Below, in pieces: positions 1 through 64,000 of a stretch of DNA of 64,000 nucleotides. Location: positions 62,001 to 126,000 of the forward strand of contig JADGKB010000018.1 in NCBI GenBank assembly GCA_027604185.1. The letters are read 5' to 3'. The stretch is from Boothiomyces macroporosus (Eukaryota > Chytridiomycota > Chytridiomycetes > Rhizophydiales > Terramycetaceae). The first letter of the stretch is position 1; every line of letters begins with the position of its first letter. Made by a program: the position numbers and the translations under genes. The notes beneath the pieces are model-generated. The model was not told the DNA's origin. It worked only from the letters and a program-made list of their open reading frames with translations, and ran no database searches.

Positions 1-1
1 G

Positions 2-769
2 CATGCAAACAGAATTATGGACACAGGATCACTTTACTTGTCAAAACTACTACCAAACTCTAAACTGACTTACTTGAATGTTGAAATGAATGGAATTGGT
101 CGTACTGGGTTACGTAATCTGTGTAAAGCGCTGCCAAGTTCCAAGATTACTGACTTGAAGGTCAATTTTAACGATTTCGACTCTTCTGCTTATCAATATC
201 TCCTACAAGTTTTACCACAAACAAGGTTAGAGATCTTGGATATTTATCGAATATTAAGCAAGGATTTGCAAATGATGTTTATCAATAACTGCGCGAAATC
301 AAATCTATCCAAGGCGACTGTGTATATCAAAGGAAGTCTACTCGAGCAGTTTGCTATATTATCCAACACAAGAAAGCTTGATGAATTTTGTTTCTTTTTA
401 GCAAACGACTATGACTGCAATTGTTTTGGAGATGAAGTCTTCAAATTCAAATCGATTAAGCTAAATTTTGGAAAGTATGTCACAATACCCGGAATAAAGA
501 GAGCACTTTCCAACAGTCACTTGTTTGGAATCACGCACTCGATAGGTTTAGCTAATATTAAGCTGGGATCTGCCGGATTAGAAGGAATTGTAGATTTCAT
601 TGGAAATATTGAACCTTTACAAATTGATTTATCTAATTGTGAATTGGATTGCGCTGCTATAGGAATACTGAAAACCCACTTATCCGACAAAACAAAGGAA
701 ATCCTGCTGCACGGGAACTATATTGGAGCAAAAAGCGCGGACATGGGAGCAATATTTTATTGCGATTGA
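2..769 (+). CDS. F-box/LRR protein, 3' part (copy 1, cut by window start)
   Basis: The open frame enters from the window edge and encodes the last 255 or so residues of the protein that is complete at 46994-48379. The visible part is a run of ribonuclease-inhibitor-like leucine-rich repeats (for example SKLTYLNVEMNGIGRTGLRN, SKITDLKVNFNDFDSSAYQ) without an F-box, which lies upstream. The stop TGA overlaps an AATAAA signal (TTGAATAAAG), so the 3' UTR is probably very short. It is partial only because the window is cut here. Confidence 0.85.
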   Translation, partial: HANRIMDTGSLYLSKLLPNSKLTYLNVEMNGIGRTGLRNLCKALPSSKITDLKVNFNDFDSSAYQYLLQVLPQTRLEILDIYRILSKDLQMMFINNCAKSNLSKATVYIKGSLLEQFAILSNTRKLDEFCFFLANDYDCNCFGDEVFKFKSIKLNFGKYVTIPGIKRALSNSHLFGITHSIGLANIKLGSAGLEGIVDFIGNIEPLQIDLSNCELDCAAIGILKTHLSDKTKEILLHGNYIGAKSADMGAIFYCD

Positions 770-991
770 ATAAAGCAAAGCAAATATTTACTCATTTCCA
801 CCAAATCTATATGCTTGCCGTTTGAATATATTTGTACCATGTAATCCGCTTTTGGCTATTGTCCTTTGGTTTCAAACTAGTATAAACAAATTGACCAATC
901 ACAAATTATATTATCAATCCACGATATATCCATGAGGAAAGTAATTTTAAATCCACCTTTTATTAATTACATCTCCATGATAGAGAACCTC

Positions 992-999
992 TATAAATA
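992..999 (+). promoter_or_regulatory. TATA box of lipoxygenase gene
   Basis: TATAAATA starts 34 bp before the lipoxygenase ATG at 1026. An out-of-frame ATG at 1015 lies between them; a start site 25-30 bp after the TATA box would fall beyond it. This supports both the 1026 start and a leader of only a few bases. The same site is at 48602 in copy 2. Confidence 0.65.
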
Positions 1000-1025
1000 C
1001 ACGTAAAATAATAACATGTCATACC

Positions 1026-2798
1026 ATGCATCTATCTGCCAAACTAGTCACTTTACTAGCTGTTCCTACTGCTTTTGCAGGATTATTCAACCTGATTCCG
1101 CCTGTGCAAGACTACTTGTGTCTTCCAAAGAATAGCCCAAACATTACTGCTCGTAACCAACAATTAGCCATCCAACAACAAAACTTTATTGACGGCCCAG
1201 GATTTTTTACTATTGCTAACCAACCAGGATACTTTCCAATGCCAAATGGTCCACAATTCACTCCAACCTGGTACCAATTGATGCTTTCTGAAATTGGTGA
1301 AATTGCTTATAGATCAAATGCATCTGCTTTCCAAGCTGAACAACTTATTCCGTATGACTTGGTGGCTGCTGGTATTCCAATCAATTCTCTAACTGATTTG
1401 ACAAACATGGTAGACTTTGAACTGACAATAGTACTACAACTTTACTTCAGCTATCCGTTTTCCTTATTCAATCATCAACTGGGAAGCCGATTCGTCATTT
1501 GGCCAAGACAGGTTATCATGGGGTGGATACTCTTTGAAAGCTGAAACTGCCAATGTGTTGAATGTCCCAGACACTATCACCGTACAACTCACTGGCTTAA
1601 CTTTTGCCCAGTTATTGTCCCAAAATAGAATCTACAAGGTTGATTATTCCAACATTGGTAGCCATATCTAACTTTAGGCAGCTATTCCAAATCAAACGTT
1701 GGTCAAGCAAATCCACTGGGACAATCCATTCCAGGTACTTATTTGAATTTGTACATTGATGCATCCGGAAATCCTTACCCTCTTGCTATTAAAGTAGTTG
1801 ACACTGGTTTGGTTTACACTCCTTTGGATGCTCCTGAAGATTGGATGTTTGCCAAGCTGGCTTTCTCCACTAGTGAAGGATTCTTTTTACCAATGGAACA
1901 CTTCCTGATTAACCACATGAGCCTTATCGCTGCCAGAGTAGAACTGATGCGCCATGTCTCTGTACAACATCCAGTATACGCTTTGCTTAGCCACCACTTT
2001 ACTGATTCCTATGGTAACATCATCTTTGGTGTACAAGCCTTGTTGCAAAATGGAACTGCTTTTGATACCATCTATGGTTGCGGTGGTTTGGGTGCTTCTA
2101 GATATATTGGTGATCGCACTTTGACCTACAACTTTACTGCCCAAAAGATCAATAACTGGTTCGCTGCTGCTGGAACTACAAATGTCCCAAATTACAAGTA
2201 CATGACTGATTTGCTTGCTATTCGCGCAGCTGTTGGCTCGTTTGTCCAAAACTATTTGAGCATCTACTACAGAAGCGATGCTGATGTTCAAAACGACCCA
2301 GAAATCCAAGCTTGGGCTGCAAACACTGCTTCACCATCTGGTGGAAATATGGTTGGTTTCCCATCATCCTTCTCCACTTTGTTCTCCCTTTCTGATACTA
2401 TTGCTGATCTAATTGTTTTCTTGACCGCTCAACACAATGTAATGAATGGTGAAGCTTCTTGGGATGGACAAGTTTTCCCAGCAAAACCTCATGCTATGTA
2501 CGGCCCTTTACCAACTGCTAAAGGCATTCCATCATCTAGAGCCTACCTAGCCCCTGTATCGCAATTGATTGCTGCTGAATTGGCATTACACTCTGCATTC
2601 TTGATTCCAACTCCCCAATCTGCTAAATTAGGTTTCTCCTACGGATCGACCCTTGGTCCATATAGCACCATCCCAATCACTATCTTCCAAATAGAATTAG
2701 ATATAATTTCAGATATCATTAACTTGAGAGAAGCTAAGAATGCTCGTAAATTCCTCAACTTGGATCCTGCTCAAATTCCATTCCAAGTTTGGATTTAA
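1026..2798 (+). CDS. Secreted lipoxygenase (576 aa, 2 introns)
   Basis: Three exons (1026-1409, 1432-1657, 1678-2798) joined across a 22-nt and a 20-nt intron give 576 residues. Residues 1-18 look like a signal peptide (MHLSAKLVTLLAVPTAFA). The lipoxygenase fold is shown by W-x-x-D-x-x-F-x-x-D-R-L around the second exon, the helix EHFLINHM (H278, H283) followed by RHVSVQHPVYALLSHHF, then AQHNVMN (H456, N460) and a C-terminal isoleucine (I576). Together these make the metal-ligand set His-His-His-Asn-Ile of the family. The 5-residue H-H spacing resembles iron lipoxygenases of plants and animals; I recall 4 in fungal manganese enzymes. It should dioxygenate polyunsaturated fatty acids outside the cell or in the secretory path. 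Without the introns the gene looks broken into two reading frames; with them it is intact. Confidence 0.88.
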
Positions 2799-2884
2799 AT
2801 CTGAATAAAGTTTGTCCTTTCCCACGATTTTGAATAATCATCTTTCCAGGCTTTCTATTTATTGTACCCGATTCTGTTTCGCTT

Positions 2885-4300
2885 TCAAAGTAATAGATGG
2901 AAATTGAATTCTATAGATGCAATTCTGAATTTTGCAATACAAACTTCACTGAATTTGTTGTCACTAACTTGAAGGTATTTCAACTTGCCAGTGGAAATAA
3001 TATGGAAAAAGTAAGGAAAACTGTCATCATCCAATGTGCCGTCAATTATCGATAAGCTGCTTATTGCCGTATCCCCAAAATATCTCGATATTTCTTTGAC
3101 GCCAGTATTTCCAATTTTTCCTGGTAGAATAATTGTGGTTAGAGAGCTATTTTTCTGAAGTGCTTGGAAGAGCATACCAACTGATTTGGCAGTCATGTGG
3201 GTGTAAGATAGAAAAATAATTTCTGTAAAGTAAAGATTATGGATATTTTCAGCAATTTTGCTGCAGAGGCTGTCCCCATCATTACTCCTAAAGCAAATGG
3301 CGGTTAATTTAGAGTTTGCCGATGCTTCAAGGAGCGACGGTATCATAATTGGTGTGATATTGAGATCCAAGTAAGTAAGCTGAGATGATGCCAGATTGTC
3401 AATCAGCTTTTTTTGAGTAGCGATAGTAATACTTCGGTCTTCACTCCATCTGTTTAATTTACAATTTGGCAACATTTGAAACACCAACTGGATATCATCT
3501 GCGTTGTATTCATTACCCAACATCGCAAGCTCAGTCAATTTAGTTTTGGGCAGTGAATTAATTAATGCTTCGAATCCCAGTCTTCCAATTTGATTTTCCA
3601 TCAATTCCAACACCTCCAACTTGGACTCTATGATTGCGGATGCAATAGCTACCGCACCATCGTCCATAATCTTGTTGAAATTCATCTTCAACTTGACTAG
3701 GTTTTTTATCCCTTTTGCTATTAGACTGACATCACTAGACGTCAGATCTAGGTTTATTAGCCATAGAGATGTAATATGGGTGAACTGTAACCTGTTTGCC
3801 AAAATAGTGCCGATGTTGCTGCACTCGCATTCAATCAGTTTCAGTTTCTCCAATTTGTTTGTATTTGCGAGAAGACTGTCCAAATATCCCTGCAGGCTGA
3901 GATCATGCAGCATTAAATAAACAGGACGATGGAGATTGGAAATTGCTGCCAGATATGGTTCAAAGCTGTCCTTGATTTTTATATCTACAATTCGCGACTT
4001 TGGCAAATGCGACAACAGAACACGAGGTTGATATTCCAAAACTGCACGTTCAAACTCCCAATTAATCATTTGCAAATATTTGATAGCACTTTCCTCTTCC
4101 ATTCCATCTGGCACTGCCAAGAATAAATCTGGCCAAATCTGATTAATTCCGAGCTGAAAGTTCCTTGACAGAACCCAAAGGGGCTGAAATCGACGATGTA
4201 TCTCTCGGTTGCCATGTCCCAAATTAAACACATCTTTTGCGGTTAAATATTTACAAATTTTCCCCTCTAGCAGTTCAAATGGTAAAGTGCAGATTGACAT
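2885..4300 (-). CDS. F-box/LRR protein (471 aa)
   Basis: The ATG at 4300 is chosen because the open frame upstream has only non-ATG codons. The N-terminus CTLPFELLEGKICKYLTAKDV is a typical F-box opening (LP-x-E/D-L-L). About 150 residues later a leucine-rich, ribonuclease-inhibitor-like repeat region begins (repeats such as KLEVLELMENQIGRLGFEALINSLPKTKLTEL, written here only as a type). By family knowledge F-box/LRR proteins are substrate receptors of SCF ubiquitin ligases. It is a diverged paralogue of the protein at 46994-48379, with the same architecture and similar length. It has no intron. It is divergent from the 7TM gene at 4378, with only 77 bp between start codons, so they probably share a promoter. 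The substrate cannot be inferred. Confidence 0.8.
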   Translation of the reverse strand: MSICTLPFELLEGKICKYLTAKDVFNLGHGNREIHRRFQPLWVLSRNFQLGINQIWPDLFLAVPDGMEEESAIKYLQMINWEFERAVLEYQPRVLLSHLPKSRIVDIKIKDSFEPYLAAISNLHRPVYLMLHDLSLQGYLDSLLANTNKLEKLKLIECECSNIGTILANRLQFTHITSLWLINLDLTSSDVSLIAKGIKNLVKLKMNFNKIMDDGAVAIASAIIESKLEVLELMENQIGRLGFEALINSLPKTKLTELAMLGNEYNADDIQLVFQMLPNCKLNRWSEDRSITIATQKKLIDNLASSQLTYLDLNITPIMIPSLLEASANSKLTAICFRSNDGDSLCSKIAENIHNLYFTEIIFLSYTHMTAKSVGMLFQALQKNSSLTTIILPGKIGNTGVKEISRYFGDTAISSLSIIDGTLDDDSFPYFFHIISTGKLKYLQVSDNKFSEVCIAKFRIASIEFNFHLLL

Positions 4301-4377
4301 GAAGAAATTTTCAAGTTGGATGGGGATAGTTGGAAATGACGTCGCCAACGAAAAAAGCTTTGATTTAATAGTCCTCG

Positions 4378-5862
4378 ATGGACATCTTCCAGTCTGGCTT
4401 CGTTACTGAAGAGTGTTCTAACGCGCCATTAACCATGTATTATTTGAACTCTACGAACGCGCAGTTGTACAATGTTTGGGCAGAGGAGATTACCGGTTTT
4501 GGTAATTGCGGTAACGATCCGCTTCCAGATGCAAAGGGATTTGGATGCTGCTCTTCATCGTTGGATCTCTCAGTGTCAGGAGGTTATCGATCGCTGTCGT
4601 TTAATCAAGTGGATAATTCTCAAGATTTGGCAAATTCAATTCCTAATTCAGCAAATAATAGAAACTATTGCCATATTGTCTCTGGCAATAGTACAAATAC
4701 AGGATTCTATGAAGGCTATTTCCTAGACACAAATAGTTGTCTAGACGGATTTATTCTTTGTACAACTTCCGAAATCAAGATATTCCCTCAAAGTCCGTGC
4801 AATGGATCCTATGAAACCTTTCCATTGACCTTTTTTGGTCAAAATGTATATTCCAACACCCTCGGCAACATCACGATTTCAATAGACACTGTCTTATCTG
4901 GGACTGTAGCGTTTACCTGGACCACCTACTATCCAGGATCGATGATGGTTCCAGTGAACAAGTGTCCTATGGAAATTTTACAGCTTATTACCATCATATT
5001 GGGGATCTTGGGATGGGTGTACGTGATTGCCATCCGACTGTATAAATTTTCAAAAGAACGGAAATTCATAAATGTATTTCTTCCTATAGGACAAGCGATA
5101 CTTCTTACAAAGACAATCATGTACACTTATGAAATTTACTCTATTATTGATAACCCACAAGCAGTTATCAATTTAGAAATTGCAAATACTCTATTGTTTC
5201 TGGGACATTTGATACTGAGTTTGACAACTGCAAATATAGTTAATGAGATGCTTTTTCTAGGAAAAATTGGTAGAATCGTCATGTACGTTGCAGTTACAAT
5301 CGTTCACTTTTCCCTTGCTGGATTCCAGTACTTGTTTGCGATTGTTTACCTTTTCAATGTTGATCCTACCTTCTTGTTTGGGTTGATAAAGTGGGAATCT
5401 ACTGAAATTTGGCTGATATTTTTTGAAATGATATTCGACTGTATTCCACCAGGGCTACTACTTTACAAAGTATTCATATTCTCTCAAAACAAAACCTTTG
5501 TGAAAGGCGGACAACAGAAATTTGACAGCTTTCAAAAAAAACTCAAAATTCTTTTTTCAGTCCAGTTCCTAGTTGTTGCGCTATACTTGATTATCCAATT
5601 TACATCAAGCTATACACGCATATATAGAACAGATAGAAATGCGTGGGCAACATTTGGCTTGGTCCAATTTCTAATCACCGTCCATTCGTGGGTGATTTTC
5701 AATTATTTTGAAGAGCTAAAAATGATTACTAAAGAAGTTTTCATGAACAAATCATCCTATGTTCCAAAAGCGATTTTAGATGAAAATAGGACTGCCGTCA
5801 GTAAAGGCAAATCCCATAGCAAGTTATTGGGAGAATCGCAAAGGGAATTAAAAAGTAAATAA
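4378..5862 (+). CDS. Orphan seven-transmembrane protein A (494 aa)
   Basis: Intronless. A Cys-rich, Asn-glycosylation-rich N-terminal domain of about 190 residues has no classical signal peptide. Seven hydrophobic helices follow at about 200-222, 231-255, 263-288, 296-325, 341-366, 386-408 and 419-444, then a charged tail. Features shared with its paralogues at 7777 and 9985 are a Cys-Cys pair before SSxDLS, NYCHI, the pre-TM1 segment VPxNKCPMEIxQ, FDCIPPGxLLYKV in TM5, YRTDRNAW before TM7 and FEELKxITxEV after it. The topology suggests an N-outside receptor, but I cannot place it in a known GPCR class. The stop codon overlaps AATAAA and lies 10 bp from the stop of the convergent oxidoreductase gene. 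Confidence 0.82.
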   Translation: MDIFQSGFVTEECSNAPLTMYYLNSTNAQLYNVWAEEITGFGNCGNDPLPDAKGFGCCSSSLDLSVSGGYRSLSFNQVDNSQDLANSIPNSANNRNYCHIVSGNSTNTGFYEGYFLDTNSCLDGFILCTTSEIKIFPQSPCNGSYETFPLTFFGQNVYSNTLGNITISIDTVLSGTVAFTWTTYYPGSMMVPVNKCPMEILQLITIILGILGWVYVIAIRLYKFSKERKFINVFLPIGQAILLTKTIMYTYEIYSIIDNPQAVINLEIANTLLFLGHLILSLTTANIVNEMLFLGKIGRIVMYVAVTIVHFSLAGFQYLFAIVYLFNVDPTFLFGLIKWESTEIWLIFFEMIFDCIPPGLLLYKVFIFSQNKTFVKGGQQKFDSFQKKLKILFSVQFLVVALYLIIQFTSSYTRIYRTDRNAWATFGLVQFLITVHSWVIFNYFEELKMITKEVFMNKSSYVPKAILDENRTAVSKGKSHSKLLGESQRELKSK

Positions 5863-5872
5863 AGCAGATTTA

Positions 5873-6954
5873 TTACGCTTGCTTTTTCCAAGATGAGGCG
5901 CTTTCTTTTGTAGGGACAAGAATAATTTTCCCAGTGTTTTTACGGTCTTCCATGTATTGGTGAGCGGCACCAACATCTTCAAAGGCAAATACAGAGTCTA
6001 CGACTGGTCTAACCCAACCGCTTTCAACTCCATCCAGTATACCTTGAATTGCACCACGATATTCTTCAAGCATATCAAACATGTGTCCCAGATTCACACC
6101 AAATACACCTTTGTTATCATCCATCAGTTTTAGAGGGGACCATTTGGGCATGTTGAACAAGAAATTGAGGAATGCAAATGCCTTGCTAATGATGTTCATC
6201 TCACCCAAGTCACTTAATGATGAGGCTCCAAACATTCCTAACCTTCCAGTCTTTTTCAAAAGAGAGTAGTTTACATTCCATTCCTTTCCACCGATAGGGT
6301 CGATAATCAAATCTACACCTTTGCCTTCAGTGATAGCCAGCACTCTATTTCTGACATTTTCAGTTCGGTAGTCAATAGCATGATGCAATCCGTGTGATTT
6401 TAAAAAGTCGTGCTTTCTTCCAGACGCAGTTCCGATTGTTTTTGCGCCTAAATGAAGGGCAATATCAATTGCGGCCAATCCAACACTACCGCCAGCATTT
6501 TGAATGAGTACAGTTTGATCTTTGCGCAAGCCTCCCATTTCGTAAATCAATACCCAAGCTGTGGTGTATACAACCAAAATACTAGCAGCATCAATAAATG
6601 AGAGCGAATCTGGAATAACAAACGTGTAAGATTTAGGTGTGACTGCGTATTCTTGTTGGCTGTTGAATCTTGTAAACGCAACTACTCGCTTGTTCAATAG
6701 TTCAGTTGCATCAGGGCCTTGTATTAATAGATATTACCTGTCTTGTCTACCACACCTGCTACTTCATATCCCATCGTGGTTGGGAAAGATGGAGCATCAG
6801 GATATAATCCTTTTCTCGCCATAATATCTGCAAAGTTCAGCCCGGCAGCTTCAACCTTGATTCTGATTTCACTTCCAGATGGTTCTGGTATTGGCTTATC
6901 CGCATTCTGCAAGATTGAAGGGGGGCCAGCTTTTGGGATTACAATGCTTTTCAT
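5873..6954 (-). CDS. Zinc-free quinone oxidoreductase / VAT-1-like MDR protein (353 aa)
   Basis: Two exons flank a 20-nt intron at 6718-6737 (GT..AG with ATTAAT), giving KTG|PDATELLNKRVVAF. The start MKSIVIPKAG at 6954 is the first ATG that fits the family N-terminus. The GroES-like half (AAGLNFADIMARKGLYP) is followed by the NADPH-binding Rossmann half (NAGGSVGLAAIDIALHLGAK) and the conserved GxxHAIDY segment. No zinc-ligand cysteines are visible, as expected for the quinone oxidoreductase branch of medium-chain dehydrogenases, closest in layout to VAT-1. It probably reduces quinones or enones with NADPH in the cytosol. The copy at 53483-54564 differs by two silent bases (6698 and 6844). Confidence 0.85.
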
Positions 6955-7154
6955 TGATTTAAAAATAATTTTTCCCAGCTTAAATACTGGCCGAAAAAAG
7001 GGCCACAAGTGTGCAAGAAATGCCGCAGACTTTCGCACACATTAAGTTGCCTCCGCCCGTCGGGTTTGGTGAAACAAAGTCCAGCTGCACTAAATAGAAA
7101 TGTGTCGCAATATCAAGTGTATGAATTGCATGTAGTTTATTACTGTTTATATAT

Positions 7155-7697
7155 TCAGTCACAATCGATTTGATGGCCTATCAGGACTGGTTTGTAGTTG
7201 AAATACAATGCAAAGAGCGCTTTGCTCAGGGCAGTATCATCAATGGCAGCATCAAGGTTGTTCCACAGATGAATTGTCTTTGTCGAAAAATCAACAGCGA
7301 CCTTGGGGTATAGCTGCTCCAATCTGTTTTTAACTCGATTGGCGCACCCTTCGCACTTTATCCCATCGAGCTTGTAATCATATTTATTGAAACATTTACC
7401 AGGTTGATTGTGTTTGAAGTTATTGTAGAATGAAACAATGTCTTGCGAAAGCATGATCAGAATAGTTAAAAGAAGCTGTGTGTATTTCCTATTTTTTAGC
7501 TGCATGAACAGGAACGGAAGAACGAGTAGTGAGAATTCCAGTCGGTAGGGAGTTAGTACCGCAAATCCGGCACAGCTGAGTGAAAAGTAGTTGAATATCA
7601 GTTGAATTATGCAACACGAACTGCTTAAAATCGCCAGCCCAAATGCCACGAAATCTTTCATTAAAAAAGGAATCAAAATTGGTTGGATAACGTTCAT
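7155..7697 (-). CDS. MerT-like membrane protein fused to an HMA metal-binding domain (180 aa)
   Basis: The N-terminal half has about three hydrophobic segments with the motif AILSSSCCIIQLIF and, after the second, LTPYRLEF. Both match the mercuric transporter MerT (vicinal Cys pair in TM1, then L-x-P-Y-R-x-x-F). The C-terminal half is a heavy-metal-associated domain with GIKCEGCANRVKN (CxxC) and the beta-alpha-beta pattern of MerP/ATX1. MerT-MerP fusions are known in bacteria, where they import Hg(II) for reduction; a role in metal ion uptake or trafficking is inferred. No mercuric reductase is visible nearby. Divergent from the 7TM gene at 7777. Five of the 14 inter-copy differences fall in this 543-bp gene and four change the protein (Y/D at 7205, R/S at 7323, S/N at 7576, I/M at 7608). 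Confidence 0.7.
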   Translation of the reverse strand: MNVIQPILIPFLMKDFVAFGLAILSSSCCIIQLIFNYFSLSCAGFAVLTPYRLEFSLLVLPFLFMQLKNRKYTQLLLTILIMLSQDIVSFYNNFKHNQPGKCFNKYDYKLDGIKCEGCANRVKNRLEQLYPKVAVDFSTKTIHLWNNLDAAIDDTALSKALFALYFNYKPVLIGHQIDCD

Positions 7698-7776
7698 AAA
7701 AATCAGTATGGTGTGACGTCATACTGAACGGAACAATAGATTAAGACGTGAGCGTTATTTTGCTTTTCTGTTTAGT

Positions 7777-9231
7777 ATGCTCGTATTTCAGTCAGTATTT
7801 AATAGCGAACAATGTTCAGATATTCCAATATCCATGTACACCCTTGACAGTCGACAGTCGCGTTTGTTCAAACTTGCCAGCATATATAATCCGCCGTTTC
7901 CTAGGTGTGGGTTGGAAACCTATTCAGATCCAAATGGAGTGGGGTGTTGTTACTCGTCTTTTGATTTGACACTTTCGATGGGATATCCATCATTCTCCTT
8001 TGCCAAGATTCTCGACCCGACAACCTACTCTAATCTAATGCCAAAATCTTCTATCAATCAGAATTACTGCCATATTATATATGGCAACAGCACAATTTAT
8101 GAAGGCTACTACCTTAACTCTGGAAATTGTCTTGATAATCGTATTACTTGCACCAATGGAATTTTGAATATTTATAATGCTTCATCAGGTTGCAATGGGG
8201 CTTACGAATCATTTGCAATTACTCCAATTGCAAACAATGTGGTTTCAAATTACTTTGGCAATCTGACGATTTCTTTTGACTCTATACAGTCAGCATCTCA
8301 GACTTATCAATGGACTACTTTTTTCCCACTAGCACTAATGGTTCCAGAAAATAAATGCCCCATGGAGATAATACAAACCGCTGGTTTGGCGATAGCTTTT
8401 CTTGGTCTTATTTACGTGATTGCAATCCGATTACTCAGGTTTTACAAAGATAGAAGGTTCAGCAATGTTATACTACCGATTGCGCAAATGATGCTTCTAG
8501 TTCGAATTATCCTCTATGTGTATACAACTTATGCCGATTATATTCCTGACAGCTCCATCTTGGCCATTACGATCGTCCTGTCCTTTTTCTTTTTGGGCCA
8601 CCTGGTACTTGGATTGACATCCGCCAATATTATCTCCAAAATTTTGTTTGGAAACAAGTGGCAAACATTTTCATTGTACCTTTTGGTAGTAATTGTTCAC
8701 TTTGGGCTCATGGGATTTCTATATGTTGAAACTGTGTATGAAGCTGAACATTTGAATACGTCCTTCTTTGCGAAAAACAGTGTTGCAATCAACTCATTGC
8801 AGACATACTACATATTTGCAGAAATGATGTTTGACTGTATTCCTCCTGGTGTTCTACTGTATAAAGTTTTGAAACTCACCAGATCAAAAAAGATGACTAC
8901 AGTAGCGAAAAGTAAATATGGCTATTTTAAAAAGAAGCTGCTCATCCTGTTTGGAGTGCAATCCTTGGTAGTTATAGCCCTTTTGATTTTCCAACTTGCG
9001 AAAACATATACTAATTGGTATCGAACAGATCGAAATGCCTGGTGCGTATTCGGTATATCTAACTTCCTGATTGTAATTCACGCTTTGGTTATTTTCCACT
9101 ATTTTGAAGAATTAAAGATTATTACCCAGGAAGTGTTTGTGAAGAAGGCTTCTTTCACACCAAAGTACAACGACCACGCTACATTAGCACATCCAATTAA
9201 GTTGAATGGTAGCAAAGAGTTGCTCGAATAA
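7777..9231 (+). CDS. Orphan seven-transmembrane protein B (484 aa)
   Basis: Second member of the tandem 7TM family, with the same architecture as the protein at 4378. It has a Cys-rich N-terminal domain (GVGCCYSSFDLT, NQNYCHI, NCLD), the linker MVPENKCPMEIIQ, seven helices from about residue 198 to 440, the FDCIPPGVLLYKV and YRTDRNAW motifs, and the FEELKIITQEV tail. It has no intron. It differs from the copy at 55387 by seven bases, of which only 8759 changes the protein (Thr to Met). The first ATG in frame is used; a second methionine is not near. Function unknown; a surface receptor is an inference from topology alone. Confidence 0.82.
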   Translation: MLVFQSVFNSEQCSDIPISMYTLDSRQSRLFKLASIYNPPFPRCGLETYSDPNGVGCCYSSFDLTLSMGYPSFSFAKILDPTTYSNLMPKSSINQNYCHIIYGNSTIYEGYYLNSGNCLDNRITCTNGILNIYNASSGCNGAYESFAITPIANNVVSNYFGNLTISFDSIQSASQTYQWTTFFPLALMVPENKCPMEIIQTAGLAIAFLGLIYVIAIRLLRFYKDRRFSNVILPIAQMMLLVRIILYVYTTYADYIPDSSILAITIVLSFFFLGHLVLGLTSANIISKILFGNKWQTFSLYLLVVIVHFGLMGFLYVETVYEAEHLNTSFFAKNSVAINSLQTYYIFAEMMFDCIPPGVLLYKVLKLTRSKKMTTVAKSKYGYFKKKLLILFGVQSLVVIALLIFQLAKTYTNWYRTDRNAWCVFGISNFLIVIHALVIFHYFEELKIITQEVFVKKASFTPKYNDHATLAHPIKLNGSKELLE

Positions 9232-9284
9232 ACCTTTTCATTACCCTCTGCTGCGAACAATGACTTTTTACTAAGCTCCAACGA

Positions 9285-9650
9285 GGGCATTTCAAACCAG
9301 GAAGATTGCCCAAGTCTTCCAAGCGCCGTATACTATCTGGAACTAAATCAATTCGTTGTGCTTGATCTGGTTACCGATTGCAATCCCCAATTAATTGATG
9401 TGGATGACCCATAGCCAAATAGTTTCGCTTGCCGCACATCATCTTTAGATCTGTCACCCACTCCTAGTTTTCCATTAATTTTAGTTAACATGGTTAAAGG
9501 CATATTCCATTTTGTAGAAGTAACACAAATTCTCGTTGTATGACTATGCTCTCATTATTTTCCACTAGTACAAAGAGTTGAAAACAGCTACTTTGAAAGT
9601 TACTATTATGAACCAAAAGCGCAAACCAAATAGGTTCAGGCCGAGGTAAT
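9285..9650 (+). pseudogene. Collapsed relic of a fourth 7TM family member
   Basis: Translation of about 9285-9480 gives an N-terminal domain fragment (QEDCPSLPSAVYYLELNQ, LVTD, an in-frame stop, then CRTSSLDLSP) that aligns with the protein at 9985 (EECGDPPSTVYYLPSNQ, LVTE, CCTSSLDLS). After about 60 unrelated bases, about 9545-9650 gives ALIIFH-stop-YKELKTAT, matching the family C-terminus (ALVIFHYFEELKSIT). The whole transmembrane region is missing. This is an internally deleted, stop-containing pseudogene lying between family members B and C. Confidence 0.75.
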
Positions 9651-9984
9651 GCAAAGGTCAGCAGGCAAAGTGGAAGTGTTTGGAACTGATAAATCCTCTG
9701 GTACCGAGTTAGTATAGTATAAATTTGATTAACTGACTATCACCGAATATATGATTGTGTAAACCCGTTTGACAGCGCGATAACTTCCCCTGCATCTAGT
9801 ATTTGGATACTTCCAACTTTGCAAACAGAGTTGTACTACAATCAACCAAAGTATGCTTTTACCAGTTGCGAGCATTATAATTGATCGGTAACACATGTTT
9901 TCATTATTAATTTTTCCATTATTCACGACATAAAGTAAACAATGGCAGTTTTCTTTTGCTCATTCGAACACATTCTTTAATATA
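9651..9984. other. Intergenic, no gene seen
   Basis: This stretch lies upstream of 7TM gene C. A TATA-like GTATAAATTTG occurs near 9717, far from the ATG at 9985, and TTAATATAATG directly precedes the start. I see no open frame with recognisable similarity. Confidence 0.5.
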
Positions 9985-11427
9985 ATGAATATATTCCAGG
10001 CAGGATATTTTACCGAAGAATGCGGAGATCCCCCTAGCACAGTATACTACTTGCCCTCTAACCAATCAGCTCTGTACGGTCTGGTTACGGAAGAATATGA
10101 ACCACTTGGTTACTGTGGCTTCAATCCAAAACCACAGTCAAATGGAATCAGCTGCTGTACCTCCTCATTGGATTTATCTATGACTTATGGTTACCATTCC
10201 ATATCAATGAACTATGTACTGAATGACAATCTCGAGCAATATTTCCCAGCAAAGTCCATAAACCAGCAATACTGCCATGTAATTTCATACAATAGTAGTA
10301 AGAGCGGATACTATGAAGCTTTTTTTCTCAGCTCGGGTGAATGCTTTGACAAGCATTACAGATGTACTCCTCAAGAATTCCAAATATACCAAAATGAAAG
10401 CTGTTTCGGCAATACCGAACGTTTTCAAATAGATGGACAGGTAGGAAATGTTACTTCTGCAATACTGGGCAATTTAGGACTTTCCTTGATGACTATTACG
10501 GAGGGTCAAGTTTATTTTACCTGGACTACATATTTTCCTCCATCATTGTTAGTACCCTTAAACAAATGTCCAATGGAGATTATTCAGACCACATGCATTA
10601 CTATTAGCATTGTCGGTTACATTTATGTAATCTTTATACGGTTAATTCGATATGCAAAAGTACGAAAATCAATGAACCTATTCATGCCCCTCGCACAGCT
10701 CATGCTACTAACGCGTATAATCCTTGCGACGTGTACACAGTATGCTCAAAATTGGAGTCAAATGCAAGTGCTCATAGTCGAATTTTTGATTGACATTTTC
10801 CTTTTGGGACACTTGATCCTTGGATTGACGACATGCAACATAATTGTAGATATAATATCTCCAAAGAAAATTTATGTGATCGCGCTATACACACTAGTCG
10901 TCTTGGAACACTTTGCGATATTTGGATTGACCTATGTATATGATATATTGAGCTTTTTTGACCCAGCCTCAATCTGGACATTTACTCCAATTCAAAATCT
11001 GCCAACCGTACACTATTTGATTGAAATATTATGGGATTCGATACCGCCTGGACTGTTGCTGTACAAAATTACAATATTAATCAAAGACAAAAAATTACCA
11101 ATGAATTCCAGACAAAAATACTCGCAATTTCAAAAGAAACTGATTGCACTCTTTGGAATCCAACTACTAGTCCTCCTATCTTATTTACTTTTGTTTGTCA
11201 CTTCAACTTGGACTTTAGTCTTTCGAACAGATCGAAACCAATGGTCAACTTTTGGAATTTCTCAGTTTCTTTTATCAATTCATGCACTGGTGATTTTCCA
11301 TTACTTTGAAGAATTGAAATCTATCACGCAAGAAGTTTTGGTCAGAAAACCTACTCCAATACCAAAAGTGAGGGAAGATAGAACTGCAGCTAATATCTTT
11401 AGTGAGGATTATTTGAATAAAGATTAA
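9985..11427 (+). CDS. Orphan seven-transmembrane protein C (480 aa)
   Basis: Third intact member of the tandem family. The N-terminal domain carries GISCCTSSLDLS, QQYCHVISYNSS and ECFDKHYRC. VPLNKCPMEIIQT precedes TM1, and seven helices follow to about residue 445. TM5 reads WDSIPPGLLLYK (the Cys of FDCIPPG is replaced by Ser), and FRTDRNQW replaces YRTDRNAW. It is the most diverged of the three. It has no intron. AATAAA lies inside the last codons (TTGAATAAAGATTAA), and the convergent small secreted protein gene ends 18 bp downstream. Identical in the two copies. Confidence 0.82.
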   Translation: MNIFQAGYFTEECGDPPSTVYYLPSNQSALYGLVTEEYEPLGYCGFNPKPQSNGISCCTSSLDLSMTYGYHSISMNYVLNDNLEQYFPAKSINQQYCHVISYNSSKSGYYEAFFLSSGECFDKHYRCTPQEFQIYQNESCFGNTERFQIDGQVGNVTSAILGNLGLSLMTITEGQVYFTWTTYFPPSLLVPLNKCPMEIIQTTCITISIVGYIYVIFIRLIRYAKVRKSMNLFMPLAQLMLLTRIILATCTQYAQNWSQMQVLIVEFLIDIFLLGHLILGLTTCNIIVDIISPKKIYVIALYTLVVLEHFAIFGLTYVYDILSFFDPASIWTFTPIQNLPTVHYLIEILWDSIPPGLLLYKITILIKDKKLPMNSRQKYSQFQKKLIALFGIQLLVLLSYLLLFVTSTWTLVFRTDRNQWSTFGISQFLLSIHALVIFHYFEELKSITQEVLVRKPTPIPKVREDRTAANIFSEDYLNKD

Positions 11428-11445
11428 TCGCAGATATTTTATTGT

Positions 11446-11694
11446 TCATTTGCTGGTGTAACAAGTAGTTGCGTTGACTTTGGAGCGATAGTTGCTACAT
11501 CCAGCACGACCGCAAGCAGCATAACAAGGGTAATTGTGGACACACTCTCCAAAGCAGTTGTTGTATGGATTGTTCCATTGATAGCCTACTGGGCGACAAA
11601 AGGTTTGGCCAGGATATGGGGTGCAATCTACGGTTAGTTGACCTTGATTGTGGTTAGCGGAAACGATGGCAAAGAGACCAAACAAGTAGTGCAT
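11446..11694 (-). CDS. Small secreted Cys-rich protein (82 aa)
   Basis: The ATG at 11694 is preferred over upstream codons of the same frame, because TATAAAAA at 11717-11724 sits 22 bp before it and MHYLFGLFAIVSA is a good signal peptide. The mature part of about 68 residues has eight cysteines (in DC, FC, NNC, EC, PC, AAC, GC, TTC contexts), fitting four disulfides, and many Asn/Tyr residues. I do not recognise the family. Its 3' end is convergent with 7TM gene C. Candidate extracellular ligand or effector; function not assignable from sequence. Confidence 0.7.
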   Translation of the reverse strand: MHYLFGLFAIVSANHNQGQLTVDCTPYPGQTFCRPVGYQWNNPYNNCFGECVHNYPCYAACGRAGCSNYRSKVNATTCYTSK

Positions 11695-12283
11695 TTGGAG
11701 ATACTCAATCCTCCTATTTTTATAGTCTTTTGAAGCATGTGGAACACACGTTGGTTCCCTAACTGTGCCATTTTCGTGCTTTATTTCAATGCACAGCGCA
11801 GCAGAAGCGTGATCTTGGTATTTCTCTCTTGCAATCAAGAAATCTTGACTGTTACCGTTCTTTTAATGCTGCCAATGTTGAGCGAGCGGTAAAGCGAAAT
11901 CAAGCATTCCAGAGATGCAATGTTCTTTTAAAAACAGAAACTAAACGGTCCCAAAGGTGCGATTTCGAAATTATATCTGTACTGTTAGTTTGAAAAAAGT
12001 AGTAAATTGTATGAGTGTCTTTGACGAGGCGGACCCGGCATTGGTTGTAGGTAATTTTAATCCATTCAATGATTCTGATGTGTTTACAAAGAATTCCAAT
12101 CGATTATAGAAAACCATTATAGGGAATTATTGTATCTGTAGTTTATCCATTCGGCGAAATGAGCTCTCGGCAATGACGAATTGGCTGAGACCTTAACAGG
12201 AAATCAAAGGATGATTAATATTCGGGCATTCCGAATTAGAATGTATCTATATAAACTAGCACCAAGACAAGTCTCTAAATAAG
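11695..12283. other. Intergenic with a short NPF-containing frame
   Basis: No complete gene is seen. At 12011-12109 (+) an ATG frame of 32 codons reads MSVFDEADPALVVGNFNPFN and ends at a stop. This resembles the N-terminus of secretory carrier membrane proteins (SCAMP), which carry NPF repeats. No transmembrane part follows, so it is at best a gene fragment. The rest is AT-rich and featureless to me. Confidence 0.35.
11717..11724 (-). promoter_or_regulatory. TATA box of small secreted protein gene
   Basis: TATAAAAA on the minus strand, 22 bp before the ATG at 11694. It decides the start and implies an extremely short leader. Confidence 0.55.
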
Positions 12284-13025
12284 ATGAAATTAGCCCTTTT
12301 CGTTTGTGTACCACTTTGTTAATACTAGGATCATCCATATAAAAGTCCAGCAACAGATAATATAGACTATGGTACTCGCGCCTAATTATAGTTGAGCTGT
12401 TCACCAATCTGTTTGGCGAATTGACTGTCTTTGACGTTACGAAAGAAGAATACCCATCAAATCCTACAGACTATGGCCTTATTATCATAACTGGATCGCG
12501 CCATAGTTGTTTGGAGACTTTGCCTTGGATTAATAGACTAAAGCAGTTTGTAAAGCAGTACGACAACAGTCCAATTAGGTTTGTTGGGATTTGCTTTGGG
12601 CATCAAATAATTGCGTTAGCCTTAGGTGGCAGTGGTATGAAACAGCTAATTTAGCAATCAGCAATCCAAAAGGTTGGGAAATTGGGCGAATATCAGTAGA
12701 GTTGAACAAAAACAGTCAAACAATACTTGGAAGAGAGAGTATTGCGATTCAAGCAATACATAAAGATCATGTGGTACAACTCCCACCAGGGTTTATGAAT
12801 CTAGGTTCAACAGATATGACAACTGTCCAATGCATGTACAAACCGCGTAAATATTTTACCCTTCAAGGACATCCTGAATTGGCGGCTAAACATATACATG
12901 CACTCATTGATAGAGCTGTTTGTGCTGGAGTATTGACATCTGAACTTGCGTCATCTCTTGCAGATATGGATCTGCCTTTGGATAGCGAATGGATTGCACA
13001 TGCTGTTCAAGACCTCCTGCTTTAA
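12284..13025 (+). CDS. Class I glutamine amidotransferase-like protein (226 aa, 3 introns)
   Basis: Four exons are joined across introns of 21 nt (12308-12328), 20 nt (12372-12391) and 20 nt (12635-12654). The product starts MKLALFVCDHPYKSP and continues through DYGLIIITGSRHSCLETLPW. Catalytic residues of the GATase triad are present: Cys in GICFGHQ and His-x-Glu in LQGHPELAAK. The layout matches the stand-alone GATase group that includes yeast YLR126C and plant gamma-glutamyl peptidases; the physiological substrate is uncertain. The last exon ends CTGCTTTAAAATAAA, with a poly(A) signal right after the stop. The ATG follows AAATAAG and no better start exists upstream. Confidence 0.87.
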
Positions 13026-13183
13026 AATAAATTACTGCACCCTTTGACGTAATAGCATTCGTTCAGCAGTCTAGATTTCTTGAAAGAATCTAGGTATTTT
13101 AAAACGTTAAATATCTCACAGAACAAGCTAATCCGTCATCTGTAATGCCAAGGGCAACTCCTTAAAAACCCGGTTAAAACTAT

Positions 13184-14060
<877 letters not shown>

Positions 14061-14885
14061 TTAGACTTTATTCAAAAAGTGGTAGACAGCGTCCATAAAT
14101 TCGTTTGGTCTACTCGCATGAACCCTAGGATCAGTATTAGTTACCAATGCCCGGCGTCTATCTTGGCAAACTCGCTGTTTGGAAACAGTTTCGTTATCTC
14201 TGGGTAATCCTCATCCTTAATGTAATCGCTTCTAGTTCCTTGAATGAACAGCGTATCGCCTGTATAAGTGCCTGTTCTATCGAATCCCCAAACGCTATCA
14301 ATAGCATCATTCAGCGCTTCCAAGTTTATCCTAAACTTGTAGTCTCCTTCATCTTGTTTAAGATTAGTCAGCAGGAATTGCCGAACAGCTAATTCTGGGA
14401 TAGTACGCGCTAGGAATTCATCTGCCTGCTTTACACTAGTAATTCCAAGCTCAGCTAAGCTAATCATTTCCTTGATGTATTGTTTAAATAAGGACCCAGA
14501 TTTAATTGGAAGAGGAGAGACATCCACCACAACCAGTTTGTTTAGTAATTGCGGTTCATCTAATGCTACATACATGGACACTTTTCCTCCCATACCTGGA
14601 TTAACACTAAATACTGTGTCCCATTAAATTAACCGGCCCAAGCGGTTTGATGAATTCTTGAACATCCAAGGCCATGAGGTCATAAGAATGTAGAGCTGTG
14701 TGAGGCGAATCTCCGTGGTTTCTTAAATCCAGGGCAAACACTTCAGAATTCAACTTTTTGGTTAGTGATTTGGAGAGCGATGTCCAGTTTTGCTTAGAGC
14801 CAAACAGTCCTGGGAGAATAACTAGTGGTGGATTTTTTATTACTGCGGGTGTGTATTTGTTGAATGCCAGCTTTACAGTGTTCAT
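14061..14885 (-). CDS. ABHD11/Imo32-like alpha/beta hydrolase (261 aa, 2 introns)
   Basis: Three exons are joined over introns of 19 nt (14596-14614) and 20 nt (14125-14144). The fold is shown by PPLVILPGLFGSKQNWTSL, then DLRNHGDSPH, the nucleophile elbow GHSMGG (Ser codon split by intron 1) and the terminal AGHWVHASRPNEF with the catalytic His. This set is characteristic of the mitochondrial ABHD11/YGR031W esterases. No clear mitochondrial presequence is visible, but the start at 14885 is the only ATG. AATAAAG lies within the final codons (AATAAAGTCTAA). The gene starts 45 bp from the SNT1 stop. Confidence 0.85.
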
Positions 14886-14929
14886 TTCAAAGATTCAAAA
14901 TTTTCAAAAGAATGTTTATTTACTTTAAA

Positions 14930-17900
14930 TTATTCGGGATTGGTACCCTCTGGCGGAATGCTTTGATCATTTACTCCCGTTGCGATTATAGGAGCCCTAT
15001 CCTGATTACTTGCATCTGTGGAAGGATTGGTATTTGACACACTGGTATATTCAGTGGCAATATTCACAGCTTCTGTTAAAGTAACTCCTGGTTGAATGCT
15101 AGGCTGAGTCTTGATTGTTGAAATCAATTCACTGTTTGAACCATTAGAATTGTTCTCATCTGTTACTTTCGCGTCTTGTTTCACTGGACTGGAGGGTCTC
15201 GCTTCCTGTTTAGCTGGGCTTACTGGTACAGTGGTAGGCTTCCCAGGGCTGGATCTAACCAACCTTACAGGACTGCTCTGTCTGAGTGTCTCTTTAACAG
15301 GGCTGCCCACTCTCCCTACAGATTCATTTACAGAATAGCTGCCACGGTGATCTTTTTCAACAGGAGATAAAGCGGGCTGCAATTTAGTTGGGCTGGATGG
15401 TGAGATGCTCTTTTCAGTGGTAGGTAACGTTTCATTGCTGGAGGGTAAATTTTTGATTTGAAGAGTAGAAACCAATTCGCTTTCAACCACAGATCCATCT
15501 CCTGGATTCCTTACTGGGCTTGATTTCATTGAAGCGTCAACTTTAGGACTTTTAGGCAAAGATACATTAATGGGACTGCTTCCTCTGGAAGGAGAAGATA
15601 CTTTCTTGGGAGGGCTTTTAGGTACCAAACTATCATTTACCGGACTATCATTTACCAAACTATCATTTACCGGACTATATAAACTACCTTTCATCGGGCT
15701 ATTTCGTTTTGTATCTACAGTGGTTGCACTTTCCTGAATGATTGGTTTTGCTGGACTTGAAGAGTTAGTAGGTGGCTGCGGGCTGTCTACTTCCATTTCT
15801 TCATTTGAGGTATCAATAGTAACTGAAGCATTTTCTAGATTGTTGTCAATTTCTGAAACAGGTGATTGTACGCTAGATTCATCTTGAGCCACTTCATATT
15901 TTGGTTCATCTCTTTCAGGCGGCTTTTCAGTATTGTTGAGAGGAGGAGGATTCACCGATTTCTCTGGAAGTGGATCAATTAAATCTATTAAATTGGATAT
16001 TCTACTCCCGACATGCTCTGAATTGTGCGATTTCCTTGCTCCAAGAGTTGGGGTTGTGCTTTCTGATTTAGAATCAAGTTTTGGTCCGTGAGATAACTCC
16101 ATCAGGGCCTGCACTGGATCAATATCTGCTCGAGAAAGTATGGCATGATCAAAGCTGTTGGATTTTCGCATCCCTAAATCAGGAGAGTCGGAATGTGATA
16201 GTAAGCTATTCAAAGATCCAGGCCTTTCATTCTGAATGTCATTGGACAGATTTGGTAAATACATACTGGAGCTTCTACCAGAATAAATAGATGATATGGG
16301 CCTCAAATGATCGGAAGTGCTGTCTTCTTTGAAATCTTTCAACTTTGGCAACACTAGATCGTCTAAGTTAGCAAAAGCACTACCTCTGATCCTAGTGGAT
16401 GAGGATTCATTTATCACAGGATCCACCCGTTTTAAAACTGGACTGGAAATATGAATGCTATTTGATCTACTAATTTTTTCGCTTAATCCGCCGTATTGTT
16501 TTAATGCTGGTGTCTGGATGACGGGTGGGGTTTTCTCCCTATCATTCGAGGACTCAAGTAAATCAGAATTCTGTTTCTTCATGTAGCTTTGCAAAGAAAT
16601 TCTAGGTTTATCATCGACTTTCTCCACAGATTTGACTTTGGTTGGCTGATCTTGCTGTGGAAGCCCCATTTTAAACTTTAGAATAATAGGCTTGTGCTTT
16701 TGTTCTTCAGGCTTTTCTAAATGGAATTCCGCTTGATACTTTTTTGACTCTTCAGGAGATTTTGAAACTATAGATTTTCTTTTTCCCTGTGGAGCTGCAA
16801 CAGGATTCTCCATGATGAACTCCCTTTGAGGAAGTGGGGTAGAATTTGGAGACACATTCTGAGGGGTCCTGATATTTGGAGAATCCAAAAGGTCTTTGCT
16901 TTTGAAGACACTGCTCCTTCTTCCTTCTTTGGGATTTTCCATAATAAATTTATGCTGCTGAACATCATTTATCTTGAAAGTTTCACCTTTGTTTGGTTCT
17001 GGTGCAGCGCCTTCAGCCTTTGTGGGGTATTCATTCGGATTTTCCATAATAAACTCGTGCTTGGCTTGCCCATCGTCTCTTCCAATATCAAAACTTGGTG
17101 AGCGACTTTTCACATAACTCGACCAATTAGGATTTGGTTGTTGTCCAGGCGGGTAGCTTTGCTGTAACGGCGGCTGGGCGAGAGCAGGCAAGCTCATTCT
17201 TCTATAAGGATCTAGTAAGGCGGAATTTGGCGAACTAATCAAGTTTTTGACAGAGGCAGTTACTGAGGAGGGCGGATGATGCTCTGTTTGCTTCACAATT
17301 TCAGAAATTTGGGGTAACTTTGCAACCAACGATTCAACTAATTTTCGACTGTGAGCCATAGGAGTTGTAGGCTGCTTTACGATTCCAAATTCAACAACTT
17401 CCTCTTCGTCCTTTTCGCCGGCTACATTATCAACCGACGGCTTTTCATCCTGCCCATGTCCAGCTTCATTCAATACTTCATCCAATTTCAACTTTTTTCG
17501 TGAATTATGGAAATAATTCCGTACTTGAATTGCAGATTTGCTTTGCAATACTTTGGCAATAGTATCCCAGTTGCGTCCATACTGTGCCAAGGCTTTGAGG
17601 AACTCTGATCTTTCAGAAACGGACCAGTAAGAAACAGTTCTACGAGCGGTTTCAGTACTGTTCTCAGTTTGAACGGTTCCTTCTTCCAGAACTTCTCCCT
17701 CTTCGCCAACAGTTTTCTTTACTCTCTTTGCTTTCTTTTCTCCGGGCTCCTTTATCTTTCTCTTTTTCTCCGTTGGCTGATTAGACACTTCATTTTCATT
17801 CTCTTCATCAACAACTTCTTCCTCTTTTTGCTCACCCTTCTTTTCATCAATAGGTCCTGACTCTGACCGCTTTCTAGGTTTCGCACCAGGTTTTCTTCCC

Positions 17901-20351
17901 GGTCCTTTCTTTTTAGGTACTTCTTCGTCCCCTTGTTGTTTGCGGTTATTGTTGAAAAAGAATTTACATTGGGCAGCCGTTTTTGAGCCCAGCATACTGG
18001 AAACCGCAGCAAAATCCTTGCCAAAAAGATCGAACCCACGCAAAGCTCTGGTTTTTTCGTCCTCTGACCACAATGCCAATTGCGCATTTACTTTTTCAGC
18101 GTCTTCTGCAATATTAGGTGAATTTGGGATTTGATTAAGCTCTGCTTCGGTTGTATGAGGTTTGTGATAAAGCTCCTCTTCGGACTCTTCCACATCTTCG
18201 TCTTCATTTGGGTACTTTCGAGGAAGTCTGACTACTTCCTCATCCTCGTGCAATCTGTAAGTTCTAAACAAACATGGAGCCTCTTCCTCTTCTGTTTTTT
18301 CCTTTCTCCTTCTCCCTCTTCCTGGCATACTACTTCTACGTAAAAGATTCTTGAATCGAAGGTTGATTTTTTCACGATAGTAGTATTGAACACAGTCTTG
18401 AGTAGATTTCTGTTCCAAGCAACCTGCAATTTTGTAAAAATCTTTGCCATATTTAATTAGATTAGCCTTGAAAACACTTCGGTCATTCTCAGACCACTTA
18501 TAGTCCATCAAGCTATTAAATGCAGCTAAATCTCTTTCAGGATCCTGCACTAGATTATTGGTGTTGTGGAAAGACATTTGACGACGAATTTCGGGATCTG
18601 TAATCATCGGCACATCCTTTGCACAACGTTCTGCAATTGATAATTTAGATTCGTCAGGGACTATACCCAAGAAAGAAAGCGCATTCTGCCATTCTTCTTC
18701 ACTTCGAACAACATCAGATCTAAATCCTGTTCTTCTCGTCGACCTTGTACCAGAGGCGGATTGCAGAGAATCTTCATTGTTAGCTAATGGTGCTGAAGGT
18801 GCAGTTGGGGTAGAAGATGCTTTTTCTCGTTTACTTTCTAATTTCTTTACCTTCTTTAACCAAATATCTTTGTATGAACTAAACTGCTCCTGAAGCTCTT
18901 CTTGTTCAGCGATATAATCTAGCTTTTGATTACGCAAAAATCGCACAACAGCAGACCGTAATTTAACATCAACTTTTGCAGCTTTTTCAAAAATTGCAGG
19001 GTCATATGATGGAAAGGTTTGATTTTCAGGTTCTGCAAGGTTGTACAGTGTAGTGTCCCTCTCTCTGCTTTTGACTCTAAACGTTTTGTTTAATTTTCTA
19101 TTTGCACTGTAGATCTCAGCTATAAGTTTAGCATTTGACTCTGGTTCTTTGGAATTATGCTGAATATATTTCGGCCTGAACTCTTCCATGAAGTATTCTG
19201 GTAATTTCTTTGCAATATCGGGTACTTCTTCAACAACTGACTCGGAAGAATTAACTCCACTCTTTTCCAAAGCTGCAGCAATTTTGGTACGAACATTTGT
19301 AAGCATTCGTTCTTGCTTTGCAATTTCATTATCAATTCGATCGATTTGTTCTTCTATATACTCTTGATCATACATATCATCACTTTCGGAGCTGGAGTTG
19401 TTGTCACTTCCAGAGAATTCCTGCGGTGTCTCCTTTTTAGCAGCTAACAGAGACACTTTTTGACTGGTTGGAGTTACACTGGCTGCTTCCTTGTCATCCA
19501 CTTCCATTTTTGTGTCATCTTCATTCATGGAGAAACGGCCAGGTGTCAATCCAGGAATAGATCTTCTCCTTTTTTGAATCCCCATAGAGGCCATTAAACT
19601 CGGGCCATTCGAATGAGGATGTGCTGGTGGGTATAGTCTTTGATATGGAGGCATTTCACGTCTATCAAAAGGGGGTTGTTCTGGCGGCCACCTTTGAGGA
19701 GATCTGGGACGGTTTTGAAAGAAATCTCTTTGAGGCATTCCAGGAGCTCGATAATCTCTTGGTGTATTCGGCTGGTCTCTTTGATATCTAGAGTTAGTTT
19801 TCAAGTACGGTCTTTGATATTGATGATGAAAGCTTTCTTCTCTGCGGATATATGGCTCTCTATCCCGCTCAAACCTAATTCTATCTCTGTTCATCCACCT
19901 ATCATTTCTGATATCCCTGTTTCTCTGCCAGTCTTGCTCCATGTACCTAGGATCCCGTTCAAACGGTCTGCTCATATTTGGAGATTTTTGAAACCTCTCT
20001 CTATTGAAACGAGGCTAGTTTAGAATACAAATACATCTTTTTGCTCTGGTGAAACGATATCACTGCGGTATCGTTGGTGTCCGCTATCATCGTCAAATTG
20101 CTCGTTTCTCCCAGCTCTGAATCTATCCGAATCTATCAAAGATGGTGGAAATCGTTTGTAAGGCTTTGGAGTGCCGTCTGGTGGAAATCTTTGACCTTCT
20201 TCCCTTCTGAAATCATTCCTGAATGGCGGTCTATTATCCTGCGACTGCGTACGCTTCCTAAAATCACTAGAGTTAATATGGCGTACCGTTGAGGATCTTG
20301 TCTCATATATTCAGGCGGGTTTGGTCTGCGGTTGAACTGATTGTTCTGCAT
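14930..20351 (-). CDS. SNT1/NCoR-like SANT-domain corepressor subunit (1793 aa, 2 introns)
   Basis: Exons are joined across two 20-nt introns (20267-20286 and 20015-20034). Residues 1-160 are Arg/Pro/Asn-rich. A coiled-coil stretch around residues 310-340 (IDRIDNEIAKQERML) precedes three SANT/Myb domains at roughly 598-645 (YKWSENDRSVFKANLIKYGK), 745-795 (LWSEDEKTRALRGFDLFGKD) and 885-935 (YWSVSERSEFLKALAQYGRN), separated by basic/acidic linkers. The C-terminal half is disordered, with repeated FIMENP peptides near 1085, 1124 and 1166 and many SP dipeptides. Family: yeast Snt1 of the Set3 histone deacetylase complex and animal NCoR/SMRT. Nuclear transcriptional corepression is inferred. The third SANT domain is a notable addition to the usual pair. 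Confidence 0.85.
15623..15680 (-). repeat. 15-bp tandem repeat inside SNT1
   Basis: About four units of 15 bp (ACCAAACTATCATTT / ACCGGACTATCATTT on the plus strand) encode alternating SPVNDSLVND in the disordered Ser-Pro region. The copy at 63233-63290 has the same unit number. Confidence 0.8.
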
Positions 20352-20692
20352 TGCCGATTTGTTTTTGTCAAATTTTCACACCCACAAATTCAAGAAAGCT
20401 GAGGCAATATTTCTTTGTTTCTTTTCATTGAAAATCGACCAGCTGTTAACTGTACTTTACTCGAGCCAAGGAGACTGTATTTTCGTGAATTTGTAAATCC
20501 AATAATTTTTGAATGGCGGAATCAAGCTGAATATTTGCAGCGTATTCGCTCTGTTTCTAAATACCGACACCAGTATATCTATCTAATTTATGGCTAGTGG
20601 CTGGTATTTTTCGGGATGCTGATTGGCCACATTTAATCTTCCGTCTATAAAAGTCAAATTTTTTACTTTCACTCCAAGTCACCTCTAAGAAA
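20352..20692. other. Bidirectional promoter region SNT1/RPS20
   Basis: A 341-bp spacer lies between two divergent starts. TATAAAA at 20646-20652 lies 40 bp before the RPS20 ATG. I see no gene or repeat. Confidence 0.55.
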
Positions 20693-21078
20693 ATGTCTTA
20701 CGGTACCTATCAATTAATCTAGTCGCTCCAGCTAAAAAGGACCAAGAAAACTTTGTTGAACCAACCATTCACCGCATCAGAATCACTTTGACCTCCCGTA
20801 ACGTCAAGAACCTTGAAAAAGTTTGCGCTGATTTGATTCAACGTTCAAAGGACAAGAACCTTAAAGTTAAGGGTCCAGTCCGTTTGCCAACCAAGCACTT
20901 GAGAATTGCCACCCGTAAGACTCCTAACGGTGAAGGTTCCAAGACCTGGGATGCATGGACCATGAACATCCACAAACGTTTGATTGATTTGTACTCTCCA
21001 TCTGAAATCGTCAAGCAAATCACTTCCATTGCTATCGAACCTGGTGTAGAAGTTGAAGTCACTGTCCAAAACAACTAA
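20693..21078 (+). CDS. RPS20: 40S ribosomal protein uS10 (RPS20), 121 aa, one intron
   Basis: A 10-base first exon (ATG TCT TAC G) is followed by a 20-nt intron at 20703-20722 and the long second exon. The product reads [17 protein letters not shown] and continues with the uS10 core ([47 protein letters not shown]) and the ending [10 protein letters not shown]. Length and sequence are typical of eukaryotic uS10. It sits in the 40S head near the mRNA entry side. Codon use is the most biased in the window (CGT, AAG, GGT), as expected for a highly expressed gene. An intron right after the first few codons is common for ribosomal protein genes in intron-poor fungi. Confidence 0.96.
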
Positions 21079-21105
21079 TATAATTATTTGTTTCATTAAT
21101 AATTT

Positions 21106-22457
21106 TTATTCGAAACTCTGATTAAGCTGAATAACAATTGCAGTTAGATTATCGGTGGAGAAATTGTCGAGCGCATAATCAACTAGTGTGTCTGCGGCTT
21201 CTTGCGGATCTTTGATATCTGCTATCAAGTCGATTGCGCTTTGATCCGAACAAACATCCCAAATCTAATTTAAAGATAAAATACTCCATCGCATGCTAGT
21301 ATAATTACACTATCCTCTTCTGTAATTTCCGTTTCAACGGTATATGGCGATCCAATTACCCAGTCCTTCATACTTAGATCGCCTAGGGATCGGGTGACTG
21401 CCAATACACCTGAATTAATTCGAGGTACCGTTTACTCGGTTATTCATCATGAAGCCTCCTGATTCAACAATTCTCCTGGATTCATTTACATCAGATCCTT
21501 TGTGGTCATATGAAAGCCTGACAGCCTTTCCATTACGCCTGTATAAGCACAAAACTTACGAAATAACTGCCCGAGCATCCCCAACGTTTGCTGTATATAA
21601 TACACGCTATATTAGCCACCCAATACTTTTTTCTTGCCGTCCCGCACTTCCATATTCAAAAATGCTACTACTGCCGTACACCCACTGTGTAACCCTTTTT
21701 TCTGCGATAGCTGTTTGTCCGTTTGTAAAAAGGCGTCATTCAATATCTCTGAAACAGATTTTTGAGGATTTTCTTTCAACAAATTGCTGAAATTCTACAT
21801 CAGCAATCAGATACCTTGTGAAAATTGTCACCGCAATAGTCTGCCGCTGTTCTACCAGCATGTCCGTCGAAAACGGCAAAGAAGCCTACATTAAATCAAA
21901 CATGCCATTTCCAGCCATATTTGCAAAGTCGTATAATATGGTGTGAGAATCCTAGAATAAGAATTATTTACTTCCATCGTACGTCTATATTTTTTGTTTC
22001 TATCTTCAGAAAACCCAGCTTTAAATCCAGATTCAAGAAAATCTTTGTCAACCGCAGGGTTAAATCCTTCCTCCTCTTCCTTGGCAGGTTTAACAATCTT
22101 GTTTCCATGTTCATCTTCGTCTTCTGAATCACTGTCATCCCTATTGGGAGACCGCTTTGATTTCCTCTGTGTTTTCTTTGGCAAGTCGTCGTTATCATCG
22201 GAAACAGTCAGCAAAATAGAAGAATTTGTAATGGTACTCCAACTAACTGGGGTATCTGTTTCGCTCTCCGAGTCCAAAACTGTTTTCTCTGTTCCTGGAT
22301 CTAATCCCATCGGTTTCGGAGCTTTGTTTAGCGAATTTGATGGTGATTTTGGTATTAAACCTGCCTTAAAGACTCCTCCCGGTGGAGTTAATAATTTATC
22401 ATTATTTTCTGCTGGATTTTTGTTATTTACAGAAGAATTCTCTGGGCTTGACTCCAT
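21106..22457 (-). CDS. PP2C-type Ser/Thr phosphatase (403 aa, 7 introns)
   Basis: Eight exons separated by seven introns of 20, 20, 20, 20, 21, 19 and 20 nt (21952-21971, 21886-21905, 21795-21814, 21607-21626, 21539-21559, 21410-21428, 21265-21284). The joined protein has an acidic Ser-rich N-terminus of about 160 residues. The PPM domain follows: [92 protein letters not shown] and [10 protein letters not shown]. These contain all metal-binding Asp motifs. The second intron begins with GC instead of GT. The stop is 27 bp from the convergent RPS20 stop. Likely a cytosolic or nuclear stress-pathway phosphatase; substrate unknown. Confidence 0.92.
21886..21905 (-). other. 20-nt GC-AG intron in PP2C gene
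   Basis: Reads GCATGTTTGATTTAATGTAG on the minus strand. Its removal joins [16 protein letters not shown], the invariant PP2C motif. It has the same length and TTAAT branch site as its GT-AG neighbours. Confidence 0.85.
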
Positions 22458-22638
22458 TTAAAAGTTCTTGATTTTGAAAGATTAGAAAAGGTGGGGCGCG
22501 CCCATCAATCTCCCATAACCTGAATCCATCTTTGAAGAGGCCCGACTAGAGTTGCTATTTGCAAAAGCAGTTTTATATCCGGTACCGATTTGAGTGTATA
22601 GCCAATACTACCTTGAAGCGGATAAATTACAAGTGTCT

Positions 22639-24072
22639 TTACTTTTTATTTTTCAATAGGTTAGCGTAATGCTCTCCAATCCAATTAACGCCTTGCATTT
22701 CAATCAGCCTTGATACCGCTCTTTGGAAAGCAAAGACTTCTTCGTTACCAGTAAACATTGGGCTATTCAACTACAATCAACATCAATTTACCTGTTTGGT
22801 ATCCAGTTTTAAATCATCAAACAAGAGTCTATCCGCCTGCTGAAATGATACTTGGCCCTCTTTTCCTGAAAACAATTCCTTTAATGACGATTCAAAAGAG
22901 GCGATTAGTCTTACTTTATGATCGTATAAAGCATCGATTAGTGTGATGAATCTCCTTGCTTCACTTCTATGTGACATGTTCATTTGCGGAATATTCTTGA
23001 TGATCACTACATCAAAATGCTTTGCTAATTCTAAATAATCCGCAGCACTATGAGGTTCGCTACACAGCTGGTGAAAAGTGGCTATTGCAACACGCCCAGA
23101 ACTTGTAATTGACATTTGTCTCCCCCAAAACTCTAGTACTTTTTGTTCCACTATATTAGTAATAGAAACCTTTGGTAGTGGTAAGCTTTTTGAAAATATT
23201 CTCCAGTTGCAGATCAGAATTAGGATCGCTAGAGTCAAAATAAACTTGAAGTCGCTCTTGCTCAATAGTACGGAAATCCACTCCAGAATCAAGAGAATGA
23301 ACGTTACACTTTTGCTTTAGCAAATCAATGGTTGGTAAAAAGGATTCTCTTTGAATTCCATTCTTGTAGAGCTCATCTGGATGTCTGTTTGAAGTAGCAA
23401 CCATTACCACCCCGTTGTTGAATAACTCAGAACACAGTCGTTTAAGTAACATTGCATCTGCAATATCAGTTACCTGAAATTCATCAAAACACAGCAACCA
23501 AGCATCTTTAGCCAGGTCTTGTGCAATCAATGGGATAGGATCATACGTGATGCCTTGTTAATAATATATACCATATTGGGTACGCAGCTGGTGGACTCTT
23601 GAATGGACATCCTGCATGAATTGGTGGAAATGAACTCTTCGTTTTTCCTTTATAGGCATGTTTTCATAGAATAGGTCCATAATCATTGACTTGCCTTCAT
23701 TACCACTATTTACCTGTCCCAACGTTCCCATGCAAATACAATCCAATCGGCCCGTCAATCTTTTTACTCTTTTCTTTTCTTTTAAACATATTTTGCAACT
23801 TGGTTATAAAGAATTACTTTGGTGATAAAATTCCCTTCATCCTCAATCCACTTGAAATCAGGCGACTTTAAATCATCCTGATTCTGCTTTTTCTGGTGCT
23901 GTTTTATTTTGTTCAAAGTGATATTTGGTTTATAATTCAACAGCTTCTCATGTAGCTCTTGGAGCAATTTTGCAGTTTCTAGTTGGTGATTGTTTGGCTT
24001 GAGCTTGTTTGCAGCGATCAGTTTTTTGTAAGCTTGAATTGGTCCATGTTCAGTAGTATATCTCCTGTACAT
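22639..24072 (-). CDS. AFG1/LACE1-family mitochondrial AAA ATPase (445 aa, 5 introns)
   Basis: Six exons are joined over introns of 19 nt (23799-23817), 19 nt (23695-23713), 18 nt (23554-23571), 19 nt (23151-23169) and 21 nt (22771-22791). The joined protein shows the AFG1 order: GPIGLYLHGNVGTGKS (Walker A, itself split by intron 2), MIMDLFYENMP, RVHFHQFMQDVHSR, WLLCFDEFQVTDIADAMLL (Walker B), MVATSNRHPDELYKNGIQRESFLPTI, DFRTIEQ, then the C-terminal FDVVIIKNIPQMN and EARRFITLIDALYDHKV. By family knowledge it acts in mitochondrial protein quality control around respiratory complexes. The start is the first ATG of the frame. The 18-nt intron is the shortest in the window and contains an in-frame stop, so it must be removed. 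Confidence 0.92.
23554..23571 (-). other. 18-nt intron in AFG1 gene
   Basis: Reads GTATATATTATTAACAAG on the minus strand, with a TTAAC branch site. Although 18 is a multiple of three, it holds an in-frame TAA, and its removal gives TQYGITYDPIPLIAQDL, the expected family sequence. Confidence 0.88.
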
Positions 24073-24690
24073 TTTTTTTTCTTTTGAAAGCGTGGATTGC
24101 TTAGCATGTGCCCTTTTTGATGGTGATTTATATCCCCACTTTGAATGACACTAAACTTTTAATTCCCATGAATGTAGGCGACTACCCAAATTCTGTTCCT
24201 TGCTCTATAGATCATTCCGCATGGTATTTCCGCAGACAATTACAAGTATACCCAGACACTATAATAGCCATTGCGGAATAATTATCCAGTGACTAGCTGT
24301 TCCATTACTATCTGTTCCGTTGTTAATCCAGTTTATTATTACCACCAGTAAACAAACCCAAGACAATTCTCAAAAGTAATAGACAATTATTATTTATTCA
24401 AGAAAGTAATACGAGTATAATCTACCAAACGAAGTAATCGAGGAAGGGAAATAGGAAACAAAAGAGTAAAAGCCCATGAAAGCAAACAGCAAGAAAATGG
24501 AATCTAACATTAATCAAAAGTACTGAGAATGATTTTTTCTAATGGTTCCAGCATGTATAATCCAGTTGTGAGTTCATATTGGTATACCTTGAGCTTTAAA
24601 AATTCAACGACAGACATTTTTAGGAAAGAAAGGTGTGGCGGAGTAATTAAATAAGCTTCTAGGAAAAAGTAAACTTTAATCCAATCTAGT
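24073..24690. other. Intergenic, no gene seen
   Basis: AT-rich 618-bp spacer between AFG1 and the VDE-like gene. No open frame, tRNA or repeat was recognised. Confidence 0.5.
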
Positions 24691-25437
24691 TTATTGTGAT
24701 TTCAATGGACAGAGCTGGGTAAAGTTCAATCCAGTGCCGGCAGATACCAAAACGGCATCAACTTGATGAGTCTCATCTGCAGTCAAAGGAGCGAATGAAT
24801 CTCTACGTAGTACATACCCTCCTCTGTAGTTGGAAAGCTTGTTTTGTCCCAGATACTCTACGACAAGCAAGTCATTGTTCAACCCCAAGATATACCAGTT
24901 ATCATGGCCGCCACCACCAAGTGTGTAATCCAATCCAAAATGCCCTGGTGTTTGTGACGTAAAAGTGGAATTGATAGTCTTGACTCCTTCTGGGAACACG
25001 AATTGCAAATCATGGTTGTAGTCACCATTTCCTAAATCACTGATTGTCATTGTTTGGTAGTCATAACAGTCCAAGCCCTTGTCCAAACCATACAAGACGT
25101 GCCAGTGGCCAACAAACTGATCCAAAGTAAATGAATACGATGAGGTTGGAGTAGGATAGTCCTTGTGCGGGTAAGGAGTAATACAGTTGTTGTTTTGGAT
25201 ACATACTGTCAAGCTATCAAATTTGGGAGTACCATATTCAGTAACACACCTTTCTGAACAAGTCAAGTTTCCTGATTGGCAGGCTTGGGAGCAATCCAAT
25301 ACTTTTTTGCAACTTGCATCGTTTTCACAGCCTAATGCTTGTCCACCACAATGAAGACCGATGCAGAGAGTGTTTGGAGAGCCAGGAGCTGCTGATAGAA
25401 CACTTGAAGTGGTTAATAATACAGAGAGGAAGTGCAT
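24691..25437 (-). CDS. Secreted violaxanthin de-epoxidase-like lipocalin (248 aa)
   Basis: The ATG at 25437 is favoured because TATTTATA on the minus strand (25461-25468) lies about 23 bp upstream and MHFLSVLLTTSSVLSA is a signal peptide; another ATG lies 12 bases upstream. The mature N-terminus is a Cys-rich domain (CIGLHCGGQALGC, CKKVLDCSQACQSG, CSERCV, VCIQNNNCI). A lipocalin-like domain follows (LDQFVGHWHVLYGLDKGLDCYDYQ, NWYILGLNNDLLVVEYLG). This Cys-rich plus lipocalin order is that of violaxanthin de-epoxidase and its relatives (VDE/VDR). An enzymatic role on xanthophylls cannot be assumed; no carotenoid genes are seen here. No intron. Confidence 0.7.
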   Translation of the reverse strand: MHFLSVLLTTSSVLSAAPGSPNTLCIGLHCGGQALGCENDASCKKVLDCSQACQSGNLTCSERCVTEYGTPKFDSLTVCIQNNNCITPYPHKDYPTPTSSYSFTLDQFVGHWHVLYGLDKGLDCYDYQTMTISDLGNGDYNHDLQFVFPEGVKTINSTFTSQTPGHFGLDYTLGGGGHDNWYILGLNNDLLVVEYLGQNKLSNYRGGYVLRRDSFAPLTADETHQVDAVLVSAGTGLNFTQLCPLKSQ

Positions 25438-25715
25438 TGGAGGGAGCATGCAAATTCTTGTATAAATAGTAAAAGGAGGGGCCGCAGATGATTGTATTCC
25501 AGATTTAGTAGTATCATGATTCTGTGTAACATTCAAATGTTAAAAGTTGAGCAAGAGCTGGTTCAATCATCCGGCTGTAAAGACCCAACTACAAGCAAAG
25601 AATGATACCAACACCAGATCATTTGCGGTTCAACCCATTATACAAAAATCAAACAAGCATGATGTCTGTTCAAAAAAGGCTTGGCGTATGCAAAAGGATA
25701 CATTCAAACACTTTA

Positions 25716-28367
25716 TTATACCAACTGATTCAAAATTGAATCATAGTGTACACCATAGACAGCTTTGTTATGCTTTGCAAAAATAGCAATCTTATTGGCA
25801 AGCATTTCCAATTCTTCATCTACGGTATCAAGACCGTTCTTGCCCAAAGAATCTCTTCTGAACTTGGATTCCATGGTAACCCGAATAACCTTTTCAATTC
25901 TTCTGTTCAGCACATTGAATAATGGATCTTTATAAGACAGGGTCTTTTGAACCATTGAATTCAAGAGTTCGCATTGCTCTGGAGTCAATTCTTTCAACTT
26001 TTGGTCTCTTGTTGCAGATGTCATGCTTGAAAGGCTCGATACCAACTTTGTTTGTTTATGATACATAATGTTACAGGTTTCAATGATTTCGTTTGCAAGA
26101 GATTCAACATTCGTGTCTGCTTGCTTCAAAAGCTTGAATAGTCTTGTGGACATTTCTCGAACTAGTTCATTCTCCAAGCGTAAATCAGCAACAATGTTCT
26201 TTGACAACATTACCATTGCAGAAACGATAGTAATTGCTTGGATTTCATTTTGATAGTCGAATAATCGTTTACCATCCATAATTAAGGTTTCGGCAAGAGT
26301 AGATTGCTCTACAGGAGTAGTAGAGAATAACAGTGAAAGAAGCGCATGGCTGAATACTTGTTCAAAGCGTAACTTGATTCCATTTTCAATATTTTCAGGG
26401 TTTCTTTCATCTTTAACTTGAGTCAAAGCTTGCACAGACTTTAGCAGCCACAACTTGGTTTTTTCCAAAGAAACGGTTTTTTGTTTCAGTGCTTGATTAA
26501 ACTTGTTCTTTTCATATTCAACTGCTTGCTGTCTTAAATGAGGCTTGATTGATTGGAGACGGAAATTAGCCAAATCGAGCTTCATCATCTCCAAAATTGC
26601 GACCATCTTGATTAAAATAGTTGACAATTGCGGTTCATTGTTCAATGCTCTGATTTCAGCATCTCTAATCGGAGCACAAAGTTTCAGCATCTTTTCCCCG
26701 ACATATTTAATGACTGCCGAAAGATCAAATACTTGCTTTTCCATTTGATGAACCAAGTATTCTTTCTCTAGCACTTCCCCAACTTCTCGTGCTACTGCAC
26801 CTTTTTCATCAACCATTCCAATTAATGCCTAATATTATACATCAACTACTTGTCTAATCTCCATCAGGATATTTAGTACATTCTTGTGATAAATCTTTTG
26901 ATTCAGCTCTTCTTGAATCGCGTCTGCGTAAGCTTTCTTTGCAATTTCTTCGACTCTGGCTTCAAAAGGAGTCTTTTCTTTAGGTTTCAAACTGAATTCT
27001 GGATCAAGGATAAGCTCATGGGCTAATTGTTCATTACTAAACAAATCGCCAAATGAGCCCAAGTCTTTTTGAATTTCTTGCTCTGGTTCACTTACTAATG
27101 AATCTTGGTTTTGTGGCTGCTCAAACACATAGAACTCTACAGCGGACACAAACAGTTTCATTTCTTCCGGTTCAATCAACTTTGGTTCTTGATCTGTCAA
27201 TGATTCGCGGAATTCCATCCTTGCACTTGCTAATCTTTGAATAGCTGCATCGCCAAACTTTTTGATTCTGTTCAAGTGTGTTTGTTGCTGTTCCTTGATA
27301 GCAGGTGCCCATTCATTTATAGCATCAATTTGATGGTGCACAGACACCCAAAGACGATCCAACTCCATAAAGTGTCTGATAATATCATCAACAATCTTCA
27401 TTGTATCTCTTGATTTCCAAGCTTCAAACGCTTCATAAAATTCAACAAAAGAGGCTAAAAATGTGTTACCCAAGGCTCCAATAACATTTGAGTTTGCAGC
27501 AGCAATCCAATGTTCCATATCAGACAGAAGTTTATCAGCCAAAGCAGCGATATCTTCTTCTTGAGCATCCATATTTTGCAGAGTTTCTGACGGATAACAA
27601 GCGATCAAATATGCGCTTAAAAGCACCCTAGCTGGATTGTTCCACTTTTTAGGTTTCTTGATTGACATCTTCTTTGCACGCAGCAGCAAAAAGTTTGTAG
27701 CTTTGATCAAAATCGCGGATTGTATCCTGGAAACCAATGCGTCAAAGGACATTTTGCTAGCCTTTTTCTTTGTCAATCCTACTTTTCTGTAGACCTTTGC
27801 CAATGGAACAAACTTTACCCTTCTCCACCAATGTTGGATTACTTGAGCCGATTCATCCTGCACTGCTAGAGACTCCTGCAATTCCCATGATTGGCTGTCC
27901 AGTAATCTAGATCTTGGAATTTCTTGTAACCTTTTCCTTCTGAATTCAGAAATTCTTAGTCGAGTGTCAATTGCATTCTTTAAAATCGCCTTGTCTTCAA
28001 TGGACCTTTGGAGTTGTGTTCTAGCAATTTCCTGAGCCCTCTTGACCTGCTTTCCATGAAAGGCAACTGATTTATCTAGACGAGTTTGACGTTTCTGATT
28101 AGCTGATTCCATAGTCTGTTCAATCATTGATAATTTAGTTTCCCTGTTTTTTGACATTTTGGATTTATGCACATCGACTACTTTTTTTACATGAGCTGTT
28201 CGGTTCGACAACTTTTCCCTCCTAGCAGCTAGAAATGCCTCATGGCGAGCTAATCCGTCACTTACATCAGAAGTAGGGCGGGACTTTAGTCTCTTTTCTA
28301 CATGCTTTGGTTTGCGGGAGCGTTTGACGAGCGGTGAAGCATCGATCGTAAAAAATGTTGATTCCAT
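25716..28367 (-). CDS. TCP11/SOK1-family protein (876 aa, one intron)
   Basis: Two exons flank a 21-nt intron at 26829-26849; the intron contains an in-frame TAA and its removal joins EIRQ|ALIGMVDEKG. The start at 28367 gives MESTFFTIDASPLVKRS; upstream codons in frame lack family character. The N-terminal 200 residues are basic and helical (coiled coil). An IQ-like segment (QESLAVQDESAQVIQHWWRRVKF) lies near residue 170. The C-terminal half is the T-complex 11 domain (LCAPIRDAEIRALN, ILEMMKLDLANFRLQSIKPHLRQQAVEYEKNKF). Fungal members include SOK1, linked to cAMP/PKA signalling. Role here inferred only from family. Confidence 0.86.
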
Positions 28368-28940
28368 GTTAAAGTTAATTTCAAAAAAGGAAAAATTGGA
28401 CCATCGATTGTGTGACAAGCCATGCCCGTGCGGTTTGTTTTGATGTTTCATCTTGATCTGCGTGAAAAGATTTTTGAGGACAATGCAAGCGATGACTCGT
28501 TAAAAAGAATGATTTAGAACCTTGAAAAATGCTACCTCGTAAGAGTGGATTTATCCGTCGGCTTTTCCAAGCTAGAGCAATCATCTTTTACCTGTATTGT
28601 TTATTTGTGGTTCTGCTGACTCTCCACGAAACATTTCAAGAAGGCTGCTTTGTTTCAGTATTATCACATGCCAGATGTCAAACATTTAGGGTTAAGGCAA
28701 ATTATGTAAGATTGACTTTGGCAGTTCTTTGAAGAAATGCTTTGAATCAATTAAAAAGTCCAAGTTGCCTCTGCTCTAGACTTTATTCTTCAAATTTTCC
28801 AATTGGTCAGTTTGTTTTAGGTTATTCGATATTTTATTGGCATGAGATAACGCAAGATGCGGGCTAAATCAATCATAAAATAGAGGTGCTAGTTAATTCC
28901 AAAAAGAATAGTATTATATTTGTCGAATAAAGCTAACAGA
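28368..28940. other. Intergenic, no gene seen
   Basis: A 573-bp spacer upstream of the TCP11 gene. Short open frames on both strands lack similarity to anything I know, and no promoter element is clear. Confidence 0.5.
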
Positions 28941-30541
28941 TTACTGTTCTGATAATATTCCAAAGGCGTTATCCTTTAGATAGCCTAAACAAGATTGGAT
29001 GTCAAGTGAATCTGCCCTGTAGCCAATGTATCCATCAGGTCGAACAAGTAAAACAGCAGTATTCTGAACTTGAAAGTCCTTGTAATGTTCTTCTTTGGCT
29101 ACTTTCACCATGCCAACCACACCTGTTCTTTTCAACTCATTTGTAAATTTATCGTCCTTTGAGCCAAAGATAACAGCAGTGTAACCCTTAATTGCTGATG
29201 GCGACAACCCCAGTTTTTTGAACAGCATTGGCGACAACTGTCTTCCGGCAAGTATTGTTGTAGCAGTAGATTTCCCGTAATTTAAAGTCAAATCTCCTCC
29301 GTACTGAATTGAAGTTAATGCTCCGATTCTAGTTCGCTTTGCTTTGAAACCAGGAACAAAATTAACAAATGTATACATTGCAATATTGCGAATATACTTG
29401 GCAATTCCAGTTAGTTCAGCTGAATCTTGCTGTTGTTGCAATGATTTGATTAATCGCTCTCCTTCTTTCCTTCTTTCAAGGGCATATGTTTTCAACAGTT
29501 CTGGAGAAGCAAGGTTGTTAATTACAAAAGCGAGTTTCCACCCAATATTCACTGCTTCGTGAACCCCATAGTTCAATCCAAGACCAGCTGATGGTGAACT
29601 ATATTAGCATTATTGTACCTAGAGTGACCAGCATCACCAGCCAAGAAAATTCTATTGTCATTGGAGTATTTGTCAGCTAATCTGTGATGAACTCTGAACC
29701 TGGTTGTCCAAACAACTTCTTTAGCTTTGAATTCAACGTTGAATCTCTCTTGAATCAATTTTTCAATTTCTTCCAGTGGGATTGGAAGAAGATATGGAAG
29801 ACCATGAGAATCCAATTCCTTAGTTACGTATCCTCGTTCTTCTTCTTCAGATAAATCCAGTGCAATTGCCATGGTGTTATCAGGAAGCCCAAGCATGTAT
29901 CCAACTCCTTTGCTGGAATAAAACAATCCAAGATCAATGCCAGAAGGTAATTTGGAATCAGTAGAACAATGAATACCAACAGAGCCATGCTTTAGGGTCG
30001 TTCCTGTGTACCCAATCCCCAACTCCTTTCTTACTCTGGATTTGGCTCCATCACACGCCACCATGTAATCCACCTTGATTTCCTGTCCGTTTGACAAAGC
30101 AACTTGAATATAATCACCCAAATCTTTAAATGACTCGAGAGCAACACCTCTGGTTAATTGAACCCCACGAGCTTTCAAGTAGGTGGTCAATTCCAGTTCT
30201 GTCTTCCATTGCTCAACATTGCAAAAGAATGGATAATCCGTTAGCCTCTTTAGTTCCGCACCAAATTCAATTGACGTGAATTTGTAGTTTTCAGAGTGAA
30301 AATTCACACAGGTCCATCGAGTCCCTTGTTCTGATAGCCGTTTGCCAACTCCATCGTAAAGATCAAGCAATTCCATGGTTCTTGGCACCAAACTTGTTCC
30401 TTTGGTCAGCTTTTGTGGTTCATCCAAGCTGTCAATAATAAGAAATTCGGATGCATCAACTCCTTGTCGTGCAAGTTCAGCAGCAACGGTCAAACCAGTA
30501 GGCCCTGCACCAACTATTAAGGCTTTATATTGAGATTTCAT
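28941..30541 (-). CDS. FAD-dependent aromatic-type monooxygenase (526 aa, one intron)
   Basis: Two exons flank a 20-nt intron at 29599-29618, joining AGDAGHSS|SPSAGLGLNYGVHEA, the second FAD-binding motif. N-terminal dinucleotide-binding motif VGAGPTGLTVAAELARQG, the DG motif (MVACDGAKSRVRKELGI) and the GD motif (FLAGDAGH) are all present, so it belongs to the PHBH-fold FAD_binding_3 hydroxylases. The C-terminal part ends with a thioredoxin-like segment (AVLLVRPDGYIGYRAD), as in phenol and pentachlorophenol hydroxylases. Substrate unknown, probably a phenolic compound, using NAD(P)H and O2. The start MKSQYKALIVGAG at 30541 is typical. Confidence 0.88.
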
Positions 30542-30916
30542 TTGTGCGATTCAGATTTCATCTGGCTTTAAATAGTAATACACAAGAACGGCAGCAACGT
30601 AACTCGTTTTCGGCTTGGCCGATATTGGTGGGGGTAAATTTCGGGAGGCGCCAGATTTTTATCCGACAGCAATGTTTTGAAAGTACTATAAAGATGTTGT
30701 AGTTCAATAGGTAATTCCCAACTGGAAATGTTATTCTTTGGTCAAATCTCTTGATATCTGTTTTCCTTATCGTAAGAACACACTGTGCGAGCTTACTGGA
30801 ACACATTGTACGAGCTTACTGTCATTAGTAATCAATCGCAAAACGTTTGTGTGCCCAAGTCTGGGACACCATTTGTGAGTAATTACATTCATTTATTTTA
30901 CATAATCAACAGTTCC
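30542..30916. other. Intergenic, no gene seen
   Basis: A 375-bp spacer between the monooxygenase start and the stop of the first HMG-box gene. A direct repeat of a ten-base piece (TGTGCGAGCTTACTG / TGTACGAGCTTACTG) lies near 30783-30820. Nothing else is recognised. Confidence 0.5.
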
Positions 30917-31522
30917 CTAATAATCTTGCTCGAAATCAAGGGCAGAAAAGTCAAATGAGGTTGTAGATACTGGAGAGCCATTACATCCTACAAACAACCC
31001 GCTGGCATTAACTGGGGAATCAAATATGTTTGGGTCAGTGAACTCTGCGAAATCAATGTCAGAGTCTAATTTGGCTGCTTCGTATACATCAGGAGAAACT
31101 CTATAGGCACCGGAATTCATTATGCCATCTAAATGAAAGGCATATAAAGATTCTGAAGATTTGGATATCCGAAGGTGAGTTTGAGTTGGCGCTGTAGCAA
31201 CCAAAGGTGCAGATCTACGCTTGCTATTAGGAGATTTAGGAATCATATGAGGTAATTTGGGAGATTTGCTTTTGGAATCCCTTTTCCAAGGTTGCCAATC
31301 ATAGTCTGGATATAACTCTTTAAATTTGTTGTGTTCATCCATGGAAACTTGTTGAAAATAATCCCTGACTTGTTTACTCTCGCTTGCCCATAGCTCTGCT
31401 GCCTTTCTACTGATTTCGTGACTCTTTGTAATGTTGTATTTCTCTACAATCTCTTGTTTCTTTGCCTTTCGATAGTGAAAGAAGCTATTTAGAGGTTTTT
31501 TTGGTTCTGAAGAGGTGTTCAT
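30917..31522 (-). CDS. HMG-box protein 1, MATA_HMG-like (201 aa)
   Basis: The box is at residues 8-80: KKPLNSFFHYRKAKKQEIV, then ITKSHEISRKAAELWASES, VRDYFQQVSMDEHNKFKELY and PDYDWQPWKR. The pattern (P-x-N-S-F, E-I-S-x-x-A-x-x-L-W, H-x-x-F-K-x-x-x-P-D-Y) is nearest to the fungal mating-type MATA_HMG class rather than to structural HMGB proteins. A short basic stretch follows the box. The C-terminal part carries LRISKSSESLYAF, VSPDVYEAAKLD and SPVSTTSFDF, which recur in paralogues at 33151 and 43048. Expected to be a sequence-specific nuclear DNA-binding factor. No intron. TATA box 31 bp before the ATG. Confidence 0.85.
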   Translation of the reverse strand: MNTSSEPKKPLNSFFHYRKAKKQEIVEKYNITKSHEISRKAAELWASESKQVRDYFQQVSMDEHNKFKELYPDYDWQPWKRDSKSKSPKLPHMIPKSPNSKRRSAPLVATAPTQTHLRISKSSESLYAFHLDGIMNSGAYRVSPDVYEAAKLDSDIDFAEFTDPNIFDSPVNASGLFVGCNGSPVSTTSFDFSALDFEQDY

Positions 31523-31553
31523 GGGTATGACATTTCCGTATCTTGCTGTTGTG

Positions 31554-31561
31554 CATTTATA
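31554..31561 (-). promoter_or_regulatory. TATA box of HMG gene 1
   Basis: TATAAATG on the minus strand; 31 bp separate it from the ATG at 31522. Confidence 0.6.
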
Positions 31562-32803
31562 CCAGGTAGCACATGGGGGTTGCTCTTTTGCTGGCTATGT
31601 GCTCCTTTGGAATATCAGCATTTTCGGGGATCTCTCCCCGCCTGCGGCTCTTCACTCAATTTCACTAAAGAGAAGGGGGATGCATTCGGAAATAGTTTCG
31701 CTTCCTATTTAGGGGTACAAGTATAAATGGACCAAAGAATTGGATCACTAAAATGTAAAATAAATACTTTCGAGTCATCCAACTATGTTGGTTCAACGCA
31801 GATTTGACAAGTGGCAGTATCTTACGATGGCTCTAAATAGAGTGAAATACTGATAGGACGACTGTTCAAAGTACGAGATTCAAGATGTTTTATGATTCAA
31901 CAAGCGGTAGTCGTAATCCTTTAATACAAATAAATCAATTCAAAATAAAGTCTATCTCTTGTAGGATATCCCAATGCAGATTTTAGACCACTGCCCAGTC
32001 AGTTCAGTCGTTTCAAGTACCAAAAGCATTCTCCTTGACCGTTTCTGTTATATATGCTACACAGCCAGTATTAGTTCCATGTATTTTTTCAAAGAGTTAC
32101 AGCCACAACGCGTGCAAAATACTCCAACAATGCCTATCAAAGGGGATAGCAATACCTTTCTGGCTGTGTGCTAAATATAAAAGCACAAAAGTTCCGCCCA
32201 TGTCCCTTTTGTCAGTTTGCAGGATTATTGGTTGACAAGAATAATGGAAAAGGTAGCGCAATCCAACGCTGGATGGTATTGATTGTAAATTGGAGATTAT
32301 ACTATTACTGGATATTAATTCAAGTAGGACGGTTATAGTGATCACTGGATCCAGAGTCAAAATCTATTATGTGGATTACAGATTTAATGATTCTTGTATG
32401 CCAAGTAAATGGGTGTGACCAATGTGCAACAAGCGCTGGTTTATATCAAAAGTTTACTGTTAAAACTAATTGAACGTTTTTTCATACCTAATACTCTTGA
32501 ATCACAGCAGCCTTTATAACCAACTAGATAATCAGGATTATGCTGAAATGATCTGTTGGATTGTCATACTTGAAAGTATTCGTTTTCAATTCCGCTTCAT
32601 TACCAACAATATAAATCCCTTGAAAAAGAATTTTCACCATGAAGGAATTTACAGGAGATATGATAGACATTCAAGTTTCATACTAATTGAATTCAATTTT
32701 TCATTTTGATTCCTGCAAAGGAATGTCCGAATATTTAAACACTGAGACGAATGAGTGAAAGCTTCTGCTGGCCAGAATGACACTCTTTTATATTTCCATT
32801 CTG

Positions 32804-32837
32804 TGTAACAAAGTCTTATCTGTAACAAAGTCTTATC
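32804..32837 (+). repeat. Tandem 17-bp duplication
   Basis: Two abutting copies of TGTAACAAAGTCTTATC (32804-32820 and 32821-32837) in the HMG 1-2 spacer. Confidence 0.85.
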
Positions 32838-33098
32838 AAAGTCTTCCAAGCATACCTTTCAACGATTGAACGTGCATCCTTTCTGATTGAAAACAAGAAA
32901 TAAAATCCTTTACGAGTAACTTCCGAATACGCACCCCTGGTATTAATTTCGTGTTTGAAAGGATAAAAGCATTCTCTTCACAGCCATTGAGGGCCACCAA
33001 CTCCCCTGGCCCCGGAAATTTCGAAGCGCCGAAATCAATATGGACTATTTTTTCAAAGACACTACAGCCAACTTAGCATATCCACAATGCGGTTCGAC

Positions 33099-33105
33099 TA
33101 TAAAA
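33099..33105 (+). promoter_or_regulatory. TATA box of HMG gene 2
   Basis: TATAAAA 45 bp before the ATG at 33151. An intermediate out-of-frame ATG at 33123 would lie near a start site placed 25-30 bp downstream of the TATA box. Confidence 0.5.
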
Positions 33106-33150
33106 TGTTCATCCACGGTTTCATGACCCACAAATCGAGTGTAAAGTAAT

Positions 33151-33759
33151 ATGACCAGACAAGAGCCAAAGAAACCACTCAACAGCTTCTTCCACTACAG
33201 AAAAGCCAAGAAGCAGGAGATTGTTCGCAATTATCACATCACTAAAAGCCATGAAATCAGTAAAAAGGCTGCTGAACTTTGGGCAAAGGAATCCAAGCAA
33301 GTCCGGAATCATTTTCATCAAATATCTTTGGACGAACACAACAAGTTTAAAGAGCAATACCCGGATTACGATTGGCAACCGTGGAAAAGGAATCCAAAAT
33401 GCCCAAGGTCACCTTCAAGATCACCAGTGTTATCGACTGAATCTAAAAGATTATCAGAGCCTTTACTGACTTCTCCAAAAAGCTCACCTGTACGACTATC
33501 AAAATCTGCAAATTTTCTGAATGCATTTCAATACACTCCAATCATGACTCCAAAGCTATTTTACAAAGTTTCGTCTGATGTCCTTGAAGCAACCAAGCTA
33601 GATGAAGGGATTAACTTTAATGAATTCATGGATTCAAGTGTATTTAGCTCTCCTACTATAACTGTTGATACCATTGCCAGCTGTGGAGGCTCCCCAGTCT
33701 CTACGTGTTCCTTTGATCCTTCTTTTGATTTTGGATTTGAATTGTTTGGTGATATATAA
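33151..33759 (+). CDS. HMG-box protein 2, MATA_HMG-like (202 aa)
   Basis: The box at residues 6-78 (KKPLNSFFHYRKAKKQEIV, ITKSHEISKKAAELWAKES, PDYDWQPWKR) is closely related to gene 1. The tail carries VRLSKSANFLNAF, IMTPKLFYKVSSDVLEATKLD, FNEFMDSS and SPVSTCSFDPSFDF, so it aligns with gene 1 over its full length and with gene 7 around LFYKVS. Divergent orientation relative to gene 1, separated by 1.6 kb. No intron. Probable nuclear DNA-binding regulator; target genes unknown. Confidence 0.85.
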   Translation: MTRQEPKKPLNSFFHYRKAKKQEIVRNYHITKSHEISKKAAELWAKESKQVRNHFHQISLDEHNKFKEQYPDYDWQPWKRNPKCPRSPSRSPVLSTESKRLSEPLLTSPKSSPVRLSKSANFLNAFQYTPIMTPKLFYKVSSDVLEATKLDEGINFNEFMDSSVFSSPTITVDTIASCGGSPVSTCSFDPSFDFGFELFGDI

Positions 33760-33968
33760 CAACTATCGTTTATAATACTTGTACGTAATAGAATATATAT
33801 CAATAAAAGAGTTTTCTGACATTTTCGGTGGTACAATTTATGTTTGAATTCAAGCATGACGTGTGAGTGAGCTCAAGCTTGGTTTATTCTTTGGATGACT
33901 GAAACAAAGCAAACCAGAATATCAATTTAAAGTTGAAGCAAAATAGAGTATAAGTTTATTAAAGAGGG

Positions 33969-34457
33969 TCAAAGTTGAGTGTACAATGAAAAGATTGGTT
34001 GATAGTAATCAAGTCTGGTTGCCTCAAATACATCGTAAGAGATTCCATTCAAAGAATAGCCAGGATCCATTTGAGGAGATAAACATATTTCACTTGAATC
34101 ACCATCACTGGATTGACTGTCATGTAAAAGAAATGCAGCAGCCAACTTTGAAGTAGACTGCCTTTGTTTACTTTCCGAGACTGGCTTGGATTTTGTTCTT
34201 TTTCTGTTCCATGGCTGCCATTCATAATCTGGATAGAGCTCTTTAAACTTGGTATGCTCTTGCAAAGATAATTGTTTATAATAGTTTCGCACAGCGATAC
34301 TTTCTTTGGCCCACATGTCTGCAGCGATCTTGCTGATTTCGTTACTTTTGGTCAAACCAAACTTGTCAACAATCTCTTGTCTTTTTGTCTTTCGATAGTG
34401 GAAGAAGCTGTTTAGCGGTTTAAGGCTTCGGTATTTTTTAGAGTAGTTGGTAGTCAT
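33969..34457 (-). CDS. HMG-box protein 3, MATA_HMG-like (162 aa)
   Basis: The box at residues 11-83 reads LKPLNSFFHYRKTKRQEIV, LTKSNEISKIAADMWAKES, YYKQLSLQEHTKFKELY, PDYEWQPWNRKRTKSK. EISKIAADMW is closer to the general MATA_HMG consensus (EISKI) than the others. The tail is shorter and ends ISYDVFEATRLDYYQPIF, a variant of the family SPDVxEATLL motif. Convergent with gene 2 (209 bp between stops). TATATAAA lies 24 bp before the ATG. Confidence 0.83.
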   Translation of the reverse strand: MTTNYSKKYRSLKPLNSFFHYRKTKRQEIVDKFGLTKSNEISKIAADMWAKESIAVRNYYKQLSLQEHTKFKELYPDYEWQPWNRKRTKSKPVSESKQRQSTSKLAAAFLLHDSQSSDGDSSEICLSPQMDPGYSLNGISYDVFEATRLDYYQPIFSLYTQL

Positions 34458-35390
34458 TCACTAGTTGTACCAAGGAAGGGCTTTATATACACGATTGCTT
34501 TTGCGCTTTTAATGCGGTCCTTTTTGTGGCATTGCTCACCTAGACCCGAATCATATTTTTGAACCCCAGAGCAAACATTGGGCTGACATTACACAACAAC
34601 CTTGTAAACGCAAAAGTCGGGTTTTCCAAACAGGCAAAATATAATATATTGTGCCAAATCACAAATGTAAAATCCACATGATGAATACTTGGAATGTTAT
34701 TCAATCTTTTCAGGTTAATTGACTAAATTATTGCGTGTGCTCACAAAAGTTTTCCCGTCTTTGATGTCACACTGCTTTTATGTGACATATAGACAGCTTT
34801 TCTTCTTGGTCAGAGAATAATTCGAGAACTTGGTCTATTGACCGCTAAAAGCATTCATCTGCTGGTTTTAAACAACAAATTCGGGGACGTGCTACTGAAG
34901 CGTTAATCAGCCGAATAGCATCAAAGGTACTAGGAAATGTTTTAAAACCTGAACCGAATACTCAGCCCAACGACATGCCAAAATTTTCACGCTATTTTCT
35001 AAAACAAATTCACTGCCACTGAGCCTATGGTACAAACACACGATTGATTGTGTCTATGCTCACTCAAAGGGCTTATTCAATTAAAGAATTAGTTATCTGG
35101 TGACCAACACTAAAGATTCAACTGCTCTATGTAAGGATTACATTCATTAATCCATAATATGGATAACACATTCGAAATGAAGCAACTTGAACTTATATTT
35201 GAAGTAGATTTATCGAGTGCTCATTATATAATTTAGGATATTCTCGTCCTAGAATTACAGGATAGAAAAGCGGATATGAAGCTGCTAGTCGAAAGTTTTC
35301 TTGACGGTTTCCTAGATTGGGATTACTCAAGTCGAGGGAAACTCTTGGTGATAGATCAAAACTTGGTTTATAACGGAACAAATCATTTAT
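34458..35390. other. Spacer between HMG genes 3 and 4
   Basis: No gene was recognised in 0.93 kb. It includes the TATA box of gene 3 (TATATAAA, 34482-34489, minus strand). A 62-codon open frame at 35193-35381 (-) has no ATG. Confidence 0.5.
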
Positions 35391-35849
35391 TCATATAAAC
35401 TTGAGATTATAATGATTATAGTGAGTATTCGTGGTTTGAATTGTGGTATATGTTGATATCAGTGTTGCCTCGTATACATCAGGAGAGATACAGTGATTTG
35501 ATTCAATTATGTTATATCCTTCACCAATATTTCCTGGTTGAAACATCGTATACATATCCTCAGCTCCTCTATCCGTTACAATTTTGGGAATGCTGGATTT
35601 GAAACGATATCTGCCGCTTTTGGGTTTTCGCCTTGTTCTTTTGGATCCAGAAATATCCGATAGATATCCCACCCGTGTATTAATTGGGAGTTGTGGAAAA
35701 TAGTTTCGAACGTCTTGACTTTCATTTGCTCGAGAACAATTGACTAATCGACTATCATCAGCCTCTGGTATATCTTGCTCCTTTAATTCGTTATACAAAA
35801 GGAATTCATTGCATGGTTTGAAATAACTGCTGTTTGTCTTGTATCGCAT
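35391..35849 (-). pseudogene. HMG-box gene 4, decayed (152 aa frame)
   Basis: The reading frame is open from an ATG at 35849, 27 bp after a TATA box (ATATAAATG at 35877-35884), but the HMG box is wrecked. KPCNEFLLYNELKEQDI stands for KPLNSFFLYRKxKKQEI, the ITKSHEISxKAAELW helix is unrecognisable, and ANESQDVRNYFPQLP stands for AKESxxVRNYFxQLS. The DWQPWK end is absent. The C-terminal motif survives as ISPDVYEATLIS. It is therefore a family member that has lost DNA-binding residues: either a pseudogene with an intact frame or a protein kept for its C-terminal motif. Confidence 0.65.
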
Positions 35850-36372
35850 GAAAAGTTCCTTTTCTTTCGCAAGGGCATTTATATGGAATATTTGTGGGAC
35901 GTACCAAATCAGGGAACTCAAAGAGAACTCAATGAATTTTGCCTGATTCGCCAATAGGTCAGTAATAACGAATATTAGTTGAATACCTTTACCACGGGCT
36001 TTTTAATGAATCAACTATTCAACCCTTTCAGCTATACCTGTCTCTTCGAGAGCAGTTCAATGTCACAGAATAATCCGTTCACTGTGACTCAAACTTACCT
36101 GATGTTTTTTTTCTGGGACATTAGGATGAGCATATCTCTAGTGCTCTTTGCCGAATACTGAATTATATTTCTAGAATCTACGCATTCCCATTTAATATCT
36201 AGCAGATCTTTGTGAGCAAGGCCATTAAATTATTTCACTGGTTACAAGAATGTGGCAACAGATCCGGCGTAGCCTGATCTAATAACGCTGAAAAGCCATT
36301 ATGTCCATTAAACGTTTCATATCTGAGGTTTGAAAAGGGTTTTATTTATAGTTATTATACACTTCAAGATAT
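35850..36372. other. Intergenic, no gene seen
   Basis: A 523-bp spacer holding the TATA box of gene 4. No similarity recognised in any frame. Confidence 0.5.
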
Positions 36373-36867
36373 TTATAGATCATTCGGTTTAGAGGCAAGG
36401 TTAAAGTGACCTTGATCATACCAAATGATCGTTCCTTTGATATCTGAATCTAGCAATGTGGCATCATATACATCCTGAGATACAAACCCTGAATGAATAA
36501 AATTGGGTGAACTTTGGAGTAATGTTGGATGTAAAAAATGGGACACGACGTATTCACTTTCTGAAGTAGATTGAGGAGAAAGAAGATAGCTGTCAATCCT
36601 GCTCTTTTTCGACCTTGTCTTCCACGGCTGCCAGTCATAATTAGGGTGTCGCTGCTTGAAAGCAGAGTGTTCATTCATAGAGATTTCCTTAAAGTATTCC
36701 TTTACGCTAGCACTTTCACTTTTCCATAATTCAGCAGCTTTTCTGCTGATTTCGTGACTTTTTGTAATATTGAACTTTGAAATAATCTCTAGTTTCTTTG
36801 CCTTTCGGTAGTGGAAGAAACTGTTCATTGGCTTCTGTAGTTTTGAAGGTTGTTTTATGTATTTCAT
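36373..36867 (-). CDS. HMG-box protein 5, MATA_HMG-like (164 aa)
   Basis: The start is ATG 36867 (MKYIKQPSKLQKPMNSFFHYRK); codons upstream in frame lack ATG, and TATAAA lies 27 bp before it (36895-36900). The box spans residues 11-83 (PMNSFFHYRKAKKLEII, ITKSHEISRKAAELWKSES, HPNYDWQPWKTRSKKSR). The tail contains FVSQDVYDATLLDSDI, the shared motif. Same strand as genes 1, 3 and 4. No intron. Likely nuclear DNA-binding protein. Confidence 0.83.
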   Translation of the reverse strand: MKYIKQPSKLQKPMNSFFHYRKAKKLEIISKFNITKSHEISRKAAELWKSESASVKEYFKEISMNEHSAFKQRHPNYDWQPWKTRSKKSRIDSYLLSPQSTSESEYVVSHFLHPTLLQSSPNFIHSGFVSQDVYDATLLDSDIKGTIIWYDQGHFNLASKPNDL

Positions 36868-37260
36868 CTTGTGAGAACTAACATTGCTGTTCAATTTATA
36901 CTTTACGAGGGGAGCTGAGGAGTCTATATGGCTGGTTCTCTTTCAAGCTCAAACCCGGATATGGGGTGATGGCTAAAGTAGGCTGAAGACCGAGTTGGTC
37001 TTGGGAATCATGATCCACAAAAGGACACGAGTAAAGTGTCGTACCAATATAATAAACGGTTACAAGGAAAGTGTACTTTATCACCAAGCAATCACTCATT
37101 AAAAGTACAATATTTGTAGGATTACGTCCAAATTTGGTCTTTGGTGAAAGCAGAACTCATCAAAGGAAAAATATAAACCAGCCCTTACAATATAATAACT
37201 CATCCGTAGTCCTATAACACCAAATTGCCAATTGAAACCAAGACAGCGCATCCCCAACAA
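36868..37260. other. Intergenic, no gene seen
   Basis: A 393-bp spacer between the PAF-AH-like gene and HMG gene 5. Contains only the TATA box of gene 5. Confidence 0.5.
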
Positions 37261-38479
37261 TTACTTTGAGTTTATTACATTATACAAGTCGTCAAAAGCC
37301 GTTTCGTCAAATACCACTCGTTCATGAGCAACTTCTTGAATCTTGACTGGAACTTGCAAATACTTTTGAATGAAGCCGTAAATTAGAGAATCCTGGATCT
37401 TATGCGCTTCAACAGGGTTAGAACCACATTGCTTGGCCATTGACATAATCTTTGGGTACAGCAACCCAAAATCTGAAGCATCATTGTGCTTTGTGTCTTT
37501 GATGTAAGCTACTTTGGTTTCGGCCTTTTTGCTCCTCTCAACGAGTCGTTGTACTGCATCAAGATTGGACTTCCAATGAAACACCTAGGATTAAAATTAA
37601 ACTTACGTGACTTTGAAGATTCATGTGAGGTATGTGGATTTCTGCTTCTGGATTGACGGCATGCATCCACGGATCAAGAATAACAGCACATTTGAAATTA
37701 ATTTCATTCGCTTCCAAAACATGGATACTCGTGGCTCCCTAATATAAAACCAAAATTACCCCAAAGGAATGGCCAACAAGTGCCTTGTTGTCAAAATCAA
37801 ATCTATTCTGGAACTGGTTGAGTAAAGTATTCTTTTTAGATTCATCTTTTGAATAAATGAAACTGTCATCTCCGGAATCAATTCTCTTTAACAATTCTAG
37901 CACTGTATAAACTTCGTTTTTGCGATGTGTCAGTTGCGACCTTCTGAAACGCAAGGCATACTCTGTTTCGGTTTCACCATCCAACACTTCTTCCTTTGCA
38001 GGATGATGATAAGGGATTTCCAAATCATTAGCATGTCTGACAGTGGCACAAGCTGATCCGTCACCGTGCTCAATAGCAGCAACTATAAATCCTCTTGAAG
38101 CTAAATTTCCACATAGATTGGAATACGTAGTACGCATACCGGCTAATCCATGAGAAAATATAACCACAGGTAACTTTGTTGGAAGAGAAGCAGTTTCGAG
38201 CGGTGTTTCCTTGAACGCAGCTAATTTTGTGTATACCAGGAATGGATAAATAAACGTCGAGATTAAATAAGTCGGAATATTAAGGAAATTTCCGTATCCT
38301 TTGGAGTAGAACCATCCTTCAGGTAGCCAATTCTGTTTTGGTGCAGAGGTTGTCGAAGTGGGGTAATATAATCGGAAGAGAACACCCTTCCTTAGCGGTG
38401 AGTTGCCATCTGGGTTTGATTCGATATCTACAAATCCTACTTTATGTGGTCCTTGATAATTTGGCAGGTTGGCAAACAT
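37261..38479 (-). CDS. PAF acetylhydrolase-family lipase (391 aa, 2 introns)
   Basis: Three exons flank introns of 21 nt (37739-37759) and 22 nt (37585-37606). The start at 38479 (MFANLPNYQGPHKVG) is chosen because TATAAATT (38507-38514) lies 27 bp upstream. Motifs match the plasma/intracellular PAF-AH II group: LPVVIFSHGLAGMRTTYS, ASRGFIVAAIEHGDGSAC, the nucleophile elbow VGHSFGGAT (split by intron 1), ILDPWMHAV with the catalytic Asp and IKDTKHNDASDFGLLYP with the catalytic His. It likely hydrolyses short or oxidised sn-2 acyl chains of phospholipids. No signal peptide is visible, so an intracellular place is likely. Confidence 0.88.
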
Positions 38480-38506
38480 GAGGGTGAGTTTTTCCACTTG
38501 GTCTAC

Positions 38507-38514
38507 AATTTATA
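38507..38514 (-). promoter_or_regulatory. TATA box of PAF-AH-like gene
   Basis: TATAAATT on the minus strand, 27 bp before the chosen ATG at 38479. Confidence 0.55.
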
Positions 38515-38572
38515 TTTTGCCAGGCTTAGGCCGAAACAAGGAGAAAAGGCGCCGCAATCGGACGACTTGATC

Positions 38573-39754
38573 TCAGTATTTATTAGCAATTTCTTGAATG
38601 TCTTTAGATTGCAAATAGGAAATCAACGTTGCGTTCTCTTCTGGAGTGCCAACAGTAATTCTCAAGCATCCGAGACAACCGAGTTCGTTTCCTCTGAATC
38701 TAACTACAACCCCACTGATTTCAGCTAAATGCTTGTAGATATCCATTGCTACTCCATTGTCGGGAATGCCTTGCTTGTTTACAAACTGTGCGAGTACAAA
38801 GTTAGCGTCATGAGTCCCTAAAAATCCACCAATAAATGGTAGTTTTGACATTTGGATCATCAGTAGTTTACGCTGCTCTTTGATTGACGCAACATAGCTT
38901 GCCATTACTGGCAATCCATCTCCTAGGGCCTGATTTGCAATATTGGATGTCAAAGTAGAGATATTGTATGGTGCCTTTGTATTGTTGAATATTTGGGCAA
39001 TCTCTGGTGATGATATAGTATATCCTAATCTACATTAACTCCAACTACCTGATTCCTGCCAATCCGAATGCTTTTGAGAGAGTCTGGCTGACAATCAAAT
39101 TTGGATATTTTTCTACTAAAGACGAGCAAGAGGCATCAGCACAAAAGTCAATATATGCTTCATCGACAAACACAATTCCTTTAAATCCAGATTCCAATAT
39201 TTGGACAATGTCAGTCTGTGCAAGCAAAGTCCCAGTAGGGTTTCCAGGCGAACACAAAAACACAAGTTTGATTGTTGGGTCTTGTTGGATTTCCTTTAAT
39301 ATCTGAAATTAAAAATAATTACACTTGGAACATCCAATTGAAACTTTCCGCCCTCAACAATCAAAGGTACTTTGGCAATTCCAGCATCGTTGATGTTTGC
39401 GGATACAGAATACATTCCGTAAGTTGGAGGAGTGATCAATATCTTTTCTTTTCCAGGTTGAACAAATACTCTGATCGCCATATCAATACATTCATCGCTT
39501 CCAACCCCCAAAAAGAATCGGTTTGTGGATTGAATATTACGGAGCTTGCACAGCTTTTCCTTTATTTCCAGCTGATAAGGATCTGGATATCTTTCCAAGT
39601 TCCCATTTACAAAGCTGGAATTTTGTGGTAGCGATGACCCGTGAGAGTTTTCGTTTGCATCCAAGAGAATTCCAGAAGAGTAATCGTCTCTGGCGCATCT
39701 GTAAGGCTTTAATGCGTAGATGTTTGGTCTCACAATTGATTTTAAATCAAACAT
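38573..39754 (-). CDS. Histidinol-phosphate aminotransferase (380 aa, 2 introns)
   Basis: Three exons flank introns of 20 nt (39303-39322) and 19 nt (39030-39048). The joined protein is MFDLKSIVRPNIYALKPYRCARDDY, then LDANENSHGSSLP, LGVGSDECIDMAIRVF, TPPTYGMYSVSANIN, CSPGNPTGTLL, VDEAYIDF and SQTLSKAFGLAGIRLGY, where the Lys of SKAFGLAGIR binds pyridoxal phosphate. Length and motifs match class II aminotransferases of the HIS5/HisC type that convert imidazole acetol-phosphate to histidinol phosphate. The organism therefore probably makes its own histidine, which argues against a highly reduced intracellular parasite. Divergent from the unknown gene at 39986. Confidence 0.93.
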
Positions 39755-39985
39755 TTTAGTAAACTTTTTTCGTCCGCTATTTTTCCAAAATTGGAAGAGA
39801 TGAGATGGGAGAAGTATGACACATCAAATTGATAGTAATAAACCAACAAATCGTGTTTGGACATATGATTACGTAAGCAATTATGGATCTTCAAATGAAC
39901 TGCTGTTTCGCATCAAGTTTAATTGACTAATAATCACATGACTATGCTGCACAACTAAATTCCAACTTGTGCAACTTTTTACCAA

Positions 39986-40951
39986 ATGCCCACTCCGCCT
40001 CCACCTCCACTACCACCGGTGCAAACGATTAATTCCAATGAGCCAAGGATATTTACAGAGCAGGAATTGCAGAAACAGCACCAAGACAAAATACTGATCG
40101 AGTTGAGGGTAGAGTCGTACCTACAGCCTCTAAAATCAATATTGCACAGAAGCGAGTCATTTCAATTTACCGGCCAGCAAATGAAAGACATTGTACATTT
40201 ACATCGCAGGCTGTCTGATAATTATCAACTGTGGAAGCAAGGAGAAGGCGAATTTGAACAGATAGTCGACACTACAAATGCGCTAAAGGCTAAATTAGAT
40301 ATCGATTCAAACGATGTGAGAGAACTGGATCAAGACGCATTCAAGACCAAATTCAAGATTGGACCGAAATACATGAAGATTCTACGATATATAAAAAACA
40401 CAAATTTCATGAAGGATATTATTGACTGCTACTTTAAATACCACCCCAAAACCAACGTATCGGTAGTTCAGCTAGTCGATTGGATCATTAAAGTTGAAGC
40501 AAACCCTTCTGAATATGCTGGTATAACTGTACAGTCGGTAAAGAGTATGATTGGTTCAATGGGCGATGAAATGTTCAAGGAAAACTTTATCTCTCATTTC
40601 AAAAACATTTACAGGACAGATCAGATACCACAAGAGTTGATTCAGGACTCACAAGCATTGATTTCAGCAGAGGAACGAATACAAACCTTTTTCGGATCTT
40701 ATCAAGCAATGTGGAACTTTACGCTTAAACTCCAAGCATGTCCCTACGACCAACTATATGAAGACGCGATTGCATTTGTGTATGTGCTGTCTAGTTTTAC
40801 TGCTGACCAATGGCAAGATATTTCAACATATGATTGGTGCCCGTCAGATATAAAATACCGATTTGATACCGCCAAAACCAATTGTGAAAAAGTAATCCGC
40901 CATTATTATCTCTACGAGCTGAATCCCAAATATCATGCTGCGATATTTTAA
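39986..40951 (+). CDS. Unknown 321-aa protein with proline-rich N-terminus
   Basis: Long uninterrupted frame starting MPTPPPPPLPPVQ, followed by a largely helical, charged protein without membrane segments or signal peptide. Residues such as KFKIGPKYMKILRYIKNTNFMKDIIDCYFKYHP and EERIQTFFGSYQAMWNF give no family I recognise. Codon use resembles its neighbours and the frame is long, so it is real. The poly-Pro start could bind SH3, WW or profilin-like partners (inference). The stop is TAA at 40949-40951. Confidence 0.75.
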   Translation: MPTPPPPPLPPVQTINSNEPRIFTEQELQKQHQDKILIELRVESYLQPLKSILHRSESFQFTGQQMKDIVHLHRRLSDNYQLWKQGEGEFEQIVDTTNALKAKLDIDSNDVRELDQDAFKTKFKIGPKYMKILRYIKNTNFMKDIIDCYFKYHPKTNVSVVQLVDWIIKVEANPSEYAGITVQSVKSMIGSMGDEMFKENFISHFKNIYRTDQIPQELIQDSQALISAEERIQTFFGSYQAMWNFTLKLQACPYDQLYEDAIAFVYVLSSFTADQWQDISTYDWCPSDIKYRFDTAKTNCEKVIRHYYLYELNPKYHAAIF

Positions 40952-41055
40952 CGAAGCAAGGTATTTTCAAAAACAATCGCCAGTAGCTATCTATTAATAA
41001 ACAACTCTTGTAGAATCGCGGGAATCTAGTGTAATTGGACTGCTCTTGAAATTAT

Positions 41056-41129
41056 AATCACGTCTATTGGATGCACAGTAAACACACCAGTTAATCACGT
41101 CTGTTGGATGCACCATAAACACACCAGTT
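41056..41129 (+). repeat. Tandem 37-bp duplication
   Basis: Two abutting 37-bp units (41056-41092, 41093-41129) both start AATCACGTCT and end ACACACCAGTT; they differ at three positions. The pair lies about 85 bp upstream of the UPF0538 gene. Confidence 0.85.
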
Positions 41130-41211
41130 CGGAACCAACCTGCGATAATTATCATGCAAGAGCACTCAAACTGACTTGAGTCAATGTTTGATTTTTTTCT
41201 GAAATCAGAAA

Positions 41212-41622
41212 ATGTCGGCAGTACTGACAATCAGATTGATAAAGTCATTTGAATACAGGACAACAAAGAATTTGATATTAAACCATATTGATTTGGATAT
41301 GACTGTTGGCGAACTAAAAGAACTAATTATATCCAGTAATTTTTACCTAACTATTTGAAATCAAAACAACCCCGGGATACAAGCCATATTTGAACGTTGA
41401 GTTTGATACGCTTAAATTGTACTTTACCGCTCATGGAACCAAATCCCAAAATTTGATTATCAATTTGAATGACGATGGATTCTTGACTGACAATTCAAAG
41501 AAGCTATCGCAAGTTGGAATAGGTACTCTATAACTGATGTAGAAAATGAAACCGAAATTTCATTCTTCAAGCTTGCCGACTATAATGTGTTTAAAGCCAA
41601 CCCGGAAATTAAATGGGAATGA
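41212..41622 (+). CDS. UPF0538 (C2orf76-like) protein (122 aa, 2 introns)
   Basis: Reads MSAVLTIRLIKSFEYRTTKNLILNHIDLDMTVGELKELIISS, then KIKTTPGYKPYLNVEFDTLKLYF, a middle with NLIINLNDDGFLT, and ENETEISFFKLADYNVFKANPEIKWE (segments given separately). It follows the C2orf76 family over its full length, including the VRLIRSFEHR-like start and the YKxxKANP end. The second intron (41523-41542, 20 nt, GT..AG) is canonical. The first gap is closed only by removing 22 nt at 41336-41357, which start GT and have CTAAC but end TG. So either a GT-TG intron is used or the 3' splice site has mutated. Function of the family is unknown. Confidence 0.72.
41336..41357 (+). other. Possible 22-nt intron with TG 3' end
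   Basis: Begins GTAATTTTTACC, has CTAAC and ends ATTTG where ATTAG would be expected. Removal restores the UPF0538 frame and family length. No GT..AG alternative within 48 nt keeps the frame. Confidence 0.5.
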
Positions 41623-41809
41623 GAACCCATTCCAAGTAATAAAATTAAAATTATTGATTGATGGCGGTGTAGTTTTAATTTGGTATTGGCTATGAAGGGC
41701 TTTGAATCAATCACAAACACCACGTCTCCTCTTTTGCCTCGTAGGCGGAGTAGGGGATCACAGCCAAAATGCCGAATGGGAATAAAAAGACAGACAATTG
41801 ACACTTGAC

Positions 41810-42277
41810 ATGCCTAAAGTAACTCTCAAAAAACCATTAAACAGCTTCTTTTTATATCGCAAATCAAAGAAGCAAGAAATAATCCGCAATTACCATATTA
41901 CAAAAAGCCATGAAATCAGCAAGAAAGCAGCAGAGTTGTGGCAGTTGGAAAGTAGAGAAGTCAAGGACTATTATGCAAAGCTGTCACTTGAGGAGCATAA
42001 TAAATTCAAGGAAATGAATCCGGATTTCGATTGGCAGCCATGGAAAAAGAAAAGAAATGATACCAAGAAGGATGAAATCAAATCTAGTCTACCGCCATTA
42101 ATTGATCCTGTAAATCTCAACAGTTATTATCCATCACCAGTAGAATCAGCGATTTACTTTCCGTTGGTAAAAGAGCTTGATATTACTGAATTATTTACAC
42201 AAGAGTTTAACCATTCGCAGGCGAATCAAGTTGAACCATTTAACTTTGAAGAGTTTCTTGATTTCAGTATATGTTGA
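41810..42277 (+). CDS. HMG-box protein 6, MATA_HMG-like (155 aa)
   Basis: The ATG at 41810 (MPKVTLKKPLNSFFLYRK) is used; upstream in-frame codons contain no ATG, and AATAAAAAG at 41781 is the best TATA-like element. The box covers residues 7-80 (ITKSHEISKKAAELWQLES, YYAKLSLEEHNKFKEMN, PDFDWQPWKKKR). The tail is short and acidic and lacks the SPDVxEATLL motif found in the others, ending FNFEEFLDFSIC. It follows the UPF0538 gene by 187 bp on the same strand. Confidence 0.83.
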   Translation: MPKVTLKKPLNSFFLYRKSKKQEIIRNYHITKSHEISKKAAELWQLESREVKDYYAKLSLEEHNKFKEMNPDFDWQPWKKKRNDTKKDEIKSSLPPLIDPVNLNSYYPSPVESAIYFPLVKELDITELFTQEFNHSQANQVEPFNFEEFLDFSIC

Positions 42278-43047
42278 CTTGGCCCGTCAACCTCTCCATA
42301 TCAATTCTTTTGTAATAAATATTCCTGAACCTTACTATGAATACGAGTGGGATCAATGTAGTATTTCTTGGAAATAAACTGTAATATTTTGGACTGACTT
42401 TACCGTCTGAAAGATAATTGTAGTGATTTCATCAGTCGTACATAAATATTTCTACCGATCGTTTATAATTTTGCTGCACAAAGAAAGAACAGGTGATTGA
42501 TAACCATTTGAGCCTTCTGGTGACAGCAGTTGCAAAAATAGTTGTATGACTCGATGAATCACCAAACTCACAAGCAATGGAAAAATGTTCAGCCCAAACT
42601 GTGGAAAATGTTCAATTTACAGTTATGTCGACTTGGCTGGCACATAGATTTCAATAAAACACTGTCCCAAAAGCTTTATGGCACTATAGGCCTTATAGGC
42701 GGTATTGCTTTTTTAAAACTTAACTGCGTACACGATTCGCTAAATCCCCTTACTCTTTAGTACGTGAAGCACAAATCACGTGATTATAAAGAAGACTTGC
42801 CGAGATGACAAATATACGAGTAGTGGAGAAAAGTGTGTTGTTTTTTCCACATCTGTAAGGTTCTAGGAGTAATTGGCTATCCAATAAGACTAATTTTGGT
42901 GGGATTGGGTAAATAGCTGTCCGAATAAACGCACTCCGAAGATATTTTTTTCGGTTTCCGAAATTTCAATTCCCTTACTCCTTGCTCAGCGGCCGCTTGT
43001 TAATGAATCCCCTATAAATAAGACAGAAAAGGCGTGCCTGATCAATA
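42278..43047. other. Intergenic, no gene seen
   Basis: A 770-bp spacer between HMG genes 6 and 7. Short frames only; no recognised domain or RNA. TATAAATA of gene 7 lies at 43013-43020. Confidence 0.5.
43013..43020 (+). promoter_or_regulatory. TATA box of HMG gene 7
   Basis: TATAAATA, 27 bp before the ATG at 43048. Confidence 0.6.
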
Positions 43048-43629
43048 ATGTCAAAAGGTGTCGACCTAAAGAAGCCATTAAATTCATTCTTTCTATACAG
43101 AAAACATATCAAAGAAGAAGTCAAATTAAAGTATGGAATAATCAAAAACCAGGATGTAAATAAAAAGATAGCAGAGTTATGGGCTAAAGAGAGCAAGGAA
43201 ACAAAGGATAGATACCAGGAGCTATCTCTACAAGAGCATCTTCGATTTAAAGAACAAAATCCAGATTTCGATTGGCAGCCATGGAAAAAGAACAAACCTA
43301 AAGCAGAAAAGAGACGTCTACGGAAAACCTCTGCCTCACCGACTATCTCTAAGGAAGAAGCATGTTGCCCATCTCCAGAATCCAGTCACTCACTCCCAAA
43401 CATCCAATCACCAAAATTTTCTTCAGTGAGACTAACCAAATCTTACAATTCACTTGAAATATATCCTCAGCCGCCAATAATGTCGCCAAGTCTCTTTTAT
43501 AAAGTATCTCCAGACGTCTTTCAAGCAACTTTGTTGGAAACTGACACACCTGAAATGGAACTGAACATGGATGATTTTATAAGCGAAGCATCTATAGGTT
43601 CGCCACTATCAGTCAACTTTGACTTTTAA
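43048..43629 (+). CDS. HMG-box protein 7, MATA_HMG-like (193 aa)
   Basis: The box lies at residues 6-79 (LKKPLNSFFLYRKHIKEEV, IIKNQDVNKKIAELWAKES, RYQELSLQEHLRFKEQN, PDFDWQPWKKNK). The helix-2 region is the most diverged of the intact set (IIKNQDVNKK for ITKSHEISKK). The tail has VRLTKSYNSLEIY, IMSPSLFYKVSPDVFQATLLE and MDDFISEA, so it belongs with genes 1 and 2. A basic KKNKPKAEKRRLRK stretch after the box may serve as nuclear localisation signal. No intron. Confidence 0.83.
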   Translation: MSKGVDLKKPLNSFFLYRKHIKEEVKLKYGIIKNQDVNKKIAELWAKESKETKDRYQELSLQEHLRFKEQNPDFDWQPWKKNKPKAEKRRLRKTSASPTISKEEACCPSPESSHSLPNIQSPKFSSVRLTKSYNSLEIYPQPPIMSPSLFYKVSPDVFQATLLETDTPEMELNMDDFISEASIGSPLSVNFDF

Positions 43630-43730
43630 ACAGCACATATTAGTAATACACATCTTTTAATTTCCAATTTGTTCATCTCTCAAAGGCATTTACAAAGTCA
43701 ATGATGATTTACAGCTCAAAAATTAAAAGG

Positions 43731-44150
43731 TTACTTTATCACTCTGCGTTGATTTTTCGCAACATTTTCAAATTTGTGGGTCGTCAAGATTGATTGTACA
43801 ACCTGCTGAATGGGGCTCCTTAAGTTTAACTGTCTGATGCCAATGCTGACACAAACAGAAGGCTCAGCAGTGACAATTGTGAGTTGAGGCACTCCAGAGC
43901 CCACTTTAGTAGTGTTGACTATTCGAATGAATTGTGGCTCTAATGAGATCACTGATCCCATTTGCATTCCTTAATGCTTTCTATTTCACAAACGGATCAA
44001 GCTCACTGACCGTGCGGTGAAAATGCTTTTTCGAAATGCTTTTCGACCACTCTTTTTGGAATCAATCGACTTTTCCTGGTTCGTTATTCCTCCTACAAGC
44101 AAAGGCCTCTTACCGGAACATGACTCTGACTGTTCAATTTTGTTTTCCAT
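43731..44150 (-). CDS. Unknown small protein, tentative two-exon model (131 aa)
   Basis: Two open frames on the minus strand can be joined. The upstream one (ATG 44150, MENKIEQSESCSGKRPLLVGG) and the downstream one (QMGSVISLEPQFIRIVNTT, ending KNQRRVIK at 43731) connect in frame if a 24-nt segment at 43970-43993 (GTTTG..TTAAG) is removed. The 5' splice site is atypical, so the model is weak. Alternatively the downstream ATG at 43967 starts a separate 78-aa protein. No family recognised, no signal peptide or membrane segment. Confidence 0.35.
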
Positions 44151-44693
44151 AGTGAATATTAAATCAAATCAGCCCATGGTTTCAAGAAATTTTGCAGTTG
44201 GATCTGAAACAAATTCACAGTCCAAATTAGGAAACTAAAGAGAATCTTGTGAAATTAGTGAAAAAAATTAAATAACTGCTCATAGATACACAGTGGAAGT
44301 GAATTTCTTTCCTGCAGCAAATGTATATAATGTCGCCGTAGCAAATTTATTTTTTTTGTACTTTTGTTTATCCATATCAACACCTCGGTAACTCTTCACT
44401 GTGCGGCCAGGCTGTGCGCGAAAAACACCCGAGCTATCAACTCGTTTTTGTGATCATGCTTTGAGAAAAAAAAGCACAGACAATATTAGCGATTATTCTC
44501 CTACTACTATGGCTACCGAGCTCATTCGAGATAGAGACTGTACATATTATCGGCAGAAACAGGGCTGATGGGTATGGAGGCTGCAACCATTTGTTTCAAT
44601 CATATGTGGTGGCGAGCCATCCGCTCTGACGGGCCCCATGAAAGTACGAATTGCATTATAAATAATTGGGAGATTTGCATGAGTGATTAGGAA
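44151..44693. other. Intergenic, no gene seen
   Basis: A 543-bp spacer upstream of HMG gene 8. It holds homopolymer T and A runs near 44348 and 44465 and the TATA box of gene 8. Confidence 0.5.
44657..44664 (+). promoter_or_regulatory. TATA box of HMG gene 8
   Basis: TATAAATA, 29 bp before the ATG at 44694. An ATG at 44679 with a stop four codons on (ATG AGT GAT TAG) lies between them and would be excluded by, or act as a minimal uORF in, a short leader. Confidence 0.55.
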
Positions 44694-45221
44694 ATGTCCA
44701 TCAAAGTCAAGAAGCCTCTAAACTCTTTCTTTCTGTACAGAAAACAGAAAAAGAATGAAATTGTTCGCAAATTCAAAATCTCAAAGAGCCATGAAATCAG
44801 TAGGAAGGCTGCAGAGCTGTGGAAGGGCGAACCTGCCGATGTAAAAGAATACTATAACAAGCTATCATTCAAACAGCACGAACAATTCAAGCTGGAGCAT
44901 CCAGACTTTGACTGGCAGCCTTGGGTACAAAAGAAAAACAAACTACCGCCTTCCCCTGAAAACACTTTTTGCAATATCGCATCTCCAGCTACAATCATAC
45001 CCCTATCACCAGAATCCATCGTGTCTGATGTAATCAAGCTAGAGCCCTCATCTACTGAGCAGCTCCAGCATTTCTGTAATAATATCCAGCCACCATTCAG
45101 AATAATAACTCCCAAATTGAAAAGACAGATAGTTGCCGAAGCCGCTCAGGTGTCTCCAGATGTGCTGGAAGCTACACTGCTGGAAAACTACTTTAAATTT
45201 GACGAATACCTTTGCGCTTGA
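44694..45221 (+). CDS. HMG-box protein 8, MATA_HMG-like (175 aa)
   Basis: The box lies at residues 4-77 (VKKPLNSFFLYRKQKKNEIV, ISKSHEISRKAAELWKGEP, YYNKLSFKQHEQFKLEH, PDFDWQPWVQKKNK). It starts almost at the first residue, unlike most family members. The tail ends AQVSPDVLEATLLENYFKFDEYLCA, placing the shared motif at the very C-terminus. No intron. It is the last gene of the HMG cluster, followed 89 bp later by TRM6 on the same strand. Confidence 0.84.
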   Translation: MSIKVKKPLNSFFLYRKQKKNEIVRKFKISKSHEISRKAAELWKGEPADVKEYYNKLSFKQHEQFKLEHPDFDWQPWVQKKNKLPPSPENTFCNIASPATIIPLSPESIVSDVIKLEPSSTEQLQHFCNNIQPPFRIITPKLKRQIVAEAAQVSPDVLEATLLENYFKFDEYLCA

Positions 45222-45310
45222 TTGCTCCTATTTATATTACACTAGTACTAATAATAAAAAATTCTAGTAATTCCAACTTTTTGAATTTTTATTTTTTTTT
45301 TCAAATCAAA

Positions 45311-46615
45311 ATGACTCGCAATTGGGACATTATCCAACAGGGAGACTGGATAGTTATTAAAATGCCATCTGGAAACCAAAAATTAATCCAGCTACAACCA
45401 AATGTACAAATTGAACTTGGAAAGTTTGGAAAGTTTCAATCGTCAGAACTGATTGGAAAATATTACTCTGTTCCATTGGAAATATACGATAGAGATAAAC
45501 TGAAACGAGTCGAGAATACGGATTACTTATTAGACTTTGAAATAGATCCTAGAGTTGAAACTGATGCTACCAACCAAGAGATTTTCGATGATGCAAATTC
45601 CCAAAAACTAACTCAAAAAGATATTGAAGAAATGAAGCTAAAGAGCTTGGATGGCAGCGTTCATCACCAAACCATAATCAAAGAAATTGTGTCCAATAAT
45701 GAAAAGTTTAACGAGAAAACCGAGTTTGCCAAAGCGAAATATATCAAGCGCAAAGTCAAAAAGTAATATTTGCTAATTCAGGTATTCCAAAATCTTTATC
45801 CCACTGTTTCCTAACGCACGCAATTTGATCGAGTATCACAACTTGAAAAATCCTGAAAAGATTCACGAATTACGAATTGATTCTTTATCTCAAATACTGA
45901 CATATGCCAATGTGCGTGCTGGTAGCCGGATGTTGGTTTGCGATGACACTGGCGGTCTGTTGGCGACTGCGATTTTGGAAAGAACTCATGGACTTGGAAC
46001 TTGTTACTTTTTCCATGATGGTCAGAATGCTAGTTTGGAAATAATGAAATGCTCCAACTTTTCAAATGAAGTATTATCCTCTTTCAAAACCTTTGCATAT
46101 CAAAACATTGGAAAACAGCCTGAACTACGAGGTGTGTAGTGTTAATAATAGAAATTGAAGAGGGCGCTGATGTAAAGCCAGAGTTAATTGAGAAAATCAA
46201 CGCCAGAAATGCCAATATCAAAGAAACTTTTTCTACTCTAGAGCAAGGAGGGTTTGATTCGTAAATTTCGACTAAATCTAGTTTAATAATATCAACTAAA
46301 TTTGATACAACTGAAGTAATTAAAAAGCTGGAGCAGTTTTTAGCACCATCTGCTATAGTGGTTGCATACTCTGCCAGAAAAGAGTTGATTTTGGAAGCTT
46401 ATGAATATTGTCGCAAGTCTCCTTCATATGCAAACACTTTCTTGACAGAAAGTTGGTTGCGTGAATATCAAGTTCCCGTATTCACTTCAGGAACGCATCC
46501 AAATATGATGATGTCTGGTTCTGGTGGATTTATATTCAGTGCAACAACAGTGACTACTCCCGAAGGCTTGGTTATTGACAAAACTACAAAGCGAAGAAAG
46601 ACTAGTAAAAACTAA
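45311..46615 (+). CDS. TRM6: tRNA m1A58 methyltransferase non-catalytic subunit TRM6/GCD10 (414 aa, 3 introns)
   Basis: Four exons flank introns of 19 nt (45763-45781), 20 nt (46132-46151) and 21 nt (46261-46281). The joined protein shows the Gcd10/Trm6 order: an N-terminal GDWIVIKMPSGNQKLIQL beta domain, IIKEIVSNNEKFNEKTEFAKAKYIKRKVKKYSK, a degenerate Rossmann domain (AGSRMLVCDDTGGLLATAILER), and the C-terminal WLREYQVPVFTSGTHPNMMMSGSGGFIFSATTV, close to the family's WLREYQVLPxRTHPxMxMxxxGGYILSG. It partners TRM61 to methylate A58 of tRNAs in the nucleus. All introns disrupt the frame, so the intact family sequence after removal confirms them. Confidence 0.93.
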
Positions 46616-46993
46616 TTATTCTCAATATTTTAATTTCTTTTGATACTGTAACTTTTGAACCATTGGTGAGAATCAAATAAAGGAATGAAATCAAATCAAA
46701 GTATCACGAATTTAACTACTGGTTGATAATAATTTCATGGACAGTTACATTATATCAGTTTCGATATCCCCATTGTTTCTTTCATTTTGTGTTTATCAAA
46801 TGGTTCTTGGACTGTTTCCAGACGTTCAGCATGCAATAGTATTCAGCATAGCCACCCTAGTATCTTTTAGCATCATAACATTTACCAATGGTGCATTCAG
46901 CTCAAGCGCGATGGTAAAGTTCATTCACCTTTGATGAGCCCAGTTCGATTAACCATTGAGGCCCTCAAAAACTATGGAAAATAATTTCAATAA
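46616..46993. other. Spacer with a short hydrophobic frame
   Basis: Between TRM6 and the F-box/LRR gene. An ATG frame at 46737-46934 (+) encodes 65 mostly hydrophobic residues (ISVSISPLFLSFCVYQMVLG) with two possible membrane spans. It could be a small membrane protein or chance; no TATA box or family supports it. Confidence 0.35.
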
Positions 46994-48379
46994 ATGATTT
47001 GCCTAACAACCCTTCCATTCGATTTATTGGAATGTCGCATATTCGTATATTTGGACGGCGAGAGTATTCACAACCTCTCACTCACAAACCAAGAAATGAA
47101 AAACAGAATAGTAGTTCCAGCAATTCTCTGGCGATATTTAAAAATACAACCAAAGCATACATGGCCAACATTACAATTGGTTGATCAGGATATCAGAGAA
47201 AACGATTTCCATATGATTTCAAAAATACATTGGGTGTTCCCTTCAATTAGAATATCCGCTAAACATTCACGCTTCTTTCAATATCTGCCAGCCGCTCATG
47301 TGGTAGAAGTAGTTGTTTGTCAATCTGTAGATATTGAAGTGCTTGTATGCAATTTACGAAAATTGATATCCAATTACCGATTAACAAGCGCAAATCCTAA
47401 TTTATTATCATATTTGGATATCATACTTGAGGATGGAAATCTTTGTCAATCAATACGTTTGTCTGACTTGTCGCTGGGGAATTCTCTCAACCTTTTGGCA
47501 GGAATTCAGTGTAAAAACCTCGTGGAATTACGGTTAATAGACTGCGGACTAAGGGGAGAGGATTTGCAGTGCCTGGGGAAGACTATCACTAATTTAACAC
47601 TACTGGATTTGCATGCAAACAGAATTATGGACACAGGATCACTTTACTTGTCAAAACTACTACCAAACTCTAAACTGACTTACTTGAATGTTGAAATGAA
47701 TGGAATTGGTCGTACTGGGTTACGTAATCTGTGTAAAGCGCTGCCAAGTTCCAAGATTACTGACTTGAAGGTCAATTTTAACGATTTCGACTCTTCTGCT
47801 TATCAATATCTCCTACAAGTTTTACCACAAACAAGGTTAGAGATCTTGGATATTTATCGAATATTAAGCAAGGATTTGCAAATGATGTTTATCAATAACT
47901 GCGCGAAATCAAATCTATCCAAGGCGACTGTGTATATCAAAGGAAGTCTACTCGAGCAGTTTGCTATATTATCCAACACAAGAAAGCTTGATGAATTTTG
48001 TTTCTTTTTAGCAAACGACTATGACTGCAATTGTTTTGGAGATGAAGTCTTCAAATTCAAATCGATTAAGCTAAATTTTGGAAAGTATGTCACAATACCC
48101 GGAATAAAGAGAGCACTTTCCAACAGTCACTTGTTTGGAATCACGCACTCGATAGGTTTAGCTAATATTAAGCTGGGATCTGCCGGATTAGAAGGAATTG
48201 TAGATTTCATTGGAAATATTGAACCTTTACAAATTGATTTATCTAATTGTGAATTGGATTGCGCTGCTATAGGAATACTGAAAACCCACTTATCCGACAA
48301 AACAAAGGAAATCCTGCTGCACGGGAACTATATTGGAGCAAAAAGCGCGGACATGGGAGCAATATTTTATTGCGATTGA
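46994..48379 (+). CDS. F-box/LRR protein (461 aa), complete copy
   Basis: Starts MICLTTLPFDLLECRIFVYLDG, a canonical F-box opening. It is followed by a region of about 150 residues without clear repeats, then leucine-rich repeats (NLVELRLIDCGLRGEDLQ, NLTLLDLHANRIMDTGS, SKLTYLNVEMNGIGRTGLRN). Same architecture as the paralogue at 2885-4300. Positions 47611-48379 are identical to window positions 1-769. Likely an SCF substrate adaptor; partner unknown. TGA overlaps AATAAA. Confidence 0.83.
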   Translation: MICLTTLPFDLLECRIFVYLDGESIHNLSLTNQEMKNRIVVPAILWRYLKIQPKHTWPTLQLVDQDIRENDFHMISKIHWVFPSIRISAKHSRFFQYLPAAHVVEVVVCQSVDIEVLVCNLRKLISNYRLTSANPNLLSYLDIILEDGNLCQSIRLSDLSLGNSLNLLAGIQCKNLVELRLIDCGLRGEDLQCLGKTITNLTLLDLHANRIMDTGSLYLSKLLPNSKLTYLNVEMNGIGRTGLRNLCKALPSSKITDLKVNFNDFDSSAYQYLLQVLPQTRLEILDIYRILSKDLQMMFINNCAKSNLSKATVYIKGSLLEQFAILSNTRKLDEFCFFLANDYDCNCFGDEVFKFKSIKLNFGKYVTIPGIKRALSNSHLFGITHSIGLANIKLGSAGLEGIVDFIGNIEPLQIDLSNCELDCAAIGILKTHLSDKTKEILLHGNYIGAKSADMGAIFYCD

Positions 48380-48635
48380 ATAAAGCAAAGCAAATATTTA
48401 CTCATTTCCACCAAATCTATATGCTTGCCGTTTGAATATATTTGTACCATGTAATCCGCTTTTGGCTATTGTCCTTTGGTTTCAAACTAGTATAAACAAA
48501 TTGACCAATCACAAATTATATTATCAATCCACGATATATCCATGAGGAAAGTAATTTTAAATCCACCTTTTATTAATTACATCTCCATGATAGAGAACCT
48601 CTATAAATACACGTAAAATAATAACATGTCATACC

Positions 48636-50408
48636 ATGCATCTATCTGCCAAACTAGTCACTTTACTAGCTGTTCCTACTGCTTTTGCAGGATTATTCAA
48701 CCTGATTCCGCCTGTGCAAGACTACTTGTGTCTTCCAAAGAATAGCCCAAACATTACTGCTCGTAACCAACAATTAGCCATCCAACAACAAAACTTTATT
48801 GACGGCCCAGGATTTTTTACTATTGCTAACCAACCAGGATACTTTCCAATGCCAAATGGTCCACAATTCACTCCAACCTGGTACCAATTGATGCTTTCTG
48901 AAATTGGTGAAATTGCTTATAGATCAAATGCATCTGCTTTCCAAGCTGAACAACTTATTCCGTATGACTTGGTGGCTGCTGGTATTCCAATCAATTCTCT
49001 AACTGATTTGACAAACATGGTAGACTTTGAACTGACAATAGTACTACAACTTTACTTCAGCTATCCGTTTTCCTTATTCAATCATCAACTGGGAAGCCGA
49101 TTCGTCATTTGGCCAAGACAGGTTATCATGGGGTGGATACTCTTTGAAAGCTGAAACTGCCAATGTGTTGAATGTCCCAGACACTATCACCGTACAACTC
49201 ACTGGCTTAACTTTTGCCCAGTTATTGTCCCAAAATAGAATCTACAAGGTTGATTATTCCAACATTGGTAGCCATATCTAACTTTAGGCAGCTATTCCAA
49301 ATCAAACGTTGGTCAAGCAAATCCACTGGGACAATCCATTCCAGGTACTTATTTGAATTTGTACATTGATGCATCCGGAAATCCTTACCCTCTTGCTATT
49401 AAAGTAGTTGACACTGGTTTGGTTTACACTCCTTTGGATGCTCCTGAAGATTGGATGTTTGCCAAGCTGGCTTTCTCCACTAGTGAAGGATTCTTTTTAC
49501 CAATGGAACACTTCCTGATTAACCACATGAGCCTTATCGCTGCCAGAGTAGAACTGATGCGCCATGTCTCTGTACAACATCCAGTATACGCTTTGCTTAG
49601 CCACCACTTTACTGATTCCTATGGTAACATCATCTTTGGTGTACAAGCCTTGTTGCAAAATGGAACTGCTTTTGATACCATCTATGGTTGCGGTGGTTTG
49701 GGTGCTTCTAGATATATTGGTGATCGCACTTTGACCTACAACTTTACTGCCCAAAAGATCAATAACTGGTTCGCTGCTGCTGGAACTACAAATGTCCCAA
49801 ATTACAAGTACATGACTGATTTGCTTGCTATTCGCGCAGCTGTTGGCTCGTTTGTCCAAAACTATTTGAGCATCTACTACAGAAGCGATGCTGATGTTCA
49901 AAACGACCCAGAAATCCAAGCTTGGGCTGCAAACACTGCTTCACCATCTGGTGGAAATATGGTTGGTTTCCCATCATCCTTCTCCACTTTGTTCTCCCTT
50001 TCTGATACTATTGCTGATCTAATTGTTTTCTTGACCGCTCAACACAATGTAATGAATGGTGAAGCTTCTTGGGATGGACAAGTTTTCCCAGCAAAACCTC
50101 ATGCTATGTACGGCCCTTTACCAACTGCTAAAGGCATTCCATCATCTAGAGCCTACCTAGCCCCTGTATCGCAATTGATTGCTGCTGAATTGGCATTACA
50201 CTCTGCATTCTTGATTCCAACTCCCCAATCTGCTAAATTAGGTTTCTCCTACGGATCGACCCTTGGTCCATATAGCACCATCCCAATCACTATCTTCCAA
50301 ATAGAATTAGATATAATTTCAGATATCATTAACTTGAGAGAAGCTAAGAATGCTCGTAAATTCCTCAACTTGGATCCTGCTCAAATTCCATTCCAAGTTT
50401 GGATTTAA
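48636..50408 (+). CDS. Secreted lipoxygenase, copy 2
   Basis: Identical to 1026-2798, with introns at 49020-49041 (22 nt) and 49268-49287 (20 nt). Ligand residues H278, H283, H456, N460 and I576 are all kept, so both copies appear functional. Confidence 0.88.
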
Positions 50409-50494
50409 ATCTGAATAAAGTTTGTCCTTTCCCACGATTTTGAATAATCATCTTTCCAGGCTTTCTATTTATTGTACCCGATTCTGTTTCGCTT

Positions 50495-51910
50495 TCAAAG
50501 TAATAGATGGAAATTGAATTCTATAGATGCAATTCTGAATTTTGCAATACAAACTTCACTGAATTTGTTGTCACTAACTTGAAGGTATTTCAACTTGCCA
50601 GTGGAAATAATATGGAAAAAGTAAGGAAAACTGTCATCATCCAATGTGCCGTCAATTATCGATAAGCTGCTTATTGCCGTATCCCCAAAATATCTCGATA
50701 TTTCTTTGACGCCAGTATTTCCAATTTTTCCTGGTAGAATAATTGTGGTTAGAGAGCTATTTTTCTGAAGTGCTTGGAAGAGCATACCAACTGATTTGGC
50801 AGTCATGTGGGTGTAAGATAGAAAAATAATTTCTGTAAAGTAAAGATTATGGATATTTTCAGCAATTTTGCTGCAGAGGCTGTCCCCATCATTACTCCTA
50901 AAGCAAATGGCGGTTAATTTAGAGTTTGCCGATGCTTCAAGGAGCGACGGTATCATAATTGGTGTGATATTGAGATCCAAGTAAGTAAGCTGAGATGATG
51001 CCAGATTGTCAATCAGCTTTTTTTGAGTAGCGATAGTAATACTTCGGTCTTCACTCCATCTGTTTAATTTACAATTTGGCAACATTTGAAACACCAACTG
51101 GATATCATCTGCGTTGTATTCATTACCCAACATCGCAAGCTCAGTCAATTTAGTTTTGGGCAGTGAATTAATTAATGCTTCGAATCCCAGTCTTCCAATT
51201 TGATTTTCCATCAATTCCAACACCTCCAACTTGGACTCTATGATTGCGGATGCAATAGCTACCGCACCATCGTCCATAATCTTGTTGAAATTCATCTTCA
51301 ACTTGACTAGGTTTTTTATCCCTTTTGCTATTAGACTGACATCACTAGACGTCAGATCTAGGTTTATTAGCCATAGAGATGTAATATGGGTGAACTGTAA
51401 CCTGTTTGCCAAAATAGTGCCGATGTTGCTGCACTCGCATTCAATCAGTTTCAGTTTCTCCAATTTGTTTGTATTTGCGAGAAGACTGTCCAAATATCCC
51501 TGCAGGCTGAGATCATGCAGCATTAAATAAACAGGACGATGGAGATTGGAAATTGCTGCCAGATATGGTTCAAAGCTGTCCTTGATTTTTATATCTACAA
51601 TTCGCGACTTTGGCAAATGCGACAACAGAACACGAGGTTGATATTCCAAAACTGCACGTTCAAACTCCCAATTAATCATTTGCAAATATTTGATAGCACT
51701 TTCCTCTTCCATTCCATCTGGCACTGCCAAGAATAAATCTGGCCAAATCTGATTAATTCCGAGCTGAAAGTTCCTTGACAGAACCCAAAGGGGCTGAAAT
51801 CGACGATGTATCTCTCGGTTGCCATGTCCCAAATTAAACACATCTTTTGCGGTTAAATATTTACAAATTTTCCCCTCTAGCAGTTCAAATGGTAAAGTGC
51901 AGATTGACAT
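50495..51910 (-). CDS. F-box/LRR protein (471 aa), copy 2
   Basis: Identical to 2885-4300, ATG at 51910. Divergent from the 7TM gene at 51988. Confidence 0.8.
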   Translation of the reverse strand: MSICTLPFELLEGKICKYLTAKDVFNLGHGNREIHRRFQPLWVLSRNFQLGINQIWPDLFLAVPDGMEEESAIKYLQMINWEFERAVLEYQPRVLLSHLPKSRIVDIKIKDSFEPYLAAISNLHRPVYLMLHDLSLQGYLDSLLANTNKLEKLKLIECECSNIGTILANRLQFTHITSLWLINLDLTSSDVSLIAKGIKNLVKLKMNFNKIMDDGAVAIASAIIESKLEVLELMENQIGRLGFEALINSLPKTKLTELAMLGNEYNADDIQLVFQMLPNCKLNRWSEDRSITIATQKKLIDNLASSQLTYLDLNITPIMIPSLLEASANSKLTAICFRSNDGDSLCSKIAENIHNLYFTEIIFLSYTHMTAKSVGMLFQALQKNSSLTTIILPGKIGNTGVKEISRYFGDTAISSLSIIDGTLDDDSFPYFFHIISTGKLKYLQVSDNKFSEVCIAKFRIASIEFNFHLLL

Positions 51911-51987
51911 GAAGAAATTTTCAAGTTGGATGGGGATAGTTGGAAATGACGTCGCCAACGAAAAAAGCTTTGATTTAATAGTCCTCG

Positions 51988-53472
51988 ATGGACATCTTCC
52001 AGTCTGGCTTCGTTACTGAAGAGTGTTCTAACGCGCCATTAACCATGTATTATTTGAACTCTACGAACGCGCAGTTGTACAATGTTTGGGCAGAGGAGAT
52101 TACCGGTTTTGGTAATTGCGGTAACGATCCGCTTCCAGATGCAAAGGGATTTGGATGCTGCTCTTCATCGTTGGATCTCTCAGTGTCAGGAGGTTATCGA
52201 TCGCTGTCGTTTAATCAAGTGGATAATTCTCAAGATTTGGCAAATTCAATTCCTAATTCAGCAAATAATAGAAACTATTGCCATATTGTCTCTGGCAATA
52301 GTACAAATACAGGATTCTATGAAGGCTATTTCCTAGACACAAATAGTTGTCTAGACGGATTTATTCTTTGTACAACTTCCGAAATCAAGATATTCCCTCA
52401 AAGTCCGTGCAATGGATCCTATGAAACCTTTCCATTGACCTTTTTTGGTCAAAATGTATATTCCAACACCCTCGGCAACATCACGATTTCAATAGACACT
52501 GTCTTATCTGGGACTGTAGCGTTTACCTGGACCACCTACTATCCAGGATCGATGATGGTTCCAGTGAACAAGTGTCCTATGGAAATTTTACAGCTTATTA
52601 CCATCATATTGGGGATCTTGGGATGGGTGTACGTGATTGCCATCCGACTGTATAAATTTTCAAAAGAACGGAAATTCATAAATGTATTTCTTCCTATAGG
52701 ACAAGCGATACTTCTTACAAAGACAATCATGTACACTTATGAAATTTACTCTATTATTGATAACCCACAAGCAGTTATCAATTTAGAAATTGCAAATACT
52801 CTATTGTTTCTGGGACATTTGATACTGAGTTTGACAACTGCAAATATAGTTAATGAGATGCTTTTTCTAGGAAAAATTGGTAGAATCGTCATGTACGTTG
52901 CAGTTACAATCGTTCACTTTTCCCTTGCTGGATTCCAGTACTTGTTTGCGATTGTTTACCTTTTCAATGTTGATCCTACCTTCTTGTTTGGGTTGATAAA
53001 GTGGGAATCTACTGAAATTTGGCTGATATTTTTTGAAATGATATTCGACTGTATTCCACCAGGGCTACTACTTTACAAAGTATTCATATTCTCTCAAAAC
53101 AAAACCTTTGTGAAAGGCGGACAACAGAAATTTGACAGCTTTCAAAAAAAACTCAAAATTCTTTTTTCAGTCCAGTTCCTAGTTGTTGCGCTATACTTGA
53201 TTATCCAATTTACATCAAGCTATACACGCATATATAGAACAGATAGAAATGCGTGGGCAACATTTGGCTTGGTCCAATTTCTAATCACCGTCCATTCGTG
53301 GGTGATTTTCAATTATTTTGAAGAGCTAAAAATGATTACTAAAGAAGTTTTCATGAACAAATCATCCTATGTTCCAAAAGCGATTTTAGATGAAAATAGG
53401 ACTGCCGTCAGTAAAGGCAAATCCCATAGCAAGTTATTGGGAGAATCGCAAAGGGAATTAAAAAGTAAATAA
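51988..53472 (+). CDS. Orphan 7TM protein A, copy 2
   Basis: Identical to 4378-5862. Convergent with the oxidoreductase gene, 10 bp between stops. Confidence 0.82.
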   Translation: MDIFQSGFVTEECSNAPLTMYYLNSTNAQLYNVWAEEITGFGNCGNDPLPDAKGFGCCSSSLDLSVSGGYRSLSFNQVDNSQDLANSIPNSANNRNYCHIVSGNSTNTGFYEGYFLDTNSCLDGFILCTTSEIKIFPQSPCNGSYETFPLTFFGQNVYSNTLGNITISIDTVLSGTVAFTWTTYYPGSMMVPVNKCPMEILQLITIILGILGWVYVIAIRLYKFSKERKFINVFLPIGQAILLTKTIMYTYEIYSIIDNPQAVINLEIANTLLFLGHLILSLTTANIVNEMLFLGKIGRIVMYVAVTIVHFSLAGFQYLFAIVYLFNVDPTFLFGLIKWESTEIWLIFFEMIFDCIPPGLLLYKVFIFSQNKTFVKGGQQKFDSFQKKLKILFSVQFLVVALYLIIQFTSSYTRIYRTDRNAWATFGLVQFLITVHSWVIFNYFEELKMITKEVFMNKSSYVPKAILDENRTAVSKGKSHSKLLGESQRELKSK

Positions 53473-53482
53473 AGCAGATTTA

Positions 53483-54564
53483 TTACGCTTGCTTTTTCCA
53501 AGATGAGGCGCTTTCTTTTGTAGGGACAAGAATAATTTTCCCAGTGTTTTTACGGTCTTCCATGTATTGGTGAGCGGCACCAACATCTTCAAAGGCAAAT
53601 ACAGAGTCTACGACTGGTCTAACCCAACCGCTTTCAACTCCATCCAGTATACCTTGAATTGCACCACGATATTCTTCAAGCATATCAAACATGTGTCCCA
53701 GATTCACACCAAATACACCTTTGTTATCATCCATCAGTTTTAGAGGGGACCATTTGGGCATGTTGAACAAGAAATTGAGGAATGCAAATGCCTTGCTAAT
53801 GATGTTCATCTCACCCAAGTCACTTAATGATGAGGCTCCAAACATTCCTAACCTTCCAGTCTTTTTCAAAAGAGAGTAGTTTACATTCCATTCCTTTCCA
53901 CCGATAGGGTCGATAATCAAATCTACACCTTTGCCTTCAGTGATAGCCAGCACTCTATTTCTGACATTTTCAGTTCGGTAGTCAATAGCATGATGCAATC
54001 CGTGTGATTTTAAAAAGTCGTGCTTTCTTCCAGACGCAGTTCCGATTGTTTTTGCGCCTAAATGAAGGGCAATATCAATTGCGGCCAATCCAACACTACC
54101 GCCAGCATTTTGAATGAGTACAGTTTGATCTTTGCGCAAGCCTCCCATTTCGTAAATCAATACCCAAGCTGTGGTGTATACAACCAAAATACTAGCAGCA
54201 TCAATAAATGAGAGCGAATCTGGAATAACAAACGTGTAAGATTTAGGTGTGACTGCGTATTCTTGTTGGCTGTTGAATCTTGTAAACGCAACTACTCGCT
54301 TGTTCAAAAGTTCAGTTGCATCAGGGCCTTGTATTAATAGATATTACCTGTCTTGTCTACCACACCTGCTACTTCATATCCCATCGTGGTTGGGAAAGAT
54401 GGAGCATCAGGATATAATCCTTTTCTCGCCATAATATCTGCAAAGTTCAGCCCAGCAGCTTCAACCTTGATTCTGATTTCACTTCCAGATGGTTCTGGTA
54501 TTGGCTTATCCGCATTCTGCAAGATTGAAGGGGGGCCAGCTTTTGGGATTACAATGCTTTTCAT
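53483..54564 (-). CDS. Quinone oxidoreductase, copy 2
   Basis: Same protein as 5873-6954. Two silent differences at 54308 (CTA/CTT Leu) and 54454 (GCC/GCT Ala). The 20-nt intron is at 54328-54347. Confidence 0.85.
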
Positions 54565-54764
54565 TGATTTAAAAATAATTTTTCCCAGCTTAAATACTGG
54601 CCGAAAAAAGGGCCACAAGTGTGCAAGAAATGCCGCAGACTTTCGCACACATTAAGTTGCCTCCGCCCGTCGGGTTTGGTGAAACAAAGTCCAGCTGCAC
54701 TAAATAGAAATGTGTCGCAATATCAAGTGTATGAATTGCATGTAGTTTATTACTGTTTATATAT

Positions 54765-55307
54765 TCAGTCACAATCGATTTGATGGCCTATCAGGACTGG
54801 TTTGTAGTTGAAATCCAATGCAAAGAGCGCTTTGCTCAGGGCAGTATCATCAATGGCAGCATCAAGGTTGTTCCACAGATGAATTGTCTTTGTCGAAAAA
54901 TCAACAGCGACCTTGGGGTATAGCTGCTCCAAACTGTTTTTAACTCGATTGGCGCACCCTTCGCACTTTATCCCATCGAGCTTGTAATCATATTTATTGA
55001 AACATTTACCAGGTTGATTGTGTTTGAAGTTATTGTAGAATGAAACAATGTCTTGCGAAAGCATGATCAGAATAGTTAAAAGAAGCTGTGTGTATTTCCT
55101 ATTTTTTAGCTGCATGAACAGGAACGGAAGAACTAGTAGTGAGAATTCCAGTCGGTAGGGAGTTAGTACCGCAAATCCGGCACAGTTGAGTGAAAAGTAG
55201 TTGAATATCAGTTGAATCATGCAACACGAACTGCTTAAAATCGCCAGCCCAAATGCCACGAAATCTTTCATTAAAAAAGGAATCAAAATTGGTTGGATAA
55301 CGTTCAT
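54765..55307 (-). CDS. MerT-HMA fusion protein, copy 2
   Basis: Differs from 7155-7697 at five bases: D instead of Y, S instead of R after VKN, N instead of S in FSLxCAG, M instead of I after SSSCC, plus one silent change at 55134. The SSSCC and CEGC metal-binding motifs are kept in both. Confidence 0.7.
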   Translation of the reverse strand: MNVIQPILIPFLMKDFVAFGLAILSSSCCMIQLIFNYFSLNCAGFAVLTPYRLEFSLLVLPFLFMQLKNRKYTQLLLTILIMLSQDIVSFYNNFKHNQPGKCFNKYDYKLDGIKCEGCANRVKNSLEQLYPKVAVDFSTKTIHLWNNLDAAIDDTALSKALFALDFNYKPVLIGHQIDCD

Positions 55308-55386
55308 AAAAATCAGTATGGTGTGACGTCATACTGAACGGAACAATAGATTAAGACGTGAGCGTTATTTTGCTTTTCTGTTTAGT

Positions 55387-56841
55387 ATGCTCGTATTTCA
55401 GTCAGTGTTTAATAGCGAACAATGTTCAGATATTCCAATATCCATGTACACCCTTGACAGTCGACAGTCGCGTTTGTTTAAACTTGCCAGCATATATAAT
55501 CCGCCGTTTCCTAGGTGTGGGTTGGAAACCTATTCAGATCCAAATGGAGTGGGGTGTTGTTACTCGTCTTTTGATTTGACACTTTCGATGGGATATCCAT
55601 CATTCTCCTTTGCCAAGATTCTCGACCCGACAACCTACTCTAATCTAATGCCAAAATCTTCTATCAATCAGAATTACTGCCATATTATATATGGCAACAG
55701 CACAATTTATGAAGGCTACTACCTTAACTCTGGAAATTGTCTTGATAATCGTATTACTTGCACCAATGGAATTTTGAATATTTATAATGCTTCATCAGGT
55801 TGCAATGGGGCTTACGAATCATTTGCAATTACTCCAATTGCAAACAATGTGGTTTCAAATTACTTTGGCAATCTGACGATTTCTTTTGACTCTATCCAGT
55901 CAGCGTCTCAGACTTATCAATGGACTACTTTTTTCCCATTAGCACTAATGGTTCCAGAAAATAAATGCCCCATGGAGATAATACAAACCGCTGGTTTGGC
56001 GATAGCTTTTCTTGGTCTTATTTACGTGATTGCAATCCGATTACTCAGGTTTTACAAAGATAGAAGGTTCAGCAATGTTATACTACCGATTGCGCAAATG
56101 ATGCTTCTAGTTCGAATTATCCTCTATGTGTATACAACTTATGCCGATTATATTCCTGACAGCTCCATCTTGGCCATTACGATCGTCCTGTCCTTTTTCT
56201 TTTTGGGCCACCTGGTACTTGGATTGACATCCGCCAATATTATCTCCAAAATTTTGTTTGGAAACAAGTGGCAAACATTTTCATTGTACCTTTTGGTAGT
56301 AATTGTTCACTTTGGGCTCATGGGATTTCTATATGTTGAAACTGTGTATGAAGCTGAACATTTGAATATGTCCTTCTTTGCGAAAAACAGTGTTGCAATC
56401 AACTCATTGCAGACATATTACATATTTGCAGAAATGATGTTTGACTGTATTCCTCCTGGTGTTCTACTGTATAAAGTTTTGAAACTCACCAGATCAAAAA
56501 AGATGACTACAGTAGCGAAAAGTAAATATGGCTATTTTAAAAAGAAGCTGCTCATCCTGTTTGGAGTGCAATCCTTGGTAGTTATAGCCCTTTTGATTTT
56601 CCAACTTGCGAAAACATATACTAATTGGTATCGAACAGATCGAAATGCCTGGTGCGTATTCGGTATATCTAACTTCCTGATTGTAATTCACGCTTTGGTT
56701 ATTTTCCACTATTTTGAAGAATTAAAGATTATTACCCAGGAAGTGTTTGTGAAGAAGGCTTCTTTCACACCAAAGTACAACGACCACGCTACATTAGCAC
56801 ATCCAATTAAGTTGAATGGTAGCAAAGAGTTGCTCGAATAA
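55387..56841 (+). CDS. Orphan 7TM protein B, copy 2
   Basis: Seven base differences from 7777-9231, six silent; Met replaces Thr at 56369 (codon ATG for ACG), in the loop after TM4. Confidence 0.82.
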   Translation: MLVFQSVFNSEQCSDIPISMYTLDSRQSRLFKLASIYNPPFPRCGLETYSDPNGVGCCYSSFDLTLSMGYPSFSFAKILDPTTYSNLMPKSSINQNYCHIIYGNSTIYEGYYLNSGNCLDNRITCTNGILNIYNASSGCNGAYESFAITPIANNVVSNYFGNLTISFDSIQSASQTYQWTTFFPLALMVPENKCPMEIIQTAGLAIAFLGLIYVIAIRLLRFYKDRRFSNVILPIAQMMLLVRIILYVYTTYADYIPDSSILAITIVLSFFFLGHLVLGLTSANIISKILFGNKWQTFSLYLLVVIVHFGLMGFLYVETVYEAEHLNMSFFAKNSVAINSLQTYYIFAEMMFDCIPPGVLLYKVLKLTRSKKMTTVAKSKYGYFKKKLLILFGVQSLVVIALLIFQLAKTYTNWYRTDRNAWCVFGISNFLIVIHALVIFHYFEELKIITQEVFVKKASFTPKYNDHATLAHPIKLNGSKELLE

Positions 56842-56894
56842 ACCTTTTCATTACCCTCTGCTGCGAACAATGACTTTTTACTAAGCTCCAACGA

Positions 56895-57260
56895 GGGCAT
56901 TTCAAACCAGGAAGATTGCCCAAGTCTTCCAAGCGCCGTATACTATCTGGAACTAAATCAATTCGTTGTGCTTGATCTGGTTACCGATTGCAATCCCCAA
57001 TTAATTGATGTGGATGACCCATAGCCAAATAGTTTCGCTTGCCGCACATCATCTTTAGATCTGTCACCCACTCCTAGTTTTCCATTAATTTTAGTTAACA
57101 TGGTTAAAGGCATATTCCATTTTGTAGAAGTAACACAAATTCTCGTTGTATGACTATGCTCTCATTATTTTCCACTAGTACAAAGAGTTGAAAACAGCTA
57201 CTTTGAAAGTTACTATTATGAACCAAAAGCGCAAACCAAATAGGTTCAGGCCGAGGTAAT
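56895..57260 (+). pseudogene. Collapsed 7TM relic, copy 2
   Basis: Same internally deleted relic as at 9285-9650, with the same stops. It therefore decayed before the 47.6-kb duplication (or haplotype split). Confidence 0.75.
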
Positions 57261-57594
57261 GCAAAGGTCAGCAGGCAAAGTGGAAGTGTTTGGAACTGAT
57301 AAATCCTCTGGTACCGAGTTAGTATAGTATAAATTTGATTAACTGACTATCACCGAATATATGATTGTGTAAACCCGTTTGACAGCGCGATAACTTCCCC
57401 TGCATCTAGTATTTGGATACTTCCAACTTTGCAAACAGAGTTGTACTACAATCAACCAAAGTATGCTTTTACCAGTTGCGAGCATTATAATTGATCGGTA
57501 ACACATGTTTTCATTATTAATTTTTCCATTATTCACGACATAAAGTAAACAATGGCAGTTTTCTTTTGCTCATTCGAACACATTCTTTAATATA
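57261..57594. other. Intergenic, no gene seen (copy 2)
   Basis: Identical to 9651-9984; nothing recognised. Confidence 0.5.
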
Positions 57595-59037
57595 ATGAAT
57601 ATATTCCAGGCAGGATATTTTACCGAAGAATGCGGAGATCCCCCTAGCACAGTATACTACTTGCCCTCTAACCAATCAGCTCTGTACGGTCTGGTTACGG
57701 AAGAATATGAACCACTTGGTTACTGTGGCTTCAATCCAAAACCACAGTCAAATGGAATCAGCTGCTGTACCTCCTCATTGGATTTATCTATGACTTATGG
57801 TTACCATTCCATATCAATGAACTATGTACTGAATGACAATCTCGAGCAATATTTCCCAGCAAAGTCCATAAACCAGCAATACTGCCATGTAATTTCATAC
57901 AATAGTAGTAAGAGCGGATACTATGAAGCTTTTTTTCTCAGCTCGGGTGAATGCTTTGACAAGCATTACAGATGTACTCCTCAAGAATTCCAAATATACC
58001 AAAATGAAAGCTGTTTCGGCAATACCGAACGTTTTCAAATAGATGGACAGGTAGGAAATGTTACTTCTGCAATACTGGGCAATTTAGGACTTTCCTTGAT
58101 GACTATTACGGAGGGTCAAGTTTATTTTACCTGGACTACATATTTTCCTCCATCATTGTTAGTACCCTTAAACAAATGTCCAATGGAGATTATTCAGACC
58201 ACATGCATTACTATTAGCATTGTCGGTTACATTTATGTAATCTTTATACGGTTAATTCGATATGCAAAAGTACGAAAATCAATGAACCTATTCATGCCCC
58301 TCGCACAGCTCATGCTACTAACGCGTATAATCCTTGCGACGTGTACACAGTATGCTCAAAATTGGAGTCAAATGCAAGTGCTCATAGTCGAATTTTTGAT
58401 TGACATTTTCCTTTTGGGACACTTGATCCTTGGATTGACGACATGCAACATAATTGTAGATATAATATCTCCAAAGAAAATTTATGTGATCGCGCTATAC
58501 ACACTAGTCGTCTTGGAACACTTTGCGATATTTGGATTGACCTATGTATATGATATATTGAGCTTTTTTGACCCAGCCTCAATCTGGACATTTACTCCAA
58601 TTCAAAATCTGCCAACCGTACACTATTTGATTGAAATATTATGGGATTCGATACCGCCTGGACTGTTGCTGTACAAAATTACAATATTAATCAAAGACAA
58701 AAAATTACCAATGAATTCCAGACAAAAATACTCGCAATTTCAAAAGAAACTGATTGCACTCTTTGGAATCCAACTACTAGTCCTCCTATCTTATTTACTT
58801 TTGTTTGTCACTTCAACTTGGACTTTAGTCTTTCGAACAGATCGAAACCAATGGTCAACTTTTGGAATTTCTCAGTTTCTTTTATCAATTCATGCACTGG
58901 TGATTTTCCATTACTTTGAAGAATTGAAATCTATCACGCAAGAAGTTTTGGTCAGAAAACCTACTCCAATACCAAAAGTGAGGGAAGATAGAACTGCAGC
59001 TAATATCTTTAGTGAGGATTATTTGAATAAAGATTAA
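57595..59037 (+). CDS. Orphan 7TM protein C, copy 2
   Basis: Identical to 9985-11427. Confidence 0.82.
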   Translation: MNIFQAGYFTEECGDPPSTVYYLPSNQSALYGLVTEEYEPLGYCGFNPKPQSNGISCCTSSLDLSMTYGYHSISMNYVLNDNLEQYFPAKSINQQYCHVISYNSSKSGYYEAFFLSSGECFDKHYRCTPQEFQIYQNESCFGNTERFQIDGQVGNVTSAILGNLGLSLMTITEGQVYFTWTTYFPPSLLVPLNKCPMEIIQTTCITISIVGYIYVIFIRLIRYAKVRKSMNLFMPLAQLMLLTRIILATCTQYAQNWSQMQVLIVEFLIDIFLLGHLILGLTTCNIIVDIISPKKIYVIALYTLVVLEHFAIFGLTYVYDILSFFDPASIWTFTPIQNLPTVHYLIEILWDSIPPGLLLYKITILIKDKKLPMNSRQKYSQFQKKLIALFGIQLLVLLSYLLLFVTSTWTLVFRTDRNQWSTFGISQFLLSIHALVIFHYFEELKSITQEVLVRKPTPIPKVREDRTAANIFSEDYLNKD

Positions 59038-59055
59038 TCGCAGATATTTTATTGT

Positions 59056-59304
59056 TCATTTGCTGGTGTAACAAGTAGTTGCGTTGACTTTGGAGCGATA
59101 GTTGCTACATCCAGCACGACCGCAAGCAGCATAACAAGGGTAATTGTGGACACACTCTCCAAAGCAGTTGTTGTATGGATTGTTCCATTGATAGCCTACT
59201 GGGCGACAAAAGGTTTGGCCAGGATATGGGGTGCAATCTACGGTTAGTTGACCTTGATTGTGGTTAGCGGAAACGATGGCAAAGAGACCAAACAAGTAGT
59301 GCAT
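59056..59304 (-). CDS. Small secreted Cys-rich protein, copy 2
   Basis: Identical to 11446-11694, including the TATA box 22 bp before the ATG. Confidence 0.7.
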   Translation of the reverse strand: MHYLFGLFAIVSANHNQGQLTVDCTPYPGQTFCRPVGYQWNNPYNNCFGECVHNYPCYAACGRAGCSNYRSKVNATTCYTSK

Positions 59305-59893
59305 TTGGAGATACTCAATCCTCCTATTTTTATAGTCTTTTGAAGCATGTGGAACACACGTTGGTTCCCTAACTGTGCCATTTTCGTGCTTTATTTCAAT
59401 GCACAGCGCAGCAGAAGCGTGATCTTGGTATTTCTCTCTTGCAATCAAGAAATCTTGACTGTTACCGTTCTTTTAATGCTGCCAATGTTGAGCGAGCGGT
59501 AAAGCGAAATCAAGCATTCCAGAGATGCAATGTTCTTTTAAAAACAGAAACTAAACGGTCCCAAAGGTGCGATTTCGAAATTATATCTGTACTGTTAGTT
59601 TGAAAAAAGTAGTAAATTGTATGAGTGTCTTTGACGAGGCGGACCCGGCATTGGTTGTAGGTAATTTTAATCCATTCAATGATTCTGATGTGTTTACAAA
59701 GAATTCCAATCGATTATAGAAAACCATTATAGGGAATTATTGTATCTGTAGTTTATCCATTCGGCGAAATGAGCTCTCGGCAATGACGAATTGGCTGAGA
59801 CCTTAACAGGAAATCAAAGGATGATTAATATTCGGGCATTCCGAATTAGAATGTATCTATATAAACTAGCACCAAGACAAGTCTCTAAATAAG
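59305..59893. other. Intergenic with short NPF frame (copy 2)
   Basis: Identical to 11695-12283; the SCAMP-like 32-codon frame is at 59621-59719. Confidence 0.35.
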
Positions 59894-60635
59894 ATGAAAT
59901 TAGCCCTTTTCGTTTGTGTACCACTTTGTTAATACTAGGATCATCCATATAAAAGTCCAGCAACAGATAATATAGACTATGGTACTCGCGCCTAATTATA
60001 GTTGAGCTGTTCACCAATCTGTTTGGCGAATTGACTGTCTTTGACGTTACGAAAGAAGAATACCCATCAAATCCTACAGACTATGGCCTTATTATCATAA
60101 CTGGATCGCGCCATAGTTGTTTGGAGACTTTGCCTTGGATTAATAGACTAAAGCAGTTTGTAAAGCAGTACGACAACAGTCCAATTAGGTTTGTTGGGAT
60201 TTGCTTTGGGCATCAAATAATTGCGTTAGCCTTAGGTGGCAGTGGTATGAAACAGCTAATTTAGCAATCAGCAATCCAAAAGGTTGGGAAATTGGGCGAA
60301 TATCAGTAGAGTTGAACAAAAACAGTCAAACAATACTTGGAAGAGAGAGTATTGCGATTCAAGCAATACATAAAGATCATGTGGTACAACTCCCACCAGG
60401 GTTTATGAATCTAGGTTCAACAGATATGACAACTGTCCAATGCATGTACAAACCGCGTAAATATTTTACCCTTCAAGGACATCCTGAATTGGCGGCTAAA
60501 CATATACATGCACTCATTGATAGAGCTGTTTGTGCTGGAGTATTGACATCTGAACTTGCGTCATCTCTTGCAGATATGGATCTGCCTTTGGATAGCGAAT
60601 GGATTGCACATGCTGTTCAAGACCTCCTGCTTTAA
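59894..60635 (+). CDS. Glutamine amidotransferase-like protein, copy 2
   Basis: Identical to 12284-13025; introns at 59918-59938, 59982-60001 and 60245-60264. Confidence 0.87.
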
Positions 60636-60793
60636 AATAAATTACTGCACCCTTTGACGTAATAGCATTCGTTCAGCAGTCTAGATTTCTTGAAAGAATC
60701 TAGGTATTTTAAAACGTTAAATATCTCACAGAACAAGCTAATCCGTCATCTGTAATGCCAAGGGCAACTCCTTAAAAACCCGGTTAAAACTAT

Positions 60794-61670
<877 letters not shown>

Positions 61671-62495
61671 TTAGACTTTATTCAAAAAGTGGTAGACAGC
61701 GTCCATAAATTCGTTTGGTCTACTCGCATGAACCCTAGGATCAGTATTAGTTACCAATGCCCGGCGTCTATCTTGGCAAACTCGCTGTTTGGAAACAGTT
61801 TCGTTATCTCTGGGTAATCCTCATCCTTAATGTAATCGCTTCTAGTTCCTTGAATGAACAGCGTATCGCCTGTATAAGTGCCTGTTCTATCGAATCCCCA
61901 AACGCTATCAATAGCATCATTCAGCGCTTCCAAGTTTATCCTAAACTTGTAGTCTCCTTCATCTTGTTTAAGATTAGTCAGCAGGAATTGCCGAACAGCT
62001 AATTCTGGGATAGTACGCGCTAGGAATTCATCTGCCTGCTTTACACTAGTAATTCCAAGCTCAGCTAAGCTAATCATTTCCTTGATGTATTGTTTAAATA
62101 AGGACCCAGATTTAATTGGAAGAGGAGAGACATCCACCACAACCAGTTTGTTTAGTAATTGCGGTTCATCTAATGCTACATACATGGACACTTTTCCTCC
62201 CATACCTGGATTAACACTAAATACTGTGTCCCATTAAATTAACCGGCCCAAGCGGTTTGATGAATTCTTGAACATCCAAGGCCATGAGGTCATAAGAATG
62301 TAGAGCTGTGTGAGGCGAATCTCCGTGGTTTCTTAAATCCAGGGCAAACACTTCAGAATTCAACTTTTTGGTTAGTGATTTGGAGAGCGATGTCCAGTTT
62401 TGCTTAGAGCCAAACAGTCCTGGGAGAATAACTAGTGGTGGATTTTTTATTACTGCGGGTGTGTATTTGTTGAATGCCAGCTTTACAGTGTTCAT
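61671..62495 (-). CDS. ABHD11/Imo32-like hydrolase, copy 2
   Basis: Identical to 14061-14885; introns at 62206-62224 and 61735-61754. Confidence 0.85.
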
Positions 62496-62539
62496 TTCAA
62501 AGATTCAAAATTTTCAAAAGAATGTTTATTTACTTTAAA

Positions 62540-64000
62540 TTATTCGGGATTGGTACCCTCTGGCGGAATGCTTTGATCATTTACTCCCGTTGCGATTATA
62601 GGAGCCCTATCCTGATTACTTGCATCTGTGGAAGGATTGGTATTTGACACACTGGTATATTCAGTGGCAATATTCACAGCTTCTGTTAAAGTAACTCCTG
62701 GTTGAATGCTAGGCTGAGTCTTGATTGTTGAAATCAATTCACTGTTTGAACCATTAGAATTGTTCTCATCTGTTACTTTCGCGTCTTGTTTCACTGGACT
62801 GGAGGGTCTCGCTTCCTGTTTAGCTGGGCTTACTGGTACAGTGGTAGGCTTCCCAGGGCTGGATCTAACCAACCTTACAGGACTGCTCTGTCTGAGTGTC
62901 TCTTTAACAGGGCTGCCCACTCTCCCTACAGATTCATTTACAGAATAGCTGCCACGGTGATCTTTTTCAACAGGAGATAAAGCGGGCTGCAATTTAGTTG
63001 GGCTGGATGGTGAGATGCTCTTTTCAGTGGTAGGTAACGTTTCATTGCTGGAGGGTAAATTTTTGATTTGAAGAGTAGAAACCAATTCGCTTTCAACCAC
63101 AGATCCATCTCCTGGATTCCTTACTGGGCTTGATTTCATTGAAGCGTCAACTTTAGGACTTTTAGGCAAAGATACATTAATGGGACTGCTTCCTCTGGAA
63201 GGAGAAGATACTTTCTTGGGAGGGCTTTTAGGTACCAAACTATCATTTACCGGACTATCATTTACCAAACTATCATTTACCGGACTATATAAACTACCTT
63301 TCATCGGGCTATTTCGTTTTGTATCTACAGTGGTTGCACTTTCCTGAATGATTGGTTTTGCTGGACTTGAAGAGTTAGTAGGTGGCTGCGGGCTGTCTAC
63401 TTCCATTTCTTCATTTGAGGTATCAATAGTAACTGAAGCATTTTCTAGATTGTTGTCAATTTCTGAAACAGGTGATTGTACGCTAGATTCATCTTGAGCC
63501 ACTTCATATTTTGGTTCATCTCTTTCAGGCGGCTTTTCAGTATTGTTGAGAGGAGGAGGATTCACCGATTTCTCTGGAAGTGGATCAATTAAATCTATTA
63601 AATTGGATATTCTACTCCCGACATGCTCTGAATTGTGCGATTTCCTTGCTCCAAGAGTTGGGGTTGTGCTTTCTGATTTAGAATCAAGTTTTGGTCCGTG
63701 AGATAACTCCATCAGGGCCTGCACTGGATCAATATCTGCTCGAGAAAGTATGGCATGATCAAAGCTGTTGGATTTTCGCATCCCTAAATCAGGAGAGTCG
63801 GAATGTGATAGTAAGCTATTCAAAGATCCAGGCCTTTCATTCTGAATGTCATTGGACAGATTTGGTAAATACATACTGGAGCTTCTACCAGAATAAATAG
63901 ATGATATGGGCCTCAAATGATCGGAAGTGCTGTCTTCTTTGAAATCTTTCAACTTTGGCAACACTAGATCGTCTAAGTTAGCAAAAGCACTACCTCTGAT
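62540..64000 (-). CDS. SNT1-like corepressor, 3' part (copy 2, cut by window end)
   Basis: Encodes the last 486 or so residues of the protein at 14930-20351, the disordered Ser-Pro-rich tail. The SANT domains lie beyond the window, if present. Truncated by the window edge, not by mutation. Confidence 0.85.
   Translation of the reverse strand: MRGSAFANLDDLVLPKLKDFKEDSTSDHLRPISSIYSGRSSSMYLPNLSNDIQNERPGSLNSLLSHSDSPDLGMRKSNSFDHAILSRADIDPVQALMELSHGPKLDSKSESTTPTLGARKSHNSEHVGSRISNLIDLIDPLPEKSVNPPPLNNTEKPPERDEPKYEVAQDESSVQSPVSEIDNNLENASVTIDTSNEEMEVDSPQPPTNSSSPAKPIIQESATTVDTKRNSPMKGSLYSPVNDSLVNDSPVNDSLVPKSPPKKVSSPSRGSSPINVSLPKSPKVDASMKSSPVRNPGDGSVVESELVSTLQIKNLPSSNETLPTTEKSISPSSPTKLQPALSPVEKDHRGSYSVNESVGRVGSPVKETLRQSSPVRLVRSSPGKPTTVPVSPAKQEARPSSPVKQDAKVTDENNSNGSNSELISTIKTQPSIQPGVTLTEAVNIATEYTSVSNTNPSTDASNQDRAPIIATGVNDQSIPPEGTNPE

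Follow-up and report, generated by a model that had tools for sequence, protein, structure and literature searches.

Introns of about 20 nucleotides are the probable norm in the chytrid fungus Boothiomyces macroporosus

A typical intron of Boothiomyces macroporosus begins with GTA, places its branch-point A at nt 14-16 (mainly 14 or 15) and ends in AG 5-6 nt further on, for a total of 19-22 nt. Such introns appear to number in the thousands across its genes. Judged from sequence, these are very probably conventional introns of the U2 type, reduced in length to the least that the spliceosome of this fungus can physically handle. Nearly all lengths cluster narrowly below about 25 nt and the branch point keeps a fixed position, both of which characterize genomes with uniformly ultrashort introns. 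As far as the literature searched shows, it represents a known kind of genome that is new to Fungi. Introns of about 20 nt throughout a fungal genome had been proposed in an earlier note made from the sequence alone, and the proposal is borne out by gene finding, by model-free spacing and by whole-genome motif counts.

Introns placed in the window

The window is the whole stretch of DNA analysed, 64,000 nt of contig JADGKB010000018.1. Its positions 47611-64000 repeat 1-16390 with 14 mismatches over 16390 positions, and introns were therefore counted in 1-47610 only. Near-identical blocks 42-48 kb apart, an oddity of the assembly, are seen on three contigs.

Within 1-47610, 34 introns of 18-22 nt were placed by gene finder and by eye: one of 18 nt, seven of 19 nt, eighteen of 20 nt, six of 21 nt and two of 22 nt. 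The earlier note had inferred 37, of which 36 were 18-22 nt; the total is now lower and all lie in that range, while the outermost two match the ends of the interval it gave. Of the 33 window introns that the gene finder yielded when favouring 18-24 nt, 32 measured 18-22 nt. The other, 165 nt long (13902-14066), fuses two different genes, an alpha/beta hydrolase and a proteasome gene, and was dropped. A strict-motif match at 2623-2642 lies antisense within a gene and was treated as chance. The two remaining introns, both of 20 nt and both in the PP2C gene, were missed by the gene finder and placed by eye; all others described below are gene-finder placements.

Removal of the tested introns restores conserved proteins in the four window genes with aligned junctions (AFG1, HisC, proteasome alpha-7 and PP2C), where intron lengths are 18-21 nt only. 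The AFG1-like ATPase (minus strand) contains five introns. Protein alignment accompanies those at 22771-22791 (21 nt), 23554-23571 (18 nt, nt 14 being branch A, followed by 4 nt), 23695-23713 (19 nt, within the Walker A motif GNVGTGKS) and 23799-23817 (19 nt, in a poorly conserved region); the fifth, at 23151-23169 (19 nt), falls in a variable region, where the alignment to five of seven relatives has a one-residue gap next to the junction. The AFG1 of Boothiomyces sp. JEL0838 has equal length (445 aa) and differs by 4 substitutions, with all five splices alike. HisC (minus strand) is interrupted at 39030-39048 (19 nt, within SKAFGLAGIR) and 39303-39322 (20 nt), both backed by protein alignment. 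The junctions inside Walker A and SKAFGLAGIR are gapless against seven relatives each.

In the gene for proteasome subunit alpha type-7 (minus strand), both junctions align gapless, at 13577-13596 (20 nt, strict motif) and 13722-13741 (20 nt). The PP2C phosphatase (minus strand) has seven introns, and five of the six junctions within the aligned stretch are gapless: 21265-21284 (20 nt), 21410-21428 (19 nt, one 2-residue gap shortly before), 21539-21559 (21 nt), 21607-21626 (20 nt, strict motif) and 21795-21814 (20 nt, placed by eye, branch site CTGAT). At the sixth, the eye-placed GC-AG intron 21886-21905 (20 nt), PPM1K has one extra residue; the seventh, 21952-21971 (20 nt), lies beyond the aligned stretch.

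Further introns lie in genes identified mostly by Pfam. The lipoxygenase-like gene (plus strand, PF00305) carries one at 1658-1677 (20 nt), also found by the flat-length model, and a less certain one at 1410-1431 (22 nt), for which that model preferred a 79-nt alternative. The flat-length model likewise returned, on the minus strand, 6718-6737 (20 nt) in a zinc-type dehydrogenase (Pfam), 29599-29618 (20 nt, strict motif) in an FAD monooxygenase (Pfam), and 37585-37606 (22 nt) and 37739-37759 (21 nt) in a PAF acetylhydrolase-like gene (Pfam). It also returned 45763-45781 (19 nt), 46132-46151 (20 nt) and 46261-46281 (21 nt) on the plus strand in a Gcd10/Trm6-like gene (Pfam), together with 26829-26849 (21 nt, minus strand) in the gene for an 880-aa protein, where another model run preferred a 12-nt alternative. 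The class-I glutamine amidotransferase (plus strand) has introns at 12308-12328 (21 nt) and 12372-12391 (20 nt), both with Pfam support and a gene score of just 2.9, and at 12635-12654 (20 nt), which fits the strict 20-nt motif. Introns at 14125-14144 (20 nt) and 14596-14614 (19 nt) interrupt the alpha/beta hydrolase (minus strand, Pfam), and those at 20015-20034 and 20267-20286 (20 nt each) a large Ser-rich protein with SANT-like repeats by eye (minus strand). Ribosomal protein uS10 (S20e) has a 20-nt intron right at its start (20703-20722, plus strand, strict motif), and the downstream protein aligns from residue 4.

Gene finding and its controls

A run based on codon usage only, without motif or length preference, covered 22 loci (207.6 kb) and window 1-48400. 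It placed 76 of 188 GT-AG introns at 18-22 nt; for eight control dinucleotide pairs, the corresponding figures were 3-14 of 174-194. Its codon table derived from GT-AG models, and sequence of the window recurs in two of its loci (L003, L004), which were dropped in later runs. An initial motif model that penalized introns weakly strung long false introns across genes and was discarded. With motif matrices, flat length and duplicates dropped, 140 of 201 introns measured 19-22 nt and none was shorter, although this run is not independent, because its matrices were trained on introns from the dinucleotide-pair run. Scrambling the motif columns (three runs) left 26-40 introns at 18-22 nt. In the motif-matrix run, the genes with scores above 10 contain 182 introns, 157 of which open with GTA, in line with the 5' end described in the earlier note. 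When the gene finder favoured 18-24 nt, 277 of 281 modelled introns fell in that range; since both the gene-placement and the branch-scoring models favoured 18-24 nt, the lengths are better established at the floor than in the upper tail.

Branch position and motif counts

The spacing from GTA to branch A was counted without gene models in 36 sequences (284.6 kb, duplicates dropped; L033 and L034 share about 2.9 kb). We observed 119, 59 and 20 cases at nt 14, 15 and 16, respectively, whereas positions 22-70 average 5.3 cases each. A GA control also climbs at 14-16 (21, 25 and 11) but is unclean there, because AG followed by A fits the GA pattern too. Across the whole genome, the layout GTA, YTAAY, AG occurs in 3271 copies at 19 nt (control, 279), 2124 at 20 nt (control, 220) and 96 at 18 nt (control, 258), the controls being reversed patterns that keep composition but not dinucleotides. 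From the 19-nt to the 18-nt form of one exact layout the count drops 34-fold; in this single layout counted genome-wide, the class vanishes once one nucleotide is taken off the 5' side. Neither the spacing nor the genome counts need a gene model, yet the motif itself came from gene-finder introns.

The strict 20-nt pattern matches the window nine times (three being copies in the repeat), against 0.49 expected, and strict patterns account for 70 of the 277 modelled introns of 18-24 nt. A branch site scoring at least 11 of 13 is present in 228 of 235 introns when near-matches (e.g. TTAAA, GTAAC) are admitted, and an exact YTRAY in at least 165 of the 235. Branch A falls at nt 14-16 in 203 of the 228 best-scoring sites; another 23, at nt 9-13 and hence under the floor, may be mis-scored.

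A genome with two intron classes, the tiny ones and a normal longer class missed by the methods, is improbable but the most serious competitor. Longer calls turn up in every model, and by the public model of Isy1 that gene would have an intron of about 49 nt at its start, where the present model requires two 20-nt introns around a 1-nt exon (the two models disagree at one further intron). Against this, calls of at least 23 nt are no commoner with the true motif matrices (61) than with scrambled ones (71-84), the distances from GTA to branch A in the 36 sequences form no further peak out to 70 nt, and the AFG1, HisC, proteasome and PP2C junctions speak for tiny introns alone. A few introns longer than the tiny class may nevertheless exist.

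Splicing machinery

The U1 candidate carries ACUUACCUG and scores 68.8 bits, 0.7 under the cut-off of 69.5; U2 carries GUGUAGUAUC and U6 carries ACAGAGA, both above their cut-offs. All three retain their pairing sites, and the branch consensus would pair with U2 GUAGUA. Donors are GT, or GC in the one GC-AG case, and acceptors are AG. The usual domains of SF1 and U2AF65 are present (unspliced U2AF65 match, 230.7 bits, below the family cut-off of 310.3), and the PROCN domain of Prp8, a protein recovered in part only, scores 774.8 bits. The changes in SF1, U2AF and Prp8 that the earlier note anticipated were not seen in these domains. Yju2 and Cwc25 are found and look canonical, the Gly plug of Cwc25 being retained. 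The N-terminus of Isy1, in which the widespread MARNEEKAQSML is replaced, is the sole altered part among the splicing components seen.

It is very unlikely that the segments are kept in the mRNA and skipped by ribosomes (translational bypassing), or excised from the DNA in some cells, with no splicing involved: in ends, branch-site motif and spacing they conform to U2-type introns, and the genome holds snRNAs (U1 as a candidate) and branch-site proteins to match. Least credible are the sequencing or assembly indel errors named as an alternative in the earlier note, since errors breaking reading frames, even in an assembly with other oddities such as its near-identical blocks, would not share GTA...YTAAY..AG at fixed spacing in thousands of copies, nor would the public JEL0838 AFG1 protein continue through the identical five junctions, and we regard the motif and spacing counts as having refuted them already.

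A proposed minimum set by the spliceosome

If these are ordinary U2-type introns at the physical minimum, U1 and later U6 would pair with about nt 1-6, and U2 with about nt 10-16. The 3-4 nt between both pairings would be the shortest linker permitting branching, making the 14-nt floor the spliceosome's own ruler. Because a pyrimidine tract after the branch has no room, U2AF65 may bind the T-rich stretch before the branch or act mainly via SF1 and AG. Deletion-driven shrinkage, halted at the 14-nt floor, would produce uniform lengths. The tight 3' side pointed out in the earlier note is seen, with its 5-6 nt past branch A, but the sharper limit is 5', in the 14 nt to branch A.

We tentatively entertain a possible joint reading, in which tiny introns arose in chytrids around Boothiomyces with the replacement of the Isy1 N-terminus, which projects into the catalytic centre, in parallel to Stentor. 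The change would make space for a lariat loop of 14 nt; the floor would be a direct in vivo reading of the shortest path from 5' splice site to branch point that a branching spliceosome can bridge. The Isy1 parallel points to one testable protein segment, and the 34-fold drop is a figure for structural models to reproduce. The fungus, whose snRNAs and branch-site proteins look normal, offers a natural test of the intron minimum within a kingdom where spliceosomes have been studied in depth. Where annotation assumes a larger minimum intron, the genes of such chytrids would be broken up. The HisC gene model of Globomyces sp. JEL0801 fails at the first HisC intron site, and a tiny intron in common may be the reason; this single case was left out of the evidence. 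When viral contigs were searched with the HisC alignment, the 18 loci recovered were 26-30% identical, and none lay close to a chytrid.

Comparison with known tiny-intron systems

Among the literature matches listed (titles and abstract starts, with subscription papers mostly outside coverage), none concerns fungal introns of this size. The following comparisons draw on parts of the cited papers. Stentor coeruleus is alike in its uniform, A/T-rich, ultrashort GT-AG introns with a fixed branch position, its canonical U1, U2 and U6 and its altered Isy1 N-terminus, which is reported as unconserved (PMC9505925). Its introns are 15-16 nt long, with branch A at nt 10-11 and a 5-nt tail that the 3' side here resembles; they occur in 18% of genes, have no strong branch consensus according to that part of the paper, and accompany loss of the Cwc25 Gly plug (PMC9505925). 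Boothiomyces, by contrast, has branch A mostly at nt 14-16, a strong branch consensus and a retained plug.

Chlorarachniophyte nucleomorph introns span the same range (18-24 nt, 19 nt being commonest in two species; PMC4035089), but belong to the remnant nucleus of an endosymbiont, a few hundred kb in size, whereas the present assembly amounts to 15.2 Mb. Mikrocytids share the narrow size range and conserved sequence, and differ in their 16-17-nt introns and the strongly reduced spliceosome of a parasite (PMC10245619). The introns described here are therefore close to the shortest known but do not set the record, those of Stentor and mikrocytids being shorter; Stentor and the nucleomorphs had already been named in the earlier note. 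Paramecium and Nyctotherus also have ultra-short introns only, but are ciliates with introns of around 25 nt (PMC5014332). Closer in kinship, microsporidia (fungi or their kin) have relatively short introns that are few or absent, and Cryptococcus, a fungus, has introns termed relatively short that average 63 bp (PMC10245619, PMC8476143). In the parts of the literature drawn on here, uniformly ultrashort introns are known from ciliates, a relict algal nucleus and a rhizarian parasite lineage, to which a fungus adds another kingdom.

Tiny introns in the window and sampled loci

Judged from the sequence, the tiny introns of Boothiomyces macroporosus are real. A codon-only gene finder, which uses codon usage and start and stop codons and allows any GT..AG of 10-150 nt at equal cost, was run on 22 loci as well as the window and placed 188 GT-AG introns. 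Of these, 76 measured 18-22 nt. With each of eight control dinucleotide pairs the total was 174-194, of which 3-14 fell in that range. Together with the 34 introns placed in the window (32 by the gene finder with a prior favouring 18-24 nt, 2 added in the PP2C phosphatase gene), these counts bear out the earlier note's claim of 18-22 nt introns across the genome. Motif matrices with a flat length prior yielded 201 introns, 140 of 19-22 nt and none shorter; scrambled motif columns gave 26-40 introns of 18-22 nt. Calls of at least 23 nt showed no excess over scrambled columns (61 vs 71-84). Under the prior favouring 18-24 nt, 277 of 281 introns in window positions 1-48400 and 24 loci (248.6 kb) fell within that range: 3 of 18 nt, 67 of 19, 118 of 20, 57 of 21, 23 of 22, 6 of 23 and 3 of 24. 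Extrapolated, this gives roughly 17,000 introns in the whole assembly, a figure inflated by duplicated contigs.

Among 235 tiny introns in genes scoring at least 15, 59 have a length divisible by three; in-frame stops occur in 44 of these 59 and in 103 of the other 176, counts that do not show selection, since the gene-finding method tends to miss introns of such length when they lack a stop.

Assembly and neighbouring genes

The assembly comprises 15.2 Mb in 216 contigs, and the window was taken from contig C18 (62001-126000). Window positions 47611-64000 repeat 1-16390 with 14 mismatches in 16390 bases, all within 6698-8808, and intron counting was therefore restricted to 1-47610. Direct repeats also occur on contigs C20 and C36, spaced 45,067 and 42,184 bp respectively, each pair identical across the 1501 bases compared. 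With the window included, the spacing is 42-48 kb, possibly reflecting haplotypes that the assembler placed in tandem, head to tail. Neither the opening 2 kb of C18 nor its final 2 kb matched any part of the window. An identical 3111-base stretch carrying the Cwc25 gene on contigs C49 and C100 indicates that the assembly contains duplicated regions.

Seven intronless HMG-box-like genes of one family (KKPLNSFF.YRK) occupy 14 kb on both strands at 30917-45221 and are a local expansion; one member matched Pfam HMG_box, and the other six were judged by eye. Three further intronless genes at 4378-11427 encode related proteins, by eye multi-pass membrane proteins, and the one tested had no Pfam match.

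Splice junctions in conserved proteins

Once its five introns of 18-21 nt are removed, AFG1 comes to 445 aa, as does the public protein of Boothiomyces sp. JEL0838 (99%, four substitutions). In alignments with other relatives, two junctions, one in Walker A and one at QLRTQYG, fall within conserved blocks; the remaining three fall in more variable blocks, one beside a one-residue gap. Both HisC junctions are gap-free, one within SKAFGLAGIR, except the first against the Globomyces sp. JEL0801 model. The best HisC relative is Terramyces sp. JEL0728 (89%); Terramyces belongs to the Rhizophydiales, Terramycetaceae, the family that also includes Boothiomyces, free-living in soil. Both junctions of proteasome alpha type-7 are gap-free against solved chains of that subunit. 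With seven introns removed, PP2C aligns to protein phosphatase 1K, and 5 of 6 junctions within the aligned stretch are gap-free; at the GC-AG junction the structure has one extra residue. The re-formed Walker A of AFG1 and SKAFGLAGIR of HisC agree with the earlier note that intron removal restores conserved motifs. The GC-AG intron (21886-21905) is itself 20 nt long, and GC donors thus seem tolerated at such size.

Intron anatomy and proposed mechanism

Branch sites were tallied in 235 introns from genes scoring at least 15, with models chosen using the length prior. A good branch-like site was found in 228, with the branch A at nt 14, 15 or 16 in 203, at 9-13 in 23 and at 17-18 in 2. The tail after the branch A is 5 or 6 nt in 186 introns, placing the site close to the terminal AG, as had been claimed. 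Independently of gene models, GTA-to-branch spacing peaked with A at 14 (119), 15 (59) and 16 (20) vs a mean of 5.3, with no second peak up to 70. The first AG downstream of such a branch A lay 5 or 6 nt away in 192 cases; this peak was absent for branch A at 24-26. Genome-wide, the exact layout (GTA, YTAAY, AG) occurred 3271 times at 19 nt (reversed-pattern control 279) and 2124 times at 20 nt (control 220), and fell below control at 18 nt (96; control 258). Both the spacing and a floor in this layout are direct observations.

For the floor we infer a structural cause. Ordinary U2-type splicing at minimum size is the most likely mechanism: the 5' splice site would occupy about nt 1-6 and the branch helix about nt 10-16, which leaves 3-4 nt as perhaps the shortest tolerated bridge. 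With AG 5-6 nt past the branch, a pyrimidine tract would have no space there; U2AF65 might instead bind T-rich nt 5-10, before the branch. T outnumbers every other base at 4 of these 6 positions with A at 14, and at all 6 with A at 15.

Splicing machinery

Pairing sites are kept in U1 (68.8 bits, just under the cut-off of 69.5), U6 and both U2 loci; the two U2 loci (contigs C80 and C178) have diverged, with the branch-pairing region intact in each. The earlier note had suggested inspecting SF1, U2AF and Prp8 for changes, and none was seen in the parts covered. SF1 has its helix-hairpin, KH domain and two zinc knuckles. Three RRM stretches are present in U2AF65, which can be aligned with solved U2AF65; its unspliced genome match falls below the NCBIfam cut-off. 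The PROCN domain of Prp8 scored 774.8 bits, and the gene model of Prp8 covers its first part. Yju2 scored 225.9 bits.

Isy1 begins with MARNEEKAQSML in Spizellomyces, Fimicolochytrium, Obelidium and further chytrids. Its start in Boothiomyces, MAPKTLAQKQE, is unlike this, as are those of Globomyces (MANNQKEKQKS), Kappamyces (MPRVKIARED) and Gorgonomyces (MPPKASQLLAK); these three and Batrachochytrium are also Rhizophydiales. The Batrachochytrium salamandrivorans model starts later (MLYRFREAQ), and so retains the next segment. Among 120 Isy1 matches listed, 117 begin with M, 58 of them with M[AS]RN; many of the rest open with MARS or at an internal Met, and an annotated model without M[AS]RN is therefore weak evidence of loss. 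The start given here is provisional, as our model and the public one splice it differently; differences from Boothiomyces sp. JEL0838 (94% in search, 98% in alignment) fall mostly where the two models disagree.

Comparison with known systems

We found no published report of introns this small in Fungi in the literature searched, and a survey of 644 fungal genomes terms Cryptococcus introns (mean 63 bp) relatively short (PMC8476143). At least one public Boothiomyces protein, AFG1, implies these splices, so the information is already in databases. Similar genomes are known in Stentor (PMC9505925), mikrocytids (PMC10245619) and chlorarachniophyte nucleomorphs (PMC4035089). Boothiomyces Cwc25 carries the plug MGGGDLNLKKSWHP, identical to that of the solved CWC25 homologue 5yzg, whereas Stentor Cwc25 is described as missing it (PMC9505925). 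Stentor and Boothiomyces appear alike in Isy1, whose N-terminus departs from the common form in both, as reported non-conserved for Stentor (PMC9505925, section 2.6) and as suggested by gene models for Boothiomyces.
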